Source: Kutzneria buriramensis (lineage in GTDB: Bacteria; Actinomycetota; Actinomycetes; Mycobacteriales; Pseudonocardiaceae). Taken from it: a stretch of DNA of 64,000 nucleotides. Every line of letters begins with the position of its first letter. Position 1 is the first letter of the stretch. The notes below the pieces were generated by a model that saw nothing but the letters and a program-made list of their open reading frames with translations, did no database searches and was not told the origin of the DNA. The translations under genes and the position numbers were made by a program. Of the stretch, positions 1 through 64,000 are shown piece after piece. Location of the stretch: contig NZ_QUNO01000013.1 of assembly GCF_003387475.1 (NCBI RefSeq), positions 248,001 to 312,000 of the forward strand, written 5' to 3'.

Positions 1-1
1 C

Positions 2-400
2 CGCCGCCACCTGCTGCAGATCGTTGCCATCAAACGACTTCAGGCCGTCGGCAACACCCTCGCCGAGGTACAGCGGCAACTGGTCGGCGCCACCGCGGCG
101 ATGCTGGAGGACATCGCTCGACTGCCGGACGGCGCGCCGAGCCCTCCCCCGGCGCCGCGACCCGCACCCGCCAGGGCGAAGTTCTGGGCCGACGCCCCCG
201 CGGCGCCGGTCGCGCCGACCGACCCCGGCCCGGTGGTGGTGCCCGGGATCCGGCTCGGCACGGGCGCGACGCTGCTGCTCGGCGCCGCGACCCACGCCCC
301 CGACACCGAAGAACTGGCCGCCATCGAGGCCGCGGCCAGACCCCTGCTGGAGACGTTGCGCCGGCTCGGGTTGGACCTGTCCGCCGACCGAGAGGGATGA
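2..400 (+). CDS. MerR-type transcriptional regulator, C-terminal part (5' end outside window)
   Basis: The reading frame is open from the window edge to the TGA at 398-400. The first visible residues (RRHLLQIVAIKRLQ, then a stretch like TLAEVQRQL) resemble the second half of a MerR winged helix-turn-helix, where the ridge 'LLQLxAIKxLQxxGxSLxEIQ' is typical. After that comes a proline/alanine-rich linker and a short C-terminal helix (about residues 100-130). MerR proteins bind promoter spacers as dimers. The gene stops 3 bases before the VIT/vWA gene, so the two are probably cotranscribed. The DNA-recognition helix and true start lie outside the window, so the family call rests on a short segment. 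Confidence 0.65.
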   Translation, partial: RRHLLQIVAIKRLQAVGNTLAEVQRQLVGATAAMLEDIARLPDGAPSPPPAPRPAPARAKFWADAPAAPVAPTDPGPVVVPGIRLGTGATLLLGAATHAPDTEELAAIEAAARPLLETLRRLGLDLSADREG

Positions 401-403
401 CCC

Positions 404-2734
404 GTGCGCGTGCAGCTGACGAACGACGACGACGGACCGACCGAGGACGCCGGCATCGCGGTGCTGCGCACCGAACGCGGCAACCTGCCGCTCGACGAGA
501 TCGACCTGACCGCGGCGATCACCGGCCTGGCCGTGCGAACCGAGCTCGCCCAGGGGTTTCGCAACCCGTTCGACGAGCCGCTGGAGGCGACCTACGTCTT
601 CCCGCTGCCCGACCGCGCCGCCGTGACCACGCTGCGGATGGAGGCGGGCGGCCGGGTCGTCGAGGGCGTGCTCAAGGAGCGCGGCGAGGCGCGGGCCGAC
701 TACGACCAGGCGATGGCCGCCGGCAAACGGGCCTCGATCGCCGAGGAGGAGCGGCCGGGCGTGTTCACCATGCGCGTCGGCAACATCATGCCGGGCGAGC
801 GGGTCACCGTGCGGATCGGCCTCGCCGGCCTACTGCCGTACGAGGACGGCGAGGCCACGTACCGGTTCCCGCTGGTGGTCGCGCCGCGCTACATCCCGGG
901 CGCCCCGCTGGCCGGGCCGCCGGTCGGCGACGGCGTCGCGCCCGACACCGACGCCGTGCCCGACGCCTCGCGGATCAGCCCACCGGTGCTGCTGCCCGGT
1001 TTTCCCAATCCGGTCCGGCTTTCCGCGCTCATCGACATCGACCCGGCGGGTCTGCCGCTGACCGACCTGCGCTCCACGCTGCCGGTCGTCAGCGAGCCGG
1101 CCGACGGCGTGACCCAGCGGCTCCGGCTGGCGCCGGGCGAACGGCTCGACCGCGATTTCGTGCTGCGGCTACGGCTCGGCGCCGATGCGGCGGTGACGAC
1201 GTCGCTGGCGACCCGGCCGGACGCCGACGGTGGCACGTTCACGCTCACCGTGCTGCCGCCGGTGGCGACCGTGCCACCGCGGCCTCGCGATGTCGCGCTG
1301 GTGCTCGACCGGTCGGGCAGCATGGGCGGCTGGAAGATGGCCGCCGCACGGCGCGCGGCGGCACGCATCGTCGACACCCTCACGCCGACCGACCGGTTCG
1401 TGGTCCTGGCCTTCGACAACGTCGTGGAGACCTCGCCGGAGTTACCGCCGGGGCTGACCGCCGCGACCGACCGCAACAGGTTCCGCGCAGTGCGCCATCT
1501 GTCCGCTGTGGACGCCCGGGGCGGCACCGACATGCTGCCGGCCCTGCAGCGTGCCGCGACGGCCCTGGCCGGTGATGATCAGCGGGACCGTGTCCTGGTC
1601 CTGGTCACCGACGGCCAGGTCGGCAACGAGGACCAGATTCTCCAGGCGCTCGCGCCCACGCTCGGTTCCGTCCGCGTGCACACCGTCGGCATCGACACCG
1701 CCGTGAACGCGGCGTTCCTGCGCCGGCTGGCAACGCGGTCCGGCGGCCGGTGCGAGCTGGTGGAGTCCGAGGACCGGCTGGACGAAGCCATGCGGCACAT
1801 CCATCACCGCATCGGCACGCCGCTGGTCACCGATGTGGCCGTCCGGTCCGCCGGGCTCCAGGTGGACGAGCGCAGCCTCGCACCGGCCCGGTTGCCCGAC
1901 CTGTTCGCCGGCGCGCCGGTCGTGATCAGCGGCCGGTACTCCGGCGACAGCGCCGGCGCGGTCCGGGTCGACGGTCGCCTCCCGGACCGGACCGAGTGGC
2001 GCACCACGGTTTCCGCCGTGCCGAGCACGAACTCCAGCCTGCCGGCGATCTGGGCCCGAGCCCGGATCCGGGACCTGGAGGACAGCTACGTCATCCGAAG
2101 CGGCGGCCAGGCGGAGCTCGAGCGCGAGATCGTCGACGTGTCGCTGCGGTTCACCGTGCTGTCGAGATTCACCTCCTTCGTCGCGGTGGACCCGCGCGTG
2201 GTCAACGAAAGCGGTCTTCAGCACCACGTCACCCAACCCGTCGAGACCCCGCACGGCTGGGCCGCGAGCGCGATGGCTCCGATGAGGGCGTTCGCTCCCC
2301 CACCGGCGCCCGGCGGGTTCGCGCCCGCAGCCGCGCCGGTCGCCGGCGACGAGCGCCGTCTGCTGAGGCGCCTCGCAGCCAGCGGGCCTCGCCCGGCCCC
2401 GTCCCCCAAGGCGATGTCCCCACAGGCAACGCCCCTGTTGCCGCCGTCCGTCGCGGTGTACCTGACGGCCGCGCTGGAGCGCCTCCGGACGCTGGCCACC
2501 AGCTCCGAGGCCGAACGCCTCGACCACCTGGTCGCCCTCGCCGAGGACATCGACCGGCGGATCGACGGCTTCGGTCGCGACGGGTTGCCCGAACCGGCGT
2601 TGCAGGCACTGCGCGACCTCGCGGCGGAGCTGGCGAAACCCGGCGACCTCGAGGTCCGCTGGCACCGTGCGGTCGAGGTCCTCCAGGCCCTGGCCGAGCA
2701 GCGGCGAGACCCCCGGCTGTTCTGGAAGCGGTGA
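404..2734 (+). CDS. VIT and von Willebrand factor A domain protein
   Basis: 776 aa from a GTG start 3 bases after the MerR-like gene. Residues 1-140 form a VIT (vault inter-alpha-trypsin) domain: conserved stretches include QGFRNPFDEPLEATYVFPLP and a GVFTMRVGNIMPGE block. A vWA domain follows, with a complete MIDAS site: DRSGS beginning at D302, a threonine in RGGTDM, and an aspartate in LVTDGQVGNED. The C-terminal 250 residues carry an alanine/proline-rich linker and a helical tail. There is no signal peptide or membrane segment, so it is probably cytoplasmic. Metal-dependent protein binding is known for vWA domains; the partner is unknown. The adjacent MerR-like regulator may control it or be bound by it. 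Confidence 0.85.
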   Translation: MRVQLTNDDDGPTEDAGIAVLRTERGNLPLDEIDLTAAITGLAVRTELAQGFRNPFDEPLEATYVFPLPDRAAVTTLRMEAGGRVVEGVLKERGEARADYDQAMAAGKRASIAEEERPGVFTMRVGNIMPGERVTVRIGLAGLLPYEDGEATYRFPLVVAPRYIPGAPLAGPPVGDGVAPDTDAVPDASRISPPVLLPGFPNPVRLSALIDIDPAGLPLTDLRSTLPVVSEPADGVTQRLRLAPGERLDRDFVLRLRLGADAAVTTSLATRPDADGGTFTLTVLPPVATVPPRPRDVALVLDRSGSMGGWKMAAARRAAARIVDTLTPTDRFVVLAFDNVVETSPELPPGLTAATDRNRFRAVRHLSAVDARGGTDMLPALQRAATALAGDDQRDRVLVLVTDGQVGNEDQILQALAPTLGSVRVHTVGIDTAVNAAFLRRLATRSGGRCELVESEDRLDEAMRHIHHRIGTPLVTDVAVRSAGLQVDERSLAPARLPDLFAGAPVVISGRYSGDSAGAVRVDGRLPDRTEWRTTVSAVPSTNSSLPAIWARARIRDLEDSYVIRSGGQAELEREIVDVSLRFTVLSRFTSFVAVDPRVVNESGLQHHVTQPVETPHGWAASAMAPMRAFAPPPAPGGFAPAAAPVAGDERRLLRRLAASGPRPAPSPKAMSPQATPLLPPSVAVYLTAALERLRTLATSSEAERLDHLVALAEDIDRRIDGFGRDGLPEPALQALRDLAAELAKPGDLEVRWHRAVEVLQALAEQRRDPRLFWKR

Positions 2735-2797
2735 CCCGGGCAGGCCGGCGGGCCCGGCGCCCGCCAGCCGCCCTGAGGGCGAGTGACCCGGCCGGCG

Positions 2798-2822
2798 GTT
2801 GCCCGCCCGGTCGGGCGGGCAC
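2798..2822 (+). promoter_or_regulatory. SigB/SigF-type promoter candidate for the 160-aa gene
   Basis: GTTG at 2798-2801, 15-base spacer, GGGCAC at 2817-2822, then 10 bases to the ATG at 2833 with no Shine-Dalgarno. The fourth base of the -10 (C for T) departs from GGGTAN. The spacer is itself an inverted repeat (see separate entry). Confidence 0.4.
2801..2820. repeat. Perfect 9-bp inverted repeat with 2-base spacer
   Basis: GCCCGCCCG at 2801-2809 pairs with CGGGCGGGC at 2812-2820. It lies about 65 bases after the VIT/vWA stop. It could act as a hairpin terminator for that gene (no T-tract follows) or as an operator, because it coincides with the spacer of the proposed promoter for the next gene. 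Confidence 0.4.
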
Positions 2823-2832
2823 TACTTGTCTC

Positions 2833-3315
2833 ATGGACACCTTCCGGCACGAGCTCGCGATCTACCTCAACGACCACCTGGCCGGCGCGACCGGCGGCGT
2901 CGAACTCGCGCACCGCCTTGCCCACGAGCACGACAGCGCCGAGCTCACCGGGCTCGCCCGCGACATCCAGGAGGACCGGGACAGCCTGCTGCGCATCATG
3001 ACAGCGCTGGGCGTGCAGCAGGACCACGTGAAGGTCGCCGCCGGCTGGCTCGGCGAGAAGCTGGGCCGGCTCAAGCTCAACGGCCACCTGTTCAGCCGCT
3101 CGCCGTTGAGCTACGTGATCGAGCTGGAGGCGATGCGGCTCGGGGTGGACGGCAAGGCCGCCGGCTGGCAGACCCTGCACTGCCTGTCCGAGCACGACAG
3201 TCGCCTGGACCGGGCCGACCTGGACGACCTGCTGGCCAGAGCCGAGGCCCAGAGGGAAACCCTGGAGCGGCTGCGGCGCCAGGCCGTGACGGCGGTCTTC
3301 GTGAAGTCCTCTTGA
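2833..3315 (+). CDS. Hypothetical all-helical protein, 160 aa
   Basis: I do not recognise a named family. The protein is predicted to be almost entirely alpha-helical, with heptad-like leucines and many charged residues. The repeated pattern of amphipathic helices (residues about 5-30, 35-60, 95-120, 130-155) is compatible with a ferritin-like four-helix bundle, but I do not see a clear ExxH metal-binding pair. The ATG at 2833 is chosen because a promoter-like element ends exactly 10 bases before it; the reading frame itself is open much further upstream as a shadow of the VIT/vWA gene. Standalone gene with probable stress-type control. Confidence 0.7.
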   Translation: MDTFRHELAIYLNDHLAGATGGVELAHRLAHEHDSAELTGLARDIQEDRDSLLRIMTALGVQQDHVKVAAGWLGEKLGRLKLNGHLFSRSPLSYVIELEAMRLGVDGKAAGWQTLHCLSEHDSRLDRADLDDLLARAEAQRETLERLRRQAVTAVFVKSS

Positions 3316-3335
3316 CCGGAACAGTTCCGGACGCC

Positions 3336-3360
3336 GATTGGCCGCCGCCGCACGGGGTAT
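3336..3360 (+). promoter_or_regulatory. SigB/SigF-type promoter candidate for the DUF6292 gene
   Basis: GATT at 3336-3339, 15-base spacer, GGGTAT at 3355-3360. The distance to the GTG at 3382 is 21 bases, leaving room for a short leader with a GAGG sequence at 3376-3379. Confidence 0.55.
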
Positions 3361-3381
3361 CTGCCTGGGGCAATCGAGGCG

Positions 3382-3750
3382 GTGACGAACGTGATGGAAC
3401 TGGACTTCGACGACTCCGGCTTACGAGATCTGCGCGCCTACGTGCGGCAGGTCGGCGCGGCGCTGGGTCTGCGCTGCGACTGCGCGTGCGTGCTGACGGA
3501 GCGGCCGGTCAGCGTCTACCTGGCCGTGGACGGACACCTGCCGCGCTACCCCGACCGCGACGTCGCCCTGCTGTGGGACGAGAACAGCGGCTGGTCGGCG
3601 GCGGTCGAGACGTACAGCGGCGAGGACCTGATCGTCGTCGCGGACATGGGGCCCGAGGTCTGGCCGGTGCCGGGACGGGTCGCGGCCTGGGCGACAAGGC
3701 TGCTGGAACCCGCTGATTCGACGCCCCCGCGCCGGGTACCCGTGCGGTGA
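3382..3750 (+). CDS. DUF6292 family protein
   Basis: 122 aa from GTG 3382; GTG 3391 or ATG 3394 are alternative starts, and the GAGG at 3376-3379 fits 3391/3394 better. The sequence pattern (an N-terminal helix RDLRAYVRQVGAALGL, then beta-rich segments around LALDGHLP-, ALLWDENSGW- and DLIVVADM-like blocks) matches the small actinobacterial DUF6292 domain, of unknown function. No signal or membrane segment. It lies between two stress-type promoters: its own, and one inside its 3' end that drives the next operon. Confidence 0.65.
   Translation: MTNVMELDFDDSGLRDLRAYVRQVGAALGLRCDCACVLTERPVSVYLAVDGHLPRYPDRDVALLWDENSGWSAAVETYSGEDLIVVADMGPEVWPVPGRVAAWATRLLEPADSTPPRRVPVR
3715..3739 (+). promoter_or_regulatory. 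SigB/SigF-type promoter for the TPP enzyme-ctaD-DUF6328 operon
   Basis: GATT at 3715-3718, 15-base spacer, GGGTAC at 3734-3739, inside the 3' end of the DUF6292 gene. It is followed 37 bases later by the ATG at 3777, which has a strong GAGGAGG ribosome binding site, so this transcript would be leadered. Confidence 0.6.
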
Positions 3751-3776
3751 CACGGCAGCTCACGTGAGGAGGCATC

Positions 3777-5570
3777 ATGGCCGAGACCGTCGGCGACTAC
3801 CTGCTGGGCCGGCTGCGGGACTGGCAGGTGGACCAGGTCTTCGCCTACCCCGGTGACGGCATCAACGGCATCGTCGCGGCCTTCGGACGGGCCGACGACA
3901 CGCCTCGCTTCATCCAGGCCCGGCACGAGGAGATGGCCGCCTTCGAGGCGGTCGGCTACGCGAAGTTCAGCGGCAAGGTCGGCATCTGCATGGCGACGTC
4001 CGGCCCGGGCGCGATCCACCTGCTCAACGGGCTCTACGACGCCAAGCTGGACCACGTGCCGGTGGTGGCGATCGTCGGCCAGACCGCGCGCAGCGCGATG
4101 GGGGCCAGCTACCAGCAGGAGGTGGACCTCCAGAGCCTGTTCAAGGACGTCGCGAGCGCCTACCTGGTCGAGGTCAACGTCCCCGAGCAGCTGCCCAACG
4201 CGCTGGACCGCGCCATCCGGGTCGCCGAGGCCGAGCGCACGCCGACGGCCGTCATCATCCCCAGCGACCTCCAGGAACAGCCGTACTCGCCGCCGCAGCA
4301 CGTGTTCAAGCAGTCCCCGTCCAGCCCGCCGAGCCACCCGCACACGGTGACCGTGCCGGACCTGGCGGAGATCGAGCGCGCCGCCGACGTGATCAACGCG
4401 GGCAGCAAGGTCGCCATCCTGTGCGGCCAGGGCGCGCGGGCCGCCGCCGACGAGGTGCGCCAGCTGGCCGAGCTGACCGGCGCGGGCGTGGCCAAGGCGT
4501 TGCTGGGCAAGGACGTGCTACCCGACGATCTGTCCTATGTGACCGGTTCGATCGGACTGCTCGGCACCCGACCCAGCTACGAGCTGATGACCGGCTGCGA
4601 CACGCTGGTGATCATCGGCTCGAACTTCCCGTACTCGCAGTTCCTGCCGGAGTACGGCAAGGCCCGCGCCATCCAGATCGACATCGACGGCAAGTTCATC
4701 GGCATGCGCTACCCGACCGAGGTCAACCTGGTCGCCGACGCCAAGGCGACGCTGGCCGCGCTGCTGCCGAAGATCGAGCGCAAGGGCGACCGCTCGTGGC
4801 GGGAGACGATCGAGTCGAACGTCGCCAAGTGGTGGGAGACGATGGAGCGGGAGTCCATGGTGGACGCCGATCCGGTCAACCCGATGCGCATCACCTGGGA
4901 GCTGTCCGCCTGCATCCCGGACAACGCCATCGTCACCTCCGACTCCGGCTCCGCCGCGAACTGGTACGCCCGCACGCTGAAGATGCGCGCCGGCATGCGC
5001 GGCTCGCTGTCGGGCACGCTGGCCACCATGGGCCCGGGCGTGCCGTACGCGATCGGCGCGAAGTTCGCCCACCCCGACCGGCCGGCGATCGCGCTGGTCG
5101 GCGACGGGGCCATGCAGATGAACGGGCTGGCCGAGCTGATCACCATCAAGCGCTACTACGAGCGCTGGTCGGATCCCCGCTGCGTGATCTGCGTGCTGCA
5201 CAACAACGACCTGAACCAGGTGACGTGGGAGCTGCGGGCGATGGGCGGCGCGCCCAAGTTCGAGGAGTCCCAGGTGCTGCCGGACATCGACTACGCCGCC
5301 ATCGCGCGGTCCTTCGGCCTGGGCGGCATCGTCGTCACGGAGCCGGACCGACTGGGCGCGGCCTGGGAGGAGGCGTTCGCCGCCGACCGGCCGGTGGTGC
5401 TGGACGTGCACTGCGACCCGAACGTGCCGCCGATCCCGCCGCACGCGACGTTCGAGCAGGTCAAGGCGGCCGCGGAGTCGGTGCTCAAGGGCGACCCGGA
5501 CGCCTTCGGCCTGGTCACGCAGGGCATCAAGACGAAGCTCCAGGAATTCGTGCCCGGCAGCCGTAAGTGA
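3777..5570 (+). CDS. Thiamine pyrophosphate-dependent enzyme, pyruvate oxidase-like
   Basis: 597 aa. The three-domain architecture of the PoxB/acetolactate synthase superfamily is complete. The N-terminal Pyr domain begins around residue 3, with the catalytic glutamate in [16 protein letters not shown]. The central domain spans about 190-330. The C-terminal PP domain carries the thiamine motif GDGAMQMNG followed by [10 protein letters not shown]. The sequence fits the subgroup annotated as thiamine pyrophosphate-requiring proteins or pyruvate oxidase (pyruvate to acetate and CO2, feeding electrons to quinone). Acetolactate synthase is less likely because there is no small subunit nearby and the next gene is a terminal oxidase subunit. 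The ATG has GAGGAGG 5 bases upstream. It overlaps ctaD by 4 bp. Confidence 0.85.
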
Positions 5571-7243
5571 CTACCACAAGAAACCCGCCGCCCTTGACGC
5601 TGCCGCCGGTCCACGCCCGGCGGCGGCCCAAGGGCAGCGTGCTCGAGGAGACGCTGTTCACCACCGATCACAAGCGGATCGGTGAGATGTACCTGGTCAC
5701 CACGTTCGCGTTCTTCCTGCTCGGCGGCGTGCTGGCGCTGCTGATGCGGACGGAGCTGGCGCAGCCGGGACTCCAGTTCCTGTCCCAGGAGCAGTACAAC
5801 CAGCTGTTCACCATGCACGGCACCATCATGCTGCTGCTGTACGCGACGCCGAACGTCTTCGCCTTCGCCAACCTGGTGCTGCCGTTGCAGATCGGCGCGC
5901 CGGACGTGGCGTTCCCCCGTCTCAACGCGTTGTCGTACTGGCTGTACCTGTTCGGCGGCCTGATCGTCGTCTCCGGCTTCCTCACGCCCGGCGGCGCCGC
6001 CGACTTCGGCTGGTTCGCCTACGCCCCGCTCAACGAGCTCTCCCACTCCCCCGGCGTCGGCGCCAATCTCTGGGCCGTCGGCCTGATCCTGTCCGGCCTG
6101 AGCACGATTCTCGGCTCCGTCAACATGGTCACGACGGTGATCTGCCTGCGCGCGCCCGGCATGACCATGTTCCGGATGCCCATCTTCACCTGGAACATCC
6201 TGTTCACCTCGGTGCTGGCGCTGGCCGCGTTCCCGATCCTGACCTCCGCGCTGTTCGGACTGCTGGCCGACCGGACGCTGGGCGCACACGTGTTCGACCC
6301 CGCCAACGGCGGCGCGATCCTGTGGCAGCACCTGTTCTGGTTCTTCGGCCATCCCGAGGTGTACATCGTGGCCCTGCCCTACTTCGGCATCGTCACGGAG
6401 ATCTTCCCGGTGTTCAGCCGAAAACCGTGCTTCGGCTACAAGGGCCTGGTCTATGCCACCATCGCCATCTCCGGTCTGTCCATGACGGTGTGGGCGCACC
6501 ACATGTTCGCCACCGGCGCGGTGCTGCTGCCGTTCTTCTCGTTCACCAGCTTCCTGATCGCGGTGCCGACCGGCATCAAGTTCTTCAACTGGATCGGCAC
6601 CATGTGGCGCGGGCAGCTGACCTTCGAGACGCCGATGCTGTTCGCGATCGGGTTCCTGCTGACGTTCCTGTTCGGCGGCCTGTCCGGGGTCATCCTGGCC
6701 TCGCCGCCCCTGGACTTCCACGTCACCGACTCGTACTTCGTGATCGCGCACCTGCACTACGTGCTGTTCGGCACCATCGTGTTCTCCACCTTCGCCGGCG
6801 TCTACTTCTGGTTCCCGAAGATCACCGGGCGGATGATGGACGAGCGGCTGGGCAAGCTGCACTTCTGGCTGACGTTCATCGGCTTCCACACCACCTTCCT
6901 GGTGCAGCACTGGCTCGGCGCGGAGGGCATGCCCCGCCGCTACGCCGACTACCTGACCACCGACGGATTCACCACGCTGAACACCATCTCCACCGTCGGC
7001 TCGTACATCCTGGCCCTGTCCATGCTGCCGTTCCTGTGGAACGTGTTCCGCAGCCACCGGTACGGCGAGATCGTGCACGTGGACGACCCGTGGGGCTTCG
7101 GGAACTCGCTGGAGTGGGCCACGTCCTGCCCGCCGCCGCGGCACAACTTCCACTCGCTGCCCCGGATCCGCTCCGAACGGCCGGCCTTCGACCTGCACTA
7201 CCCGCACATCGATCCGGCGCCCGTCCACGAGAGATCCGGATGA
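5567..7243 (+). CDS. ctaD: Cytochrome c oxidase subunit I (heme-copper oxidase)
   Basis: 558 aa, twelve predicted membrane helices. Heme and copper ligands are visible: His in [11 protein letters not shown] (low-spin heme), the HPEVY motif of the Cu-B site with its cross-linked Tyr, the HH pair in WAHHMFATG, and the paired His in [10 protein letters not shown] for the two hemes. This is the catalytic subunit that reduces O2 and pumps protons. It starts at GTG 5567, overlapping the TPP-enzyme stop as GTGA. No subunit II, III or heme synthesis genes are in the window, so it probably is a second copy that borrows subunits or replaces the housekeeping CtaD under stress. Confidence 0.93.
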
Positions 7244-7713
7244 GCGGGCCGGAGCGGGACACCAACCAGCGGCTGGCCCGCAACGTCGGGGAGCTGTTAC
7301 AGGAGCTGCGCGTCGCCCAGAACGGCGTGCAGGTCCTGTTCGGCTTCCTGCTGTCGGTGGTGTTCACCGACAGCTACCGCAAGGCCGGCGACTTCGTGCA
7401 CGTCACGCACGTGGTCGTGGTGATCCTGACCGCGTCCTCGGCCGGTTTCCTGATCGCCCCGGCGGCCTGGCACCGCGTGCTGTTCCGCCGGGGCGCGCGC
7501 GAGGAGATCGTGGGCCGGGCCAGCAGGTTCGTCGTGATCGGACTGGTCCTGCTGGCCGCGGCGATGGCCGGCACCGTGCTGGTCATCGGTTACGTCGTGT
7601 TCGGCGGCATCGTCGGCGGCGTGCTCGGCGGCGGCATCGGACTGCTGTTCGTCTCGCTGTGGTTCGCGCTGCCGAAGGCGTTCGACGGAAGGGATCAGGA
7701 CTCGCCACGGTAG
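7240..7713 (+). CDS. DUF6328 family membrane protein
   Basis: 157 aa from ATG 7240, which overlaps the ctaD stop as ATGA. The N-terminal 35 residues are a soluble amphipathic helix ([20 protein letters not shown]), followed by four hydrophobic segments at about 30-50, 55-80, 95-120 and 125-145, the last two glycine-rich. The pattern matches DUF6328, a small four-TM family of unknown role. Its position as third gene of the operon suggests a link to the oxidase, but this is inference. Its last 19 bases overlap the end of the convergent SRPBCC gene. Confidence 0.75.
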
Positions 7714-8258
7714 TCCTCGGGCTTGACGCCCGGCATGTCCCCCAGCACCGGATCGGTCTCCGGCGGCTGGTTCGGCATCTGCTGCGGGATGGGGGTCGTG
7801 GGCGGCGCCATCGGCACCTCACCCCGCCAGGCCCCGGTCTCGTGGCCGCGCTTCTCGATGAACTCCTTGAACCGCTTCAGGTCGCCGCCGATCCGACTGT
7901 CCACGACGCCGAGCGCGGTGCCGGCCTTCTCCGTGAACGTGCCCGGCTCGTACTGCATGGCCAGCGACACCCGGGTGGTCGCCTGGTCGATCGGCTGGAA
8001 CGTCACCACGCCGCCGTGCGGCGGCCCGCCGACCGTGTTCCACGCGACCAGCTCGTCCGGATGCTGGGCGATGATCTGCGCGTCGAACTCGCGCGTGACG
8101 CCACCGATCTTCGTCAGCCAGTGCGTGTGGGTGTCGTCGACCTGGACGACCCGCTCCACCCCGTCCATGAACTCCGGGAAGGACTCGAACTGGGTCCACT
8201 GGTTGTAGGCGGTGCGCACCGGCACGTTGACGTCGATGGACTTCTCGATCGTGGTCAT
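7695..8258 (-). CDS. SRPBCC (polyketide cyclase/START-like) protein with proline-rich tail
   Basis: 187 aa. Residues 1-140 form an SRPBCC helix-grip fold: MTTIEKSIDVNVPVRTAYNQW, then FPEFMDGVERV and a long C-terminal helix containing DLKRFKEFIEKR. This group is common in actinobacteria and is often annotated as cyclase/dehydrase. From about residue 152 there is a proline-rich tail, PPTTPIP and later PPETDPVLGDMPG. The same tail occurs in the separate 58-aa protein at 57993-58169 (see findings). The start at 8258 is fixed by a GGGTAT element ending 9 bases upstream with no Shine-Dalgarno. The gene is convergent with DUF6328 and divergent from the antiporter operon. Confidence 0.82.
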   Translation of the reverse strand: MTTIEKSIDVNVPVRTAYNQWTQFESFPEFMDGVERVVQVDDTHTHWLTKIGGVTREFDAQIIAQHPDELVAWNTVGGPPHGGVVTFQPIDQATTRVSLAMQYEPGTFTEKAGTALGVVDSRIGGDLKRFKEFIEKRGHETGAWRGEVPMAPPTTPIPQQMPNQPPETDPVLGDMPGVKPEDYRGES

Positions 8259-8267
8259 GTGTCCCGA

Positions 8268-8291
8268 ATACCCGGGTGGCCGCAGCTCAAC
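8268..8291 (-). promoter_or_regulatory. SigB/SigF-type promoter of the SRPBCC gene
   Basis: On the minus strand: GTTG (8288-8291), 14-base spacer, GGGTAT (8268-8273), 9 bases to ATG 8258. No ribosome binding site lies in the 9-base interval, so a leaderless mRNA is expected. Confidence 0.65.
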
Positions 8292-8294
8292 CGG

Positions 8295-8320
8295 GTTTCG
8301 CGCGCCGGTCGGCCGGGCAC
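8295..8320 (+). promoter_or_regulatory. SigB/SigF-type promoter candidate of the antiporter operon
   Basis: GTTT at 8295-8298, 16-base spacer, GGGCAC at 8315-8320, 8 bases to ATG 8329. The -10 has C instead of T at position 4. It is back to back with the SRPBCC promoter. Confidence 0.4.
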
Positions 8321-8328
8321 CCGGCGGC

Positions 8329-8697
8329 ATGGCAGGAGCCGTGGAGACAGCCGTGTGGTGGGCGGTCCTGGTCGGCATCTGGCTGACCACGCTGAGTTCC
8401 GTCGACGCGCAGGACCTCGTCCTCGCGGCCGCGCTGGCGGTGCCGTGGGCCATCGCGGCGACGCTGGTGCGGCGCGCCTACGGCGGCCGGTGGCGGCCCG
8501 CTCAGGCCTGGACGTTGCCGTGGCAGGTGCTGCGCGGTTGTGCCGCGCTGTTCAGCCGGCACGCCGAGCTGCGGGAGATCCAGGTGCAGCCGATCCGGAA
8601 GGCGGTCAAGACGGTGGTCGTGTCCGCCTCGCCGAACACGGTCGTGTTGGACGACAAGGGATCCTCGTTGCGGGTGCACGCGTTGGGGCGCGAGTGA
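8329..8697 (+). CDS. mnhE: Na+/H+ antiporter subunit E (MnhE/MrpE family)
   Basis: 122 aa. Two N-terminal membrane helices, then a soluble C-terminal domain with the typical MnhE pattern IQVQPIRKAVKTVVVSASPNTVVLDDKG. It is the first gene of a seven-gene operon for a multisubunit cation/proton antiporter. The ATG at 8329 follows the promoter-like element by 8 bases; GTG 8341 is an alternative. The stop overlaps mnhF as GTGA. Confidence 0.85.
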   Translation: MAGAVETAVWWAVLVGIWLTTLSSVDAQDLVLAAALAVPWAIAATLVRRAYGGRWRPAQAWTLPWQVLRGCAALFSRHAELREIQVQPIRKAVKTVVVSASPNTVVLDDKGSSLRVHALGRE

Positions 8698-8948
8698 ACG
8701 GCTGGGAGATCGCGACGCTGGCCCTGATGGTCGGCGGCGTGGCGCCGGCGCTGGTGCTGGTCGCCCGCGGCGGTCCGGTGGACCGGCTCATCGGGCTGGA
8801 GCTGGGGGCGTCGGTGACGACGCTGACGCTGTTGGTGGCGATCCAGGGCGACGGGCAGTCCTCGTACCTGATCGTGCCGCTGGTGCTGGTGCTGCTGTCG
8901 TTCGCCGGCACGCTCGTGTACACCCGCCTGCTGGGGCCGAAGCCGTGA
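8694..8948 (+). CDS. mnhF: Antiporter subunit F (MnhF/MrpF)
   Basis: 84 aa, three predicted membrane helices, with the family signature GGPVDRLIGLELGASVTTL between helices one and two. It starts at GTG 8694 overlapping mnhE and ends overlapping mnhG. A small membrane subunit required for assembly of the Mrp complex. Confidence 0.85.
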   Translation: MNGWEIATLALMVGGVAPALVLVARGGPVDRLIGLELGASVTTLTLLVAIQGDGQSSYLIVPLVLVLLSFAGTLVYTRLLGPKP

Positions 8949-9226
8949 TCGCCTGGGTGTTGCTCGCGGCGGGCACCCTCGTGGTCGTCGCCTCATCGGT
9001 GGCCGCGGTGCTGGTCAGGGACTTCTACCGCCGGCTGCACTTCCTGACGCCGGTGACGTCGATCGGCGCGCCGCTGATCGGGCTGGCGCTGGCCGTCGAG
9101 AACGGGTGGGGCCTGACGACGGCGATCGTGCTGCTGACGGTGGCGCTGCTGGCCTTCACCGCGCCCGTCCTGACGGCGGCGGTCGGACGGGTCGGGGCGC
9201 AGCGCGACGGGATCGTGGACTCGTGA
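8945..9226 (+). CDS. mnhG: Antiporter subunit G (MnhG/MrpG)
   Basis: 93 aa, three hydrophobic segments. The segment VRDFYRRLHFLTPVTSIGAPLIGLAL corresponds to the MnhG/YufB signature (DxYxRLHxxT...G). GTG start at 8945 within a GTGA overlap; the stop overlaps the DUF4040 gene in the same way, indicating translational coupling. Confidence 0.85.
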   Translation: MIAWVLLAAGTLVVVASSVAAVLVRDFYRRLHFLTPVTSIGAPLIGLALAVENGWGLTTAIVLLTVALLAFTAPVLTAAVGRVGAQRDGIVDS

Positions 9227-9462
9227 ACCCGCTGCTCCTGGTGGCATTCGTGCTTGTCGCGGCCGGCGCGACGGTCGTGGTGTTCACGCGTGAGCCGTCC
9301 CGCCAGGCCGTGACGCTCGGCGTCTACGGAATCCTGCTGACGCTGCTGTTCGTGCTGCTCCAGGCCCCGGACGTCGCGTTGTCGCAGGTGGCGGTCGGGT
9401 CGGCGGTGGTGCCGCTGATGGTGCTGCTGGCCGTGCGGAAGGTACGGGGAGGCAAGCGGTGA
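9223..9462 (+). CDS. DUF4040 (MbhD-like) antiporter subunit
   Basis: 79 aa with three predicted membrane helices. The pattern REPSRQAVTLGVYGILLTLLFVLLQAPDVALSQVAVGSAV matches the DUF4040/MbhD domain (AxDVALxExxxG). In classical Mrp operons this segment is the C-terminal part of the large MrpA subunit; here it is a free-standing gene, as in archaeal membrane-bound hydrogenases. GTG start, 4-bp overlaps on both sides. Confidence 0.8.
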   Translation: MNPLLLVAFVLVAAGATVVVFTREPSRQAVTLGVYGILLTLLFVLLQAPDVALSQVAVGSAVVPLMVLLAVRKVRGGKR

Positions 9463-10193
9463 GCCGGCGTGCGCGCTGGGTCGTGTTCTGGCTCGGCGGT
9501 CTCGGCGTCGCGGTGCTGTTCGTGCTGGCGGTGCTGCGGCTGCCGGAGTTCGGCGGGCTCGTGCACCCGTATCGGGATCTCTCGGTGCCCGCGGCAATGG
9601 GGCGCTCGTCGCCGAACGTGGTGTCGTCCATCAACTTCGACCAGCGGGCGCTGGACACGTTGGGCGAGGAGACCATCCTGCTCGGGTCGGTCGTCGGCGC
9701 GGCGGCGCTGCTGCGGCCGTCCAAGGACGAGAAGGAGCAGTTGGCCAAGGAGGAAGGCCGGGTGCTGGAGGCGACCAAGCTGCTCGGTTACCTCCTGCTG
9801 CCGGTGACCTTGATCCTCGGCGCGGACGTGGTGACGCACGGGCATCTGACTCCCGGCGGCGGGTTCCAGGGCGGAGTCGTGCTCGCCACCGGCCTGCACC
9901 TGCTGTATGTCGCCGGCAGCTACCGGATGCTGCGCCGGCTGCGCCCCGTTTCCTGGTATGAGATGGCCGAGGCCGCCGGCGCGGGCGCGTTCGTCGTGCT
10001 GGGGTTTGTCGGCCTGTTCCTGGCCGGGTCCTTCCTCGCCAACGTGCTGCCGTGGGGGACGCTCGGCGACCTGTTCTCCAGCGGATCGGTTTTCGCGCTG
10101 AACGTCGCCGTCGGCGCGGAGGTCACCTCCGGTGTCGTGGTGCTGCTCGCGCGCTTCCTCGCGCAGGCCCTGTCCGTCCGGGAGGTCAAGTGA
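9459..10193 (+). CDS. mnhB: Antiporter subunit B with MbhE-like N-terminal region
   Basis: 244 aa. Residues 1-95 resemble MbhE (one helix, then DTLGEETILLGSVVGAAALLRP). Residues about 105-240 are a classical MnhB domain with TPGGGFQGGVVLATG and a final helix near EVTSGVVVLLARFL. So it looks like a fusion of the MbhE and MbhF equivalents. GTG start at 9459 overlaps the DUF4040 gene, and its TGA overlaps mnhC. An acidic/lysine-rich connector (about residues 86-106) separates the halves. Confidence 0.82.
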   Translation: MSRRARWVVFWLGGLGVAVLFVLAVLRLPEFGGLVHPYRDLSVPAAMGRSSPNVVSSINFDQRALDTLGEETILLGSVVGAAALLRPSKDEKEQLAKEEGRVLEATKLLGYLLLPVTLILGADVVTHGHLTPGGGFQGGVVLATGLHLLYVAGSYRMLRRLRPVSWYEMAEAAGAGAFVVLGFVGLFLAGSFLANVLPWGTLGDLFSSGSVFALNVAVGAEVTSGVVVLLARFLAQALSVREVK

Positions 10194-10525
10194 ATCTCCT
10201 GCCCTACCTGGTCGCCGGCTGGCTGCTGCTGATCGGCTGCTTCGGCGTCGTCCGCAGCCGGGACCTGATCCACACGGTGGTGTGCGTCGCCATCGCGCAG
10301 TCGGGGACGTACGTGCTGCTGCTCGGCATCGGCTTCCAGCGCGGGGCGTCGGCCCCGGTGCAGGGCGCGCCGGGCGCGGTGGTCGACCCCGTCGTGCAGG
10401 CGCTGACGCTGACCGACATCGTCGTCTCGGCCACCGTGACGGCGCTGCTGCTGGCGCTGGTCATCCAGATCTCGAAGCGCGCCGGCACCGTCGATCCCGA
10501 CGAGCTCGACGAGTTGCGGGGCTGA
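10190..10525 (+). CDS. mnhC: Antiporter subunit C (MnhC/MrpC, NuoK-like)
   Basis: 111 aa, three membrane helices. It has NuoK-family features: a short N-terminal helix, GxFGVVRSRDLIHTVVCVAIAQSGTYVLL, and DPVVQALTLTDIVVSATVTALLLAL in the third helix. GTG start at 10190 overlaps mnhB. It ends 3 bases before mnhD. NuoK homologues carry the membrane glutamate for proton transfer; here the corresponding region is less acidic than in NuoK itself. Confidence 0.85.
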   Translation: MNLLPYLVAGWLLLIGCFGVVRSRDLIHTVVCVAIAQSGTYVLLLGIGFQRGASAPVQGAPGAVVDPVVQALTLTDIVVSATVTALLLALVIQISKRAGTVDPDELDELRG

Positions 10526-10528
10526 GAC

Positions 10529-12313
10529 GTGGACCCGAGCTGGCTGCCACCGCTGGGCATTGCGATCCCGCTGGCCGGGGCGTGTGTGGTGCTCGCGCTG
10601 GCCAAGTTCGTGCCGCGGCTGGTCGTGGACATCGTGGCCATGGTGACGGCCGTGGTGGCCGTCGGCGCCATGTCGATGCTGCTGGCCTTCACGGCGGCGG
10701 GCCGGGTGGTGACCTGGGTCGGCGGGTGGACGCCCGACCACGGCGTGGGCATCGTGCTGGCGGCCGACCCGATCGGGGCCGGTTTCGCGCTGCTGGCCTG
10801 CGTGTTGACGGCGTGCGCGCTCATCTACACCTGGCGGTACTTCGACGACGCCGAGGCGCACGTGCACGTGCTGATCCTGCTGTTCATGGCGGGCATGGTC
10901 GGCTTCTCACTCACCGCCGACCTGTTCGACCTGTTCGTGTTCCTGGAGCTGATGAGCGCCACCGCGTACGCGCTGACCGGGCACAAGATCGAGGAGCCGC
11001 GGTCGGTGCAGGGCGGCTTCACCTTCGGCGTGGTGACGTCGCTGGGGGCGTACTTCTCGCTGGCCGGCATCGGGATCCTGTACGCGCGCACCGGCCAGCT
11101 CGGCATGCCGCAGATCGGCACCGCGCTGGCCGGGCACGGCATGGACGCCCTGGTGCTGGCCGCGTTGGTGCTGGTGCTGACCGGGTTGCTGGTGAAGGCG
11201 GCGGTCGTGCCGTTCCACTTCTGGCTGGCCGACGCCCACGCCGTCGCGCCGACGCCGGTGTGCGTGCTGTTCTCCGGCGTGATGGCCCCGCTCGGCCTGT
11301 ACGGTGTGCTGCGGGTGACGACGACCGTCTTCGGCGGCGTGCTGCCGGCGGCATCGGCGCACGGCACGTTTGTGGTGCTGGGCATCGCAACGGCTGTGGT
11401 GGGAGCGGTGTTGTGCCTGATGCAGCGGCACCTCAAGCGGATGCTCGCGTACTCAACCATCGCCCACTTGGGCCTGTTCCTCATCGCCATGGCCACGCTG
11501 ACCGCTTCCGGCGTCGCCGGGGCGGTGGTGTACGTGTTCGGACACGCCGGCGTGAAGGGCGCTTTGTTCCTGATGGTGGGCGTGTTGTTGGCTCGCAAGG
11601 GAAACGTCGATGAGTTCGCGCTGTTCTGCGAGGGCCGCGACGAACGGCTGACGAAGTGGTTGCTGCCGCTGGGGGCGCTGGCGCTGGCCGGGCTGCCACC
11701 GTTCGGCACCGGGCTGGGCAAGGCGATCAGTGAGGAGTCGACGGAAAGCGTCGCGCTGACGGCGCTGTTCGTGCTGGTCTCGGCGGCGACGGGCGGCGCC
11801 GTGCTGCGGGCGTCGCTGCGAATCCACTTCGGACTGGGACCGCCGCCCGACGACACCGATCGTGACACCACCAAGGGCGAGGGCGAGGAGCAGGAGGGCC
11901 GCTTCCCCAACCGCGTGCCGGCAACCATGGTGGCGGCGATCGCCGTGCTGCTGACCGGCGGGCTGCTGGTCGGTGTGGTGCCGCAGGTGGCTGAGGCGAT
12001 GGGCGTCGGGGCGCAGCGGTTCCTCGACCGGAACGGGTTCATCGCACAGGCCATGCACGGGGTCGCGGCGGCTCCGGTCGGCGGCATCGAGACGGCGTGG
12101 ACCTGGTCGGGGGTGGCGTTGGGGCTGCTCAGCGCGGTGCTGGCGGTGGCGATCGGCTTCGTCGGGGTGCACTTCGGCCTCGGCCGGCTGCGCGGGGCGC
12201 TGAAGGCGCCGTTGCACGTGGTGCACCGCCTGCACTCCGGTCACGTCGGCGACTACGCGGCGTGGCTGGTGCTGGGCATGACGGCCGTCGGCGCGCTGTT
12301 CGTGATCACCTGA
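10529..12313 (+). CDS. mnhD: Antiporter subunit D (MnhD/MrpD, NuoN/NuoM-like)
   Basis: 594 aa with about 14 membrane helices. The proton-conducting core shows the antiporter motif LMSATAYALTG (glutamate in the preceding LELM), a conserved lysine in VLTGLLVKAAVVPFHFWLADAHAVAPTP, and KRMLAYSTIAHLG. It is the only large antiporter-type subunit in the operon: no MnhA/NuoL-type subunit is present. The C-terminal 90 residues add two helices and a soluble tail. Starts at GTG 10529. Confidence 0.88.
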   Translation: MDPSWLPPLGIAIPLAGACVVLALAKFVPRLVVDIVAMVTAVVAVGAMSMLLAFTAAGRVVTWVGGWTPDHGVGIVLAADPIGAGFALLACVLTACALIYTWRYFDDAEAHVHVLILLFMAGMVGFSLTADLFDLFVFLELMSATAYALTGHKIEEPRSVQGGFTFGVVTSLGAYFSLAGIGILYARTGQLGMPQIGTALAGHGMDALVLAALVLVLTGLLVKAAVVPFHFWLADAHAVAPTPVCVLFSGVMAPLGLYGVLRVTTTVFGGVLPAASAHGTFVVLGIATAVVGAVLCLMQRHLKRMLAYSTIAHLGLFLIAMATLTASGVAGAVVYVFGHAGVKGALFLMVGVLLARKGNVDEFALFCEGRDERLTKWLLPLGALALAGLPPFGTGLGKAISEESTESVALTALFVLVSAATGGAVLRASLRIHFGLGPPPDDTDRDTTKGEGEEQEGRFPNRVPATMVAAIAVLLTGGLLVGVVPQVAEAMGVGAQRFLDRNGFIAQAMHGVAAAPVGGIETAWTWSGVALGLLSAVLAVAIGFVGVHFGLGRLRGALKAPLHVVHRLHSGHVGDYAAWLVLGMTAVGALFVIT

Positions 12314-12316
12314 CGC

Positions 12317-12341
12317 GGATACTCTCGCGGCTGCTGGGTAA
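12317..12341 (+). promoter_or_regulatory. SigB/SigF-type promoter of the SDR gene
   Basis: GGAT at 12317-12320, 15-base spacer, GGGTAA at 12336-12341, 9 bases to ATG 12351. No Shine-Dalgarno in the interval. Confidence 0.55.
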
Positions 12342-12350
12342 CCCTTGGTC

Positions 12351-13373
12351 ATGGACCGAGTCGTGGTGATCACCGGCGCAACGGGAGGGGTCGGGCGGGC
12401 GACCGCGCGCAGGTTCGCCGAGAAGGGCGACCGCGTGGCGCTGCTGGCCCGGGGCGAGGCGGGCCTGGCCGCCGCCGCGGAGGACGTGCGGGAGGCCGGC
12501 GGCACGCCGCTGCCCATCCCGGTCGACGTGGCCGACGCCGAGGCGGTGGACAAGGCCGCCACGGCCGTCGAGACGGCGTTCGGGCCGATCGACGTGTGGG
12601 TGAACGACGCGTTCAGCTCCGTGTTCGCGCCGGTCGACGAGATCAGCGCCGAGGAGTACCGGCGCGTCACCGAGGTCACCTACCTGGGTTACGTGCACGG
12701 CACACTGGCGGCCCTGAAGCGGATGAAGCCGCGCGACCGGGGCACCATCGTGCAGGTCGGCTCCGCGCTGGCGCACCGGGGAATCCCGCTGCAATCCGCG
12801 TACTGCGCGGCCAAGCACGCGATCAAGGGGTTCACCGAGTCGCTGCGCTGCGAGCTCATGCACGACCACAGCAACGTGCACGTGACGCTCGTGCACCTGC
12901 CGGCCGTCAACACGCCCCAGTTCGACTGGCTGCTGTCGCGGCTGCCGCTGCCGGCGCAGCCGGTGCCGCCCATCTACCAGCCCGAGGTCGCGGCCGAGGC
13001 CATCGTGCACGCCGCGGCCCACCCGCGGCGGCGCGAGTACTGGGTCGGCGGCTCGACCGTCGGCACCATCATCGGCGAGAAGCTGGCCGGCGGGCTGCTG
13101 GACCGCTACCTGGCCCGCACGGGCTACAACGCGCAGCAGGTGGATCGGACGCCGCCGCGGGACCGGCCGAACCTCTGGGAGCCCGCCGACCGGCAGGCCG
13201 ACCACGGCGCACACGGGGCGTTCGACTCGGAGGCCAAGCCGCGAAGCAGGCAGTGGTGGCTGAACTCGCGCCGCAACGCGCTGCTCGCCGGCGCGGCGGC
13301 CACGACGACCGCCCTGCTGCTGCGCTCGCATCGGAAAGGCAAGGGAGATCATGGAGACGACCGAGCTACGTGA
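12351..13373 (+). CDS. SDR family oxidoreductase
   Basis: 340 aa. The classical short-chain dehydrogenase core covers residues 1-250: TGATGGVG near the N terminus binds NAD(P), and the catalytic Ser and YxxxK are visible in VGSALAHRG and AYCAAKHAIKG. The C-terminal 90 residues extend beyond the core and end in a hydrophobic helix (LLAGAAATTTALLLRS) that may anchor it to the membrane. The substrate is not deducible. ATG 12351 is preferred over TTG 12345 because of the promoter spacing. The 3' end overlaps the baeRF gene by 23 bases. Confidence 0.88.
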   Translation: MDRVVVITGATGGVGRATARRFAEKGDRVALLARGEAGLAAAAEDVREAGGTPLPIPVDVADAEAVDKAATAVETAFGPIDVWVNDAFSSVFAPVDEISAEEYRRVTEVTYLGYVHGTLAALKRMKPRDRGTIVQVGSALAHRGIPLQSAYCAAKHAIKGFTESLRCELMHDHSNVHVTLVHLPAVNTPQFDWLLSRLPLPAQPVPPIYQPEVAAEAIVHAAAHPRRREYWVGGSTVGTIIGEKLAGGLLDRYLARTGYNAQQVDRTPPRDRPNLWEPADRQADHGAHGAFDSEAKPRSRQWWLNSRRNALLAGAAATTTALLLRSHRKGKGDHGDDRAT

Positions 13374-14442
13374 CCTGATCACCGCACCCGGCGAGTTCGC
13401 GTCGGTGTACTTCGACGCCAGCCACGACACCGAGGACGCGGAGCACGCGCTTCGGCTGCGGTGGCAGGAGATTCGCGCGTCGCTCGAGGACCACGGCGCG
13501 GACACCGCGACCGTGCGCGAGCTGGAGCAGGCCGTGATCGACGGCGCGAAGCCGGTCGGCACGGCCGGCCGGGCGCTGATCGCGTCCGGCGGCCGGGTGC
13601 TGCTCGACACCTGGCTGCCGGTGCCGCCGGCGAGGCCCACCGTCCGCTGGTCCTCGCTGCCGTATCTGCTGCCGTTGGCCGCCCAGAACGTGCCGCCGGT
13701 GCCGTACGTGGTCGTGATCATGGACCGCATCGGCGCGGATCTGCGCGGCTACAGCTCGCACGGCGAGCTGGCCGACAAGACCACTGTGGACGGCTCGGAC
13801 TTCCCCGTGCACAAGGTCGCCGGCACCGGCTGGACGCATCTGAAGATGCAGCACCGGGTGGAGAACACCGCCCACCACAACGCGTCCGTGGTTGCCGACG
13901 CCGTGGCCCACATGGTCGACGACCTCCAGGCGCAGCTCGTCATCGTCGCCGCCGAGGTGCAGGCCCGGACCGAGCTGCGCGAGGCGCTGCCCAAGCGGGT
14001 GCTGGAGATCGCCGTCGACACCCAGACCGGCGGCCGAGCCGAGGGCATCGACGAGGCCGCGCTGGAGGCCGAGGTGCGGCTGATCGTCGAGGACTACGCC
14101 CGGGCCGCCCAGCAGACCTGGGTGGACAAGTTCGCCGCCGAGCTGAACCGGGATTCCGGCCTGGCGGTGCAGGGTCTGACGGCGGTCACCGCGGCCCTTC
14201 GCGAGGCTCGGGCGGACACCGTGATCCTGACCGACGAGCTGGACGGCGAGCGGCCGCTGTGGACCGGCGACGGGTTTGAGCAGGTGGCCGTGGAGAGCGG
14301 CGGCATCGCCGAGGGTGCCTCGGCGGAACACCGTGCGGACGAGGCGCTGCCGGCCGCCGCGTCCGTGTCCGGGGCGAATGTCGTTGTGCCGGACGGACAT
14401 CTGGAGTTGGCGGACGGGGTCGGGGCGCTGCTGCGGTACTGA
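13351..14442 (+). CDS. baeRF-type protein, Rv2629-like ribosome hibernation factor family
   Basis: 363 aa. The layout matches the Rv2629/baeRF family: an N-terminal region (METTELRDLITAPGEFASVYFDAS), a middle eRF1-like beta-alpha domain (VVIMDRIGADLRGYSS..., residues about 110-260) and a C-terminal L7Ae-like segment with ALREARADTVILTDE. In mycobacteria such proteins are stress- or hypoxia-induced and are thought to act on ribosomes. I see no GGQ motif; the family often lacks it. The start ATG 13351 lies inside the SDR gene, behind AAGGGAG, so the two genes are translationally coupled and share the stress promoter. Confidence 0.8.
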   Translation: METTELRDLITAPGEFASVYFDASHDTEDAEHALRLRWQEIRASLEDHGADTATVRELEQAVIDGAKPVGTAGRALIASGGRVLLDTWLPVPPARPTVRWSSLPYLLPLAAQNVPPVPYVVVIMDRIGADLRGYSSHGELADKTTVDGSDFPVHKVAGTGWTHLKMQHRVENTAHHNASVVADAVAHMVDDLQAQLVIVAAEVQARTELREALPKRVLEIAVDTQTGGRAEGIDEAALEAEVRLIVEDYARAAQQTWVDKFAAELNRDSGLAVQGLTAVTAALREARADTVILTDELDGERPLWTGDGFEQVAVESGGIAEGASAEHRADEALPAAASVSGANVVVPDGHLELADGVGALLRY

Positions 14443-14459
14443 CCGTGCCGGCGGGCGGC

Positions 14460-14485
14460 GTTTTCGTCACCGCCCCGCGTGGTAC
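14460..14485 (+). promoter_or_regulatory. SigB/SigF-type promoter of the VOC gene
   Basis: GTTT at 14460-14463, 16-base spacer, TGGTAC at 14480-14485 (one mismatch to GGGTAC), 9 bases to ATG 14495. No Shine-Dalgarno. Confidence 0.45.
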
Positions 14486-14494
14486 CCCTTCCAC

Positions 14495-14899
14495 ATGGTG
14501 GCACACATCGTCGCAACCACTGTCGACTGCGCCGACCCGAACCGCCTGGCCGACTTCTGGTCGGCGGTGCTCGGCTACCGCACCGTGCAGACCGGGCACA
14601 GCACCGACGGCACGTCGTTCGTGGAGATCGGCCCGTCCGATCGGGACTCCACCCGAGGCGTGGTCCTGTTCGAGCAGGTTCCCGACTGCACGCCGAAGAC
14701 CGGCAAGAACCGGATGCACCTGGACATCGCCGCGCCGCCCGGCCACTACCGGTCGGAGCTGGAGCGGATCATCGGCCTCGGCGCCACCCACCCGGACATC
14801 GGCCAGCGCGGCGACGAGCCGTGGACCGTGCTGGCCGATCCGGAGGGCAACGAGTTCTGCGTGCTGGACCGGGACAAGCCGGCTGCCGTAGAGGGATGA
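14495..14899 (+). CDS. VOC family (glyoxalase-like) protein
   Basis: 134 aa forming one vicinal-oxygen-chelate domain: two beta-alpha-beta-beta-beta modules, the first beginning TTVDCADPNRLADFWSAVLGY and the second ending VLADPEGNEFCVLD. The latter motif supplies the usual metal-ligand glutamate. It resembles the actinobacterial glyoxalase-like subgroup with no assigned substrate. The next gene starts 4 bases after its stop. Confidence 0.85.
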   Translation: MVAHIVATTVDCADPNRLADFWSAVLGYRTVQTGHSTDGTSFVEIGPSDRDSTRGVVLFEQVPDCTPKTGKNRMHLDIAAPPGHYRSELERIIGLGATHPDIGQRGDEPWTVLADPEGNEFCVLDRDKPAAVEG

Positions 14900-14902
14900 G
14901 CC

Positions 14903-15484
14903 ATGGCTGACGTCAATCGACTGCTGAGAGAGCACGGCAAGACCTTCGCCGAGGAGGCGGGCATCACGCTGCGGGACAAGCCGGCCCCGCTCTACCAACT
15001 GCTGGTGCTGGCCACGCTCATGTCGGCCCGGATCCGTGCCGACATCGCGGTGGCGACCGCCCGCGAGCTGTTCCAGGCGGGCTGGCGAACGCCGCAGCGC
15101 ATGGTGGATTCCACCTGGCAGCAGCGGGTCGACGCCCTCGGGCGCGGTGGTTACGTTCGCTACGACGAAAGCACCGCCACCCGCCTCGCCGACGGCGCGC
15201 AGCTGCTCATCGAGACGTGGCGGGGCGACCTGCGCCGGATGCGGCTGCCGCACCGGGACGTGCAGAGGTTCCCGGGGATCGCCGAGGTCGGCGCGGACAT
15301 CTTCTGCCGCGAGGCGCAGGCGGTCTGGCCCCGGCTGCGGCCGTTCTTCGACCAGCGGGCCCTCGACGCGGCCAAGCACCACGGGCTGCCGAACGACCCG
15401 AAGGAGCTCGCCGGCATGGTCCAGCCGAGCCAGCTCGCGCCGCTGGCGGCGGCCCTGGTGCGAACCGAGCTCAGCGGGGTTTGA
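14903..15484 (+). CDS. HhH-GPD/endonuclease III superfamily-like protein, atypical
   Basis: 193 aa. The helical pattern (PLYQLLVLATLMSARIRADIAVATARELF, then RFPGIAEVGADIF) matches the EndoIII/MutY HhH-GPD fold. But the helix-hairpin-helix reads PGIAEVGAD where Nth has PGVGRKTA, so the catalytic lysine position is not occupied by Lys. The downstream catalytic Asp motif is not evident, and there is no C-terminal CxxxxxxCxxCxxxxxC iron-sulfur cluster. It may bind DNA without glycosylase activity or use different residues. It is probably cotranscribed with the VOC gene. Confidence 0.7.
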   Translation: MADVNRLLREHGKTFAEEAGITLRDKPAPLYQLLVLATLMSARIRADIAVATARELFQAGWRTPQRMVDSTWQQRVDALGRGGYVRYDESTATRLADGAQLLIETWRGDLRRMRLPHRDVQRFPGIAEVGADIFCREAQAVWPRLRPFFDQRALDAAKHHGLPNDPKELAGMVQPSQLAPLAAALVRTELSGV

Positions 15485-15503
15485 CCGCGGCCCGTCGCGG
15501 TAC
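15479..15503 (+). promoter_or_regulatory. SigB/SigF-type promoter of the LLM oxidoreductase gene
   Basis: GTTT at 15479-15482 (overlapping the stop of the previous gene), 15-base spacer, CGGTAC at 15498-15503 (one mismatch to GGGTAC), 9 bases to ATG 15513. No Shine-Dalgarno. Confidence 0.5.
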
Positions 15504-15512
15504 CCGAAACCC

Positions 15513-16481
15513 ATGGTGAGCATCGGATACTTCCTGTCCAGCGAGGAGTTCGGCCCCCGCGAACTGGTCCGGCAGGCCACCCTCGCCGAACGCGCCGGCT
15601 TCACCCGGCTGTGGATCTCCGACCACTACCACCCGTGGAACCGCCAGCAGGGCAACAGCCCGTTCGTGTGGTCGGTCATCGGCGCCCTCTCGGAACGCAC
15701 GAGCCTGCCCATCACGACCGCCGTCACCTGCCCGACTGTGCGCATCCACCCGGCGGTCATCGCCCAGGCGGCGGCGACCGCGGCGGTGCAGTGCGAGGGC
15801 CGGTTCACGCTGGGAGTCGGCAGCGGCGAGGCGTTGAACGAGCACATCTTCGGCGACGCGTGGCCCACCGCCGACGTCCGGCTGTCCATGCTGGAGGAAG
15901 CCGTCGAGCTGATCCGGGCCCTGCACCGCGGCGGCCCCGTCAGCTACCAGGGCAAGCACTACACGGTGGATCAGGCCGAGGTCTTCACCCGGCCGCCGCA
16001 GCCGGTGCCGATCTACGTGTCCGGCTTCGGCCCGAAGGCGGCCGCGCTGGCCGGCCGGATCGGCGACGGTTTCGCCTGCGTGCAGCCGAACGCGGACCTG
16101 ATCAGGACGTTCCGCGAGTCCGGTGGGGACGATCGTCCCACGCAGGGCGGCTTCAAGGTGTGCTACGCCCCCGACGAGCAGGAGGCCGTCGCGACCGCGC
16201 ATCGGTTGTGGCCCAACGAACAGCTGCCGGGCGAACTCGCCCAGGTGTTGCCGACGCCGCGCCACTTCGAGCAGGCCAGCACGCTGGTGACGCCGGAGAT
16301 GGTGGCCGAGGCGGTGCCGTGCGGTCCCGACCCACAGCGCTACGTCGACCAGCTGCGCACCTATCTCGACGCCGGGTACGACGAGGTCTACGTCCAGCAG
16401 ATCGGGCCGGACCAGGACCAGTTCTTCGAGTTCTGGACGGAGCACGTGCTGCCCCGCGTGCCCGAACTGGTCCCGGCCTGA
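15513..16481 (+). CDS. LLM class (F420-dependent) oxidoreductase
   Basis: 322 aa, luciferase-like TIM barrel. It shows the F420-type signatures GFTRLWISDHYHPW, RFTLGVGSGEALNEHIFGDAWP, and PVPIYVSGFGPKAAALAGRIGDGFA. This combination is that of the G6PDH/FGD-related F420 branch (TIGR03557-like). Probable reaction: hydride transfer to or from cofactor F420 with an unknown substrate. It is convergent with the universal stress protein gene, 8 bases away. Confidence 0.87.
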   Translation: MVSIGYFLSSEEFGPRELVRQATLAERAGFTRLWISDHYHPWNRQQGNSPFVWSVIGALSERTSLPITTAVTCPTVRIHPAVIAQAAATAAVQCEGRFTLGVGSGEALNEHIFGDAWPTADVRLSMLEEAVELIRALHRGGPVSYQGKHYTVDQAEVFTRPPQPVPIYVSGFGPKAAALAGRIGDGFACVQPNADLIRTFRESGGDDRPTQGGFKVCYAPDEQEAVATAHRLWPNEQLPGELAQVLPTPRHFEQASTLVTPEMVAEAVPCGPDPQRYVDQLRTYLDAGYDEVYVQQIGPDQDQFFEFWTEHVLPRVPELVPA

Positions 16482-16489
16482 GGACCCGG

Positions 16490-17140
16490 TCAGCGCACGA
16501 TGTACACGGGGCACATGGCGTGGTGCAGCGCGGTTCGGGCGGCCAGCCCGAGCCGTGCTCCCCCGCCGATCACGAGCAGGTCCGTCCCGTCCGGTACGGG
16601 CTCCGCCACCTGCTGGCGCACGACCTCCAGCACCGAGCGCGTGCGCCGCGCGTAGTCACGAGCCCGGGCGAGCACGGCGTCGTCGCCGTCACCCACCCAC
16701 GCGGTGACCTTGCGGAGTTCGCCGTGGACGGCCTGCGGTCGGCCGCGCACGATGACGACGTCGCACTGGGCCGAGGCGGCCAGCGTCAAGGCGTGGTGCC
16801 CCACGCCGAGGTGGCACTTGTGCTGGCCCCGGCAGCCGAGCACGAGCAGCCCGGTCTCCGCGGCCGCCGAGTGCAGCGCCGAGGCGGCGTCTCGTCCGCT
16901 GCTGCGGATCCGCGCCGTCAACAGCGGATATGGTCGCAGGACGGAGCCGGTGCCGAGGTCGGCCGGCAGATCGGCCGGCAGGTCCTCGTACCGGCGGTCG
17001 GCCTCGTAGACGTCGAGTTCGAGGCCGGCGCGAAACGCGTGCCGCGCCGCCCAGCCCAGGGCCGCGCGCCCCCAGTACGAACCGTCCGTGCCCACCGTCA
17101 CCCGTCCGGGACGGACACGCGTCACCTGAGAGGGAATCAT
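16490..17140 (-). CDS. Universal stress protein family protein
   Basis: 216 aa from ATG 17140; the frame is open to a TTG at 17206, so the start is uncertain. The first Usp module begins PGRVTVGTDGSYWGRAALGWAARHA and ends with LLVLGCRGQHKCHLGVGHHALTLAA.AQCDVVIVRG, which carries the Gly-rich ATP-binding pattern of UspA proteins in modified form. A second, degenerate half follows (VTAWVGDGDD...; LLVIGGGARLGLAARTALHHAMCPVYIV). A tandem Usp organisation is common in actinobacteria. I see no GGGTA element directly upstream. Confidence 0.82.
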   Translation of the reverse strand: MIPSQVTRVRPGRVTVGTDGSYWGRAALGWAARHAFRAGLELDVYEADRRYEDLPADLPADLGTGSVLRPYPLLTARIRSSGRDAASALHSAAAETGLLVLGCRGQHKCHLGVGHHALTLAASAQCDVVIVRGRPQAVHGELRKVTAWVGDGDDAVLARARDYARRTRSVLEVVRQQVAEPVPDGTDLLVIGGGARLGLAARTALHHAMCPVYIVR

Positions 17141-17258
17141 GAGAGCGGACGGTCGCCGCTCGCCCAGTGCCACCACGTGAACCCCTGAAGTGTGAGACGG
17201 TCCCAAGTGGACCGTTGCATCGCTGGATGCCCGGCCGTGGCCGCTTCACACCACCGAT

Positions 17259-17393
17259 TCAGTCCAGCCCGCGTAGCACGTTCGGCTCATCGTCGGTCTC
17301 CAGCTGGGGCAGGAACGCCTCGACCCAGCCGTCGGGGAGCAGCGCGTCGCCCTCGTCCGGCACGGGATCGCCGGACATGGTCGTGTCGGCCAT
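17259..17393 (-). CDS. Small acidic protein, 44 aa
   Basis: Too short for ordinary gene finders, but well supported. ATG 17393 is preceded by AAGGAGG, 4 bases away, and about 38 bases further upstream lies a stress-type -10 (GGGTAT). The product begins MADTTMSGDPVPDEGDALL and ends EPNVLRGLD, with roughly eleven acidic residues, two arginines/lysines at most, and no cysteine. No family recognised. It lies 118 bases upstream of, and on the same strand as, the universal stress protein and could be its leader gene. Alternatives: a small regulator or a precursor peptide; nothing in the window supports peptide modification. Confidence 0.7.
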   Translation of the reverse strand: MADTTMSGDPVPDEGDALLPDGWVEAFLPQLETDDEPNVLRGLD

Positions 17394-17431
17394 GTTTCCT
17401 CCTTCAGCCCAAGGGAACTCTCGCCTCGGAC

Positions 17432-17456
17432 ATACCCGATGACGTGCAGTTCACAC
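17432..17456 (-). promoter_or_regulatory. SigB/SigF-type promoter of the 44-aa gene
   Basis: Minus strand: GTGT (17453-17456), 15-base spacer, GGGTAT (17432-17437). The distance to ATG 17393 is 38 bases, leaving a leader with a full AAGGAGG site. Confidence 0.55.
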
Positions 17457-17471
17457 TTCGGAGGCGTACCG

Positions 17472-20438
17472 GTGGACCTGGCGGCGGAACTCAGGAGAAC
17501 GGTGCACGGCGAGGTGCGGTTCGACGCCGGCAGCCGCGCCGCCTATTCGACCGACGGCTCCAACTACCGCCAGGTGCCCATCGGCGTCGTCGTGCCGAAG
17601 ACCGTGGAGGACGCCGTCCGGGCGATCAAGGTCTGCCACGAGGCCGGCGTGCCGGTGCTGTCCCGCGGCGGCGGCACCAGCCTGGCCGGACAGTGCTGCA
17701 ACGAGGCCGTCGTGCTGGACTGGACCAAGTACTGCACGCGGCTCGACACGGTCGACGTGGCGGCCAAGACGGCGATCGTGGAGCCCGGCATCGCGCTGGA
17801 CCCGCTCAACGACCAGCTCTCCAGCCACCAGCTGATGGTCGGCCCGAAGCCGTCCACGCACGTCAGCTGCACCATCGGGGGCATGATCGGCAACAACTCC
17901 TGCGGATCGACCGCGCAGGCCTACGGCAAGATGGTCGACTCCGTGATCCGGCTGGAGATCCTCACCCACGACGGCTGCCGCGCCTGGGTCGGCGAGACCG
18001 ATGACGCCGAGTACGAGCGGGTCGTGGCCGCCGGCGGCCGGCTTGCCGAGCTGTACCGGGGAATGCGCGAGATCCGCGACACGTACATGCAGGACATACG
18101 CACCCGGTACCCGAAGATTCCGCGCCGGGTCTCCGGCTACAACCTGGACTCGCTGCTGCCGGAGAACGGGTTCAACGTGGCGAAAGCACTGGTGGGCAGC
18201 GAAAGCACGCTCGTGACGGTGCTGCGCGCCGAGATCCGGCTGGTGGACGTGCTGCCGGCGCGAACGCTGGTGGTGCTGGGATTCCCGGACATCACGGCCG
18301 CCGCCGACTGCGTGCCGCACATCCTGCCGCACAACCCGGTGGCGCTGGAGGGTGTCGACGAGCAGCTCGTCCAGTTGGAGCACAGCGAGCACGTCGCCGA
18401 GCAGGCCATCAAGCAGCTGCCGAAGGGCAGCGGCTGGCTGATGGTCCAGTTCGCGGGCAAGGACCAGGAAGCGGTCGACAAGCAGGCGCAGGCGCTGTGC
18501 AACGACCTGCACCGCAAGCCGAACGCGCCGGACGTGTCCTTCCTCGACGACCCCAGCCGCGAGGAGGAGCTGTGGCAGGCAAGGGAAGCCGGCCTCGGCG
18601 CCACCGCCTATCCGCCGCAGGGGCCGGAGACGCACGAGGGCTGGGAGGACGCCGCCGTGCCACCGGAGAAGCTCGGCGACTACCTGCGCGAGTTCCGGAA
18701 CCTGTTGGAGCGCTACGAGTACGAGAACGCGTCCCTGTACGGCCACTTCGGCCAGGGCTGTGTGCACACCCGCATCCCCTTCGACCTCAAGACCGCCGAC
18801 GGCGTCGCCAGGTACCGCCGGTTCGCCAAGGACAGCGCGGAACTGGTGGTGTCGTTCGGCGGCTCGCTGTCCGGCGAGCACGGCGACGGCCAGTCCCGGG
18901 GCGAGCTGCTGCCGGTGATGTTCGGCAACCGCGTGGTCGAGGCGTTCGGGAAGATGAAGGCGCTGTTCGACCCGGACGACCTGATGAACCCCGGCAAGGT
19001 CGTGCACCCGCACCGGCTGGACGAGAACCTGCGGCAGGGCAGCGACTACCGGCCGTGGGAGCCGGCGACGAACTTCGCGTATCCCGACGACGACAACCGG
19101 TTCGCCAATGCGGCGGCGCGGTGCGTCGGCGTCGGCAAGTGCCGCGGGCACGAGAGCGGCGTGATGTGCCCGAGCTACCGGGCGACCCGCGAGGAGGAGC
19201 ACTCCACCCGCGGCCGGGCCCGGCTGCTGTTCGAGATGCTGAACGGCTCGGTGATCACCGACGGGTGGCGGTCCGAGGCCGTCAACGACGCCCTGGACCT
19301 CTGCCTGGCGTGCAAGGGATGCAAGAGCGACTGTCCGGTCAATGTGGACATGGCGACGTACAAGGCGGAGTTCCTCTCCCACCACTACGAGGGCCGCTTG
19401 CGGCCGATCGCGCACTACTCGATGGGCTGGCTGCCGCTGTGGGCGCGGATCGCCGCCCTGGCGCCGAGCCTGGTCAACTCGGTGTCGAACCTGCGGCTGG
19501 TGAAGCTGCTCGGCGGCATCGCCCCACAGCGCGAAACCCCGCTGTTCGCGCGGCAACGGCTCGTGAAATGGCTTCGTGGCCGGACGAGCCCGGCCGGGCA
19601 GCGCGGCAAGGTCCTGCTGTGGCCGGACACCTTCACCAACAACTTCCACCCCGCCATCGGCCAGGCCGCCACCCAGGTGTTGGAGGCGGCCGGGTTCGAG
19701 GTGGTCAGTCCCGAGAGGACTGTCTGCTGTGGACTGACGTGGATCTCCACCGGCCAGCTCGCCACCGCGCGCCGCGTCGCTCGCCGCACCCTGGACGCGC
19801 TGCGGCCGCAGCTGCGCGACGGAACGCCGATCGTCGTGCTGGAACCCAGCTGTGCGGCGGTCTTCCGGGACGACCTGCCCAATCTCCTGCACGGTGACCA
19901 GGACGCCCACCGCCTCGCGCACCAGACCAAGACGCTCGCCGAGATCCTCACCGAGCAGGCGCCCGACTGGCGGCCGCCGACCGTCGGGCGGCGGGCCGTG
20001 GCGCAGCCGCACTGCCACCACCACGCCGTCCTCGGGTTCGACACCGACGAGAAGCTGATGCGGCAGTACGGGATTGACGTCGACGTGCTCGACGCCGGCT
20101 GCTGCGGCCTCGCCGGCAACTTCGGCTTCGAGAAGGAGCACTACGACGTGTCCATGGCGTGTGCCGAGGACAAGCTGCTGCCCGAGCTGCGCCAGGCCGG
20201 GGAGGCCACGCTGGTGCTGGCCGACGGGTTCAGCTGCCGCACCCAGATCGACCAGTCGGACGTGAACCAGAAACCCATGCACCTGGCCGAGGTGCTCGCG
20301 GCTGCGATTCATGGCACGCAGCCGCAGCCCGAGCGGCCGTCCGCGCCGGGCAGGGCGGCGCGGACGGCCGTGACGGTGGCCGGCGTCGCCGCCGTCACGG
20401 CCCCGGCCCTGGCCTGGCTGTTCCGGCGCTCGCGCTAA
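17472..20438 (+). CDS. FAD-binding and (Fe-S)-binding oxidoreductase (D-2-hydroxyacid dehydrogenase type)
   Basis: 988 aa. Order of domains: an FAD-binding PCMH domain (PVLSRGGGTSLAGQCC, residues about 40-220), an FAD-oxidase C-terminal domain ending FDPDDLMNPGKVVHP (about 510), then a ferredoxin-like region with two clusters (CVGVGKCRGHESGVMCP; CLACKGCKSDCPVNVD), and a CCG domain with CCGLTW and CCGLAGNFGFEKEHY. This is the single-chain architecture of YdiJ-like D-2-hydroxyglutarate or D-lactate dehydrogenases feeding electrons to the chain. The last 25 residues are hydrophobic and end in Arg-rich RRSR, a possible membrane anchor. GTG 17472 is chosen over the upstream ATG 17442 frame start because GGAGG sits 9 bases before it. 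Confidence 0.88.
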   Translation: MDLAAELRRTVHGEVRFDAGSRAAYSTDGSNYRQVPIGVVVPKTVEDAVRAIKVCHEAGVPVLSRGGGTSLAGQCCNEAVVLDWTKYCTRLDTVDVAAKTAIVEPGIALDPLNDQLSSHQLMVGPKPSTHVSCTIGGMIGNNSCGSTAQAYGKMVDSVIRLEILTHDGCRAWVGETDDAEYERVVAAGGRLAELYRGMREIRDTYMQDIRTRYPKIPRRVSGYNLDSLLPENGFNVAKALVGSESTLVTVLRAEIRLVDVLPARTLVVLGFPDITAAADCVPHILPHNPVALEGVDEQLVQLEHSEHVAEQAIKQLPKGSGWLMVQFAGKDQEAVDKQAQALCNDLHRKPNAPDVSFLDDPSREEELWQAREAGLGATAYPPQGPETHEGWEDAAVPPEKLGDYLREFRNLLERYEYENASLYGHFGQGCVHTRIPFDLKTADGVARYRRFAKDSAELVVSFGGSLSGEHGDGQSRGELLPVMFGNRVVEAFGKMKALFDPDDLMNPGKVVHPHRLDENLRQGSDYRPWEPATNFAYPDDDNRFANAAARCVGVGKCRGHESGVMCPSYRATREEEHSTRGRARLLFEMLNGSVITDGWRSEAVNDALDLCLACKGCKSDCPVNVDMATYKAEFLSHHYEGRLRPIAHYSMGWLPLWARIAALAPSLVNSVSNLRLVKLLGGIAPQRETPLFARQRLVKWLRGRTSPAGQRGKVLLWPDTFTNNFHPAIGQAATQVLEAAGFEVVSPERTVCCGLTWISTGQLATARRVARRTLDALRPQLRDGTPIVVLEPSCAAVFRDDLPNLLHGDQDAHRLAHQTKTLAEILTEQAPDWRPPTVGRRAVAQPHCHHHAVLGFDTDEKLMRQYGIDVDVLDAGCCGLAGNFGFEKEHYDVSMACAEDKLLPELRQAGEATLVLADGFSCRTQIDQSDVNQKPMHLAEVLAAAIHGTQPQPERPSAPGRAARTAVTVAGVAAVTAPALAWLFRRSR

Positions 20439-20465
20439 GAGTTCCTGGGCCGGGCCGGCCGTCTG

Positions 20466-22136
20466 TCACTCGAACCAGTCGCGGGCCAGTTGCGCCGAGC
20501 ACTCCAGCAGCATGCCGTGCACGAACGCCTGCGGCAGGTTCCCGCGCAGCTGCCGCTGCCGCACGTCGTACTCCTCGGTGAACAGCCCCGGCGGCCCGCA
20601 GGACGCCCGGTTGCGCTCGAACAACCGCGCCGCCTCCACGCGGTCGCCCTGCTGCTCCATCGCCAGCGCGAGCCAGAACCCGCACACCAGGAACGCCCCC
20701 TCGGCCGCCCCCAGCGGCCGCTCGTCGTGCCGGAACCGGTAGACGTAGCCGTCCTGCACGAGATCGGCCCGCACCGCCCGGATCGTCTCGATGCTGCGGG
20801 GGTCGTCCACCGGCAGCGCGCCCCGGATCGCCGGCATCAGCAGGGCGGCGTCGACCGAGTCGTCGTCCACGGATCGTTGCCAGCGACCGGTCGGGTGCAG
20901 CGAGGTCCGGGTGGTCTCGGCGAGGATGGCGTCGGCGAGCGAGCTGCACCGGTTGGTCATCGTGAACCGGGCCGTGCGCCGGAGGCCGGCGACGCAGCTG
21001 AGGTTGGAATGCGTCCAGGCACGTTCGTCCAGCTCCCACACGCCGGCCTCCGTCTTGCGCCACTCCTGTTCGATGGCGTTCACGGCGACGTCGATGGCCC
21101 GCTTCGCGTCGGGGGTGAGCCGGTCGTGCTCGGCGGCGGCCGCGAACAGCAGCAGCGCCTCGCCGAAGGCGTCCAGCTGGAACTGGTGTCGGACCCGGTT
21201 GCCGACGTGGTCGGTGCCGCCGGGATAGCCCGGCAGGTCGAGTTCGCGCTGGTCGGGGATCTGGTCGCCGAGGACGGTGTACGCCGGGCGCAGGTCCGGC
21301 CCGTGTTCGAGGATCCGTTGCGAGACGAAGCGAACGGCGTCGTCGAGCAGGGGATGCGGCCCGTGCGCGGCCACCGACTGGCCGACGTAGCACTGGTCGC
21401 GGATCCAGGCGTAGCGGTAGTCGTAGTCACCACCGAGTTTGGCCCGCTCCGGCAGGGAAGTTGTTGCCGCGGCGACCATTCCGCCGGTGGCGGAGGTGAG
21501 CCCGCGCAGCACGGCGTAGGCGTGGGCGGTGTCGTTCGGCACCAGCGTGTCCGAACAGTCCGGCACGGCCTCGCGCCAGCCGTGTTCCGTCTCCTGCCAA
21601 CAGAGTTCCGGATCCGGCGGCGGGTCGTCGAAGGGACGGTCGGAGACCTCCAGCACGAAGTCGTGGTGCCGACCGGCATCCACCACCACCCGGCCGTCGA
21701 CCGCGCCGGACCACCGGACCCACTGCGAGCCGAACCGGGTCGTCCACACGTCGCCGTCGCGTTTGAAGTCGCCGTCGAGCCGCACCAGCATCTCCACCGG
21801 GTCGTCGTCGGCGAGAACTCGGCGCAGCAGCACGGCGCGGTGCGGATCGGCCGGCAGGGCGAGCGCTTCGCGGCACTCGACGATCGCGTCCCGGGTGATC
21901 CACCGGCTGTGCCAGATCAGCGTGCCGGGCTCGTAGTAGCCGCCCCAGACATGCCACTGGTCGGCCGGCGCCACCTGATAGTGCCCGCCGCCGCCGATCA
22001 GGCCGGCGAACACGGCGTCGTCGTGCCAGCGCGGCGCGCACATCCACGCCACGCAGCCCTGCGGGTCGATCAGGGCCCCGCGTTCGCCGTCGGCGACGAA
22101 CGCGTACTCGCGAAGCACATGCGGTATGCAGTCCAC
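20466..22136 (-). CDS. Glycoside hydrolase family 15 protein (glucoamylase/trehalase-like)
   Basis: 556 aa. The N-terminal beta-sandwich covers residues about 1-210, and an (alpha/alpha)6 barrel follows. GH15 hallmarks: YDYRYAWIRDQCYVGQS (first catalytic region), then a second acidic motif near FTEEYDVRQRQLRGNLPQAFVHG. Actinobacterial GH15 enzymes include alpha,alpha-trehalases, so trehalose is a likely substrate but is not proven. There is no signal peptide, so it acts in the cytoplasm. GTG 22136 is preferred because a GGGTAT element ends 9 bases before it, within the short gap to the enolase-family gene. Confidence 0.85.
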   Translation of the reverse strand: MDCIPHVLREYAFVADGERGALIDPQGCVAWMCAPRWHDDAVFAGLIGGGGHYQVAPADQWHVWGGYYEPGTLIWHSRWITRDAIVECREALALPADPHRAVLLRRVLADDDPVEMLVRLDGDFKRDGDVWTTRFGSQWVRWSGAVDGRVVVDAGRHHDFVLEVSDRPFDDPPPDPELCWQETEHGWREAVPDCSDTLVPNDTAHAYAVLRGLTSATGGMVAAATTSLPERAKLGGDYDYRYAWIRDQCYVGQSVAAHGPHPLLDDAVRFVSQRILEHGPDLRPAYTVLGDQIPDQRELDLPGYPGGTDHVGNRVRHQFQLDAFGEALLLFAAAAEHDRLTPDAKRAIDVAVNAIEQEWRKTEAGVWELDERAWTHSNLSCVAGLRRTARFTMTNRCSSLADAILAETTRTSLHPTGRWQRSVDDDSVDAALLMPAIRGALPVDDPRSIETIRAVRADLVQDGYVYRFRHDERPLGAAEGAFLVCGFWLALAMEQQGDRVEAARLFERNRASCGPPGLFTEEYDVRQRQLRGNLPQAFVHGMLLECSAQLARDWFE

Positions 22137-22145
22137 ACGGGACGG

Positions 22146-22171
22146 ATACCCAGACTCAACTCACTCGGAAC
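22146..22171 (-). promoter_or_regulatory. SigB/SigF-type promoter of the GH15 gene
   Basis: Minus strand: GTTC (22168-22171, inside the end of the upstream gene), 16-base spacer, GGGTAT (22146-22151), 9 bases to GTG 22136. No Shine-Dalgarno. Confidence 0.55.
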
Positions 22172-23235
22172 TGCTTCGCGTCGGCTTCCTTGAACACCAA
22201 GCCGTTGCCCGGCGTCTCGGCCGGTACGAGGCTGCCCGCGACCGGCTCCAGAGCGCCGTCGAACAGCATCTGCTCGATGCGGACGTGGTCGTGGAAGTAC
22301 TCCAGGTGCCGGAAGTGCGTCGGCACCGTCGCGGCGTGCACGTGCGCCATCGGGGCGCAGTGCCCGGACAGCGGCTTGGTGGTGGTCGACGCGACCCGCA
22401 GGAACTCGGTGATGCCGGCGCAGCGCGTGATGTCCGCCTGCACCACGTCCACGCAGGGGGCCATGGCCTGGAAGTACTCCAGGTGATAGCCGTACTCCCC
22501 CGCCGTCACGTCCAGCGGCAGGTCGCGGGACAGCGCGGCGAGGCCCTGGAGGTCGTCGGAGCTGACCGGCTCCTCGAACCAGGTGACGTCGGCCTCCTCG
22601 ACCAGCCGGCGACCCAGCCGCAGGGCCGTGACCTGGTCATATGCGCCGTTGGCGTCGACGTACAGCTCGACGTCGTCGCCGATCGCCGCCCGGACCGCGC
22701 GGGCCCGCTCCAGGTCGTCCTGCGGCGAGATGCCGATCTTCATCTTCACCCGCGAGATGCCCTGCTCCACCCAGCCGGCGAGCTGCGCGACCAGGTCGTC
22801 CCGGGAGTACGTGGTGAAGCCGCCGGAACCGTAGACCGGGACCTCAGCGCGGGCGGCCCCGAGCAGCCGGTGCAGGGGCACGTCGAGGGCACGGGCCTTG
22901 GCATCCCACAGCGCCATGTCGACGGCGGCGATCGCCATCGAACACAACCCGGGGCGGCCCAGGTTGCGGATCGCGGAACGCATCGCCTCCCAGGCGGCAC
23001 CGGTCTCCCGCACGTCGATACCCACCACTCGCGGCCCGAGCAGGCCGTCCACCAGGCCTTTCAGGCACTCGTGGCCATAGGTGTGGCCGACGCCGGTCAC
23101 GCCCGCCCGGGTACGGACCGTGACCAGCACCATCGTGGTCGCATCCCACGTCAGCGTGCCGTCCGCCTCCGGCCCGTCCGTCGGCACCGTGTAGGCGGCG
23201 GCGTCGACCTCCGTGACCTCGTGCCCGTCGCTCAT
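22156..23235 (-). CDS. Mandelate racemase/muconate lactonizing enzyme family protein
   Basis: 359 aa, enolase superfamily. The catalytic set of the mandelate racemase subgroup is present: KxK in SRVKMKIGIS, the metal ligands Asp in LYVDANGAYD, Glu in WFEEPVSSDD and Glu in TAGEYGYH, and the general-base His in SGHCAPMAH. Such enzymes abstract a proton alpha to a carboxylate (racemase or sugar-acid dehydratase). The substrate is unknown. ATG 23235 overlaps the stop of the SnoaL-like gene by 4 bp. Divalent Mg is expected. Confidence 0.88.
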   Translation of the reverse strand: MSDGHEVTEVDAAAYTVPTDGPEADGTLTWDATTMVLVTVRTRAGVTGVGHTYGHECLKGLVDGLLGPRVVGIDVRETGAAWEAMRSAIRNLGRPGLCSMAIAAVDMALWDAKARALDVPLHRLLGAARAEVPVYGSGGFTTYSRDDLVAQLAGWVEQGISRVKMKIGISPQDDLERARAVRAAIGDDVELYVDANGAYDQVTALRLGRRLVEEADVTWFEEPVSSDDLQGLAALSRDLPLDVTAGEYGYHLEYFQAMAPCVDVVQADITRCAGITEFLRVASTTTKPLSGHCAPMAHVHAATVPTHFRHLEYFHDHVRIEQMLFDGALEPVAGSLVPAETPGNGLVFKEADAKQFRVS

Positions 23236-23648
23236 GACGGGACAGAGACGTTGAGGCGGCCCAGGATCGCCAGGTCGTCGACGGCGCCCCAGCGCTCGAC
23301 GATCTTGCCCCCGGCGAAGCGGGACATCTGCATGCCGCGGGTCTCCACCCGGTGTCCGGTCGCCGCCACGCCGTGGAAGCGACCGCGCTGCGTGCCGCTG
23401 AGCCGGTAGGCCAGCGCCACGTGGTCACCGTCGGCGATGAGGACGTCCTCCTCCAGGTGCAGGTCCGGGAAGGCCTCGCTCAGGTCGGCGAAGTACCGCT
23501 GGATGCCGTCGAAGCCGCCGCCGTGCTCCGGCGCGGGGTCGTGGTCGACGATGTCGTAGGCATACACCTCGTCCAGCCGGTCGAACGCCTGCCGGTTCAC
23601 CAGGTCCAGCAGCAGCCGGACCGTGCGCACGTTCTCGTCGCGTGTCAT
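23232..23648 (-). CDS. SnoaL-like ester cyclase / NTF2-fold protein
   Basis: 138 aa. The SnoaL-like pattern is clear: VRLLLDLVNRQAFDRLDEVYAYDIVDHDP, then FDGIQRYFADLSEAFPDLHLEEDVLIADGDHVALAYR. In polyketide cyclases an Asp/His pair acts on the substrate; a VDHDP motif is retained. With no polyketide synthase nearby, a role as a small-molecule isomerase or hydrolase is more likely. ATG 23648 overlaps the DUF1360 stop (4 bp). Second gene of a DUF1360-SnoaL-enolase operon. Confidence 0.82.
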   Translation of the reverse strand: MTRDENVRTVRLLLDLVNRQAFDRLDEVYAYDIVDHDPAPEHGGGFDGIQRYFADLSEAFPDLHLEEDVLIADGDHVALAYRLSGTQRGRFHGVAATGHRVETRGMQMSRFAGGKIVERWGAVDDLAILGRLNVSVPS

Positions 23649-24148
23649 TCCCCAGCGTCCTTCGCGTTGTCGTAGACCAGTTGCAGGCCGTCGGACACGG
23701 CGACGGCGGTCAACGTCGTGCACGCCAGGCGGGTCACCCGCGGCGCGAACACCATGCCCGCCGTCAGTCCCGTCGCCACCCACACCGCCAAGCAGAACGG
23801 GCAGGTGATCAACTCGCCGGCGGCGTGCCGAATCCCGTTGCCGCGCACCGACTCCATCAGCTCGCCCTCGCCCGCCGGCTCCTCGTACCGTGTGAACGGC
23901 GCGCGCAGCGGGCTGGTCACCGCGTCCTTGCTCAGCAGGCGGCTGAGCTTGTGCGTGGCGACGGAGAGCAGCACCGTGTCCATGGGACTCGGCTTGGGCG
24001 GCGTGATCCGCAGCACCTTGGCCACCGCGGCCATCGCGGTGGTCAGGCCGCCGTACACGCCGAGCACGACGAGGTAGCCCCCGAGGGGGCGTTCCTCGTC
24101 GCCCTGGTACTGCTGCTTGACCCGGCGAATGACCGTCTGTACTGACAT
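23645..24148 (-). CDS. DUF1360 domain membrane protein
   Basis: 167 aa from ATG 24148 (GTG 24157 is an alternative; the GGAGG between them is too close for the ATG). Two or three hydrophobic segments: residues about 20-45, and ITCPFCLAVWVATGLTAGMVF near residue 115, whose CPFCLAVW motif marks DUF1360. Members sit in the membrane; function unknown, some are linked to sporulation in Bacillus (YjcL/YveO group). First gene of the operon and directly downstream of a stress-type promoter. Confidence 0.8.
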   Translation of the reverse strand: MSVQTVIRRVKQQYQGDEERPLGGYLVVLGVYGGLTTAMAAVAKVLRITPPKPSPMDTVLLSVATHKLSRLLSKDAVTSPLRAPFTRYEEPAGEGELMESVRGNGIRHAAGELITCPFCLAVWVATGLTAGMVFAPRVTRLACTTLTAVAVSDGLQLVYDNAKDAGE

Positions 24149-24177
24149 GCCTCCCACTTCCGTCGGCTCCTAGTGCG

Positions 24178-24202
24178 TTACCCCGTGGCGACGCGGGTAA
24201 TC
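24178..24202 (-). promoter_or_regulatory. SigB/SigF-type promoter of the DUF1360-SnoaL-enolase operon
   Basis: Minus strand: GATT (24199-24202), 15-base spacer, GGGTAA (24178-24183), 29 bases to ATG 24148. Its -35 overlaps the -35 of the divergent GT9 promoter. Confidence 0.55.
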
Positions 24203-24219
24203 ATCGGGTGGTTGGGCAC
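24195..24219 (+). promoter_or_regulatory. SigB/SigF-type promoter candidate of the GT9 gene
   Basis: GGGT at 24195-24198, 15-base spacer, GGGCAC at 24214-24219 (one mismatch), 9 bases to ATG 24229. No Shine-Dalgarno. Weak -35. Confidence 0.4.
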
Positions 24220-24228
24220 CCCGTTGAC

Positions 24229-25326
24229 ATGCGGCGCTTCGACGACGTGCACCGGATCGCGATACTGCGCGGCGGCGGCCCCGGCGACCTCATGTTCGTG
24301 CACCCCGCGGCGCACGCCCTACGCAACGCCTATCCGGAGGCGGAAATCGTGCTGCTGGGCACGGCCGCCCACGCCGAGCTGCTCGCAGGCAGACCGGGCC
24401 CGATCCACCGCGTGCTGCGCCTGCCCGTGTCGAAGGGGATCTACGAGCCGCCGCCGGGTCAGGACGACGATCCGCCGACACTGCACGACTTCTTCCAGGC
24501 AGCGCTGGCCGAACGGTTCGATCTGGCCTGCCAGCTGCACGGCGGCGGCCGGTGGTCCAACCCGTTCCTGCGCAGCCTCGGCGCCCGGCACACCGTCGGC
24601 ACGAGGACGCCGGGCGCGGCGGTGCTCACGCGGTGGCTGCCATACCGCCACTACCAGCACGAAGCGTTGCGTTGGTTGGAAGTCGTGCACCTCGCCGGTG
24701 CGCCGACCGTCACGATGGACGCGGGATTCGCCGTCACCGCCGAGGATCTGGACGCGGCCGCCAAGGCGTTGAACGGCCTGCCGGGGCGGCTGGTGACCCT
24801 GCACCCGGGCGCGACCGACCCGCGCCGGTGCTGGCCCGCCGAGAAGTTCGCCTCGGTCGCCACGCATGCCGTCGCCTCCGGCCACAGTGTCGCGGTCGTC
24901 GGCGCCGGCGCCGACACGGAGCTCGTGCAGTACATCGTGGACCGTTCCAGGCGAGCTTCCCGCTCGCCGCAACGGATTCGCTGCCTGGCCGAGAAGCTCG
25001 ACCTGCACGGCCTGGTCGGAGTACTGGCCCGCAGCGCCGTAGTGGTCGCCAACGACAGCGGACCGCGCCACATAGCCGAGGCCATCGGCACCCCGACCGT
25101 GAGCATCTTCTGGTGCGGCAACATGATCAACGCCGGACCGTTCTGGCGCGGCAACCACCGCCCACACATCGCATGGACGGCGACCTGCCCGGGCTGCGGC
25201 CGCCCGCTGACCGATCCGGACGACTATTCGGAGTGCGACGACGACGATTCCTGGGTCGCGTCCGTCCCGGTCGCCACCGTGCTGGCCGACATGGACGACC
25301 TCCTCGCGGCCGCTCCCCGTGCATGA
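24229..25326 (+). CDS. Glycosyltransferase family 9 protein
   Basis: 365 aa, GT-B fold. N-terminal signature ILRGGGPGDLMFVHPAAHALR; C-terminal nucleotide-sugar site with LHPGATDPRRCWPAEKFASVA and VVANDSGPRHIAEAIGTPTVSIFW. These are the GT9 (heptosyltransferase-like) motifs. In actinobacteria such proteins are not LPS enzymes; the donor and acceptor are unknown. The C-terminus carries a TCPGCG pair followed by a very acidic stretch, which could bind a metal. Single gene; ATG 24229 follows the promoter-like element by 9 bases. Confidence 0.83.
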   Translation: MRRFDDVHRIAILRGGGPGDLMFVHPAAHALRNAYPEAEIVLLGTAAHAELLAGRPGPIHRVLRLPVSKGIYEPPPGQDDDPPTLHDFFQAALAERFDLACQLHGGGRWSNPFLRSLGARHTVGTRTPGAAVLTRWLPYRHYQHEALRWLEVVHLAGAPTVTMDAGFAVTAEDLDAAAKALNGLPGRLVTLHPGATDPRRCWPAEKFASVATHAVASGHSVAVVGAGADTELVQYIVDRSRRASRSPQRIRCLAEKLDLHGLVGVLARSAVVVANDSGPRHIAEAIGTPTVSIFWCGNMINAGPFWRGNHRPHIAWTATCPGCGRPLTDPDDYSECDDDDSWVASVPVATVLADMDDLLAAAPRA

Positions 25327-25339
25327 CGTCCTGACCAGC

Positions 25340-25358
25340 GGGTAACTCCCCTGGGTAG
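25340..25358 (+). promoter_or_regulatory. Two GGGTA elements upstream of the holin-like gene
   Basis: GGGTAA at 25340-25345 (with a GNNT, GCAT, 15 bases upstream) and GGGTAG at 25353-25358 (no convincing -35). The ATG at 25382 has a strong GGGAGGAAAG site, so a leadered transcript is expected. Confidence 0.3.
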
Positions 25359-25381
25359 GAACTGCCACGCTGGGAGGAAAG

Positions 25382-25774
25382 ATGCCTCGAGACGATGCCT
25401 CCACCGGCCAGCTGCTGAGCCGGTTGAGCGAGCAACTGTCCACCTTGGTCAGGGACGAAGCGCAGCTGGCGGTGGTGGAGGTCAAGACCAAGGCCAAGGC
25501 GGCGGGGCTGGGCGTGGGCGTGCTGGCCGGCGCGGGTCTGTTCGGCTTCCTCGGCCTGTGCGCGCTGGTCGCCTGCGCGATCATCGCCCTGGCCCTGGTG
25601 TGGCCGGCCTGGCTGGCCGCGCTGGCGGTCGGCGGCGCGCTGCTGGTGTTCGCCGGCGGCCTCGGCACGTTCGCGCTGCTCAAGCTGCGCAAGGGCGTGC
25701 CGCCGGTGCCGCAGGAGACCGTCGCCAACGTCAAGGACGACGCGGCGATCATCCGCCGGGCGGTGACCCGGTGA
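25382..25774 (+). CDS. Phage holin family (DUF1469-like) membrane protein
   Basis: 130 aa. The N-terminal amphipathic helix (LLSRLSEQLSTLVRDEAQLAVVEVKTKAKAAGLG) is followed by two long hydrophobic segments at about 45-70 and 75-100: the PF07332 layout. Despite the database name it is not evidence of a prophage; in actinobacteria it is a chromosomal stress-associated membrane protein. It overlaps the DUF3618 gene by 4 bp. Confidence 0.83.
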   Translation: MPRDDASTGQLLSRLSEQLSTLVRDEAQLAVVEVKTKAKAAGLGVGVLAGAGLFGFLGLCALVACAIIALALVWPAWLAALAVGGALLVFAGGLGTFALLKLRKGVPPVPQETVANVKDDAAIIRRAVTR

Positions 25775-25956
25775 CCCAGCCCGATGATCCCGCGCTGCTA
25801 CGCGAGGAGATCGAGCGGACCCGTGAGGAGATCGTGGACACCATCGCGCGGCTGCGCGGCAAGGCCGACCGGGTCAGCCGGCTGCCGGTCGTCCTGCTCG
25901 CCGCCAGCGGGTTCGGCCTGCTGGTGCTCGTGATCCTGCTGCTACGTCGACGATGA
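25771..25956 (+). CDS. DUF3618 domain protein
   Basis: 61 aa from GTG 25771. The pattern [26 protein letters not shown], then one C-terminal membrane helix ending LLLRRR, is the DUF3618 hallmark. It usually sits next to a holin-like gene, as here, and the two probably form a small membrane complex. Its 3' end overlaps the convergent qcrB by 15 bases. Confidence 0.85.
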
Positions 25957-27537
25957 GCGGCGGGTCCAGCGCGCCGCCTCCTCGGCCCGGGCGGCGGCGA
26001 GCTGGTCCACCTCCTCCGGCGGGTCCGGACGGAGCGTCGAACCCGGCCGGGGCTTTCCGGCCAGGCCGAGGGCGTTGGCCCGGCGCGGCACCTTCGCCCC
26101 CTGGTACGGCAGCGGGTGGTCGGCCAGCGGCTGTTCGAGGTCGATGAAGTCGCCCTCGGGCGTGCGGCGGATGACGCCGGTCTCGATGCCCTCCTCCAGC
26201 ACGTCGCGGTCACGCCGCTGGAGCCCGACGCAGAGCCGGTACACGGCGGTGTAGGCGATCGGCGGCAGGATCAGCAGCCCGATCCGGCCGGCCCAGATGG
26301 TGGCGTTGAGCGAGATGTCGAACACGTGGGCGATGACGTCGTTGCCGCCGGAGATCAGCAGCACCAGCACGAACGTCACCGCCATCGCCCCGAGCCCGGA
26401 CCGCACGGGCACGTCCCGCGGCCGCTGCAACAGGTTGTGCCGGGCCTTGTCCTTGGTGAACCACCGCTCGATCCACGGGAACAACGCGGCCGTGGTGATC
26501 AGCGTGATCGGCAGCACCACCGTCGGCCAGAACACCGGCGGGATCCGCCACTGTCCGAACAGGACGATCGGCCAGTCCGGCATCAGCCGCGCCGAGCCGT
26601 CCAGCCAGCCGATGTACCAGTCGGGCTGGGAGCCGGCGGAGACCTGGTCCGGCCGGTACGGGCCGTAGTTCCACACCGGATTGATCTGGAAGATGCCGCC
26701 CATCAGGCCCAGCACGCCGACGACGCCGGTGAACAGCGCCCCGCTGTGCAGCGCGAACGTCGGCACGATGCGCACGCCGACGACGTTGCGCTCGGTGCGG
26801 GAGACGCCCGGGAACTGGGTGTGCTTCTGGTACCACACCACGGCGAGGTGCACGGCGATCAGCGCCAGGATGATGCCCGGGATCAGCAGCACGTGCGCGA
26901 TGTACAGCCGGCTGTTGAGGATGTCCCCCGGGAACTCGCCGCCGAAGATCAGCCAGTTCAGCCAGGTGCCGATCACCGGGATGGACTGCGCGATGCCGGA
27001 CATGATGCGCAACCCGGTGCCGGACAACAGGTCGTCGGGCAGCGAGTAGCCGGCGAAGCCCTCGGCCATGCCCAGCGTGAACAGCGTGACGCCGATGACC
27101 CAGTTCATCTCGCGGGGCTTGCGGAACGCGCCGGTGAGGAAGATCCGGGCCATGTGCACGAGGATCGCCGCCATGAACAGCAGCGCCGCCCAGTGGTGGA
27201 TCTGCCGCACGAACAGGCCGCCGCGCACGTCGAAGGAGAGGTCCACGGTCGTCTCGAACGCCCGGGACATCCTCATGCCGCGCAGCGTCGCGAAGGTGCC
27301 GTCGTACGTGACCTGTTGCAGCGACGGGTCGAAGAAGAAGGCGAGGTACGTGCCCGTGAGCAGCAGCACCACGAAGCTGTACAGGGCGATCTCGCCGAGC
27401 AGGAACGACCAGTGCGTCGGGAAGACCTTGGACAGCTGCCGGCGCAGGCCGGCGGCGAGGTGGAACCGCTCGTCCAGCGCGCGGCTCGCGGTGCCCTCGG
27501 TGAACAGCTCGCCCCGGGGGCGCATCGACGGCTTCAT
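25942..27537 (-). CDS. qcrB: Cytochrome b subunit of the bc complex (QcrB)
   Basis: 531 aa, about nine membrane helices. Conserved heme-ligand and Qo regions: [24 protein letters not shown] (His pair), [23 protein letters not shown] [10 protein letters not shown], and [31 protein letters not shown] for the second pair. The PEWY-type Qo loop reads PDWYIGW here. The final 110 residues are a soluble extension rich in Arg/Pro/Ala. It oxidises menaquinol and passes electrons to QcrA. ATG 27537 overlaps the QcrA stop as ATGA. Confidence 0.93.
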
Positions 27538-28619
27538 TGCCACCCCAGTTCCCAGAACTCCGGGCCGACCGGCTGCCGGAAGTCGCCGGTGGCGTAGAAG
27601 GATCCGGTGGTCTCGTCGACCGCGATGGGCAGCTGCGGCAGCGGGCGGGCGGCCGGCCCGAAGATCGGTGTGCACGACTGGAGGACGTCGAACTGCGACT
27701 GGTGGCACGGGCACACCAGCCGGTCGGTCTGCTGCTCGAACATCGACACCGGGCAGCCCAGATGCGTGCACAACTTGGAGAACGCGTAGTACTCGCCGAC
27801 GTTGTCGTGATCCTGCCCCGGTTTCGCATCGACCTTCTGCCCCGGCCGCAGCCGAATCAGGATCGCGGGCGTGTCGCCGCGGTCGAACACCGCGGCCAGC
27901 TTCTCGGGGTCGCCGCGGTCGCTCTCCCGAAAGGGGTACACCGTCTCGATCGCGCCGGCGTCGAGGTCCGCGGGCCGCACCAGTTCGACCTTGTGCGGAT
28001 CGCCGACGTCGCGGCGCAGGAACACCCGCTCGCCCGTGGTGTACCAGCCGCTGTGCCACACGGTGTCGGCCGGCGGCTGCCGCCAGGGGTCGCGGATCAG
28101 GCCGCCGACCGCCGCGAGCAGCGTCCCGAGCACGGGGATGGCGACCACGCCGCCGGCCATGCCGATCACCAGCCGGCGGCGGGGCAGACCGGCCCGCCGG
28201 ACCGTGTCGGTGACCAGCGCCGATGTCGTCGTCCGGTCGAACTCGCCGGACGGGTCGTCGTGGCGCTCCTGGACCGCCACCTCCTCCGGCAGGAACCTCT
28301 GCGAGTACCGGATGACCGCCACCGCCAGCAGCAGCACGCAGCCGCCGCCGGTGATCCCGAGCAGCGGCGTGTACAGCTCGTAGCCGTCCGCCGGGTAGCG
28401 GTACGGCCAGGCCAGGTAGACCACGAAGAAGCCGATGCCGAACAGCGCCGCCAGCCCCAGCCAGGTGACCACGCCCCGGACGGCGCGGCGCTCCGCCCGG
28501 GTGCCGGGCAGCGGCCAGCGGTCGGCGTACCTGACGAGGTGCACCCCGTCCGCCTCCAGGCCGGCCCGCAGCAGATCGTCCCTCGTGCGGCCGTCCAGGT
28601 CGCGTCTGTCCAGGGTCAC
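27534..28619 (-). CDS. qcrA: Rieske iron-sulfur subunit of the bc complex (QcrA)
   Basis: 361 aa from GTG 28619. Three N-terminal membrane helices (about residues 45-70, 80-105, 140-165), as in actinobacterial QcrA, rather than the single helix of other phyla. The Rieske cluster is intact in the C-terminal third: CTHLGC and CPCHQSQFD supply two Cys and two His. It transfers electrons from menaquinol to cytochrome c. In the standard operon the order is qcrC-qcrA-qcrB; here there is no qcrC and the order is qcrA-qcrB. GTG 28619 has no clear Shine-Dalgarno, so a nearby downstream start cannot be excluded. Confidence 0.92.
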
Positions 28620-28672
28620 ACCAGCGGAATTCCCGCGAAAACGGTGGCCAAACTCGTCCGGGACGCCCCGAC

Positions 28673-28715
28673 CCCGGGAGATACCCGGGTGGCCCGGGAG
28701 ATCGTCCCGGGGGAT
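28673..28715. promoter_or_regulatory. Array of four CCCGGG palindromes, possible operator
   Basis: CCCGGG hexamers begin at 28673, 28684, 28693 and 28706, spaced 11, 9 and 13 bases. Two copies are the identical decamer CCCGGGAGAT (28673-28682 and 28693-28702), and the last is CCCGGGGGAT. They lie in the 180-base divergent region between qcrA and the large-protein cluster. Spacing near one helical turn suggests cooperative binding of a dimeric regulator. Confidence 0.4.
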
Positions 28716-28799
28716 TTGGGGGTGGATTCCCTGTTGGCCGGGAATGGGCCGGTCGGAGGATACCGCCGCCTGCTCCGAACGGCGTTGGGGGATGCGCGA

Positions 28800-31700
28800 A
28801 TGACCGAGGAACCGGTGTGGCGGCGGCCGATCGGCCGCCGGCTGGTGCTGCTGGCCGGCGGCAGCGGGCTGCTCGCGGCGGCCCTGCCGACGGGGTCGCC
28901 GCTCCAGACGCTGCCGGCGGCGGACGCGACGCCGTCGCTGACGCTGGACCTGCTGCGGCGGCAGGACATGCTGAAGCTGCGGTACGAGTTCTACAACCTC
29001 CAGCTGGCCGACGGCCGCCTGGTGGCGGTGGATCCGGCGCAGCAGTCGCTGATCAAGGTGCGGTTCGACGCGCAGCATGTGATGGAGCAGACGGAGTTCG
29101 TGTCGGCGTCGAGGGACGACACCGGGCCGATCCCGCCGCCGGACACGATGCCGAAGCCGGGCACGATCGCGGCGAAGGCGGTCGATCCGAGCCAGCTGGT
29201 GTTCCTGGTGCCGACGACGGTCAAGGAGCTGCCGTTCACCGAGGAAGGCCTGCTGAACTGGACCAGCTGGGTCATGCAGGTGGTGCCGAAGTCGAGGGTG
29301 AAGCCGGCGCTGTACACCGACCTGCTGCTGGTGGACTGGCTGCACCTGACGCCGGAGGCGAGCTCGTCCTGGGTGCACCTGGCGACCCCGCTGACCTCGC
29401 AGGGCCGCACCGAGCTGTGGCACACCCGGCTGGCGCTGCGCGACGAGCACGGCCTGCCGGACGCCGCGCGGGGGCCGGCGCCGGTCCGGGCGTTCGACGC
29501 TGATCCGATCACGCTGCCGACGCCGTACAAGTCGCTGATCGGCTACGGCAGCGACACCAACGTGACGCAGGAGATCGTCACCCAGACGAACACGATCAAC
29601 CCGGTCGACGCCGACCTGCTGCTGCTCAGCGCCCAGGGATCGTCGGTCGAGCTGGCCGGCGACTGGCCGTCGCCGGCGCCGGTGGCGCAGTGGCGGCACC
29701 GGTCGTCGATCGGCCGCGACAACCACGTCCGCATCGAGCAGCGCGGATTCCTGTTCCCGTACGGACATCGGGCGACGGTGATCACCGAGACCGAGCGGAC
29801 CGTCGTGGACGGTGTGGCGCAGTTCCTGCAACGCGCCTACCTCCGGGTCCGCGAGCCGGTGAAGCAGTACCAGGACCACTCGCTGCCGTTCACGGCCGTC
29901 GAGATCGCGATGACCACCACGCCGAACCTGACCGCCAGCCCGGACGTGGTGTCCGGCAACACCTTCTGGGTGCAGTACGACACCGCCACCGGCCAGGCCG
30001 ACGTGCCGTTCCCGATGATCGCCACCGACTGGGCGGGCGCGCGGTCCGAGTTCACCGCGTTCCTGGCGTTCGTGCACATCGAGGACGCGTACGACAGCGA
30101 CGGCCTCAACCGGCTGCGCACCAAGTTCAGCAACGCCGCCTTCGACGACGACGCCTTCAAGGACGGCCGGCGGGTGCACGACCTCGGCGGCCAGCACGTG
30201 GCCTACGCGCCGCCCGCGGCGAGCACGCTGAGCGCCCAGGACGCGGCCCCGGCCGACGCCGGCTCGACGGCGTTCCCGACCGCGCTGATGTACCTCAGCA
30301 GCGTCGCCGGCGATCCGCTCGGCAAGTCGAAGATCCCCGAGGTGCCGAACTTCGGGCCGTCCATGCTGGCCGCGAAGGTGTCGCTGCCGGCGGTGACCAA
30401 GCTGGTGCAGAAGGAGATCACCTCGGTCATCGGCTTCGACCCGGTATACGTGGCGAAGGGCATCGAGGGGGCCACCGCGCAGACCTTCGCCCGCGTGCAG
30501 GACTCGGTGAACGCGGTCGGCCAGGTGTTGCAGGCCCTCGGGCTGCCGCCCGACCAGCGGCACTTCCCCGAGATCCCGTCGGAGGTGCGGGTCGCCTTCT
30601 CGGCGACGGTGAGCAGCGTCGGCGGCGTCGCCGTGCCCGACCTGAACATCGGCGCGCTGTCCCGGTCGCTGGGCCCCATCGGCGGCGCCCCGGCCGACAT
30701 CGAGAAGTTCCTGGTGGACCGCACGTTCGACCCGAGGAAGTACCTGGCCACCAGCGCGAAGCTGCTCGGGGGCGTCGACCTCGGGCAGGTCATCGGGGCC
30801 AACGGCAACCTGCTGGACATCGACAACGGCCCCAAGATCGTCACGACCCCGGTCTACCCGGGCAACGACACCACCCGGCCGCCGTCGTCGATCACCACCA
30901 CCGTCGACTGGAAACCCAAGCTGCCCGACCCCGGCAAGGGCGTGGCCTTCGGCGTCTTCCTGCCCAAGACCGACGACGGCCCGGCCAGCATGACCCTGCA
31001 CGGGGAGTTCCACACCAGCGTCGGTCTCGACCCGAAGACCACCTACACGATCAAGGGCGACCTGCGGAACTTCACCCTGGAGCTGGTCAAGGGCGACGAC
31101 ACCAGCCTGCACTTCATCGACCTGGCGTTCCGCCGGCTCACGTTCGAGACCAGCGACAACGTCAAGCCGAAGCTGCACGTGGACATCGCGAAGGTGGGCT
31201 TCGCCGGGCCGCTGGACTTCGTGAACACGCTGGAGCAGTACCTGGTCAGCACCGGCGACGGCGTGCACATCGACGTGCAGCCCAGCGGCATCGAGGCCGG
31301 CTACACGCTGGCCGTCCCCGATGTCGGCGTCGGCGTGTTCTCCCTGCAGCACCTGGCCTTCACCGCCGGGCTGAACCTGCCGTTCGACGGCAGCGCGGCG
31401 CGGGCCCGGTTCGCGTTCTGCAGCCGCGAGCACCCGTTCACGCTGGCCGTGTCGCTGTTCGGCGGCGGCGGGTTCATGGCGCTGGCCCTGGGCACCGACG
31501 GCTTCGAGCTGGTCGAGGCGTCCATCGAGTTCGGCGGCTGCGTCGCGTTCAACCTGGGCGTGGCCAGCGGCTCGGTGTCGGTGATGGCCGGCATCTACTT
31601 CAAACTCGAACAGAAGGACAGCGACGACATCGTCACGCTGTCCGGCTACCTGCGGGCCACCGGCCAGCTCAACGTGCTCGGCCTGATCACCATCTCCGCC

Positions 31701-31949
31701 GAGTTCTACCTCGCCCTGAGCTACACCAGCGACGGCGGCAGCAACAAGGTCGCCGGCGACGCCTCGCTCACCGTGGAGATCGACATCCTGTTCTTCCACA
31801 AGTCGGTGTCGCTGAGCGTGCACAAGGAGTTCGCCGGCCCGTCGGGCCAGCGGTCGCTGCGGGCGGCCGCCACGGCCGCGCCGCCGAAGTTCGGCGACCA
31901 GCTGAGCCAGGACGACTGGAACACCTACTGCGACGCGTTCGCGGGCTAG
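28800..31949 (+). CDS. Large beta-rich exported protein of unknown function (LP1), 1049 aa
   Basis: No family recognised with confidence. The N-terminus has an RR followed by a hydrophobic stretch ([18 protein letters not shown], residues about 12-30) and then an alanine-rich segment, compatible with a Tat-type signal peptide. Residues 50-450 hold mixed alpha/beta segments (one is [18 protein letters not shown]). Residues about 690-1030 are a run of alternating hydrophobic/polar strands, glycine-rich, such as [19 protein letters not shown] and [12 protein letters not shown], reminiscent of amphipathic beta-repeat proteins (DUF6603-like pattern is one possibility). ATG 28800 has GGGGGA 7 bases upstream. 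It is the first gene of a three-gene operon; the next starts 14 bases after its stop. Confidence 0.75.
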
Positions 31950-31963
31950 AGGGGAACGAACCG

Positions 31964-34900
31964 ATGTCGCCAACCCAGACCATCGTGTGCACCGCGCTGC
32001 CCAACGGCGTCGGTGTCGCGGCGGGTGCGCCGGTGTTGAAGCTGTCCGTGCACATCGCGCCGCGGCTGAGCGGGGCCACCGACCTGTCCTCCTTCCCGGA
32101 CTGGCAGAACTGGCCGCGAACCGCCATCTCGTTCCAGGTCAAGGTGAACGGCGCGACGCTGACCGCCACCGCCGACACATCCAAGCTCAGCGCCACGCTG
32201 TGGCCCAAGCTGTTCCCGGCCTCTACCAAGGTCGAGGACCACACCGGGCCGACCATCAACCCGGCCGACACGTACGTGCGGACGTACCCGGCGCGGCGGG
32301 TGCGGAACTTCGTGCGCGACCAGTACGCGTACATGGCGGCCAACAGCCCGACGTCGCATCCGACCCTGGGCGACTACTTCGACCAGGGCGGCGAGTTCGC
32401 CGCCCGGTTCCCGCAGCCGCTGAACTTCCTGCTGCACGACGTCTGGCTGGACCCCGTCACCAAGAAGGCGGCCATCGAGGACCTGCGCCTCGCGCTGGCG
32501 TTCGGCCACTTCTTCGACACCGGCCAGAACACCCTGCGCGCCAGGGTGAACGGCGCGCACCTGACCGACTACCAGACGAACTTCCTGCTGGCGGAGCTGT
32601 TCCACGACCGCAACCCGGCCAACAATCCCGGCGGCGGGTCCCAGACGATCACCTCGAAGTCGCTCGAGCAGCCGAAACTGGACTTCCACGCCGTGGTCGG
32701 CAGCCTCGGCCAGTACCCGGAGCTCATGCGTCGGCTGGGCCTGGTCCGGGACGTCACCGTGCCGCTGCCGAACCCGCTGCCGACCGGGATCGTGGACGTG
32801 CAGGTGATCCCCGGCTTCCAGCCGGCGATCACGCCCGTGACGAGGTGCGTGATCACCGCGACCTCGTTCCTCACGGCCCCGCGCGGCGACGCGCTGGCCG
32901 GCGGGTTGTTGCAGCTGGGCGGCCCCGACTTCGACGTCACGGAGATCGACCCGGACGGTGCCGCGGTGAAGATGCTGGCGTTCGCCGAGACGATGTCGCG
33001 CACCTCGCGCGGCGAGAACCGGAACGGCAAGCCCGCCGTCGACAGCCCGGACGAGCAGCCGCCGCCGTCGCTGGTCAGCAACGGCCTGTCCATCAACGAC
33101 TCCGGCCGCGGCCGGCGGATCTACGACGCCATCACCAAGCAGGTCAACCTGGGCACCACCGGCGTCGTCTTCGCCGAGGACGTCACGCGCGGCGTGCGGA
33201 TCGACGTCTGGGACACGGTGTCCAAGGCGTGGCACAGCCTCTGCCAGCGGCAGGGCAGCTACGCCTTCGCCGACACCACGGTGAACGCCGCAGACGAGGG
33301 CATCGTGACGTCCGCGCACACCACGCAGGCCGCCGACACCGCGAACGTGATGTACATGCACGAGACGATCGCCACCTGGCACGGCTACAGCCTGGTCGCG
33401 CCACGACCGGGCAAGGCGATCGCCGACGACGGCAGCCTGGTTCCCGGCGGCAGCACGGATCCCGGCGCCGACTTCAACCTGAAGGTGGCGTTCAAGGCCA
33501 CTCCGGGCACGCTGCCCAAGCTCCGCTTCGGCCGCGGCTACCGGTTCCGGGCCCGGCTGGCCGACCTCGCCGGCAACGGCGTGCGGCTGGAGGACGTCAA
33601 AGACTTCACGGGAGCGACGGATCCCGTTGTCTACTACCGGTTCGAGCCGGTGCAGGCGCCGACGTTGTTGCTGCGCAAGGCCCGCACCGAGGGCGAGTCG
33701 ACCGAGCGCCTGGTGATCCGCAGCAACTACAACGCGCCCTCGACCGACGGCTGCGAGCGGCACCTGGCGCCGGTGCGGATCGCCGAGCTCATGGCGGAGC
33801 AGCACGGCATGTTCGACGTGCCGGCGAACATCCTCAACCCCAGCGGCATGGACAAGCTCGCCTACGGACAGATCAAGCAGCGCGACACCGGCTCGTTCGC
33901 CACCGGCGGCGCGCCCGGCGCGTACGACATCCCGTACTACGACACGCCGCAGCTGACCGTGCCGTATCTGCCGGACGTGCTCAGCCGGGGCGCGGCGTTC
34001 GTCGGGCTGCCCGGCACCGCCGACGGCCAGGTGGTGACGAACGACTTCGGGCGCGGGCTGCTCGGCTGGCCGGACATCCTGCCGTTCCGGCTGCGGATCG
34101 AGGAGGGCACCGGCGCGCCGCAGCCCGGATTGGGCGTGCTGACGGTCCAGGTGCCCAAGGGCCGTCGGTACGAGGTCCGGTACAGCAGCCGCGTCAACGC
34201 CTCCGACCTGGCCCAGTTGGGGCAGTGGAACTGGCTGGCCAACGCCGTCGCGGACGGGAGCGTCGTGCTGCCGCCGGGTGCCACGATGGCGTCGATGCAG
34301 GACCTGGCCGTGAAGGGCCAGCTCTGGCTGCTCACGCCGTTCCGCACACTGACGCTGGTGCACGCGATCCGCCAGCCGCTGACGACGGCGGAGTTCGGCA
34401 AGCCGATCGCCGTGCGCAAGCAGGGGCAGACCACCGCGAACATCGTCGACCGGGTCGCCTTCGACCGGGCGAGCACCAGCAAGATCGACGTGCTGGCGTC
34501 CTGGCAGGAGGCGCTCGACGTGCCGGCCGATCCCGCGCCGCAGCACGTTCCCGGCGCCACGCAGGCGTTCGAGGTCGTCACCGTCGAGGACGACACCAGC
34601 GGCGATGTGCAGCCGCTGAACAATCAGCACGAGTTCCACGACACCAAGCACCGCATGGTCACCTACACCCCGGTCGCCACCACCCGGTTCGCCGAGTACT
34701 TCGTGCAGCGCACGACCGTCGAACTCGGTGGCACGGCAACGATTTCAACCGCCGGTATCGTGCCCGGAACGGATGTCGTCCGCGACACCACCACCAACGC
34801 GACCTACGTCCGTGACACGGACTACTCGGTCGACTATCTACACGGGACGGTCACAGCGATCACCATACCCGCCAACACTTCCGTCGAGGTCGCGTACGTC

Positions 34901-35830
34901 GTGCCGCCGATCACCCGCAACGGCACCGCGGTCACGGTCAACGTGCCCAGCTCCGCCCGGCCGGCCGCACCGCTGGTGGCGTACGTGGTGCCGACCTTCG
35001 GCTGGGAGCAGGAGAACTCGGCCACCGGCATCACGAGCACCCGGCGGGGCAACGGTTTGCGGGTGTTCCTGAACCGGCCGTGGTACTCCTCCGGCGACGG
35101 TGAGCAGCTCGGCGTGCTGACGATGAACCAGGCCGGCCCGGTGCCGGGCGACCTCCAGCGGTACGTGACGAACTGGGCGCAGGACCCGGCATGGGAGTCG
35201 ACGGCCTTCACCCGGCCGCCGCTGGTCACCGACTTTCCGTTGGCGGCGCACACGAAGACCGGGCTCAAGCTCGCCGAGAGCGAGAAAGACCCGAACGTCA
35301 CCGACACCGTCTCGGTCGCGCCGCACGACGTGTTCTACGACAACACGCGCCGGCTCTGGTACTGCGACATCACCCTCGCGCCGCCGGATCCGAGCCCGTA
35401 CAGCCCGTTCATCCGGCTGGCGCTCGCCCGCTACCAGCCCAACTCGGTGGCCGACGTCGAGCTGTCGCAGGTGACGCAGGCGCAGTTCGCCCAGCTCAAC
35501 CCGGACCGGGCGCTCAGCGTCGCGTACGTGGACGCCACCCGGATCGACGTCGCCGTCACGGGCATCTCGCCGAAGAACTCCACCGGCAACCGGGTGTTCG
35601 CGACCGTCCAGGTGGCGGATCCGGCGCTGCCCGGCGACGTGGCCTGGTCCGACGCCGCGCCGGCGGTCGAGCTGACGAACAGCGGCGCGCCCGGCCGCGC
35701 CCAGTGGCTGGGCCGGCTGACGCTGCCGGCGGCGCGCGGCAGTCGGCCGTTCCGGCTGGTGATCCAGGAGAACGAGCAGTTCAAGGACGGCGGCAGCCGG
35801 GTCGTCTACGTCGACGCGGTCCAACTCTGA
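31964..35830 (+). CDS. Very large protein of unknown function (LP2), 1288 aa
   Basis: No family recognised. There is no signal peptide or membrane helix. It is mostly beta-rich with several conserved-looking blocks: a DNPADTYVRTYPARRVRNF-like region near residue 105, a segment near 530 (RGYRFRARLADLAGNGV), and a late block near 920-990 that reads like an inserted beta-sandwich (YSVDYLHGTVTAI between TATISTAG and VAYVVPP). The last 60 residues end FRLVIQENEQF. The start ATG 31964 lies 9 bases after GAGGGG. LP1 and LP2 are close in size and style and probably act together. Some resemblance to large structural or adhesin-like proteins is only an impression. Confidence 0.75.
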   Translation: MSPTQTIVCTALPNGVGVAAGAPVLKLSVHIAPRLSGATDLSSFPDWQNWPRTAISFQVKVNGATLTATADTSKLSATLWPKLFPASTKVEDHTGPTINPADTYVRTYPARRVRNFVRDQYAYMAANSPTSHPTLGDYFDQGGEFAARFPQPLNFLLHDVWLDPVTKKAAIEDLRLALAFGHFFDTGQNTLRARVNGAHLTDYQTNFLLAELFHDRNPANNPGGGSQTITSKSLEQPKLDFHAVVGSLGQYPELMRRLGLVRDVTVPLPNPLPTGIVDVQVIPGFQPAITPVTRCVITATSFLTAPRGDALAGGLLQLGGPDFDVTEIDPDGAAVKMLAFAETMSRTSRGENRNGKPAVDSPDEQPPPSLVSNGLSINDSGRGRRIYDAITKQVNLGTTGVVFAEDVTRGVRIDVWDTVSKAWHSLCQRQGSYAFADTTVNAADEGIVTSAHTTQAADTANVMYMHETIATWHGYSLVAPRPGKAIADDGSLVPGGSTDPGADFNLKVAFKATPGTLPKLRFGRGYRFRARLADLAGNGVRLEDVKDFTGATDPVVYYRFEPVQAPTLLLRKARTEGESTERLVIRSNYNAPSTDGCERHLAPVRIAELMAEQHGMFDVPANILNPSGMDKLAYGQIKQRDTGSFATGGAPGAYDIPYYDTPQLTVPYLPDVLSRGAAFVGLPGTADGQVVTNDFGRGLLGWPDILPFRLRIEEGTGAPQPGLGVLTVQVPKGRRYEVRYSSRVNASDLAQLGQWNWLANAVADGSVVLPPGATMASMQDLAVKGQLWLLTPFRTLTLVHAIRQPLTTAEFGKPIAVRKQGQTTANIVDRVAFDRASTSKIDVLASWQEALDVPADPAPQHVPGATQAFEVVTVEDDTSGDVQPLNNQHEFHDTKHRMVTYTPVATTRFAEYFVQRTTVELGGTATISTAGIVPGTDVVRDTTTNATYVRDTDYSVDYLHGTVTAITIPANTSVEVAYVVPPITRNGTAVTVNVPSSARPAAPLVAYVVPTFGWEQENSATGITSTRRGNGLRVFLNRPWYSSGDGEQLGVLTMNQAGPVPGDLQRYVTNWAQDPAWESTAFTRPPLVTDFPLAAHTKTGLKLAESEKDPNVTDTVSVAPHDVFYDNTRRLWYCDITLAPPDPSPYSPFIRLALARYQPNSVADVELSQVTQAQFAQLNPDRALSVAYVDATRIDVAVTGISPKNSTGNRVFATVQVADPALPGDVAWSDAAPAVELTNSGAPGRAQWLGRLTLPAARGSRPFRLVIQENEQFKDGGSRVVYVDAVQL

Positions 35831-35842
35831 CGGGGAGCCCTC

Positions 35843-37033
35843 ATGCACCGCTTGACCCTCATTGCGGTCGCCGCAGCGCTGGTCGCCGCCGCGCCGGCGG
35901 CCGCCGCGGCACCGCACAAGCCGGTCAAACCGGCGGCGACCGCCCAGGCCGCTGCCGCGCTGCCGACGGCCGGCAACGGCGTGTTCCAGGTCCGCATGCA
36001 GGACCGGCGTGGCCTGGGGCTGGGCACCTTCACCGTCACCAGGGGCGGTCAGGACGTGCTCTACAGCGGCGGCGGTCCCGGCACCAGCTTCATGATCGTC
36101 CGCGACCTGGCCGACCCCAAGAACCCGGTGGACTACGTGCAGGGCGAGTACCTCACGCAGGCCAACGAGGTCTCCATGGACGACTCCATCTCGTTCGTGT
36201 CGACGGTCAGCCCGACCGAGTTGAAGGTGACGTGGTTCCTGCCCGCCGGCACGCTCGTCGAGGACGTCGTCGTGCACGGCAGCACCGCCGCCGACTCCAG
36301 CGTCGAGGTCACCACTACGTTCACCGGCAGCGACCAGATCCAGGTGCAGTACCTGTGGGATCTGGCCGTGGGCAGGGACGACGGGCCGGTGGTGCAGAGC
36401 GAGCAGGCCGGCGGCACGTTCCGCCCGTTCGCGCAGTCGGCCACCAACGAGACCACCTTCACGGCCTTCGACAGCCTTTTCGCGTCGGACAACGACGGCA
36501 GTGCGACGTCGCCGACCATGGCGGTCGGGCTCACCGGCTCCGGCCCGAGCCGGATCACGCCGGTGCCGACCGTGCCGCTGGCGGCGAAGTACGTGTGCTG
36601 GCCGCAGGCCGTCGGCTCGCCGATCGGCTACTACCAGACGGATCCGACGATCGACGTCAGCACGTCGGCGTCCACCTGTACCGGGCCGTCCGGCAACGAC
36701 TCCGCCGTCGCCTACCTGTTCGCGCCCGGCCAGTCGGCGGTGTCGGCGTCGGTGTTCAGCATCGCCCCGGACGCCACGTCGCTGAAGGTGGCGCCGGCCC
36801 GGCTGGTCAGCCCCGCCCTGAGCGCCACGCTCACCGACACCGTCTACAACCACCCGGTGCCCGGCCGGACCGTTGCCTTCAGCGCCAACGGCAAGGTCCT
36901 GTGCCAGGCCGTCACCGACGCCAACGGAGTCGCGGCGTGCGGCGGCACGGCCGAGGGCCTGGCCGCCGCACTGGGCTACTCGGGCGGCAGCGTCGGCGAC
37001 CTGGTGTGGGCCGGGGCCAGCGCCCACAGCTGA
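35843..37033 (+). CDS. Secreted protein with Ig-like C-terminal domain, unknown function (LP3)
   Basis: 396 aa. A Sec signal peptide is clear: MHRLTLIAVAAALVAAAP, cleavage likely near residue 23-25 (AAAA/APHK). The middle part (residues about 40-290) is beta-rich with four cysteines in pairs (VCW; STCTG; CQA; ACGG). The C-terminal 90 residues (LVSPALSATLTDTVYNHPVPGRTVAFSANG, then VTDANGVAACGG) match the Big_1/invasin-like Ig fold. ATG 35843 follows GGGGAG by 5 bases and comes 12 bases after the LP2 stop, so it belongs to the same operon and shows that at least one product works outside the cell. Confidence 0.8.
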   Translation: MHRLTLIAVAAALVAAAPAAAAAPHKPVKPAATAQAAAALPTAGNGVFQVRMQDRRGLGLGTFTVTRGGQDVLYSGGGPGTSFMIVRDLADPKNPVDYVQGEYLTQANEVSMDDSISFVSTVSPTELKVTWFLPAGTLVEDVVVHGSTAADSSVEVTTTFTGSDQIQVQYLWDLAVGRDDGPVVQSEQAGGTFRPFAQSATNETTFTAFDSLFASDNDGSATSPTMAVGLTGSGPSRITPVPTVPLAAKYVCWPQAVGSPIGYYQTDPTIDVSTSASTCTGPSGNDSAVAYLFAPGQSAVSASVFSIAPDATSLKVAPARLVSPALSATLTDTVYNHPVPGRTVAFSANGKVLCQAVTDANGVAACGGTAEGLAAALGYSGGSVGDLVWAGASAHS

Positions 37034-37034
37034 G

Positions 37035-38456
37035 TCACGCGGCGGCGGAGAGGGGCTGCGCGACGTCCTCCAGGGACTTCTGCGCGGCCTCCACTCCGAA
37101 CACCAGCTCGATCACGCCGCCGCCCATCATCATCGCCGCGCCCAGGTAGTAGCCGATGGCGACCATCGACGGGTCGCCGGTGCCGACGAGGTTGCCGAAC
37201 AGGATGGGGCCGACGATGCCGCCGAGGCCGGTGCCCACGGAGTAGAACAGCGCGATCGCCATCGCCCTGATCTCCAGCGGGAACACCTCGGACACCGTCA
37301 GATAGGCGGCGCTCGACCCGGCCGAGGCGAGGAAGAACACCGTGCTCCAGGCGATCGTCAACGTCCAGGCGGACAACACGTTCTGTTGGAACAGCACGGC
37401 CGTCACGACGAGCAGCACGCCGGAGCCGAGGTAGCAGATGGCGATCATCGTGCGGCGGCCGACGGTGTCGAACAGCCGGCCGAGCACCAGCGGCCCGGCG
37501 AGGCTGCCGATGGCCAGCGGAATCAGGTACGTGCCGGCGGTCGCGCCCGGGACGTGGAAGAACGTGCCCAGCACCAACGCCTGGGTGAAGTACACGGCGT
37601 TGTAGAGGAAAGCCTGTCCGACGAACAGGCCGAGCCCGAGCAGCGTCCGGCGGGGATACGTTTGCAGCAAGGTCTTCGCCACCGCGCCGAAGCCGGTGCT
37701 GCCGCGCTCGTGCACCTCGATCGTGTCGTGGACGTCGTCCAGCTCCGTGCCGGTCTGCTCGGCGACCTGGTGCTCGATGTCCGCCACCAGTTCGTCGGCC
37801 TCACGCGCCCTCCCGTGCGTGAACAGCCACCGTGGGCTCTCGGGAACGTTGCGGCGCACCAGCAGAATCCCGACGCCGAGGATCGCGCCGAGCCCGAAAG
37901 CCAGCCGCCACCCCAGGTTCTCGGCGAACAGCGCCGGGTTGAGCAGCGCCAACGTCAGGGCCGCGCCGGCCGCCGCGCCCAGCCAGTACGAGCCGTTGAC
38001 GATCAGGTCGATGCGGCCGCGGAGCCGGGCCGGCACCAGCTCGTCGATGGCGGAGTTGATCGCCGCGTACTCGCCGCCCACGCCCGCGCCGGTGAAGAAC
38101 CGCATCGCGAGGAACCAGATCGGGGTGAAGGAGAACGCCGTCAGGACTGTCGCCACCAGGTAGAGGCCCAGCGTCACCAGGAACAGCTTCTTCCGGCCCA
38201 GGCGGTCGGTCAGGTACCCGAAGCCGAGCGAGCCCAGCACGGCCCCCACGACGTAGCAGGCGGCCGCGAAACCCACTCCTGCGTCGGACAGTTGCAGGCC
38301 GCTGGCCGGGTCCGTCAGCCGCTGCCCGAGCGCGCCGACGATCGTGACCTCGAGGCCGTCCAGGATCCACACCGTGCCCAGGCCGATCAGCACCGTCCAG
38401 TGCCACCGTGACCAGGGCAGCCGATCCATTCTCGCCGGTACGTCCGTGGTCGCCAT
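37035..38456 (-). CDS. MFS transporter (sugar/organic-acid porter type)
   Basis: 473 aa, twelve membrane helices. Signature A appears twice in the N half ([11 protein letters not shown]) and as [11 protein letters not shown] in the C half; PESPRWL marks the sugar-porter/metabolite:H+ symporter branch. The central loop (about residues 200-240) is acidic. The substrate is not inferable from sequence. ATG 38456 is supported by a GGGTAG element ending 8 bases upstream; GTG 38462 would lie too close. The stop is 2 bases from the LP3 stop (convergent). Confidence 0.88.
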
Positions 38457-38464
38457 GCCCACGG

Positions 38465-38490
38465 CTACCCACTCCGCACCGGGTTGAGTC
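38465..38490 (-). promoter_or_regulatory. SigB/SigF-type promoter of the MFS gene
   Basis: Minus strand: GACT (38487-38490), 16-base spacer, GGGTAG (38465-38470), 8 bases to ATG 38456. No Shine-Dalgarno. Confidence 0.45.
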
Positions 38491-38494
38491 GCCC

Positions 38495-38527
38495 GACGGC
38501 GGCCGGGGCGGTGCCCCGGCCGCCGTC
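38495..38527 (-). terminator. Perfect hairpin terminator after the S33 peptidase gene
   Basis: A 15-base stem (38495-38509 with 38513-38527) with a 3-base GGT loop, starting 3 bases after the stop of the minus-strand peptidase gene (38531). Very GC-rich stem without a U-tract, as is usual for actinobacterial terminators. Confidence 0.65.
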
Positions 38528-38530
38528 ACG

Positions 38531-40234
38531 TCAGCGCAGCGCGTTCGTCCTGCGGATGAACTCCTGCGCGTGCTCCCGCAGCGCGGCCGGGCCGCTCACC
38601 TGAGCGAACGAGCCGAACGACTGGGCCGCCGGGCTCTTCACCGGGCCGGGCACCGGGAACACCTCGGTCTCCCCGATCAGCGGCACGCCCGGGCAGGTGT
38701 TGCTGCCGGGCCGGGAGTTGTCGAGCAGGAAGACGTTCACCATGCCGTCGACGCAGGGGTTGGCCGTGAGGGCGTACTGCCCGTGGTACGGCGAGTCGTC
38801 GACGGAGATCAGGCTGACGCCCGGCGCGGCCTTCACCGCGGCGTGCGCCTGCTCGTAGCCCGTCTGCGGGTCGAACTCCCCCTGCACGACAAGGACGTTC
38901 TTCGCGACCGAGGCCGGCAGGGTCGGCAGCGTCTGGCGCGGGGCGTCCGACCAGAAGCCGCAGGTCTCGGAAATGCCGTACTGCCAGCCGAACAGCGGGT
39001 ACTTCGGGCCTTGCCGGTCGCTCAGCCCCTTGTACCAGGCGGCGGACCTCGTCGGCTGGTCACCGCAGGCGACGGCGTAGCGGACGTCCTCCACCGCCAC
39101 GTAGTCCGGCGGGATCACGGCCTTGACGTCCTGTGCGGTCACCGCGGCCGCCGGCTTGCCGAAGGTGGTCTGCGCCTGGGCGTCGAGCTGGCGCTGGAGC
39201 TCGCTCGACGCGGGCGTCGCCCCGCCCAGCGCCTTGATGCCGGCCTGGAAGATCTGGGTGGCCTGGAGCCAGGCGAACTTGCTGCCCATGCCGACCCAGA
39301 CGTCGTCGTAGCGGTCCCCGCTGACGCCCTGCGACTTGTAGTAGGCGCGGACCTGCTCCCACTTCTGGCGCACCGCGTCCGGCGTCGCGCCGAACACGTC
39401 CGGCTGGGTGCGGGTCAGCCACGGCACGTAGACCTGGTCGAACTGGCGCTGGTCGATGACCGGGAAGTCCTCGAAGTCGGCCTCTAACCGGCCCTGCCAG
39501 TTCACGCTGGAGTCCAGCACGATCTTGCCGGCGCTGCCCGGGAACAGCGAGGCGTACTTGGCGCCGAGCCAGCTGCCGTAGGAGTAGCCGAGGTAGTTCA
39601 GCTTCGGCGCGCCCAGCAGCTGCCGGATCAGCTCCATGTCGTGCGCGGTCTGCCAGGTCGTCAGGAACGGCGACTCGGCCACGCTCTGGCACGCCTCCGC
39701 GACCGCGCGCGGGATCTGCTGGTGCTCGGCGATGCTCTTAGCCGAGCGGTCACGGGCGTCGAGCGGGTCCTGCGGCAGGCGGCCCGTCGGCACCTGGCAG
39801 GCGATCGGCGCGCCGGCCGCGGTGGTGTCGCCCTCGTGGCCGGTGCCGCGCGGGTCCATGCCGATGAAGTCGTAGCGCGCGCCGACGGTCGGCTCCAGCG
39901 CCGCCAGGATGCCGGCCAGTCCCGTGCCCTGGCCGCCGGGGCCGCCCGGGTTGATCAGGATCGGGCCCAGCGAGGCGCCGGAGGCCTTGACGCGGCTGAT
40001 CGACACCTGCATGTCGACGCCCCCGGTCGGCGCCGCCCAGTCCCTCGGCACCGTCACCATCGCGCACTGGGCGTCCTTCGCGCCCGGTTCCGTCGGGAAC
40101 GGGCAGGCGCCCCAGGTGAGCTGCTGGTTCTCGTAGCCGGCGAACGGATCGCCGGCGGCGGACGCGACGGCCGGCGCGCCGACCAGCGCCACCGACGCAC
40201 ACGTCACCGCGAGCGCCAATTTTCTTGCGTGCAC
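38531..40234 (-). CDS. Secreted alpha/beta hydrolase, tripeptidyl aminopeptidase (S33) family
   Basis: 567 aa. Signal peptide at the N-terminus from GTG 40234 (VHARKLALAVTCASVALVG, cleavage near VASAA/GDP). Alpha/beta hydrolase fold with a TAP-like C-terminal domain. Catalytic serine in GYSYGSWLG, aspartate in VVQGEFDPQTG, histidine in SPYHGQY. The oxyanion region is NPGGPGGQGTG. This is the layout of Streptomyces SlpD/SlpE and Tap proteases, which remove tripeptides from secreted peptides. GTG 40234 is chosen for its GAGGGGAG site 6 bases upstream; the frame is open further to 40321. Confidence 0.87.
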   Translation of the reverse strand: MHARKLALAVTCASVALVGAPAVASAAGDPFAGYENQQLTWGACPFPTEPGAKDAQCAMVTVPRDWAAPTGGVDMQVSISRVKASGASLGPILINPGGPGGQGTGLAGILAALEPTVGARYDFIGMDPRGTGHEGDTTAAGAPIACQVPTGRLPQDPLDARDRSAKSIAEHQQIPRAVAEACQSVAESPFLTTWQTAHDMELIRQLLGAPKLNYLGYSYGSWLGAKYASLFPGSAGKIVLDSSVNWQGRLEADFEDFPVIDQRQFDQVYVPWLTRTQPDVFGATPDAVRQKWEQVRAYYKSQGVSGDRYDDVWVGMGSKFAWLQATQIFQAGIKALGGATPASSELQRQLDAQAQTTFGKPAAAVTAQDVKAVIPPDYVAVEDVRYAVACGDQPTRSAAWYKGLSDRQGPKYPLFGWQYGISETCGFWSDAPRQTLPTLPASVAKNVLVVQGEFDPQTGYEQAHAAVKAAPGVSLISVDDSPYHGQYALTANPCVDGMVNVFLLDNSRPGSNTCPGVPLIGETEVFPVPGPVKSPAAQSFGSFAQVSGPAALREHAQEFIRRTNALR

Positions 40235-40354
40235 GAGCACTCCCCTCAGATTGCAACGTTCGCGCCTGCCATGCTCGTGCGCGCGCAACCCTTGGCACAC
40301 CAGCCATCCGTCGGTTACCACCCGGGATTTCCTCCGCCCCGAGTAGCACTCGAA

Positions 40355-43300
40355 TCAGCCGAAAGTACGATTGCCCGCCCGAGCGCGACGTGCACGGGCG
40401 GCCCACAGCGGCGCTTCGCACCGGGCCGCGACGTCCTCTGCCTGCTGGAAGTGCGCGCCGGCGGCGGTGCGCCGGCCGAGCAGCCGCGCTGCCTCGCCCA
40501 GGATCTGTGCCATGGGCCCGAGCACCCACGCGCCGCACGCACCGCCGGCCAGACCTCCGCCGTACGGCAGGAGCTCGTCGTAGAGCGCCGCGACCTCGTC
40601 ACGTTCGCCCAGGGCCACCGCGGCGAGCATGCGGTGGCCGATCCGCCTGCTCCACAGGAAGTTGCGGACCATCTCCGCAGGCGGGCGCCGGACCTCGCGC
40701 GCCTGCGCCCACCGACCCGCCGCGGCCAGCGCGATCGCCAGTCGCTCGCCCACCACGTGGCCCAGACCGTGTTGCACCCGCAGCTCGCCGACGGCGTCGG
40801 CGGCCCGCCCGCGAGTGAGCCACACGTCGGTGACGCCGAGCAGCCGGTACACCTCCGGCATGATGCCGTTGCAGTCCCGGATGACGTCGCCGGCCTCGGC
40901 GTAGTGGCGCTCGGCGTCGTCGAGCCGGCCGGCGATGTGCGCGAGCATGCCCTCGGCGAGGTGCACGTAGATCATCTGCGGCCGGAGGTGATAGCGCTCG
41001 GCCAGACTCCGGGCCGCCGACACGTGCTCCGCCGCCCGCTCGATCTCCAACCGCGTCGTGGCGGTCTGCGCCGCCAGGATGTGCGCGTGCGCCTCATACG
41101 TCACCAACTCGTGGCGGCGGGCCAGGCTCATCAGCTCGGTGTCGATCGCGGGCCGGTCGTCCGGGTAGAGGTCGGCGGCGCGGGTCTCGGCGACCATCGC
41201 CAGCGCGACACACAGCAGCTCGGGGTCGTCGGCGACCCGGGCCAGCGTCAACGCCTCGTCGGCGGCGGCGATCGCGCGGTCGATGTCGCCGCTGGTGTGA
41301 TCGCGCGCCACCGTCGTCAGCAGACGGCACCGCGCGTCCACGGAGAGATCGCTCTGGCCGAGGAGCCGCTCGATGGCCCCCATCAGCCGCACATCCGGTC
41401 GCGCGTACGGGCGGACCACCCAGGACGTCGGGTGGTCCCAGTAGCCGATCGCGCTGGTGAGCAGGTCGTCGCGGCCGCTGCGTTCCGCGATGGCGAAGGC
41501 CTGCGCGCGGGCGTCGAGGGCGGCGGCGTTCTCGCCGGCGGCGTGGTACTCGCGGGTGAGCCGACCCAACAGGTCCACCCGGTCGGCGTCGGTGGTGTCG
41601 GGCGACAGGTCGAGGCAGCTCAGCGCTTGGCGGTACCAGTCGGCGGCGGTGTCGTGCGCGAAGTGGCGTGCGGCGTGCTCGGCCGCCGCGGCGGCGTGTC
41701 GCGCCGCGAGGCCGGCCGTTCGCGGCACCGCGGCCTGAACCTGGTGGTGCGCAACGGCCGCCACGTCGTCGGGATGCAGTTCGGCGACGGCGTCGGCGAC
41801 CCGCGAATGCCATTGCCGACGCCGAAACGCCGGCACCTGCGCGTACAGCGCCTCCCGGACGAGAACGTGCGAGAAGCGGAGCCAGCCCGGCCTCGGCTCG
41901 GTCAACAAACCCGCGCCGACACCCGACTCCAGCCCGTGCAGAACCGTTTCCTCGTCCTGGACCGCCGCGCGCAGCAGCAGGTCGATGTCGACGGCCCGGC
42001 CGAGGATCGAGGCGAACCGGAGCGTCCCCACGACTTCCGCCGACAACAGGGCGAATCGGTGGCGGAGGATGTCCTGCACGCCGTCGGGTATCCGGTTCAT
42101 CGCTTCGCCGCCGCTCAGCAGGCGGGCACATTCCTTGAGGTAGAAGGGATTTCCCTCGGTCCGGGTCAGCAACGCGGCCACGACGGTGTCGTCCTGCCGC
42201 TGTCCGCTGGCGGCGTCGACGATCATCCGCGCCGCGTCGGCGTCCACGCCACCGAGCTGGACCCGGTGCGGTGACCGGGCGGCCAGCACGGCGAGGGTGT
42301 GCGCGAGGGCGGCGCCGACCTCGTGCGGTCTGTACGTGGCGACGAGCAGCACCCGAACACGAGCCTGCACGACGCTGCGTATCAACGCGAGGGTCTCGAC
42401 GTCGGCGCGGTGCAGGTCGTCGAAGGCGATCGCTGTCCGGCCATCCGTTCGCGCCAGCCAGTCGACCAGCGCGCGGTGCAGCCGGGACCTCGTCCCCGCC
42501 ACGTCGCCGTCATCCAACAGCGGTGCGAGTTCCGCGGCCTGTGGCCCCGGGTCGTGCACCTTCGCCAGCTCGGCCAACGGCTGCCGCCAGGCCGCGCTCG
42601 GCAGGCTGCCCTCCGATTCCGGGCAGCGGCCGACCAGCACCAGCCAGCCCTGGGCGACGAGATCGTCCCGGAAACGCTCCAGCAGCGCCGACTTGCCACT
42701 GCCCGCGTCGCCCGCGACCAGCCCCGGCTCCATCGACCGGGCAGCGAGGTGCAGCGCCGCCAGCTCCTCCCGTCTACCGGCGAAAACCGTCGCCGCTCGG
42801 GTCGGCGGGTCGAGGGCGGGATCGGCCCGCAGGATCGCCAGGTGAAGCCCCTGCAACTGGTGGCCGGGGTCCACCCCGAGCTCGTCGGCGAGGTGTTCCT
42901 TCGTACGGCGGAACAACTCCAGCGCGTCGCCGGTCCGCCCGTCGAGGTGGAGCGCCCGCATCAGCTGCCCCACAAGCCTCTCCCGGTCCGGGTGCGTCCG
43001 CACGAGCATGGTCAGCTCGTCCACGACCTCGCGGTGGCGGGCCAACCGGAGCATGGCGTCGAAGCGGTCCTCCACCGCGGCGAGCCGGGACTCCTCCAGC
43101 CCCGCGTCGAGCCGTTTCCACAGGTCGTCCGGGGCGACGTCGGCAAGCGCCGGCCCGCGCCACAACGCGAGCGCCTCATCGAGCGTCGCGATCTTGACCG
43201 AGTCGGCGTCCGCGCCGCGGGCCTGTCGGAGCAAGTCCTGGAACCGGTGCACGTCCACCTGCCCCGGCTCCAGCCGCAGGACGTATCCGGGGCCCTGGGT

Positions 43301-43561
43301 GACGATCACGTCCCGGCCGGCGCCGGCCTCGTCGAAGGCCCGCCGCAGCTGCGACACGTGCACCCGGACCGCATGGGACGACCGCCTCGGGGGCTCGTCC
43401 GACCACACCAGGTCGACCAGCCGGTCCACCGTGACCAGCTTGTTGACCTGCCAGGCCAGGATCGCCAACACCAGGCGCTGCTGCCGCGAGCCCAGCGGGA
43501 TCGGCGCGTCCCGGACGCGCGCCTCCACCGTGCCCAGCAGCCGCAGGTCCACTCGCTGCAC
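40355..43561 (-). CDS. AfsR/SARP family transcriptional regulator with AAA and TPR-like regions
   Basis: 1068 aa. Residues 1-95 are an OmpR-type winged helix (DLRLLGTVEARVR, then AVRVHVSQLRRAF). Residues about 95-240 are the BTAD domain (VDVHRFQDLLRQARG..., ALALWRGPALADV, LMRALHLDGRTGDALELFRRTK). Then an AAA/NB-ARC-like ATPase: Walker A GDAGSGKSALL, Walker B AIAFDDLHRAD. The C-terminal 500 residues are helical, TPR-like. It is the large-activator type of antibiotic regulator. No biosynthetic cluster lies nearby. Start GTG 43561, GTG 43552 also possible. Divergent from the PLP gene. Confidence 0.88.
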   Translation of the reverse strand: MQRVDLRLLGTVEARVRDAPIPLGSRQQRLVLAILAWQVNKLVTVDRLVDLVWSDEPPRRSSHAVRVHVSQLRRAFDEAGAGRDVIVTQGPGYVLRLEPGQVDVHRFQDLLRQARGADADSVKIATLDEALALWRGPALADVAPDDLWKRLDAGLEESRLAAVEDRFDAMLRLARHREVVDELTMLVRTHPDRERLVGQLMRALHLDGRTGDALELFRRTKEHLADELGVDPGHQLQGLHLAILRADPALDPPTRAATVFAGRREELAALHLAARSMEPGLVAGDAGSGKSALLERFRDDLVAQGWLVLVGRCPESEGSLPSAAWRQPLAELAKVHDPGPQAAELAPLLDDGDVAGTRSRLHRALVDWLARTDGRTAIAFDDLHRADVETLALIRSVVQARVRVLLVATYRPHEVGAALAHTLAVLAARSPHRVQLGGVDADAARMIVDAASGQRQDDTVVAALLTRTEGNPFYLKECARLLSGGEAMNRIPDGVQDILRHRFALLSAEVVGTLRFASILGRAVDIDLLLRAAVQDEETVLHGLESGVGAGLLTEPRPGWLRFSHVLVREALYAQVPAFRRRQWHSRVADAVAELHPDDVAAVAHHQVQAAVPRTAGLAARHAAAAAEHAARHFAHDTAADWYRQALSCLDLSPDTTDADRVDLLGRLTREYHAAGENAAALDARAQAFAIAERSGRDDLLTSAIGYWDHPTSWVVRPYARPDVRLMGAIERLLGQSDLSVDARCRLLTTVARDHTSGDIDRAIAAADEALTLARVADDPELLCVALAMVAETRAADLYPDDRPAIDTELMSLARRHELVTYEAHAHILAAQTATTRLEIERAAEHVSAARSLAERYHLRPQMIYVHLAEGMLAHIAGRLDDAERHYAEAGDVIRDCNGIMPEVYRLLGVTDVWLTRGRAADAVGELRVQHGLGHVVGERLAIALAAAGRWAQAREVRRPPAEMVRNFLWSRRIGHRMLAAVALGERDEVAALYDELLPYGGGLAGGACGAWVLGPMAQILGEAARLLGRRTAAGAHFQQAEDVAARCEAPLWAARARRARAGNRTFG

Positions 43562-43597
43562 GATACTCGGCTGTCCGGCGCAACTAGGCTGTTTCCC

Positions 43598-44536
43598 GTG
43601 CTGGAGACGCGCCTCGACGACACCAGGATCACGGCGGCCCGGTCGGTGATCGACCCGGTGTTCCTCGACACTCCCCTGTTCCCGTGCGACGCGCTGGACC
43701 TCGGCTGCGCGCTCAGCATCAAGCTGGAGACCGCGAACCCCGTGCGCAGCTTCAAGGGCCGCGGCACGGAGCTCGTCACTCACCTGCTCGCCGGTTCCGG
43801 TGTGGTGTGCGCGAGCGCCGGCAACCTCGGTCAGGCGCTGGCGTGGTCCGGTCGCAGGCGGGGCCTCGACGTCACGGTGGTCGCCTCCCGCTTCGCGCCG
43901 GCCGTCAAGCTCGATCGGATTCGCGCCCTGGACGCCGAGTTGGTGCTGGTCGACGGCGACTTCGAGCTGGCTCGCGACCGGGCCGTGGACATCTCGCGGG
44001 AGCGCGGCATCCGGCTGGTCGAGGACAGCCTGGACCTCGAGACGTGCGAGGGCGCGGCCACCATCGGCCTGGAGTTGGTGGACGCGCCCGTGGACGTCGT
44101 GCTGATCGCCCTCGGCGGCGGTGCGATGGCCACAGGCATCGGTCACGTGCTGAAGTCGCGGCGGCCGGACGTCGAGGTCGTCTGCGTGCAACCGCTCGGC
44201 GCGCCGGCGATGACCCGCTCCTGGCACTCGCGCCGCGTCGTCACCACCGAGTCGATGAACACCATCGCCGACGGCGTCGCCGGCCGGCGGCCCATCCCGG
44301 AGGTCTTGGCCGATCTGCTGGTCGTCGCCGACGACGCGCTGCTGGTGTCCGAGGAGTCGATCATCGCCGGGATGGGCCTGCTGCTCCGGCACGCCGGCCT
44401 GGTCGTCGAACCGTCGGCGGCGCTCGGCATCGCCGCGATCCTGGAGAACCGGCAGCGGTTCGCCGGCAAACGGGTGGCCACGATCATCTGCGGTTCCAAC
44501 GTCGACCCGGAGGCGTACAAACGCTGGGTAGGGTGA
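43598..44536 (+). CDS. PLP-dependent enzyme, threonine/serine dehydratase-like (fold II)
   Basis: 312 aa, tryptophan synthase beta superfamily. The Schiff-base lysine is in NPVRSFKGRGTE, the phosphate-binding or Asn loop in ASAGNLGQALAWSG, and the C-terminal PLP-contact region in VVEPSAALGIAAIL. It lacks a regulatory ACT domain, as catabolic dehydratases do. Threonine/serine dehydratase or a beta-replacing synthase are both possible. GTG 43598 is preceded by TAGGCT 7 bases upstream, so it may be leaderless with an ordinary promoter. Confidence 0.83.
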   Translation: MLETRLDDTRITAARSVIDPVFLDTPLFPCDALDLGCALSIKLETANPVRSFKGRGTELVTHLLAGSGVVCASAGNLGQALAWSGRRRGLDVTVVASRFAPAVKLDRIRALDAELVLVDGDFELARDRAVDISRERGIRLVEDSLDLETCEGAATIGLELVDAPVDVVLIALGGGAMATGIGHVLKSRRPDVEVVCVQPLGAPAMTRSWHSRRVVTTESMNTIADGVAGRRPIPEVLADLLVVADDALLVSEESIIAGMGLLLRHAGLVVEPSAALGIAAILENRQRFAGKRVATIICGSNVDPEAYKRWVG

Positions 44537-44563
44537 CCCGATCGCCGGAACCTGGGGGTGCGA

Positions 44564-47056
44564 ATGGCGGCAACGCCGGAGTATCTGGAGCGAGTTCGGG
44601 ACATCGATCCGAGCCGGCTGCTGATGAACACCCGCAGGGGCGAGCAGCTGGCGCCCTATGAGCCGAGGGACACCGACCGACTACTGGACCAACGGCTGGC
44701 CAAACCCGGCATCGTCGTGATCAGGCACGGTCACTCGTCGGGGGCGCGCCGCACGGCCTACGAGGCGCTGCTGCGCAACCTGCCGAACGCCTACCTCTCG
44801 ATCGTGGATCCGCCTCCCGACGCCGACGGCGACGTGGTCCTGTGGCTGGACGGCACCTGGTTCGACGGCGGCCGGCCACTGTTCACCGACCTGGTGAGAT
44901 GGGTGCAGACGGCGGCCCGGCGCTGGATCGTCGCGCTGGTGGGTGACGCGCGTGTCACGAGCAATCAGTGGGACGCCATCCTGGACGCGATGCACCCCCG
45001 CGTCGTCACGCACTCGGCGCAGGTTCGCAGCAAAGCCGACCCTCCAGCGCCGGCCGACGCCGAATCAGCCGAGCCGGAACCACCTCGCCCGATGCTGGGG
45101 CACGTCGCCGACTACCGGCCCGACACCGATCGCGGTGTCGACCGGCTCAACATCACCGCCGACGTCAACATGCTCGCCGATCTCGTCACGTCCCGGCTGG
45201 TGGAGCCGCCGCTGTCCATCGGCCTGTTCGGCAACTGGGGCGCGGGCAAGAGCTTCTTCATGCGGGAGATGCGGCACCGGATCGCACTGCTGGCGCGGTC
45301 GGCACGGGAGGCTGAGCAGGAGAGCGGTCGGGAGGCGTCGTCGTACTGCTCCTCGGTCCGACAAATCACCTTCAACGCCTGGCACTACTCCGAGTCCAAC
45401 CTGTGGGCCAGCCTTGCCACGCACATCTTCGACAGCCTCGCGGCCGGCAGTTCCGACGACGACCTGCAACGCCGGGTCGACGAACTCGCGGCGTTGCGCG
45501 ACAAGGAACAGTCGCTGCTCAAGCAGCTCAGCACGGTCCGCCTCGAACGCATGTTGTTGTCGGCGCAACAGGAACGCCGGGCCGGGCGCGGTGAGGCCCT
45601 GCGGGTCGGGGCGGCAGCGCTGGCGGAGCTGTCCGGGATCGACCGCGCGTGGGTGGCGACGCAGCTCGGTGTGGACGAGCCGACAATCGAGGACCTGCAA
45701 CGGTTTGCCAAGGACGCCAAGGCGGCGCGGGTCGATGCCCGCAATGTTGTCCGTTGGGCGCTCCGGGATCCGATGATCGCGATCGTGCTGCTGGTCGGTC
45801 TCGCGGCGGTCGGCGTGCTGGCGGTCGCGGTCGGCCGGGTCGACTGGTCCTGGCTGGCCGGCGTCGGCGCCGTGCTGGCGGCCGCCGGCACGGCGGTGGT
45901 GCGGGCGACCGCGGCGATCGGCCGGATCCGCAAGGCCGCCAAGGAAACGCAGCCGTCTGCGAAGATCCGGGACCGCCTGGCCGAGCTGGACAAAGAGGCC
46001 GAGCGCCTCGAAGGGACCATCGCCGAGCTCGCGCCATATCACGACGTCGCCGCGTTCGCCGCAGCCCGCACCACCGGCGAGACCTATCAGGACGACTATC
46101 GGCGACACCTCGGCCTGATGTCGACGCTACGCCGCGACCTGGACACCTTCGCCGCGCTGCTGACCCAGGAGCGGGCGGACGGTGCGACCGGCGTAGAACG
46201 GATCGTGCTGTACATCGACGACCTGGACCGCTGCCCGCCGGGGATGGTGATCAAGGTGCTCGAGGCCGTTCACCTCATGCTGGCGCTACCGGTGTTCGTG
46301 GTGGTCGTAGGCGTGGACGCGCGCTGGCTGGTCCGGGCGATCCGCCGGCACTACGGCACTCTGATGGACGACAAGACCACCGACACCGCGTTCGCCACGC
46401 AGTACCTGGAGAAGATCTTCCAGATCCCGTTCCTGCTGTCCCCCATGGGCGACGCCGGATTCGCCGCGCTGATCAACGGTCTGACCGAGCCGGACGGCCT
46501 GGAGACCGAGATCGACAGCCTCATGCCGGCGGTGGCCGAGCAACAGTTCGAGTCTCCGACCACGGGACCGATCGTCGCAGCGGGGGAAATCTCAGAAGGT
46601 CCATTGCCTGCGCCAACGCCCACACCGATCCCGCCCACCTTGGAATTGAGGCCGGCGCGGCTGACCGTGTCCCGAGCGGAGCGGGAATTCTTGACCTCGC
46701 TGGCGCCACTGGTCCGCTCACCCCGTGGCGCGAAACGACTGGTGAACCTCTATCGCCTGCTTCGGGCCCGGCTCTCCGCGACAGAGCTGGTCGACTTCAT
46801 CGGGTCGAACGACTACGAGGCCGTCCTCACCCTGCTCGCGGCAATGGTTGGCTATCCCCACGAGGCAACTCAACTGTTCGAAGTGATCCGGACCGCCGAC
46901 GCGGACGACGAATGGAACGAGATCATCCCCAGACTGAACGACGCGTCCGAGTTGCAGTCGGCACTGTCAAGAAGGCGATTTTCTTGGACGGCCACGGCCA
47001 CGGCAGCCAAGCCTTGGCTGTCGATCGTTAGCCGCTTCTCGTTCGGCGTCACCTGA
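44564..47056 (+). CDS. KAP family P-loop NTPase with unusual N-terminal domain
   Basis: 830 aa. Residues about 1-150 are an unidentified domain (VIRHGHSSGARRTAYEALLRN, then VALVGDARVTSNQWD). A charged proline linker follows, then the KAP NTPase: Walker A GLFGNWGAGKS (from residue 220) and Walker B IVLYIDDLDRC (from 547). Between them are two adjacent hydrophobic segments (about 402-452), the usual KAP membrane pair, flanked by a long coiled region (about 470-510). A second helical block follows at 690-800. KAP NTPases are membrane-linked STAND-type ATPases; some are found with anti-phage genes. It starts 28 bases after the PLP gene, so the two may be cotranscribed. Confidence 0.85.
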   Translation: MAATPEYLERVRDIDPSRLLMNTRRGEQLAPYEPRDTDRLLDQRLAKPGIVVIRHGHSSGARRTAYEALLRNLPNAYLSIVDPPPDADGDVVLWLDGTWFDGGRPLFTDLVRWVQTAARRWIVALVGDARVTSNQWDAILDAMHPRVVTHSAQVRSKADPPAPADAESAEPEPPRPMLGHVADYRPDTDRGVDRLNITADVNMLADLVTSRLVEPPLSIGLFGNWGAGKSFFMREMRHRIALLARSAREAEQESGREASSYCSSVRQITFNAWHYSESNLWASLATHIFDSLAAGSSDDDLQRRVDELAALRDKEQSLLKQLSTVRLERMLLSAQQERRAGRGEALRVGAAALAELSGIDRAWVATQLGVDEPTIEDLQRFAKDAKAARVDARNVVRWALRDPMIAIVLLVGLAAVGVLAVAVGRVDWSWLAGVGAVLAAAGTAVVRATAAIGRIRKAAKETQPSAKIRDRLAELDKEAERLEGTIAELAPYHDVAAFAAARTTGETYQDDYRRHLGLMSTLRRDLDTFAALLTQERADGATGVERIVLYIDDLDRCPPGMVIKVLEAVHLMLALPVFVVVVGVDARWLVRAIRRHYGTLMDDKTTDTAFATQYLEKIFQIPFLLSPMGDAGFAALINGLTEPDGLETEIDSLMPAVAEQQFESPTTGPIVAAGEISEGPLPAPTPTPIPPTLELRPARLTVSRAEREFLTSLAPLVRSPRGAKRLVNLYRLLRARLSATELVDFIGSNDYEAVLTLLAAMVGYPHEATQLFEVIRTADADDEWNEIIPRLNDASELQSALSRRRFSWTATATAAKPWLSIVSRFSFGVT

Positions 47057-47059
47057 CCG

Positions 47060-47503
47060 TCATTCCCGCTCGACCTTGCGGAGCCCGTTCTCCGGCGTCC
47101 ACCATTCGATGACGAGCAGCGTCGCCCCGGCGTTGAGGTGCGTGTGCACGACTTCCGACACCTCCACCCGGAAACGGTCGGAATCCTCGCCGCCGACGTG
47201 CACAGCCCGGCCGGCGATCTTCGCCTCGCCGGGCCATTTCGCCTCCTCGCCGTCCACCGGGTCGACGGTCGCGCTGTGCAGCGCGAACCGCGGATCGCGT
47301 TTCAGGTCGACGCCCTTGCGCGCGTTCGGCATCGAGCCGAAGAACAGGTCGCCGTCCTCGAAGACGGTCTCGATGCCGGAGATCCGCGGCGAGCCGTCGG
47401 CCCGCAGCGTGGCGATCGTCTTGTGCCGGTGCGCGTCGAACAGCGCCCGCACCCGCCGGGCGAACTCCGGCTCGGCCGCGTCCACGTCCTGCCACCGTGT
47501 CAT
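47060..47503 (-). CDS. Pyridoxamine 5'-phosphate oxidase-like (PPOX/F420) protein
   Basis: 147 aa, split-barrel flavin/F420-binding fold. The conserved motif ALFDAHRHKTIATLRADGSPRISGIE and a following RDPRFALHS strand mark the PPOX class. Actinobacterial members bind F420 or FMN; with an F420-type LLM enzyme in the window, F420 is plausible. ATG 47503. Its stop is 3 bases from the KAP gene stop (convergent). The partner substrate is unknown. Confidence 0.83.
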   Translation of the reverse strand: MTRWQDVDAAEPEFARRVRALFDAHRHKTIATLRADGSPRISGIETVFEDGDLFFGSMPNARKGVDLKRDPRFALHSATVDPVDGEEAKWPGEAKIAGRAVHVGGEDSDRFRVEVSEVVHTHLNAGATLLVIEWWTPENGLRKVERE

Positions 47504-47671
47504 CCGCAGATGATCGCACCGTTCGCCCGACCAGGTGGCGAGGTCCGCGGTGACCGGTATCGCCGTACGCCCGATCGAGTGACATGTCCGTTCGGGAACG
47601 TTCGTCGGATGATCGCGCGCCAGTCACGCGATCATGGCAACCAATCGGGCGTGCGGCTCGTACCAAGAGGC

Positions 47672-48559
47672 ATGAGCACGTCTTCGCGCAGACGCCCCGG
47701 GGTACGGCTGGGCACCGTGGCAGCCGCCGCGGTCCTGGGCGCCGGGGCCGCCTGCGCCTTCACCGTGACCCATGCCCTGCCCGCGCCTCACCGTCCGGAG
47801 CCGTCCGAGCACACTGCGCCCAGCGCCACCGACAGCGAACGCCCACACGTGGTCAGCGCCACCACGACCACCACACCGCCGCCCCCGAAACCCATTCTTC
47901 CGTTCAACGTGAAATTGACGACGCCGGACATTCCGACGCCGGCCGGCGGCGTGCGCAGCGGCGCGTGCAGCGGTTCCCTCATCGCCCCGAATTGGGTGCT
48001 CACCGCCGGCCACTGCTTTCACGACATCAATGACGTCCGAATCGGCGGCGCGCCGCAATATCACATGACCGCGACCGTCGGAAAACTCAAGGACAGCGAT
48101 CCCGGCGGCGAATCCGCGCAGGTCGTCGACGTCCGCCAGTCGCCGGTCAACGACCTCGCCGTGGTGCGCCTGGACAAGCCGATCACCGACATCGCCCCGC
48201 TGGCGCTGGCCGCCACGCCGCCCACCGTGGGCGAGGCGCTCCAGTTCGCCGGCTGGGGCTCGATCTCCCCCACCGTCGTCGCACCGTCGGACCACCTCAA
48301 GCGCGGTCAGTTCACCGTCGCCGCCATCCACGCCACCACCGTCGACGCCGAGTCCGTGGTGCCGCGCACCGTCGAGAACAGCCCCTGCCCCGACGACTCC
48401 GGCGGCCCATTCTTCGTCTCCCCCGACAACATGACCGGCACCGTCGTCGCCATCGTCGACAACGGACCGGCCTGTCCGCAGGCGGGTCTGGAGGTCATCG
48501 CCCGGGTCGACGTGGTCAACGGCTGGATCCACAAGCAGATCGACGCCACTCCGCAGTAG
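47672..48559 (+). CDS. Secreted trypsin-like serine protease, atypical oxyanion residue
   Basis: 295 aa. Residues 1-30 look like a long signal peptide/anchor (SRRRPGVRLGTVAAAAVLG...), followed by a Ser/Thr/Pro linker (to about 75). The chymotrypsin fold has His114 (TAGHC), Asp161 (NDLAVVRLD) and Ser243. The active-site sequence is CPDDSGGP, where the family has CxGDSGGP: the Gly that forms the oxyanion hole (chymotrypsin 193) is an Asp. The enzyme may be inactive or use a different backbone arrangement. ATG 47672 has AAGAGG 2-7 bases upstream. Confidence 0.85.
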   Translation: MSTSSRRRPGVRLGTVAAAAVLGAGAACAFTVTHALPAPHRPEPSEHTAPSATDSERPHVVSATTTTTPPPPKPILPFNVKLTTPDIPTPAGGVRSGACSGSLIAPNWVLTAGHCFHDINDVRIGGAPQYHMTATVGKLKDSDPGGESAQVVDVRQSPVNDLAVVRLDKPITDIAPLALAATPPTVGEALQFAGWGSISPTVVAPSDHLKRGQFTVAAIHATTVDAESVVPRTVENSPCPDDSGGPFFVSPDNMTGTVVAIVDNGPACPQAGLEVIARVDVVNGWIHKQIDATPQ

Positions 48560-48588
48560 CGTGTCCACGTCCCCGGCAATGGAGGCAA

Positions 48589-49084
48589 ATGGCGCGCGTA
48601 CGGACCGTTCTGGCCGCACTTGCGGCAACGGCGTTGGTACCCGTCGGCCTGGCCGTTCCGGCGGCCGCCGCGGCGTGCGAGGTGGGCGTCACCGGCGCGG
48701 TGGCGACGCCGGCGGCCCACACCGTCGCGCAGCTGCGGGTCCTGCTCACGGTGACGGCACGCGACCACCGCACGGTGACTGTGGCGTTGGGCGAGCTGGA
48801 CCCCAGCTTCGGCAACCACCTGGCGGTGCTGACCCTCGACCGCGGAGTCGACTTCGTCGTGCCGGGCGACCGCAGCCGGGCCCGCGAGCTCCACGACGTC
48901 ACGGGCATCCGCGTCGCCGTGTCGGACGCCGCCGCACGGACAACCGCGCCGGGGTCGGTGCAGGTCGCTGCTGCTGTCGACGGTCGAGGACGGCACCGCG
49001 CTGACGCAGCCCCGGCTGGTCGCCGACGGCGACGTCAAGGGCGGCCGCTACGTCTCGGGCGTGGTCGCGCTGCAGGTCACGTGA
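48589..49084 (+). pseudogene. Secreted protein gene with an apparent frameshift
   Basis: ATG 48589 (GGAGG 4 bases upstream) gives a signal peptide (MARVRTVLAALAATALVPVG, cleavage near AAA/CEV) and a reading frame that stays convincing to about codon 125. From about 48960 the coherent coding potential moves to the next frame: LLLSTVEDGTALTQPRLVADG, then VSGVVALQVT ending at TGA 49082-49084, just before the convergent LuxR stop. In the original frame the tail turns into arginine-rich noise. A single-base indel near 48945-48965 would rejoin the two halves into a roughly 165-aa secreted protein. Family unrecognised. A sequencing error cannot be excluded. Confidence 0.6.
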
Positions 49085-51764
49085 CCTGGTTCCGCACCCA
49101 TTCGACGAGCGCGGCCCGGGACGTGATGCCGAGTCGCTTGTAACCGTTGCGCAGATGGGTTTCGACGGTTCGCTCGCTCAGGAACAGCCGGGCGGCGATG
49201 GCGGCGTTGGTCAGCCCCTCCCCGACCAGCCGCACGATCTCGGCCTCGCGCCTGGTGAGCGCGCCGAGGCCGTGCGTCCGCGCGAGGCGACGGGCGCGCT
49301 CCAGCCACGGCTTCGTGCCGGCGCGCTCGAAGACCACGAGGCAGTCGGCGATCGCGTCGGCAGTGGGATTGCGCTCGGCGTCTTCCAGACGTGCTTGCGC
49401 GGCCAGCAGAGGCGCGCCCATCGCGGCGAATTTGTCGGCGGCGCCGGCGAAACCGGCCAGCCGATCGGCGCAGGCGTCGACCAACGGCGCGGAGTGGCCG
49501 ATGAGACGCATGAGCCCGGTGAGCTGGGCGGCGGTGTCGCCGTCGCCCACGGCTTGCGCGGCCTGGGCGGCGAAGAGCACGCGCGCACAGCCCAACAGCG
49601 GGTCCTCGAAGGCGGCGATGTCCCGCAGCGGCGGCGCGTCCTGCGGCCGGCCGCGGTGCAGGGCGATCGCCGTCGCGGCGAGCTCGCTGGCCTCGTCGAA
49701 CGCGAACTCCGGCTCGTCGAGTTCGCGCAGCGACTCGCCCAGACGCTGCTCGGCCTCGTCGAGGCGGCCGAGTTCGGCCAGCAGGAACGCGGCGAAGGTG
49801 AGCTGTCGGGCGATCAGCCGGTGCAGCTCCTCGGCCCGCGCGTCGGCGATGCCGCCCTCGATCTCGGTCAACGCCCCGAGCGGATCGCCGGCGAAGTACC
49901 GGACCATCGCCAGCGCGAACCGCATCGAGCCACGCGCCGCCGGGAACTGCGACTCCGTCGCGGCGGCCGCGTGGTGGAGCGCCGCCGGCACGTCGCCCGT
50001 GAGCACGCAGACACCGGAGAGGATCCGCCGCGCGCCGTAGTCGAGCTCCGGCGCGTCGGCCCCGCAGCGCATGGCGTGCTCGTGCGCGGCCTCCAGTTCG
50101 CGCCGAGCCAGCGCGAAGTCGCCGTGGAGTACGGCCAGGTAACCGCGCGACTGCCGTGCGACCGACTGCGGTGCATCCGCGGGATCGCGGCCGCAGACGG
50201 CCGCCAACTGCTCGCTGAGCGAACGGATGTGGGCGAGGTCGCGGTGGCGCTGTGCCAGCGCCCAGCGCAGCAGGCCGACGTAGTCGCTCTGGTCCGCCGC
50301 GAGCAGCATCCCGTGCTCGGCGTGGGTGTCCGCCAGCGAGAAGTCGCCGCGCTCGGCCTCCAATGCCGCCAGCAGCATCAGGAACCGCGGCCGCCACTGC
50401 TGATCGTCGGCGCGACCGGCCGCCACCAGGCCCTCCGACCACGCCGTGGCGGCTTGCGTGGGACGACCGGCCTGCTGCTGCGCCAACCCGAGGTCGTGCA
50501 GGAGCTCCAGCCGCTGATCAGGGGCGGCGCGGTCCAGTGCAACCGTCAGGTATTCGACCGCCTCTGTGGTCGCGAACGCGTGCAGCGCGCGCCGCCCGGC
50601 CGCGGCGAGCACCTCGACGGCCTGCCGCGTGGGGACATGGTCGCCCGCACGCAGGTAGTGCGGCGCGACCGTGAGCACGTCATCAGGCATCGCGCCGGCC
50701 ACCGCCGCGTGCAGGCGGGCACGCTCGTTGGCGCTCAGCTCCGCGTACGCGACCTCGGCGTACAGCGGGTGCGCCACGCGGTACCGCACGGCCGACCCGG
50801 TCACGTGCTCCGCGATCAGCATGTGGTCGCGCAGGCGCCGCAACGTCGTGTCGAGCGAGGCCTCGTGCTGCCACGCCTTGTGCAGCATGCTCAGCGACCC
50901 GTCGTCGCCGGCGACGGCGATCAGCTCCAGCAGCGTGCGCGCTGGTTCGTCGAGCTCGTGCAGCCGGTCCAGCACCACGTCCCGCACGATGTGCCACTGC
51001 GTCCGAGAGCCGCGCGGCGCCAGCGCGCTGATGAACAGCGGCACGCCATGACTTCTCGCGGTGACGTCGCTCAGCAGCTCCGGCGACGGCGGCGCGTCGA
51101 GTAGATTCCCCAGCATCTCAGCCACTTCGTCGTCGCTGAGCACGTCCAGCGCAAGCTCCCGACCCGTCGGCTGCCTGCGCACGCTGACCGCCAGATCCGC
51201 CAGTGCGCTGCCCGGCGCCGCCGTGCGGTGCGCGCCGATGACGAGCAGCCGTCGGTCCACTGTGTCGCGGCCCAGGTAGTGCAGCAGCTCGACGGTGCCA
51301 CGATCCGCCCAGTGCAGGTCGTCGACCAGCAGCATCGTCGGCGCCTTGGCCGTCAGCCGCTCCATCAGCCGACGCACCGCCTCGAACATCCGGGTCCGCT
51401 CCAGCTCCGGATCCGACGCCGGCGACGGCGTCGGCAGCAGCGGATGCGGTATCAGCCGGCCGAGATCCGGCAGCCCGTCCAGCTCGGTGGCCAGCTCGGT
51501 TTCCGGCAGCGTGTCGAGGTGACGGCGCAGCGCCGCCACGATCGGCCCGTACGCCAGTCCCGTCTGCAATGGATCGGCCTGGCCGATCAGGGTCGTGAAG
51601 CCACGTCGTCGCGCCTCGTCGACCGCGTGCTCCCCCAGCCGCGTCTTGCCGATGCCGGCCTGCCCGGAGATCACCAGGACGCCACCGCGGCCGTCCGCCG
51701 CGGCCTCGACCGCGCCCGTGAGCGCCGCCAGCTCCGTCCGCCGTCCCACCAACTGTGTGTTCAT
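49077..51764 (-). CDS. LuxR family transcriptional regulator with AAA domain (LAL type)
   Basis: 895 aa. The N-terminal ATPase has Walker A GQAGIGKTRLG and Walker B MLLVDDLHWAD. The middle 500 residues are helical, TPR-like. The C-terminal LuxR helix-turn-helix reads LTRREAEIVRLVGEGLTNAA and RTVETHLRNGYKRLG (about residues 830-890). The LAL architecture is as in MalT. No pathway is inferable from neighbours. ATG 51764. It is convergent with the frameshifted secreted protein gene. Confidence 0.9.
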   Translation of the reverse strand: MNTQLVGRRTELAALTGAVEAAADGRGGVLVISGQAGIGKTRLGEHAVDEARRRGFTTLIGQADPLQTGLAYGPIVAALRRHLDTLPETELATELDGLPDLGRLIPHPLLPTPSPASDPELERTRMFEAVRRLMERLTAKAPTMLLVDDLHWADRGTVELLHYLGRDTVDRRLLVIGAHRTAAPGSALADLAVSVRRQPTGRELALDVLSDDEVAEMLGNLLDAPPSPELLSDVTARSHGVPLFISALAPRGSRTQWHIVRDVVLDRLHELDEPARTLLELIAVAGDDGSLSMLHKAWQHEASLDTTLRRLRDHMLIAEHVTGSAVRYRVAHPLYAEVAYAELSANERARLHAAVAGAMPDDVLTVAPHYLRAGDHVPTRQAVEVLAAAGRRALHAFATTEAVEYLTVALDRAAPDQRLELLHDLGLAQQQAGRPTQAATAWSEGLVAAGRADDQQWRPRFLMLLAALEAERGDFSLADTHAEHGMLLAADQSDYVGLLRWALAQRHRDLAHIRSLSEQLAAVCGRDPADAPQSVARQSRGYLAVLHGDFALARRELEAAHEHAMRCGADAPELDYGARRILSGVCVLTGDVPAALHHAAAATESQFPAARGSMRFALAMVRYFAGDPLGALTEIEGGIADARAEELHRLIARQLTFAAFLLAELGRLDEAEQRLGESLRELDEPEFAFDEASELAATAIALHRGRPQDAPPLRDIAAFEDPLLGCARVLFAAQAAQAVGDGDTAAQLTGLMRLIGHSAPLVDACADRLAGFAGAADKFAAMGAPLLAAQARLEDAERNPTADAIADCLVVFERAGTKPWLERARRLARTHGLGALTRREAEIVRLVGEGLTNAAIAARLFLSERTVETHLRNGYKRLGITSRAALVEWVRNQVT

Positions 51765-51794
51765 CGGTGGCCACCCCCAGTCACACCCTAGGGG

Positions 51795-52139
51795 TCAGTC
51801 TGCCCCATGGGCCTGTCCGGCCCGTACCGGCCGTGCGCTGCTGGCGGTGGTCAACATGACGGCGAGACCTCCGGTGACGGCCGTGCCGCCGATGACCACC
51901 GCGACGGCGGCGGCGACCCCCAGGGCGGACGCGAAGGCGGCGCCGACGACGATCGCGGCGATGCCGGCCAGTGCGACGAGGCCCGACCAGAGGAAAGGCC
52001 GCGGCGGACGCTGCGGCCGGTGGTCGCCGGTCGGCACGGCGAACAGGCGGACGAGTTGGGTCAGCGCGACATCGCCGGCCAGTGAGTGGTCCAGCCGGGC
52101 CAGGCGCCGTCGCTGCCGGATGGACAGGCCTTTGCTCAT
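51795..52139 (-). CDS. DUF3040-like membrane protein
   Basis: 114 aa. N-terminal positively charged amphipathic helix with LSIRQRRRLARLDHSLAGD, the DUF3040 lead-in pattern, then two hydrophobic helices (about 50-75, 80-100). The C-terminal residues are short and polar. ATG 52139 has AAGGAG at a distance of 11 bases. It lies downstream of, and on the same strand as, the mechanosensitive channel gene, 59 bases away. Identity as DUF3040 is probable, not certain. Confidence 0.6.
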   Translation of the reverse strand: MSKGLSIRQRRRLARLDHSLAGDVALTQLVRLFAVPTGDHRPQRPPRPFLWSGLVALAGIAAIVVGAAFASALGVAAAVAVVIGGTAVTGGLAVMLTTASSARPVRAGQAHGAD

Positions 52140-52198
52140 GACTACCAGTGCTCCTTTCCCGCCACTACGGCTGCCCGGCCAGCGACCCGCGAAACGCG

Positions 52199-52816
52199 TC
52201 ACTCCGGCTGGTGCAGGCCCACGGTGACGCCGGCGGCCAGCACGCCGGCGTTGGGCAGCAGCAGCGTGCCGTTGTCGGCGGCGAGCGTCACGTAGGTCAG
52301 GCCCAGCGCCCGCACCCGGCCGGTGAACGGCCCGTTCAGCGCGCCGGACCGCACCTCGATGGTGTCGCCGACGCGAAACGGCCGCACCAGCAGGATCATC
52401 AGGCCGGCGAACACGTTGCCCAGGGTCTGCTGGGCGGCGATGCCGACCACGACGCCGGTCAGCGCCCCGCCGACGATCAGCTGCTGCAAGGGGATCGCCA
52501 GCAGGCTCAAGGCGCTCAGCACGACCACGCAGTAGCCGGCGGCCGAGATGACCACGGCCAGCACCGAGCCGGCCGAACCGAGGCCGCGGCGGCGAAACCG
52601 GGCGTCGACGTAGCCGGCGATGCGGCGCACCGAGAGCACGCCGCCGATCAGGAACAACAGGGTGCCGGCCAGCGAGACGGCCTTCAGCAGCACCTTGTCC
52701 TGGGTCGGGACGAGCCCGGAGTCCTGGGCGTTCACCACGATCAACCCCGCGATCGCGACCACCACCCACAGCAGCGGCCGGCGCAGGCGGACAGCTTTCT
52801 CCACCGTTGCGGTCAT
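52199..52816 (-). CDS. Small mechanosensitive ion channel (MscS family)
   Basis: 205 aa, shorter than E. coli MscS (286 aa). Four hydrophobic segments at about 15-35, 45-65, 85-105 and 105-130. The pore helix and beta domain are recognisable: GGALTGVVVGIAAQQTLGN, then ILLVRPFRVGDTIEV. The C-terminal cytoplasmic alpha/beta cage is missing; the protein ends a few residues after the beta domain. It should open on membrane tension and release osmolytes. ATG 52816 is 9 bases from a GGGTAG element with no Shine-Dalgarno. Confidence 0.83.
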   Translation of the reverse strand: MTATVEKAVRLRRPLLWVVVAIAGLIVVNAQDSGLVPTQDKVLLKAVSLAGTLLFLIGGVLSVRRIAGYVDARFRRRGLGSAGSVLAVVISAAGYCVVVLSALSLLAIPLQQLIVGGALTGVVVGIAAQQTLGNVFAGLMILLVRPFRVGDTIEVRSGALNGPFTGRVRALGLTYVTLAADNGTLLLPNAGVLAAGVTVGLHQPE

Positions 52817-52825
52817 GAAGATCGC

Positions 52826-52852
52826 CTACCCGGGTGACCCCCGGGCACAAAC
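52826..52852 (-). promoter_or_regulatory. SigB/SigF-type promoter of the mechanosensitive channel gene
   Basis: Minus strand: GTTT (52849-52852), 17-base spacer (one longer than usual), GGGTAG (52826-52831), 9 bases to ATG 52816. No Shine-Dalgarno. Confidence 0.5.
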
Positions 52853-52859
52853 ACCGGTC

Positions 52860-53783
52860 TCAGGATGCCTTGCGGCTGGCGCGTTTCACGGCCGACGCGA
52901 GCTCGTCGCGGTTCATCTTCGACCGGCCTCTGATGCCCAGCTCCCGCGCTGCCTCCTCCAGTTCGGACTTGCTCGCGTCCACCACCGAGGAACGCCGCTT
53001 CCCGCCGCGGCCGCTGTTCTCCACGCTGCGCCGCAACGCGTCCAGCAGGTCGGTGGTCTGCGTCGGCTCCGGCGGCTCGGCCTCGACGACGATCTCCCTG
53101 CCCTTGCGCTTGTCCTCGATCAGCTTGTGCACCTTGCGCGTGTACGTGTCACGGAAGTCGCGCGGCCGCCACGGCATGGCCATGGACTCGATCAGCTGCG
53201 TCGCCATCTTCAGCTCGTTGGCGTGCGGCCGACCGCCGGACGGCATGGTGTCGATGTCGTGCGGGTCGCGGATCTCGTCGGCGTAGTACAGCGTGTCCAG
53301 CGCGAGCACGCCGTCGTCGGCGCGGATGTCGGTGAGATACTGCTTGCCCCGCATGACGAACGAGGCGATGCCGACCCGGTTGCTCTGGTCCAGCGCCTGG
53401 GTCAGCAGCGTGTACGGCCGCGCGTACTCGTCCTTGGCCGGCGCGAGCCAGTAGGTCTTCTGGAAGTGGATCGGGTCGATGTCGTCCAGGTCGACGAAGC
53501 CGGTGATCTCGATCGACTTCGACCGGCCCGGCGCGATGGCCGCCAGCTCGTCCGGCTCGACCAGCACGTACTCGCCGTCGTCGACCTCGTGGCCGCGCAC
53601 GATGTCGGCGTACTCGACCTCCTTGCCGGTCCGCTCGTTCACGCGCTGGTACCGGATCCGGTCCGAGGTGCCGCGCTCGAACTGGTTGAAGTGCACGGTG
53701 TGGTCCTCGGTCGCGCTGAACAGGGCGACCGGGATCGTCACCAGGCCGAAGCTGATGGACCCGCTCCAGATGGACCGCGGCAT
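52860..53783 (-). CDS. ku: Ku protein (non-homologous end joining)
   Basis: 307 aa. The bacterial Ku core is present: MPRSIWSGSISFGLVTIPV at the N terminus, KSIEITGFVDLDDIDPIHFQKTYWLAP in the middle, and MATQLIESM near residue 195. The C-terminal 60 residues hold a basic helix (SELEEAARELGIRGRSKMNRDELASAVKRA) of the LEM/SAP-like type known in streptomycete Ku. The protein threads onto DNA ends and recruits LigD, which is not in this window. ATG 53783 shares a TGATG junction with the hydrolase gene and has GGAGG 6 bases upstream. Confidence 0.9.
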   Translation of the reverse strand: MPRSIWSGSISFGLVTIPVALFSATEDHTVHFNQFERGTSDRIRYQRVNERTGKEVEYADIVRGHEVDDGEYVLVEPDELAAIAPGRSKSIEITGFVDLDDIDPIHFQKTYWLAPAKDEYARPYTLLTQALDQSNRVGIASFVMRGKQYLTDIRADDGVLALDTLYYADEIRDPHDIDTMPSGGRPHANELKMATQLIESMAMPWRPRDFRDTYTRKVHKLIEDKRKGREIVVEAEPPEPTQTTDLLDALRRSVENSGRGGKRRSSVVDASKSELEEAARELGIRGRSKMNRDELASAVKRASRKAS

Positions 53784-54349
53784 CACACGCCTCCGTCGCC
53801 CCGGGCCCGCCGCATCGGGCCGGCCACGCTCTCCCGGATCCGCCGCCAGTCGTCGGCGATCTCACCGTGCTGCGGCTCCACCGACAGCAGGGTCTCCACC
53901 AGGCGCCCCACCACGTCCGGATGACCGAGCGGCAGCGGCGGCCCGACACGTGCGGCCGGGTCGTCCCCGTTGCTGACGAACGTCCGCGCCACCACCCGCT
54001 GTTCGGCCAGCTGGCGACGCAGTTCCTCGACGTCGTCGGACGGATCGACCGCCGTGATCGACAGGACCTGGCCCGGGTGCCGGGTCGCCAGCGCGAGCGC
54101 GGCGGCGCTGGCCGGTCCGCTGGTCACGAGGTGCACCGCGCCGAGGCCGTCCAGCGAGCGCTCGACGGCGTCCACATCGGGCACGCGGTACCAGCCGATG
54201 CGCAGGTGCTCGGCGAGCGGCCGCCAGGTGGCCGGCAGGCCGTGTTTGGCCTCACCGCCGGGGTCGAGCACCAGCAGCGTGGGCGCGTCCGGCGGACCGT
54301 GCCAGACCAGTTCCGGACCGTCGGTGCGCACGTCGTCGGCGTTTCGCAT
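53783..54349 (-). CDS. Alpha/beta fold hydrolase-like protein
   Basis: 188 aa from ATG 54349; GTG 54355 would overlap the DJ-1 stop and is equally possible. Alpha/beta-hydrolase features: PTLLVLDPGGEAKHGLPATW near the N-terminus, then a nucleophile-elbow-like HLVTSGPASAAALALATRHPG, in which Ser sits in a non-standard TSGPAS context. The protein is short (about 190 aa) compared with typical 250-300 aa hydrolases. The catalytic acid could be in ITAVDPSDD. The substrate is unknown. It is sandwiched in an operon between DJ-1 and Ku. Confidence 0.65.
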   Translation of the reverse strand: MRNADDVRTDGPELVWHGPPDAPTLLVLDPGGEAKHGLPATWRPLAEHLRIGWYRVPDVDAVERSLDGLGAVHLVTSGPASAAALALATRHPGQVLSITAVDPSDDVEELRRQLAEQRVVARTFVSNGDDPAARVGPPLPLGHPDVVGRLVETLLSVEPQHGEIADDWRRIRESVAGPMRRARGDGGV

Positions 54350-54351
54350 GA

Positions 54352-54903
54352 TCACACCTGGGCCCGGGCGAACTCCTGCACCAGCGCCTCGCAGAACGCC
54401 GGCAGGTCGTCCGGATTTCGGCTGGTCACGAGGCCGCCGTCGATCACGACCTCCTTGTCCACCACCGTGCCGCCGGCGTTGCGGATGTCGGTCCGCACGC
54501 TCGGGTACGAGGTCAGCGTGCGGCCACGCACCACATCGGCCTCGACCAGCAGCCACGGCCCGTGGCAGATCGCCGCGACCGGCTTGCCCGCCGCGAAGAA
54601 GTCGTTGACCAGCGAGACCGCGCGGGTGTTCTGCCGCAGCCGGTCCGGATTCGTCGTGCCGCCGGGCAGGATCAACGCGTCGAAGTCCTCGGCCGAGGCC
54701 CAGTCCACGGTCAGGTCGACCGGGAACGTGTCGGCCTTGTTCACGTCGGCGTTCATCGCCTGGATCTCGCCCTCCTCCAGCGAGATCAGCCGGGTCCGGC
54801 CGCCGGCGGCCTCCACCGCGGCCTTGGGCTCCTGGAGTTCGACCTGCTCGACGCCGTCGGTGGCCAGGATCGCGATCCGGCGGCCGCGCAGCTGCTCGGA
54901 CAT
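54352..54903 (-). CDS. DJ-1/PfpI family protein (type 1 glutamine amidotransferase-like)
   Basis: 183 aa. The nucleophile elbow AAICHGPWLLVEAD contains the family's Cys, with His next to it; the Glu in GVEQVELQEP is at the expected position. This is the PfpI/YhbO branch, which includes protein/methylglyoxal deglycases and stress proteins. ATG 54903 has GAGAGAGG 4 bases upstream and a stress-type promoter 38 bases before it. First gene of a DJ-1, hydrolase, Ku operon. Confidence 0.88.
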   Translation of the reverse strand: MSEQLRGRRIAILATDGVEQVELQEPKAAVEAAGGRTRLISLEEGEIQAMNADVNKADTFPVDLTVDWASAEDFDALILPGGTTNPDRLRQNTRAVSLVNDFFAAGKPVAAICHGPWLLVEADVVRGRTLTSYPSVRTDIRNAGGTVVDKEVVIDGGLVTSRNPDDLPAFCEALVQEFARAQV

Positions 54904-54941
54904 CACTGCCTCTCTCGGGTCGGGTTCGTCACACCAGTCGG

Positions 54942-54965
54942 GTACCCGGTGGAAGCAGCTCAAAC
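54942..54965 (-). promoter_or_regulatory. SigB/SigF-type promoter of the DJ-1-hydrolase-Ku operon
   Basis: Minus strand: GTTT (54962-54965), 14-base spacer, GGGTAC (54942-54947), 38 bases to ATG 54903, with a Shine-Dalgarno in the leader. Confidence 0.65.
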
Positions 54966-54971
54966 TCGGAC

Positions 54972-54996
54972 GTTGAGCGCGGCCGTGAGCGGGTAG
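54972..54996 (+). promoter_or_regulatory. SigB/SigF-type promoter of the DUF4383-like/transketolase operon
   Basis: GTTG at 54972-54975, 15-base spacer, GGGTAG at 54991-54996, 9 bases to ATG 55006. No Shine-Dalgarno. It is back to back with the DJ-1 promoter, the -35 elements 6 bases apart. Confidence 0.65.
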
Positions 54997-55005
54997 CCCA
55001 ACAGT

Positions 55006-55416
55006 ATGAGCGACACGACCGTCCGCCGTCGGGTCGACGTGGGCCGGGTGATCCTCGTCGTGGAGGGCATCCTGCTGGTGCTGCTCGGCGTCGCGGGCCT
55101 GCTGGGGGCGAACGACCTCGTGCTCGGCTTCGCTTTGAACCGGCCGCACGCGATCGCGCTGGTCGTCACCGGGGGCCTCGCCCTGCTCGTCGCGGTGCGA
55201 CGGCGACTGGTGCTCGTGTTCGCCGTGCTCCAGTTCCTGGCCTACGGCGCCGCTTTCCTGTACGGGGCGAGCACCCAGGGACGGCCCGCCGATGACATGT
55301 GGCGGTTCAACCAGCCCGACTCGTGGCTGCACCTGGGGGTCGCGATCGTGTCGCTGGTCATCGCGTACACGGTGGCCGCCGCGCGCGGGGCCCACCGCCG
55401 CGTCAAGACGAAGTGA
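55006..55416 (+). CDS. Four-helix membrane protein, DUF4383-like
   Basis: 136 aa with four predicted membrane helices (about 14-36, 48-64, 68-86, 105-125). The segment ALNRPHAIALVVTGGLALLVA resembles the central DUF4383 motif (...HxxxHLxxGxxxL). DUF4383 is a small family of unknown function in actinobacteria and cyanobacteria. It starts 9 bases after a GGGTAG element without a ribosome binding site. It is followed by transketolase 10 bases after its stop, so both probably belong to one transcript. Confidence 0.6.
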   Translation: MSDTTVRRRVDVGRVILVVEGILLVLLGVAGLLGANDLVLGFALNRPHAIALVVTGGLALLVAVRRRLVLVFAVLQFLAYGAAFLYGASTQGRPADDMWRFNQPDSWLHLGVAIVSLVIAYTVAAARGAHRRVKTK

Positions 55417-55426
55417 GGACTTTTCC

Positions 55427-57277
55427 ATGGCTGACAGCAAGTTCCGGCGCGAGCTGGGCCAGCAGCTGCGGGTCGACTCGGTGCGGGCCGCCGCGACCGC
55501 CGGATCGGGGCACCCGACGTCGTCGATGTCGGCGGCGGATCTGATGGCGGTGCTGCTCGACGGGCACCTGCGCCTGGACTACGAGCATCCGCACGACCCG
55601 CACAACGACCACCTGATCTTCTCCAAGGGACACGCGTCGCCGCTGTACTACAGCATGCTCAAGGCGGCCGGGGCCATCGACGAGGCCGAGTTCGCGACGT
55701 ACCGGCAGTTCGGCAGCCGGCTGGAGGGGCATCCGACGCCCCGGATCCCGCCGACCGACGTGGCCACCGGCTCGCTCGGCCAGGGCCTGCCCGTCGGCGT
55801 GGGAATCGCCTGGGCGGGCCGGAACCTGGACCGGCTGCCCTACCGGGTATGGGTGTTGTGCGGCGACTCGGAGATGGCCGAGGGCTCCATCTGGGAGGCG
55901 TTCGAGCACGCCGCCCACTACCGTCTGGACAATCTCACCGTCATCGTCGACGTGAACCGGCTGGGGCAGACCACCGAGACCATGCTCGGCTGGGACGTCG
56001 AGACGTATGCCGAGCGGGCGCGGGCCTTCGGCTGGCATGCCGTTGTGGTGGACGGCCACGACGTCGACGCCATCGACGCGGCGTACGCGGCGGCCGAGTC
56101 CACCGCCGACCGACCGACCGTGCTGTTCGCGAAGACCAAGAAGGGCAAGGGCGTCAAGGCCGTCGAGGACCTGCCCGGCAAGCACGGGAAGCCGTTGGAC
56201 GACCCGGAGGCCGCCATCGCCGAACTCGGCGGACAGCGGGATCTTGCCGTGCAGGTGGCGAAGCCGGATGTGGCCGATGAGGCGCATGTCTTCGCGGTCG
56301 ACGGCGGCGAGCTGCCGACGTGGGAGGTCGGCGAGAACGTCGCGACCCGATTGGCTTATGGGCAGGCCCTAGCCGCGCTGGGGTCGATTCGTGGCGATGT
56401 GGTGGCGCTGGACGGAGAGGTGTCCAACTCCACCCACAGCGAGCTGTTCGCCCAGGCCCATCCCGAGCGATACGTCGAGATGTACATCGCCGAGCAGCAG
56501 ATGATCGCCGCGGCGGTGGGCATGCAGGCGCGCGGCTGGGTCGCGTATGCCTCAACCTTCGCCGCGTTTTTCTCGCGTGCGTACGACTTCATTCGCATGG
56601 CGGCCATTTCCCGCGCCGACCTGCGGTTGTCCGGCTCGCACGCCGGCGTGTCCATCGGGCCCGACGGGCCGTCGCAGATGGCCCTCGAGGATCTCGCCGC
56701 CTTCCGGGCCGTGCACGGGAGCACCGTGCTGCATCCGTCCGACGCCAACCAGACCGCGCAGCTGGTCGCGGAGATGGCCGATCGTCCGGGCATCTCGTAT
56801 CTGCGCACCCTGCGGGGCAAGACGCAGGTGCGGACCCGGCCCGACGAGAAGGTGTTCGTCGGCGGTAGCCGCGTGCTGCGGTCCAGCGAGGACGATCACG
56901 TCACGCTGGTCGCGTGTGGGGTGACCGTGGACGAGGCGTACAAGGCGGCGGAGTTGCTTGCCGCGGTGGGGATTCGGGCTCGGGTGATCGATTGCTATTC
57001 GATCAAGCCGGTCGACGCGATGACGTTGTTGACGGCTGCCGCCGAGACGCACTCCGTGGTGACGGTGGAGGACCACTGGCCTGAGGGTGGCTTGGGGGAT
57101 GCGGTGCTGGAGGCACTGGCCGCGTTCAGTCCCGTGACCGTAAGGAAATTGGCTGTGCGGGAGATGCCGGGATCGGGGACGCCCGAGGAGTTGTTGGAGG
57201 CTGCGGGGATCGACGCCAAGGCGATCGCCGCGGAGGCGCGGGAGTTGCTGGCGGAACGGCACGCGCCGGTCGGGTAG
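55427..57277 (+). CDS. tkt: Transketolase
   Basis: 616 aa, shorter than the usual 650-700. TPP/Mg motifs: AGSGHPTSSMSAADLMAVL, NDHLIFSKGHASPLYY, TGSLGQGLPVGVGIAWAGR, GDSEMAEGSIWEAF, and the catalytic Glu in MYIAEQQMIAAAVGM. The middle and C-terminal domains are complete (SYLRTLRGKTQVRTRPDEK; VVTVEDHWPEGGLGDAVLEAL). It moves two-carbon units in the pentose phosphate pathway. ATG 55427 follows GAGGA by 8 bases. A transaldolase gene is 1 kb downstream on the opposite strand. A housekeeping copy may exist elsewhere. Confidence 0.9.
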   Translation: MADSKFRRELGQQLRVDSVRAAATAGSGHPTSSMSAADLMAVLLDGHLRLDYEHPHDPHNDHLIFSKGHASPLYYSMLKAAGAIDEAEFATYRQFGSRLEGHPTPRIPPTDVATGSLGQGLPVGVGIAWAGRNLDRLPYRVWVLCGDSEMAEGSIWEAFEHAAHYRLDNLTVIVDVNRLGQTTETMLGWDVETYAERARAFGWHAVVVDGHDVDAIDAAYAAAESTADRPTVLFAKTKKGKGVKAVEDLPGKHGKPLDDPEAAIAELGGQRDLAVQVAKPDVADEAHVFAVDGGELPTWEVGENVATRLAYGQALAALGSIRGDVVALDGEVSNSTHSELFAQAHPERYVEMYIAEQQMIAAAVGMQARGWVAYASTFAAFFSRAYDFIRMAAISRADLRLSGSHAGVSIGPDGPSQMALEDLAAFRAVHGSTVLHPSDANQTAQLVAEMADRPGISYLRTLRGKTQVRTRPDEKVFVGGSRVLRSSEDDHVTLVACGVTVDEAYKAAELLAAVGIRARVIDCYSIKPVDAMTLLTAAAETHSVVTVEDHWPEGGLGDAVLEALAAFSPVTVRKLAVREMPGSGTPEELLEAAGIDAKAIAAEARELLAERHAPVG

Positions 57278-57284
57278 CGAGCGG

Positions 57285-57325
57285 AGGTGGGGGTTGCCGC
57301 AGTCGCGAAGGCTCCGCCCCCACCT
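57285..57325. terminator. Possible weak terminator after transketolase
   Basis: AGGTGGGGG (57285-57293) pairs with CCCCCACCT (57317-57325), a 9-base stem with a 23-base loop, beginning 8 bases after the transketolase stop. No U-tract. Confidence 0.35.
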
Positions 57326-57358
57326 ACCCGGCCCCACTCCCGGCTTAGCCAGAAAGCG

Positions 57359-57398
57359 CTTGCCACGCCCGCCCGGTACTTGCCACGCCCGCCCGGTA
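57359..57398. repeat. Two perfect tandem copies of a 20-base unit
   Basis: Positions 57359-57378 and 57379-57398 are identical (unit begins CTTGCCACGC and ends CCCGGTA). It lies in the 190-base gene-free gap between transketolase and the DUF222-like gene. Nothing else is recognisable in that gap besides the possible terminator at its start. Confidence 0.8.
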
Positions 57399-57469
57399 AT
57401 CGGTCACTCCATCGCGTATTCCTTGCCCCAGGAGCGAAAAGTGGCTGGTCAGAGCGACAGAATGGAGCC

Positions 57470-57970
57470 ATGAAAGCGACCTGGGATGCCACCGCCGCAT
57501 GGCGGATGGACGACATGTCGCTGTGGCAGGCCTGTGACGAGGCCCAGAAGACCCGCCACTCCGCCTATGTCCGACTGGTGGAAATGGTCGCCGAACTCTG
57601 GAGTCGTACCGGGCGGTCGAAAGAGGACCGGGCCTCCCTTGTAGCGCAGGTGCAAACCCAGGTGCGGGCCACCGAGAAGGACGCGTTGCAGATCGTGGCT
57701 CACGCGCAACTCTTCAGCACAGAAGCGGTTCGTGACGCGGCCCGCGCCGGCGAACTCGACGCCGACCGACTCACCGTCCTGGACCAAACCCTCGCCCAGG
57801 CATCGATCTTGGACCGCGACAAGGTCGGAGCGGAACTGCTCGACAACACCCACCTTCCGCTCCACCACTTCCGCCAGGCCGCAAAACGAATCCACCACAG
57901 CCGGTGGACCGTGGAGATCGTCGACCGGCAGCCGGTGTTCACGCCGCCCGCCGAGCTCAGACCGGGATGA
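57470..57970 (+). CDS. DUF222-like protein, detached N-terminal domain of an HNH-type protein
   Basis: 166 aa. The helical pattern (DDMSLWQACDEAQKTRHSAYVRLVEMVAELWSRTG, then a long helix with VRDAARAGELDADRLTVLDQTL) resembles the DUF222 domain of the actinobacterial 13E12/HNH endonuclease family, in which DUF222 is normally followed by an HNH nuclease. Here the open frame ends at 57970 with no HNH motif. So it is either a fragment of a formerly longer gene or an independent small protein. The ATG has GGAG only 3 bases upstream. Confidence 0.6.
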   Translation: MKATWDATAAWRMDDMSLWQACDEAQKTRHSAYVRLVEMVAELWSRTGRSKEDRASLVAQVQTQVRATEKDALQIVAHAQLFSTEAVRDAARAGELDADRLTVLDQTLAQASILDRDKVGAELLDNTHLPLHHFRQAAKRIHHSRWTVEIVDRQPVFTPPAELRPG

Positions 57971-57992
57971 CGGAGCGATCACAGATCGGCGG

Positions 57993-58169
57993 CTAGGCAT
58001 CGGCTGACGGGCCGGGGCGGGTGTTGGGCATGTCGCCGAGCACGGACTCGGTCTCCGGCGGGGGCTCGGGCTCGCTGACGGCCGGAATCGGCGTGGTGGG
58101 AGGCGTCGGGTCCCGGCGACGCTCGAGGAAGCCCTCGAAGTGCTGGACGGGCTGCTCGCTGGTGGTCAT
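57993..58169 (-). CDS. 58-aa proline-rich protein sharing a tail with the SRPBCC protein
   Basis: ATG 58169 lies 10 bases after a GGGTAA element, with no ribosome binding site. Residues 10-19 (HFEGFLERRR) resemble the last helix of the SRPBCC protein at 7695-8258 (RFKEFIEKR). Residues 24-29 (PTTPIP) and 37-48 (PPETESVLGDMP) match its tail almost exactly (PTTPIP; PPETDPVLGDMP). It therefore looks like a separate copy of just the last helix and tail of that protein, about 50 kb away. Function unknown; an adaptor or interaction peptide is one possibility. Confidence 0.65.
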   Translation of the reverse strand: MTTSEQPVQHFEGFLERRRDPTPPTTPIPAVSEPEPPPETESVLGDMPNTRPGPSADA

Positions 58170-58179
58170 GCGAACCCGG

Positions 58180-58204
58180 TTACCCCGCACGGCGGAAGAT
58201 CAAC
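58180..58204 (-). promoter_or_regulatory. SigB/SigF-type promoter of the 58-aa gene
   Basis: Minus strand: GTTG (58201-58204), 15-base spacer, GGGTAA (58180-58185), 10 bases to ATG 58169. It lies in the 40-base gap after the transaldolase gene. Confidence 0.6.
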
Positions 58205-58209
58205 CAGGC

Positions 58210-59307
58210 TCAGGCCGGGAGCAGCTCGTCGCGTTTGTGGACGATGACGTCCAGCAGCTCCTGGAACGAGGCGCGGAACTTCTCGACGCCCTCGCGCTCC
58301 AGGGTGGCGGTGACGTCGTCGTAGTCGACGCTGGCGGCGGCGAAACGCTCCAGGGTCTCACGGGCGTGCAAGGCGCCGGCGAGGGTGTCGGCGACGGAAC
58401 CGTGGTCCAGGAACGCCTCGGCGGTCTCGCGGGGCATGGTGTCGACGGTCTCGGGGCCGATGAGCTGCTCGACATAGAACACATCGCGGCGATCGGGATC
58501 CTTCATCGACGTCGACGCCCACAGGCACCACTGGGGGGTGGCGCCGGCGGCGGCGAGCTCGTCCCACTCGGGACCGCTGAACATCTCTAGATACGTCTGG
58601 TACGCCAGACGCGCGTTGGCGACGCCGACTGTGCCGAGGAGATCGTCCCCAGAGGAATTGACGCTGTCGGACAGCCGGCGGTCGGCCTCGGTGTCCACCC
58701 GGGACACGAAGAACGAGGCGACGGAGCCAACGGTGTGCGGATCGCCGCCGGCGGCGACCAAGCGGCTCAGGCCGCGAAGGTAGGCGGTGGCGGCCTCGCG
58801 GTGTCGGGCCAGCGAGAACAGCAGGGTCACGTTGACGGGAATGCCCGCGGCGATGGTCTCCTCGATCGCCGGCATGCCCTCGGTGGTGCCGGGGATCTTG
58901 ACCATCAGATTGGGCCGGTCGACCAGGGCATGCAGCCGCACGGCCTCGGCGATGGTGGCCTCGGTGTCGTGGGCCAGCCGCGGATCGACCTCCAGCGACA
59001 CCCAGCCGTGCAGGCCACCGTCGAACACCGGGCGCAGAATGTCGCACGCGGCCCGCACGTCCTCGCCGGCCAGGGTAAGGAACACGTTCTTGGGATCGGG
59101 GTCGTCCCGCACCAGATCCCGCAGCTGGGCGTCGTATGCGTCGCCCTCCGCGATGGCGTTCCGGAAGATGGTCGGGTTCGACGTCAGGCCACGGACTCCC
59201 TTGTCCACCAAGGCCTGTAGGTCACCGTCGCGAACGAACCGGCGCGACAGGTAGTCGACCCACGGACTCTGGCCATGGGCACAGAGCTTCTCCAGGGTCG
59301 TCGACAT
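58210..59307 (-). CDS. tal: Transaldolase
   Basis: 365 aa, TIM-barrel type used by actinobacteria. The Schiff-base lysine lies in NLMVKIPGTTEGM. Other conserved parts: GVRGLTSNPTIFRNAI near the N-terminus, and VNVTLLFSLARHREAATAYLRGL. It exchanges three-carbon units between sedoheptulose-7-phosphate and glyceraldehyde-3-phosphate. ATG 59307 has GGGAG upstream and lies 17 bases after the stop of the 62-aa gene. Together with transketolase it supplies the non-oxidative pentose phosphate pathway; a separate housekeeping pair is likely elsewhere. Confidence 0.9.
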   Translation of the reverse strand: MSTTLEKLCAHGQSPWVDYLSRRFVRDGDLQALVDKGVRGLTSNPTIFRNAIAEGDAYDAQLRDLVRDDPDPKNVFLTLAGEDVRAACDILRPVFDGGLHGWVSLEVDPRLAHDTEATIAEAVRLHALVDRPNLMVKIPGTTEGMPAIEETIAAGIPVNVTLLFSLARHREAATAYLRGLSRLVAAGGDPHTVGSVASFFVSRVDTEADRRLSDSVNSSGDDLLGTVGVANARLAYQTYLEMFSGPEWDELAAAGATPQWCLWASTSMKDPDRRDVFYVEQLIGPETVDTMPRETAEAFLDHGSVADTLAGALHARETLERFAAASVDYDDVTATLEREGVEKFRASFQELLDVIVHKRDELLPA

Positions 59308-59324
59308 CTCACCACTCCCTTCGC

Positions 59325-59513
59325 TCAGCGGCGGTCCGGACCCGGCTCGGAATCGGGCTCCGGACTGGGCATCGGCGGCACCACGGGCCGCGGCTCGATC
59401 GGCCCCGGCACGTGCGGGTCGGGCATGTTCGGATCGGGCACGCTCGGGTCGGGCACGCCGGGGCTCTCCGGATCGGCCGGGATCGGCCTCTCGGGCACGG
59501 TTGGCACACTCAT
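59325..59513 (-). CDS. 62-aa proline-rich protein with PDP repeats
   Basis: ATG 59513 overlaps the aconitase stop by 4 bp. The product is about 35 percent proline with repeats of the form VPDPS, VPDPN, MPDPH, VPGPI, and has no cysteine or hydrophobic segment. It is translationally coupled between aconitase and transaldolase. It shares the proline-rich style of the 58-aa protein but not its PTTPIP/VLGDMP motifs. Function unknown. It could also be a non-functional ORF, but its start and stop fit the operon precisely. Confidence 0.55.
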   Translation of the reverse strand: MSVPTVPERPIPADPESPGVPDPSVPDPNMPDPHVPGPIEPRPVVPPMPSPEPDSEPGPDRR

Positions 59514-61444
59514 GATCCGTCTCCTGTCCTGTTCGCGAGCTGGGGAATCACGCCGCCGGCCAGCACGGCCTCGACCTGACGCTCGGAAAGCCGGTGCGTG
59601 CAGCGGTAGTCCTGGTCCCGCGTGACGTTGCGCACGATGATCTCGGCGCCACCGGCAAGCTGGCCGCGGAAGTCGGTCACGGCGAGCTCGTCGCCCTGTT
59701 CGATACGGTCGTGGTCGCCCTCGTCGGCGAATTCCAGTGCGACGATGCCGAAGTTGGCCAGGTTCTGCCAATGGATCCGGGCGAACGACTTGGCCAGCAC
59801 CGCTCGCAGGCCGAGGAAGCGGGGCGTGATGGCGGCGTGTTCACGCGACGAGCCCTGCCCGTAGTTCCCGCCGGCGACAACGAAGTGCGACTTGTCCGCA
59901 CGCTCCGGATACTGCGGATCCACCTGGGTGAAGGTGAATTCGGCCAGCTTGGGGATGTTCGACCGGTACGGCAGCGCCCGCGCCCCGGCCGGCGAGATCT
60001 CGTCGGTGGAGATGTCGTCGCCGACCTTGAGCAGCACCGGCCCGGACACTTTGTCCGGCAACGGATCGAAGTCGGGCAGCGAGGCGATGTTGCCGCCCTT
60101 GACGAGTTTCTCCTGACGGGCCAGCTCTTCCGGCAGCGGCGGGACGAGCATGTCGGTGTTGACCGACGACGTCGCCGGCGCGGCAACGACGTCCAGCCCG
60201 TCAGCAACCGACATGGGATCGGTGATCTTGCCGGTCAGCGCCGAGGCGGCGGCGGTCTCGGGCGAGCACAGCCAGACGGAGTCCTCCCGGGTCCCCGACC
60301 GGCCGGGGAAGTTCCGCGGCATGGTGCGCAACGAGTTCCGGCCGGTCGCGGGCGCCTGCCCCATGCCGATGCACCCCAGGCATCCCGCCTGGTGCACGCG
60401 CGCGCCCGCGGCGATCAGGTCGAACGTGACGCCGGCCCTGGTCAGGTCGGCGAAGATCTGGCGGGAGCTCGGATTGACGTCGAAGCTCACGGCGTCGCTG
60501 GTCTGACGGCCCCGAACGATCGCGGCGGCCACGGCGTAGTCGCGAAAGCCGGGGTTGGCCGAGGATCCGATGACCACCTGGCTCACCGGCTCGCCGGCAA
60601 CCTCCCGCACCGGCACCACATTGCCCGGCGAGGACGGCTTCGCGATCAACGGCTCGACGGCGTCCAGGTCGATCTCGTCGGTCACGTCATACGGGCCGTC
60701 GGCGGTCAGCTCGTGGAAGTCCGCCGAGCGGTCCTCGGCCGCGAGGAACTCGCGCACGGCATCGTCGGCGGGAAACACGGTCGTCGTGGCCCCGAGTTCG
60801 GCCCCCATGTTCGCGATCACGTGCCGGTCCATCGCCGTCAGCGAGGCCAGCCCGGGCCCGTGGTACTCGATGATCCGGTGCAGACCGCCCTTCACGCCGT
60901 GGCGGCGCAGCATCTCCAGGATCACGTCCTTGGCCGACACTCCCGGCCGCGGTGAACCGGTCAGGCGCACGCCCCAGATCTCCGGCATGCGCAGCCGCAG
61001 CGGCTCCCCCGCGATCGCCAGCGCGACCTCGAGCCCGCCGACGCCGATCGCGAGCATCCCCAACGAACCCGCCGCGCACGTATGTGAATCGGAGCCGACG
61101 AGCGTCTGGCCGGGCACGCCGAACCGCTGCATGTGCGTCGGGTGCGACACACCGTTGCCGGGCTTGGAGAACCAGATCCCGTAACGCCGGCAGGCGCTGC
61201 GCAGGAACTCGTGGTCCTCGGCGTTGCGCTCGTCGGCCTGCAACAGGTTGTGGTCGACGTACTGGACGCTCACCTCTGCCTGCGTCCGGCGTACGCCCAG
61301 GGCCTCCAACTCCTGCATCACCAGCGTGCCCGTCGCGTCCTGGGTGAGGGTCTGATCGATCCTCAGCGCGATCTCCGCGCCAGGCCTCATCTCGCCCTCG
61401 ACCAGGTGCGCGGCGACGAGTTGCCGCGCGACGTTGAGTCCCAC
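59510..61444 (-). CDS. acn: Aconitate hydratase, single chain
   Basis: 644 aa, shorter than AcnA/AcnB (about 890). The [4Fe-4S] ligands are visible in GSDSHTCAAG (first Cys) and GCLGCIGMGQAP (last two Cys). The catalytic domain shows RNFPGRSGTREDSVWLCSPE. The swivel domain follows: DDISTDEISPAGARALPY and NYGQGSSREHAAI. The size and sequence match the aconitase type of mitochondrial/short class. It interconverts citrate and isocitrate. GTG 61444 is preferred, as GGAGG lies 7 bases upstream; GTG 61453 would overlap that site. Confidence 0.9.
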   Translation of the reverse strand: MGLNVARQLVAAHLVEGEMRPGAEIALRIDQTLTQDATGTLVMQELEALGVRRTQAEVSVQYVDHNLLQADERNAEDHEFLRSACRRYGIWFSKPGNGVSHPTHMQRFGVPGQTLVGSDSHTCAAGSLGMLAIGVGGLEVALAIAGEPLRLRMPEIWGVRLTGSPRPGVSAKDVILEMLRRHGVKGGLHRIIEYHGPGLASLTAMDRHVIANMGAELGATTTVFPADDAVREFLAAEDRSADFHELTADGPYDVTDEIDLDAVEPLIAKPSSPGNVVPVREVAGEPVSQVVIGSSANPGFRDYAVAAAIVRGRQTSDAVSFDVNPSSRQIFADLTRAGVTFDLIAAGARVHQAGCLGCIGMGQAPATGRNSLRTMPRNFPGRSGTREDSVWLCSPETAAASALTGKITDPMSVADGLDVVAAPATSSVNTDMLVPPLPEELARQEKLVKGGNIASLPDFDPLPDKVSGPVLLKVGDDISTDEISPAGARALPYRSNIPKLAEFTFTQVDPQYPERADKSHFVVAGGNYGQGSSREHAAITPRFLGLRAVLAKSFARIHWQNLANFGIVALEFADEGDHDRIEQGDELAVTDFRGQLAGGAEIIVRNVTRDQDYRCTHRLSERQVEAVLAGGVIPQLANRTGDGS

Positions 61445-61467
61445 CGGAGCCACCTCCAGTCCTGGGG

Positions 61468-61493
61468 CTACCCCGTGCGGACCGGTGTGACTC
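61468..61493 (-). promoter_or_regulatory. SigB/SigF-type promoter of the aconitase operon
   Basis: Minus strand: GAGT (61490-61493), 16-base spacer, GGGTAG (61468-61473), 23 bases to GTG 61444. The -35 is a weak match. Confidence 0.45.
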
Positions 61494-61598
61494 GTTCACT
61501 GTTGATTTTCTGGCCGGTGGACAACGGCTCGCGGCCGGTAGCGTCGAGGACCTGCCGGAATCCTCCTGTTCGTAACCCTGCACGAACGGATATCAACC

Positions 61599-62492
61599 AT
61601 GCCAAGCATTCTTCGGCGCGCCGGCGCCGCTTTCTGTGCCTGCGCCGCAGTTGTCCTGATGGCCTCCCCCGCGGACGCCGCCGTCGCCACGCCGATGACG
61701 GCCTCAAATGGCCACCACACCGACGTGGTCGGCGTCGAACGCGGTGCGGCCGTGAGGCAACACACCGCCGGACAGACCGCATCTTTCCTCGACGCGCACG
61801 CCGCCCTGCTCGGGCGTCCGCTGGCCGGACACGTCGCCGCGACCACCATTCACCCGGCGGCGGGCACCGCGTTCATCGACAAGGGCAACGACCAGGGCGC
61901 GTTCGCCACCCAGAGCGCCCACACGGACGTGCACCCGACCAACGGCGGCACCACCATCTACACGCCGACGCTGTACTCGGCCGGCGGGTCCTGCATCGAG
62001 GTGACCACCGTCTACACCAACACGACGCAGGCCGTCGAGGCGTGGGACTGGTGCAACCACATCAACTTCGAGGCGTCGGTGGCGATCAACTCGTCCTTCG
62101 TGAGCCGCTACGAGAACGGGGCCGGCTCCTACACCACCGAGATCCTCAAGACCGGCGGCAACACCTGGGTGGCGTACCTGTACAACTACTCCACCAAGGC
62201 CTACGACACCCTCTACACGTCCTCGGGCACCTCGCAGGCCGGCACCACCGGCTGGGACGTGAACGAGCTGTATTCCGACCTCCAGAGCAACGGCCAGAGC
62301 TACGCGTGCGCGGACATGGCCGGCAAGACCTTCGAGGCCAACGGCATCCAGGTCGACCTGGGCGGCACCTGGCAGGCGGCCGCGCCGGGCAACTCCGACA
62401 CCCGCTTCGACTCGGGCAACGCCTCCTACGACTGCTCGAGCCGCAGCTACCAGATGGTCACGCAGTACAACCACTGGAAGGTCGTGGGCTGA
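61599..62492 (+). CDS. Secreted protein of unknown function, 297 aa
   Basis: A Sec signal peptide (MPSILRRAGAAFCACAAVVL, cleavage near ADA/AVA) precedes a beta-rich domain with four cysteines (SCIEV, DWCNH, YACADM, YDCSS) that could form two disulfides. The mature part is rich in Thr, Ser, Tyr and Gly, as in cell-wall or carbohydrate-binding proteins; a lectin-like or CBM-like role is possible but unproven. A 58-residue N-terminal region with several His residues precedes the main fold. It is convergent with phospholipase C, separated by the strong terminator. Confidence 0.78.
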   Translation: MPSILRRAGAAFCACAAVVLMASPADAAVATPMTASNGHHTDVVGVERGAAVRQHTAGQTASFLDAHAALLGRPLAGHVAATTIHPAAGTAFIDKGNDQGAFATQSAHTDVHPTNGGTTIYTPTLYSAGGSCIEVTTVYTNTTQAVEAWDWCNHINFEASVAINSSFVSRYENGAGSYTTEILKTGGNTWVAYLYNYSTKAYDTLYTSSGTSQAGTTGWDVNELYSDLQSNGQSYACADMAGKTFEANGIQVDLGGTWQAAAPGNSDTRFDSGNASYDCSSRSYQMVTQYNHWKVVG

Positions 62493-62502
62493 CACCCCCT
62501 TC

Positions 62503-62559
62503 ATGCAGGGAAGGACGCCTTACCCTCGTTCAACGCGGGTAAGGCGTCCTTCCCTGCAT
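62503..62559. terminator. Perfect 23-base hairpin, bidirectional terminator
   Basis: Arms 62503-62525 and 62537-62559 are exactly complementary, with an 11-base loop (62526-62536). It lies between convergent genes (stop at 62492 and stop at 62567) and can end transcription from both. The exceptional length and perfection also suggest that it may be a repeated genomic element. Confidence 0.8.
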
Positions 62560-62566
62560 TCGGGGA

Positions 62567-64000
62567 TCAGCCGGAAATACTGGCGGAACCGGTTTCGAGG
62601 TGTCCGGTGAACCGGCGCGACCAGCCGGGGTCGGCGGACACCGTGACGGTGAAGTCGTACCAGCCGTTGTTGTAGGCGACGGCGTTGAAGTAGTCGCTGA
62701 CGGTCTGCCCGGCGGCGACGGTGTACGTCCACGGGCCGTCGGTGCGGTAGTTGGTGGACGTCACGGTGTAGGTGACCGAGGACGTCGAGCCGTTGACGAA
62801 GTCCAGCCACAGCGCCAGTTTGCCGGTGCTGGACGTGACCGCGATCCGCGAGCGGGCCTCGACGTTCTTGGCGGCGTTGGTGGCGTCGCCCTGGAACCGC
62901 CGCAGGAACCGGTTGGGTCCGACGACGGTGAAGTCGTACTTGCCGGACCCGTAACCGGTCCCGCAGTTGAAGAAGTCGGTGGTGGAACTGGTGACGGTGT
63001 ACTGCCAAGGGCCGCCGCTGCGGAAGGCGTTGGCGTAGGCGGCGAAGTGAGCGGCCTTCGACCCGGTGTTGGTCATGGTGATGTTGAGCTGGATGGTGCC
63101 GCCGCTGTAGTACCAGGACGAGATGGAGGCGTCGGTCTGGTACGGCAGCGCCCGCGCCGGCCTGGTGCCGGTTTCCTGCGGCGGCAGGGCATTCGTCTTC
63201 GGCGACGGATTGGGCAGCAGCGCACAGGTGCCGCCGGAGATCACCGCGCCGGGCGTGGGCAGCGTCGGCAGGCCGTGCACCGGGTTGGCGAAGTCGAACG
63301 CCGAGGTGAGGTCGCCGCACACCGACCGCCGCCAGGCGCTGATGTACTGGCAGTTCGCCGGCGTGCCGATGGCGTTCGACCAGGTCTCCATGAACCGGAT
63401 CACGGACGTGTGGTCGAAGACCTCGGAATCGACCCAGCCGCCCCGCGTCCACGGCGACACCACGATCATCGGCACCCGGAAGCCGAGCCCGACGGGCGTG
63501 CCGCTGACGAACTCGCCGGCGGTGCCGGCGGCCGGCGAGGGCGGCGGCACGTGGTCGAAGAAGCCGTCGTTCTCGTCGTAGTTGAGGAACACCACCGTGC
63601 TGTCGAGCGTGGCCGGGTCGGCGGCCAGCGCCTGGAGCAGGCCGCTGACGAAGCGTTCACCGTTGACGGGCGGGCCGATCGGGTGCTCGGAGGTGATCTG
63701 GTCGGTCACCACCCATGACACCTGCGGCAGCGTGCCGGCGACGACGTCGCCCTTGATCGCGGCGATGATGTCGTCCGGGGTGCTACCGGTCTTGGCCGGC
63801 ACACTCGCCATGCCCCGGTCGTGCAGCGGGGAGCCCGCGGGGGCGTTGGCGAACTGCTTGAAGTAGGCCAGCGCATTGTCGCCGTAGTTGTCCTTCGCGT
63901 TCTGGTAGACCCGCCAGCTGATGCCGGCGTTCTGGAGGGTTTCCGCGTAGGTCTGCCAGGTCAGGTTGGACTCGTCGCCGCCGTCGTTGGCGGGCGAGCC
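62567..64000 (-). CDS. plc: Phosphocholine-specific phospholipase C (5' end outside window)
   Basis: 478 aa are visible; the N-terminal part continues beyond position 64000. The visible part includes the second half of the phosphoesterase domain (LNYDENDGFFDHVPPP metal motif, IVVSPWTRGGWVDSEVFDHTS) and two copies of the C-terminal PLC domain (DUF756): residues starting DASISSWYYSGG and VEARSRIAVTSS, each ending in an [FY]DFTV strand. Secreted enzyme of the PlcC/PlcH type that cleaves phosphatidylcholine or sphingomyelin. Start codon and Tat signal are outside the window. Confidence 0.9.
   Translation of the reverse strand, partial: GSPANDGGDESNLTWQTYAETLQNAGISWRVYQNAKDNYGDNALAYFKQFANAPAGSPLHDRGMASVPAKTGSTPDDIIAAIKGDVVAGTLPQVSWVVTDQITSEHPIGPPVNGERFVSGLLQALAADPATLDSTVVFLNYDENDGFFDHVPPPSPAAGTAGEFVSGTPVGLGFRVPMIVVSPWTRGGWVDSEVFDHTSVIRFMETWSNAIGTPANCQYISAWRRSVCGDLTSAFDFANPVHGLPTLPTPGAVISGGTCALLPNPSPKTNALPPQETGTRPARALPYQTDASISSWYYSGGTIQLNITMTNTGSKAAHFAAYANAFRSGGPWQYTVTSSTTDFFNCGTGYGSGKYDFTVVGPNRFLRRFQGDATNAAKNVEARSRIAVTSSTGKLALWLDFVNGSTSSVTYTVTSTNYRTDGPWTYTVAAGQTVSDYFNAVAYNNGWYDFTVTVSADPGWSRRFTGHLETGSASISG

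Follow-up and report, generated by a model that had tools for sequence, protein, structure and literature searches.

SigB/SigF-type promoters gathered in a probable general-stress island of Kutzneria buriramensis, on a contig apart from the sigma factor gene

A 64-kb window of the Kutzneria buriramensis genome, meaning the whole stretch of DNA that was analyzed (NZ_QUNO01000013.1, positions 248,001-312,000, forward strand; contig C13 of genome G000), contains a promoter-like motif that is confirmed as real and that extends past the window. Judging from sequence, its sites are very probably promoters read by the only SigB/SigF-family sigma factor of the genome, gathered in a ~154-kb general-stress island (156-310 kb of the contig) of which the window is the final part. 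The island recurs in three further Kutzneria genomes (G005, G006, and G009).

A sequence-only reading of the window had reported this motif at about 19 gene starts. The exact pattern GNNT-N14-17-GGGTA was found 22 times (10 matches on the plus strand and 12 on the minus strand, some with one -10 in common), and all seven sites named in that reading were found at their claimed positions: 3715, 12317, and 54972 on the plus strand (matrix scores 16.5, 9.8, and 12.5) and 8268, 22146, 54942, and 58180 on the minus strand (19.0, 10.5, 16.1, and 14.1), with 12317 and 22146 scoring lowest. Across the 30 gaps upstream of window genes, 3.1 kb in total, 12 exact -10s were counted; 100 dinucleotide shuffles averaged 0.43 and never exceeded 3. 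The pattern occurred in 12/30 of these gaps vs. 17/843 control gaps of the same genome. The 61 kb of sense coding sequence gave one match, which must be the 3715 site since that site sits in the 3' end of ORF 3394-3750, and the antisense strand of the same genes gave two. Thus, the motif was denser in gaps than in genes or in random sequence; equal density was the outcome by which the reading would have been refuted. Among the controls, parts of C2, C3, and C5 were included with GTTT..GGGTA matches already known in them, which raises the control count and biases it against island enrichment.

Matrix searches gave a similar picture. A held-out matrix, trained outside the window, found sites of score 10 in 10/30 window gaps and 11/843 control gaps (p 1e-10); at score 6 the counts were 20/30 and 103/843, and because so many controls matched at that score, some of the loose GGGCAC/GGTAC variants are noise. 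The all-island matrix, in whose training the window was included, placed sites of at least 8 before 21 window starts, so the earlier figure of about 19 is reasonable. The learned consensus was GTTTG-N15-GGGTATC. In an unbiased comparison, GGGTA ranked first of 831 5-mers (38/120 island gaps vs. 54/843 controls), and among 20,938 dyads tested, TTT-N15-GGG and TTG-N16-GTA were the strongest with a long gap (unadjusted p 2e-7 and 1e-6). Candidate sites in the window are given below with their matrix scores and, where available, those of counterparts in G006 and G009.

2795-2823, plus strand: weak SigF-type site (GGTTG..GGGCAC), 9 nt before a 160-aa gene (2833-3315) with matches in the G005 and G006 stretches; score 9.8
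3334-3361, plus strand: SigF-type promoter (GATTGG..GGGGTATC), 32 nt before gene 3394-3750; score 18.9, G006 orthologue 17.8
3713-3740, plus strand: SigF-type promoter in the 3' end of the previous ORF, 36 nt before gene 3777-5570 (TPP-dependent, pyruvate-oxidase-like enzyme; Pfam TPP_enzyme N/M/C), with GATT + GGGTA upstream of the counterparts in G006 and G009; score 16.5
8267-8294, minus strand: SigF-type promoter, predicted leaderless, 8 nt before the ATG of polyketide-cyclase-like gene 7695-8258; score 19.0
8293-8321, plus strand: SigF-type site, GGGCAC variant, 31 nt before Mrp-type antiporter genes 8353-12313 (MnhB, MrpF, and Proton_antipo_M matches); score 13.1, no site at the G006 orthologue
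12315-12342, plus strand: weak SigF-type site before SDR gene 12363-13373, followed by baeRF gene 13351-14442; score 9.8
15477-15504, plus strand: SigF-type site, GCGGTACC variant, 8 nt before luciferase-like monooxygenase gene 15513-16481; score 13.4
17226-17253, minus strand: SigF-type site (GGGCATC), 124 nt before gene 16490-17101 (second gene call), which has a weak USP match (Usp, 27.5 bits); score 13.0, G006 9.3
17431-17458, minus strand: SigF-type site, 37 nt before small ORF 17259-17393; score 11.8, G006 orthologue 12.6
22145-22173, minus strand: SigF-type site, 26 nt before GH15/trehalase-like gene 20466-22118 (Pfam); score 10.5
24177-24204, minus strand: SigF-type promoter, 19 nt before DUF1360-SnoaL-enolase-like genes (24157 to 22156); score 13.5, G009 14.5
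28628-28655, minus strand: SigF-type promoter, predicted leaderless, 8 nt before QcrA (27534-28619) and QcrB (25942-27543); score 15.5, G006 15.4 at equal distance, G009 only 3.5
28750-52100, no strand: stretch nearly without SigF-type sites, with one matrix site of at least 8 (marginal, 8.1, near 38.5 kb) and three exact-pattern matches (38466, 42067, and 47680)
52170-52197, minus strand: SigF-type promoter (GGGCAGC), 30 nt before DUF3040 gene 51795-52139 (Pfam); score 16.2
52825-52854, minus strand: SigF-type promoter before MscS-domain gene 52199-52804; score 12.2, G006 11.6, G009 8.0
54941-54967, minus strand: SigF-type promoter, half of a divergent pair, 37 nt before a PfpI-unknown-Ku row (54903 to 52860); score 16.1, 15.2 in both G006 and G009
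54970-54997, plus strand: SigF-type promoter, other half of the pair, predicted leaderless, 8 nt before DUF4383 (55006) and transketolase (55427) genes; score 12.5, G006 orthologue 12.5
58179-58207, minus strand: SigF-type site, 9 nt before a 58-codon ORF (about 58169 to 57993); score 14.1
61467-61495, minus strand: SigF-type site, 22 nt before aconitase gene 59510-61444 (Pfam Aconitase); score 11.0

The claim that the named sites precede genes held with two qualifications: the 3715 site lies within the end of the previous ORF, and the 58180 site precedes no called gene, only the 58-codon ORF, for which relatives gave a single weak match (E 0.006). Two other ORFs at 57.4-58.0 kb were rejected as targets of the latter site, a 183-codon minus-strand ORF that matched only the window's own locus and the opposite plus-strand ORF, with one weak partial match elsewhere; because these were poorly matched, the site was assigned, with weak support, to the 58-codon ORF. 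At the 8267-8294 site, G006 and G009 retain GGTTG and GGGTATTC but differ in the spacer; the automatic orthologue test overlooked the G006 copy owing to a longer ORF call in that genome. Gene starts came from our own caller, whose calls differed slightly between the run on C13 alone and the run on all stretches.

Over the whole island, the exact pattern occurred in 28/105 gaps vs. 17/843 controls (p 1e-17), which leaves 16/75 outside the window once its 12/30 are subtracted, and SigF-type promoters were far denser there than in the other chromosome parts sampled. Within 150 nt upstream of genes, no exact match was found at 0-140 or 320-400 kb of the contig, and the one matrix site outside the island on this contig lies at 74.0 kb, 169 nt from a start. 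The island was delimited as 140-320 kb for the contig profile, the 5-mer/dyad comparison, and the held-out matrix, and as 150-312 kb for the coding-density, G000 distance, exact-pattern gap, and shared-gene tests. After the held-out test, scoring relied on a matrix for which the entire island served as training data, so that island scores are optimistic; in 147 kb of island sense coding sequence, this matrix found 8 sites of at least 10. Window sites fall into two blocks (2.8-28.7 and 52.2-61.5 kb), and genes common with relatives' islands number 4/10 at 280-300 kb of the contig vs. 30/32 at 250-280 kb. The proposal that the window is a coordinated general-stress region is partly supported: the sites are indeed co-located, but the unit is the ~154-kb island rather than the window, and its general-stress nature is suggested by motif and gene content.

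One SigB/F/G sigma gene exceeded the TIGR02980 cut-off in the genome, on a contig other than the island's, and no SigB/F/G match was found in the window or the rest of its contig, in line with the earlier reading, which saw no sigma factor gene in the window. The sigF operon has the order ANTAR-STAS-HATPase-sigma, with HATPase_c_2 and STAS genes adjoining sigF; the motif occurs upstream of the operon (score 16.8) and of a divergent whiB (17.4). Island genes include SpoIIE, STAS, HATPase, and WhiB members, and the SpoIIE gene and two STAS genes have upstream sites; one HATPase+STAS protein is also encoded in the island. A partner-switching gene set is therefore present, comprising a HATPase anti-sigma factor, a STAS antagonist, and a SpoIIE-type phosphatase. 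With a GTTT-like -35, a GGGTA -10, an N14-17 spacer, and a cognate SigB/F/G gene in the genome, the motif agrees with the SigB/SigF type to which it had been assigned.

In the three other genomes, nearly all sites fell inside one cluster (43/46 at 460-640 kb in G006, 23/23 at 1.32-1.44 Mb in G009, and 26/27 at 1.16-1.30 Mb in G005), and these clusters have island genes in common. Each of seven Kutzneria genomes had one SigBFG gene over the cut-off, the Kutzneria sigma genes tested being identified by homology; coordinates in G005 and G009 put about 0.9 Mb between sigF and the island. A further Kutzneria genome, G010, retains sigF and has no close matches to four island markers. Across 27 site-orthologue pairs, with sites chosen in G000 only, identity was 81/108 in the -35, 108/135 in the -10, 173/303 in the spacer, and 1165/2174 in the flanks. 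A site preceded 22/49 island genes common to relatives vs. 9/54 others (p 0.002); in the window alone, the difference (11/22 vs. 1/8) was not significant (p 0.10). Counterparts in G006 carried 14/17 of the sites, and a site was also present at 5/23 genes lacking one in G000. No such association was seen in G009 (6/10 vs. 10/16). Among named relatives, 28 of 80 loci were scanned, and 25/28 had at least one upstream matrix site of at least 9, a count without a control from those genomes; no upstream site of at least 9 was found on the scanned flanks of Microlunatus, Halosaccharopolyspora, and L132. The pattern was also matched against four named relatives, where the matches listed served only to place the Labedaea cluster.

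A motif produced by chance or by the base composition of a GC-rich genome is barely credible. GNNT is loose, and among the matches listed genome-wide the GTTG form shows no clear excess over the reversed pattern (124 vs. 113), but this reading was rejected on the held-out matrix and on the shuffle, coding, and control-gap counts, and the hexamers are more conserved than the spacer. Dormancy clusters of the DevR/OsdR type also contain USP and respiration genes, so the region might be such a cluster with secondary SigF sites. We consider this highly improbable, as SigF elements top the unbiased 5-mer and dyad comparison and only one of the 30 best dyads looks palindromic (GTC-N3-GAC; 20/120 vs. 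52/843).

It is likewise very unlikely that a sigma factor other than the SigF homolog reads these sites. Thirteen sigma-like matches fall under the family cut-off, and SigF binding is deduced from sequence; against this stand the single gene over the SigBFG cut-off, the motif upstream of the sigF operon, and a motif equal to the SigF/SigB consensuses in the accessible text of two publications (PMC7693655; PMC8346170). A somewhat stronger contender, though still unlikely, is that the region is mixed and its SigF promoters lie near each other by happenstance, with no functional unit: 72/103 island genes with a usable gap lack a site of at least 10 and hardly any sites fall in the middle of the window, but comparable clusters with common genes occur in G006, G009, and G005.

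Distances from motif to start codon were bimodal (n = 139), with 52 at 7-9 nt and 66 at 19-60 nt, and a Shine-Dalgarno sequence was present in 3/52 of the former and 57/66 of the latter. TANNNT in control gaps showed a similar spike at 6-8 nt. From the two distance classes and the Shine-Dalgarno split we predict leaderless stress mRNAs, and about a third of the island promoters seem to start the mRNA at or beside the start codon. In M. tuberculosis reporters, leaderless translation is reported to be less affected by stress (PMC8485053).

A likely course of regulation by SigF is as follows. In unstressed cells, the sigma factor would be kept bound by the RsbW-like HATPase whose gene adjoins sigF; stress signals would release it via SpoIIE-type phosphatase, STAS, and ANTAR proteins. 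The SigF holoenzyme would read GTTTG-N15-GGGTAT promoters, including the ones upstream of the sigF operon, whiB, and the SpoIIE and STAS genes in the island, forming a positive loop, and would switch on genes for respiration, cation export, redox functions, DNA breaks, and sugar phosphates. At about a third of the promoters, the first transcribed base would coincide with the start codon or lie beside it, yielding leaderless mRNAs.

Among known systems, the accessible text on the M. smegmatis SigF regulon (PMC4694148) describes a cluster, MSMEG_1758-1804, with sigF among neighboring targets, and gives a consensus equal to that of the Kutzneria island. Targets there include kinds found here, namely RsbW, type I topoisomerase, ChaB, hemerythrin, aconitate hydratase, MscS, and arginine decarboxylase. 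That cluster contains sigF, whereas the Kutzneria gene lies on a contig apart from the island. Short distances look commoner in Kutzneria (52/139) than among those printed for M. smegmatis (14/88 at 8-11 nt by hand count), although conventions may differ. SigB-family promoters of S. coelicolor likewise have GTTT/GNNT and GGGTA elements, followed in 19/24 rows of Table 2 (hand count) by 8-10 bases after the -10 hexamer, about one base less than the Kutzneria spacing before start codons; that species has nine SigB homologs vs. one over the cut-off per Kutzneria genome, and a clustered SigB regulon is not mentioned in the accessible part of the report (PMC8346170). The OsdR regulator of S. coelicolor and mycobacterial DevR also place stress and dormancy genes under one actinobacterial regulator, as far as the available text goes (PMC5069765), but these are response regulators, and for the Kutzneria island a sigma factor is proposed. 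Among top-ranked papers, we found no title on a SigF promoter island, nor one on a SigF island in the Kutzneria stress sigma factor literature, which is not proof of absence. SigF regulons are already known, with partial clustering beside sigF in M. smegmatis, and the present case is a variant in which the island is unlinked from sigF.

More tentatively, the island is possibly a self-contained accessory stress module that uses the resident sigF elsewhere, is gained or lost as a block between species, carries partner-switching regulators of its own that SigF promoters drive, and benefits from leaderless mRNAs; if so, its proteins would still be made when Shine-Dalgarno initiation falters under stress. 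The sequence-derived map places a probable general-stress regulon largely in a single block of the chromosome, at a distance from the gene of its sigma factor, and it raises the testable questions of why a stress regulon clusters physically and whether SigF promoters often yield leaderless mRNAs. If they do, SigF control would be linked to the lower stress sensitivity reported for leaderless translation in M. tuberculosis reporters (PMC8485053).

The 12.0-Mb genome of K. buriramensis (65 contigs) was sampled over bases 1-400000 of contig C13, in which the window occupies bases 248001-312000, together with 1.2 Mb from other contigs. Genes were called with our own coding model, which is blind to the motif and prefers Shine-Dalgarno starts, and matches to GNNT-N14-17-GGGTA were scored as upstream when intergenic and no more than 150 nt from a gene. 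All seven sites named in the sequence-only reading were found. Every one of the 33 upstream matches on C13 1-400000 fell within 140-320 kb, and the sole additional matrix site beyond that stretch was at 74.0 kb. The outermost upstream sites of this promoter-dense island were at ~156.2 kb and ~309.5 kb. At least one exact site occurred in 12 of 30 window gaps and 28 of 105 island gaps versus 17 of 843 control gaps from elsewhere in the genome. The window gaps held 12 exact sites (shuffled mean, 0.43) and the island gaps 28 (shuffled mean, 1.22), and control gaps were closer to chance (18 vs. 10.8). In sense coding sequence, a single match was found across 61 kb of the window, namely the 3715 site itself, and four across 147 kb of the island. 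The expected excess of the motif upstream of genes, relative to coding and shuffled sequence, was therefore observed. Genome-wide, GTTT-N14-17-GGGTA occurred 50 times and the reversed pattern 19 times; nine of the 50 lay in the island, which makes up ~1.3% of the genome.

An unbiased comparison of 120 island gaps with 843 controls ranked GGGTA highest among 5-mers (38 island vs. 54 control gaps) and GGGTAT highest among 6-mers, and the best dyads with a long gap were TTT-N15-GGG and TTG-N16-GTA. A two-block matrix trained on the island minus the window found sites scoring at least 10 in 10/30 window gaps and 11/843 controls; conversely, a window-trained matrix found them in 14/90 island gaps beyond the window and 10/843 controls. 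The learned consensus, GTTTG-N15-GGGTATC, agrees with the mycobacterial SigF consensus GGWWT-N16-17-GGGTAY (PMC7693655) and with S. coelicolor SigB-family promoters, which carry GTTT or GNNT and an almost invariant GGG and A (PMC8346170). The sites fit the actinobacterial SigB/SigF type to which the sequence-only reading assigned them.

Many island genes were also present, in similar order, in the Kutzneria genomes G006 and G009. Upstream sites scoring at least 10 were clustered in G006 (43 of 46 in 460-640 kb; 348 kb examined) and G009 (23/23 in 1.32-1.44 Mb; 400 kb), as were upstream sites in G005 (26 of 27 in 1.16-1.30 Mb; 240 kb); 14 were found in 160 kb of Labedaea. Across 27 site-orthologue pairs, aligned upstream identity was 75% in the -35 and 80% in the -10 block, versus 57% in the spacer and 54% in the flank. 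Sites were associated with genes common to the relatives' islands (22/49 vs. 9/54). The gene-by-gene table of site counterparts in G009 showed no association, which counts against a simple conservation story. A SigF-type site (score, 15.5) was also seen at 9917-9944 of a Phytohabitans locus (L175), 50 nt upstream of its transketolase relative; Phytohabitans belongs to another family.

In the island stretches of five genomes, 139 starts had an upstream site scoring at least 10, and for these the distance from motif end to start codon was measured. Two were <7 nt, 52 were 7-9 nt, one was 10-18 nt, 66 were 19-60 nt and 18 were >60 nt. The 7-9 nt class comprised 11/35 starts in K. buriramensis, 20/43 in G006, 10/22 in G009, 9/25 in G005 and 2/14 in Labedaea. 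Shine-Dalgarno-like tetramers preceded 3/52 starts of this near class versus 57/66 of the 19-60 nt class (0/38 vs. 42/48 at score 12). As an internal control, 843 control gaps yielded 101 TANNNT matches ending in a sharp spike 6-8 nt from the start codon, and nine GGGTAN matches in 105 island gaps ended 8-10 nt from it. The TANNNT spike makes it seem that ordinary leaderless promoters are common in this genome. By hand count, the S. coelicolor table in PMC8346170 prints 8-10 bases past the -10 hexamer in 19/24 rows; if the last printed base is the start site, starts here would lie at most about one base from the start codon. For M. smegmatis, PMC6448022 gives 24% of transcripts as leaderless overall. 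Accordingly, about one third of these promoters (52/139) would probably give rise to leaderless mRNAs.

Pfam searches covered 44 of the ~55 window genes and 30 further island genes. Window enzymes include a pyruvate-oxidase-like enzyme, COX1, QcrA/QcrB, transketolase, transaldolase and aconitase, alongside a Mrp antiporter, baeRF, a weak USP match, MscS, Ku and PfpI. COX1 lies at 5639-7243 and QcrA/QcrB at 25942-28619, and their presence in a stress island suggests a possible second, stress-specific respiratory set. The baeRF family 2 protein (13351-14442) is archaeo-eukaryotic release factor-like, a broad group that includes ribosome hibernation factors, and may be what the sequence-only reading meant by hibernation. 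Positions 28644-43552, in the motif-poor middle of the window, encode very long proteins (1101, 1288 and 1065 aa); the 1101-aa protein and a 396-aa protein there had no match in the Pfam scan. Beyond the window, the island encodes Ppx/GppA, transaldolase, topoisomerase IB, Orn/Lys/Arg decarboxylase, FMN reductase, YaaH, hemerythrin, BrkB, ChaB and a Na/H exchanger, as well as the regulators SpoIIE, two STAS proteins, a HATPase+STAS protein, WhiB, CheB and CheR-PAS. Sites preceded SpoIIE (14.8) and both STAS genes (16.5, 13.6). Many of these gene kinds also occur among the M. smegmatis SigF targets in the opening part of Table 1 of PMC4694148, where the target-dense stretch MSMEG_1758-1804 includes sigF.

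In K. buriramensis, a profile search found one gene above the SigB/F/G cut-off, at ~431.0-431.8 kb of contig C2 (305 bits), and 13 weaker sigma-type matches below it. None of the 14 lay on C13, in keeping with the earlier statement that the window holds no sigma factor gene. The solved chains matching the sigF product best were 8x6g_H ('RNA polymerase sigma factor') and 1l0o_C ('sigma factor'). In the sigF operon, genes for an ANTAR, a STAS and a HATPase_c_2 protein precede, in that order, the sigma factor gene, and the gap shared with a divergent WhiB gene carries the motif on both sides (16.8 and 17.4). Each of seven Kutzneria genomes, this one included, has one gene above the cut-off. In the 4.7-Mb genome G007, sigF lies ~20 kb from the pyruvate-oxidase orthologue (contig C191, 52.4-75.3 kb); the two are far apart or on separate contigs in G005, G006, G008 and G009.

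The Kutzneria genome G010, a single contig with a completeness of 100 and a contamination of 6, has sigF with a divergent GTTT..GGGTA pair nearby. Its transketolase matches were only partial (34-35%) among the matches listed, the pyruvate-oxidase-like enzyme and the 452-aa island marker were unmatched at the chosen cut-offs, and the best match to the FAD/4Fe-4S protein (54%) resembled other genomes' second copies. With these four markers absent or only distant while sigF and the motif pair are present, G010 is consistent with loss or non-gain of the block. G005 kept the island without a close transketolase, and G008 lacked the 452-aa marker, yet its transketolase and oxidase were close.

Based on known SigF/SigB biology and this gene content, we propose that partner switching would release the sigma factor, that stress would induce the SigF-type promoters, and that the island regulators and sigF itself would form a positive loop.
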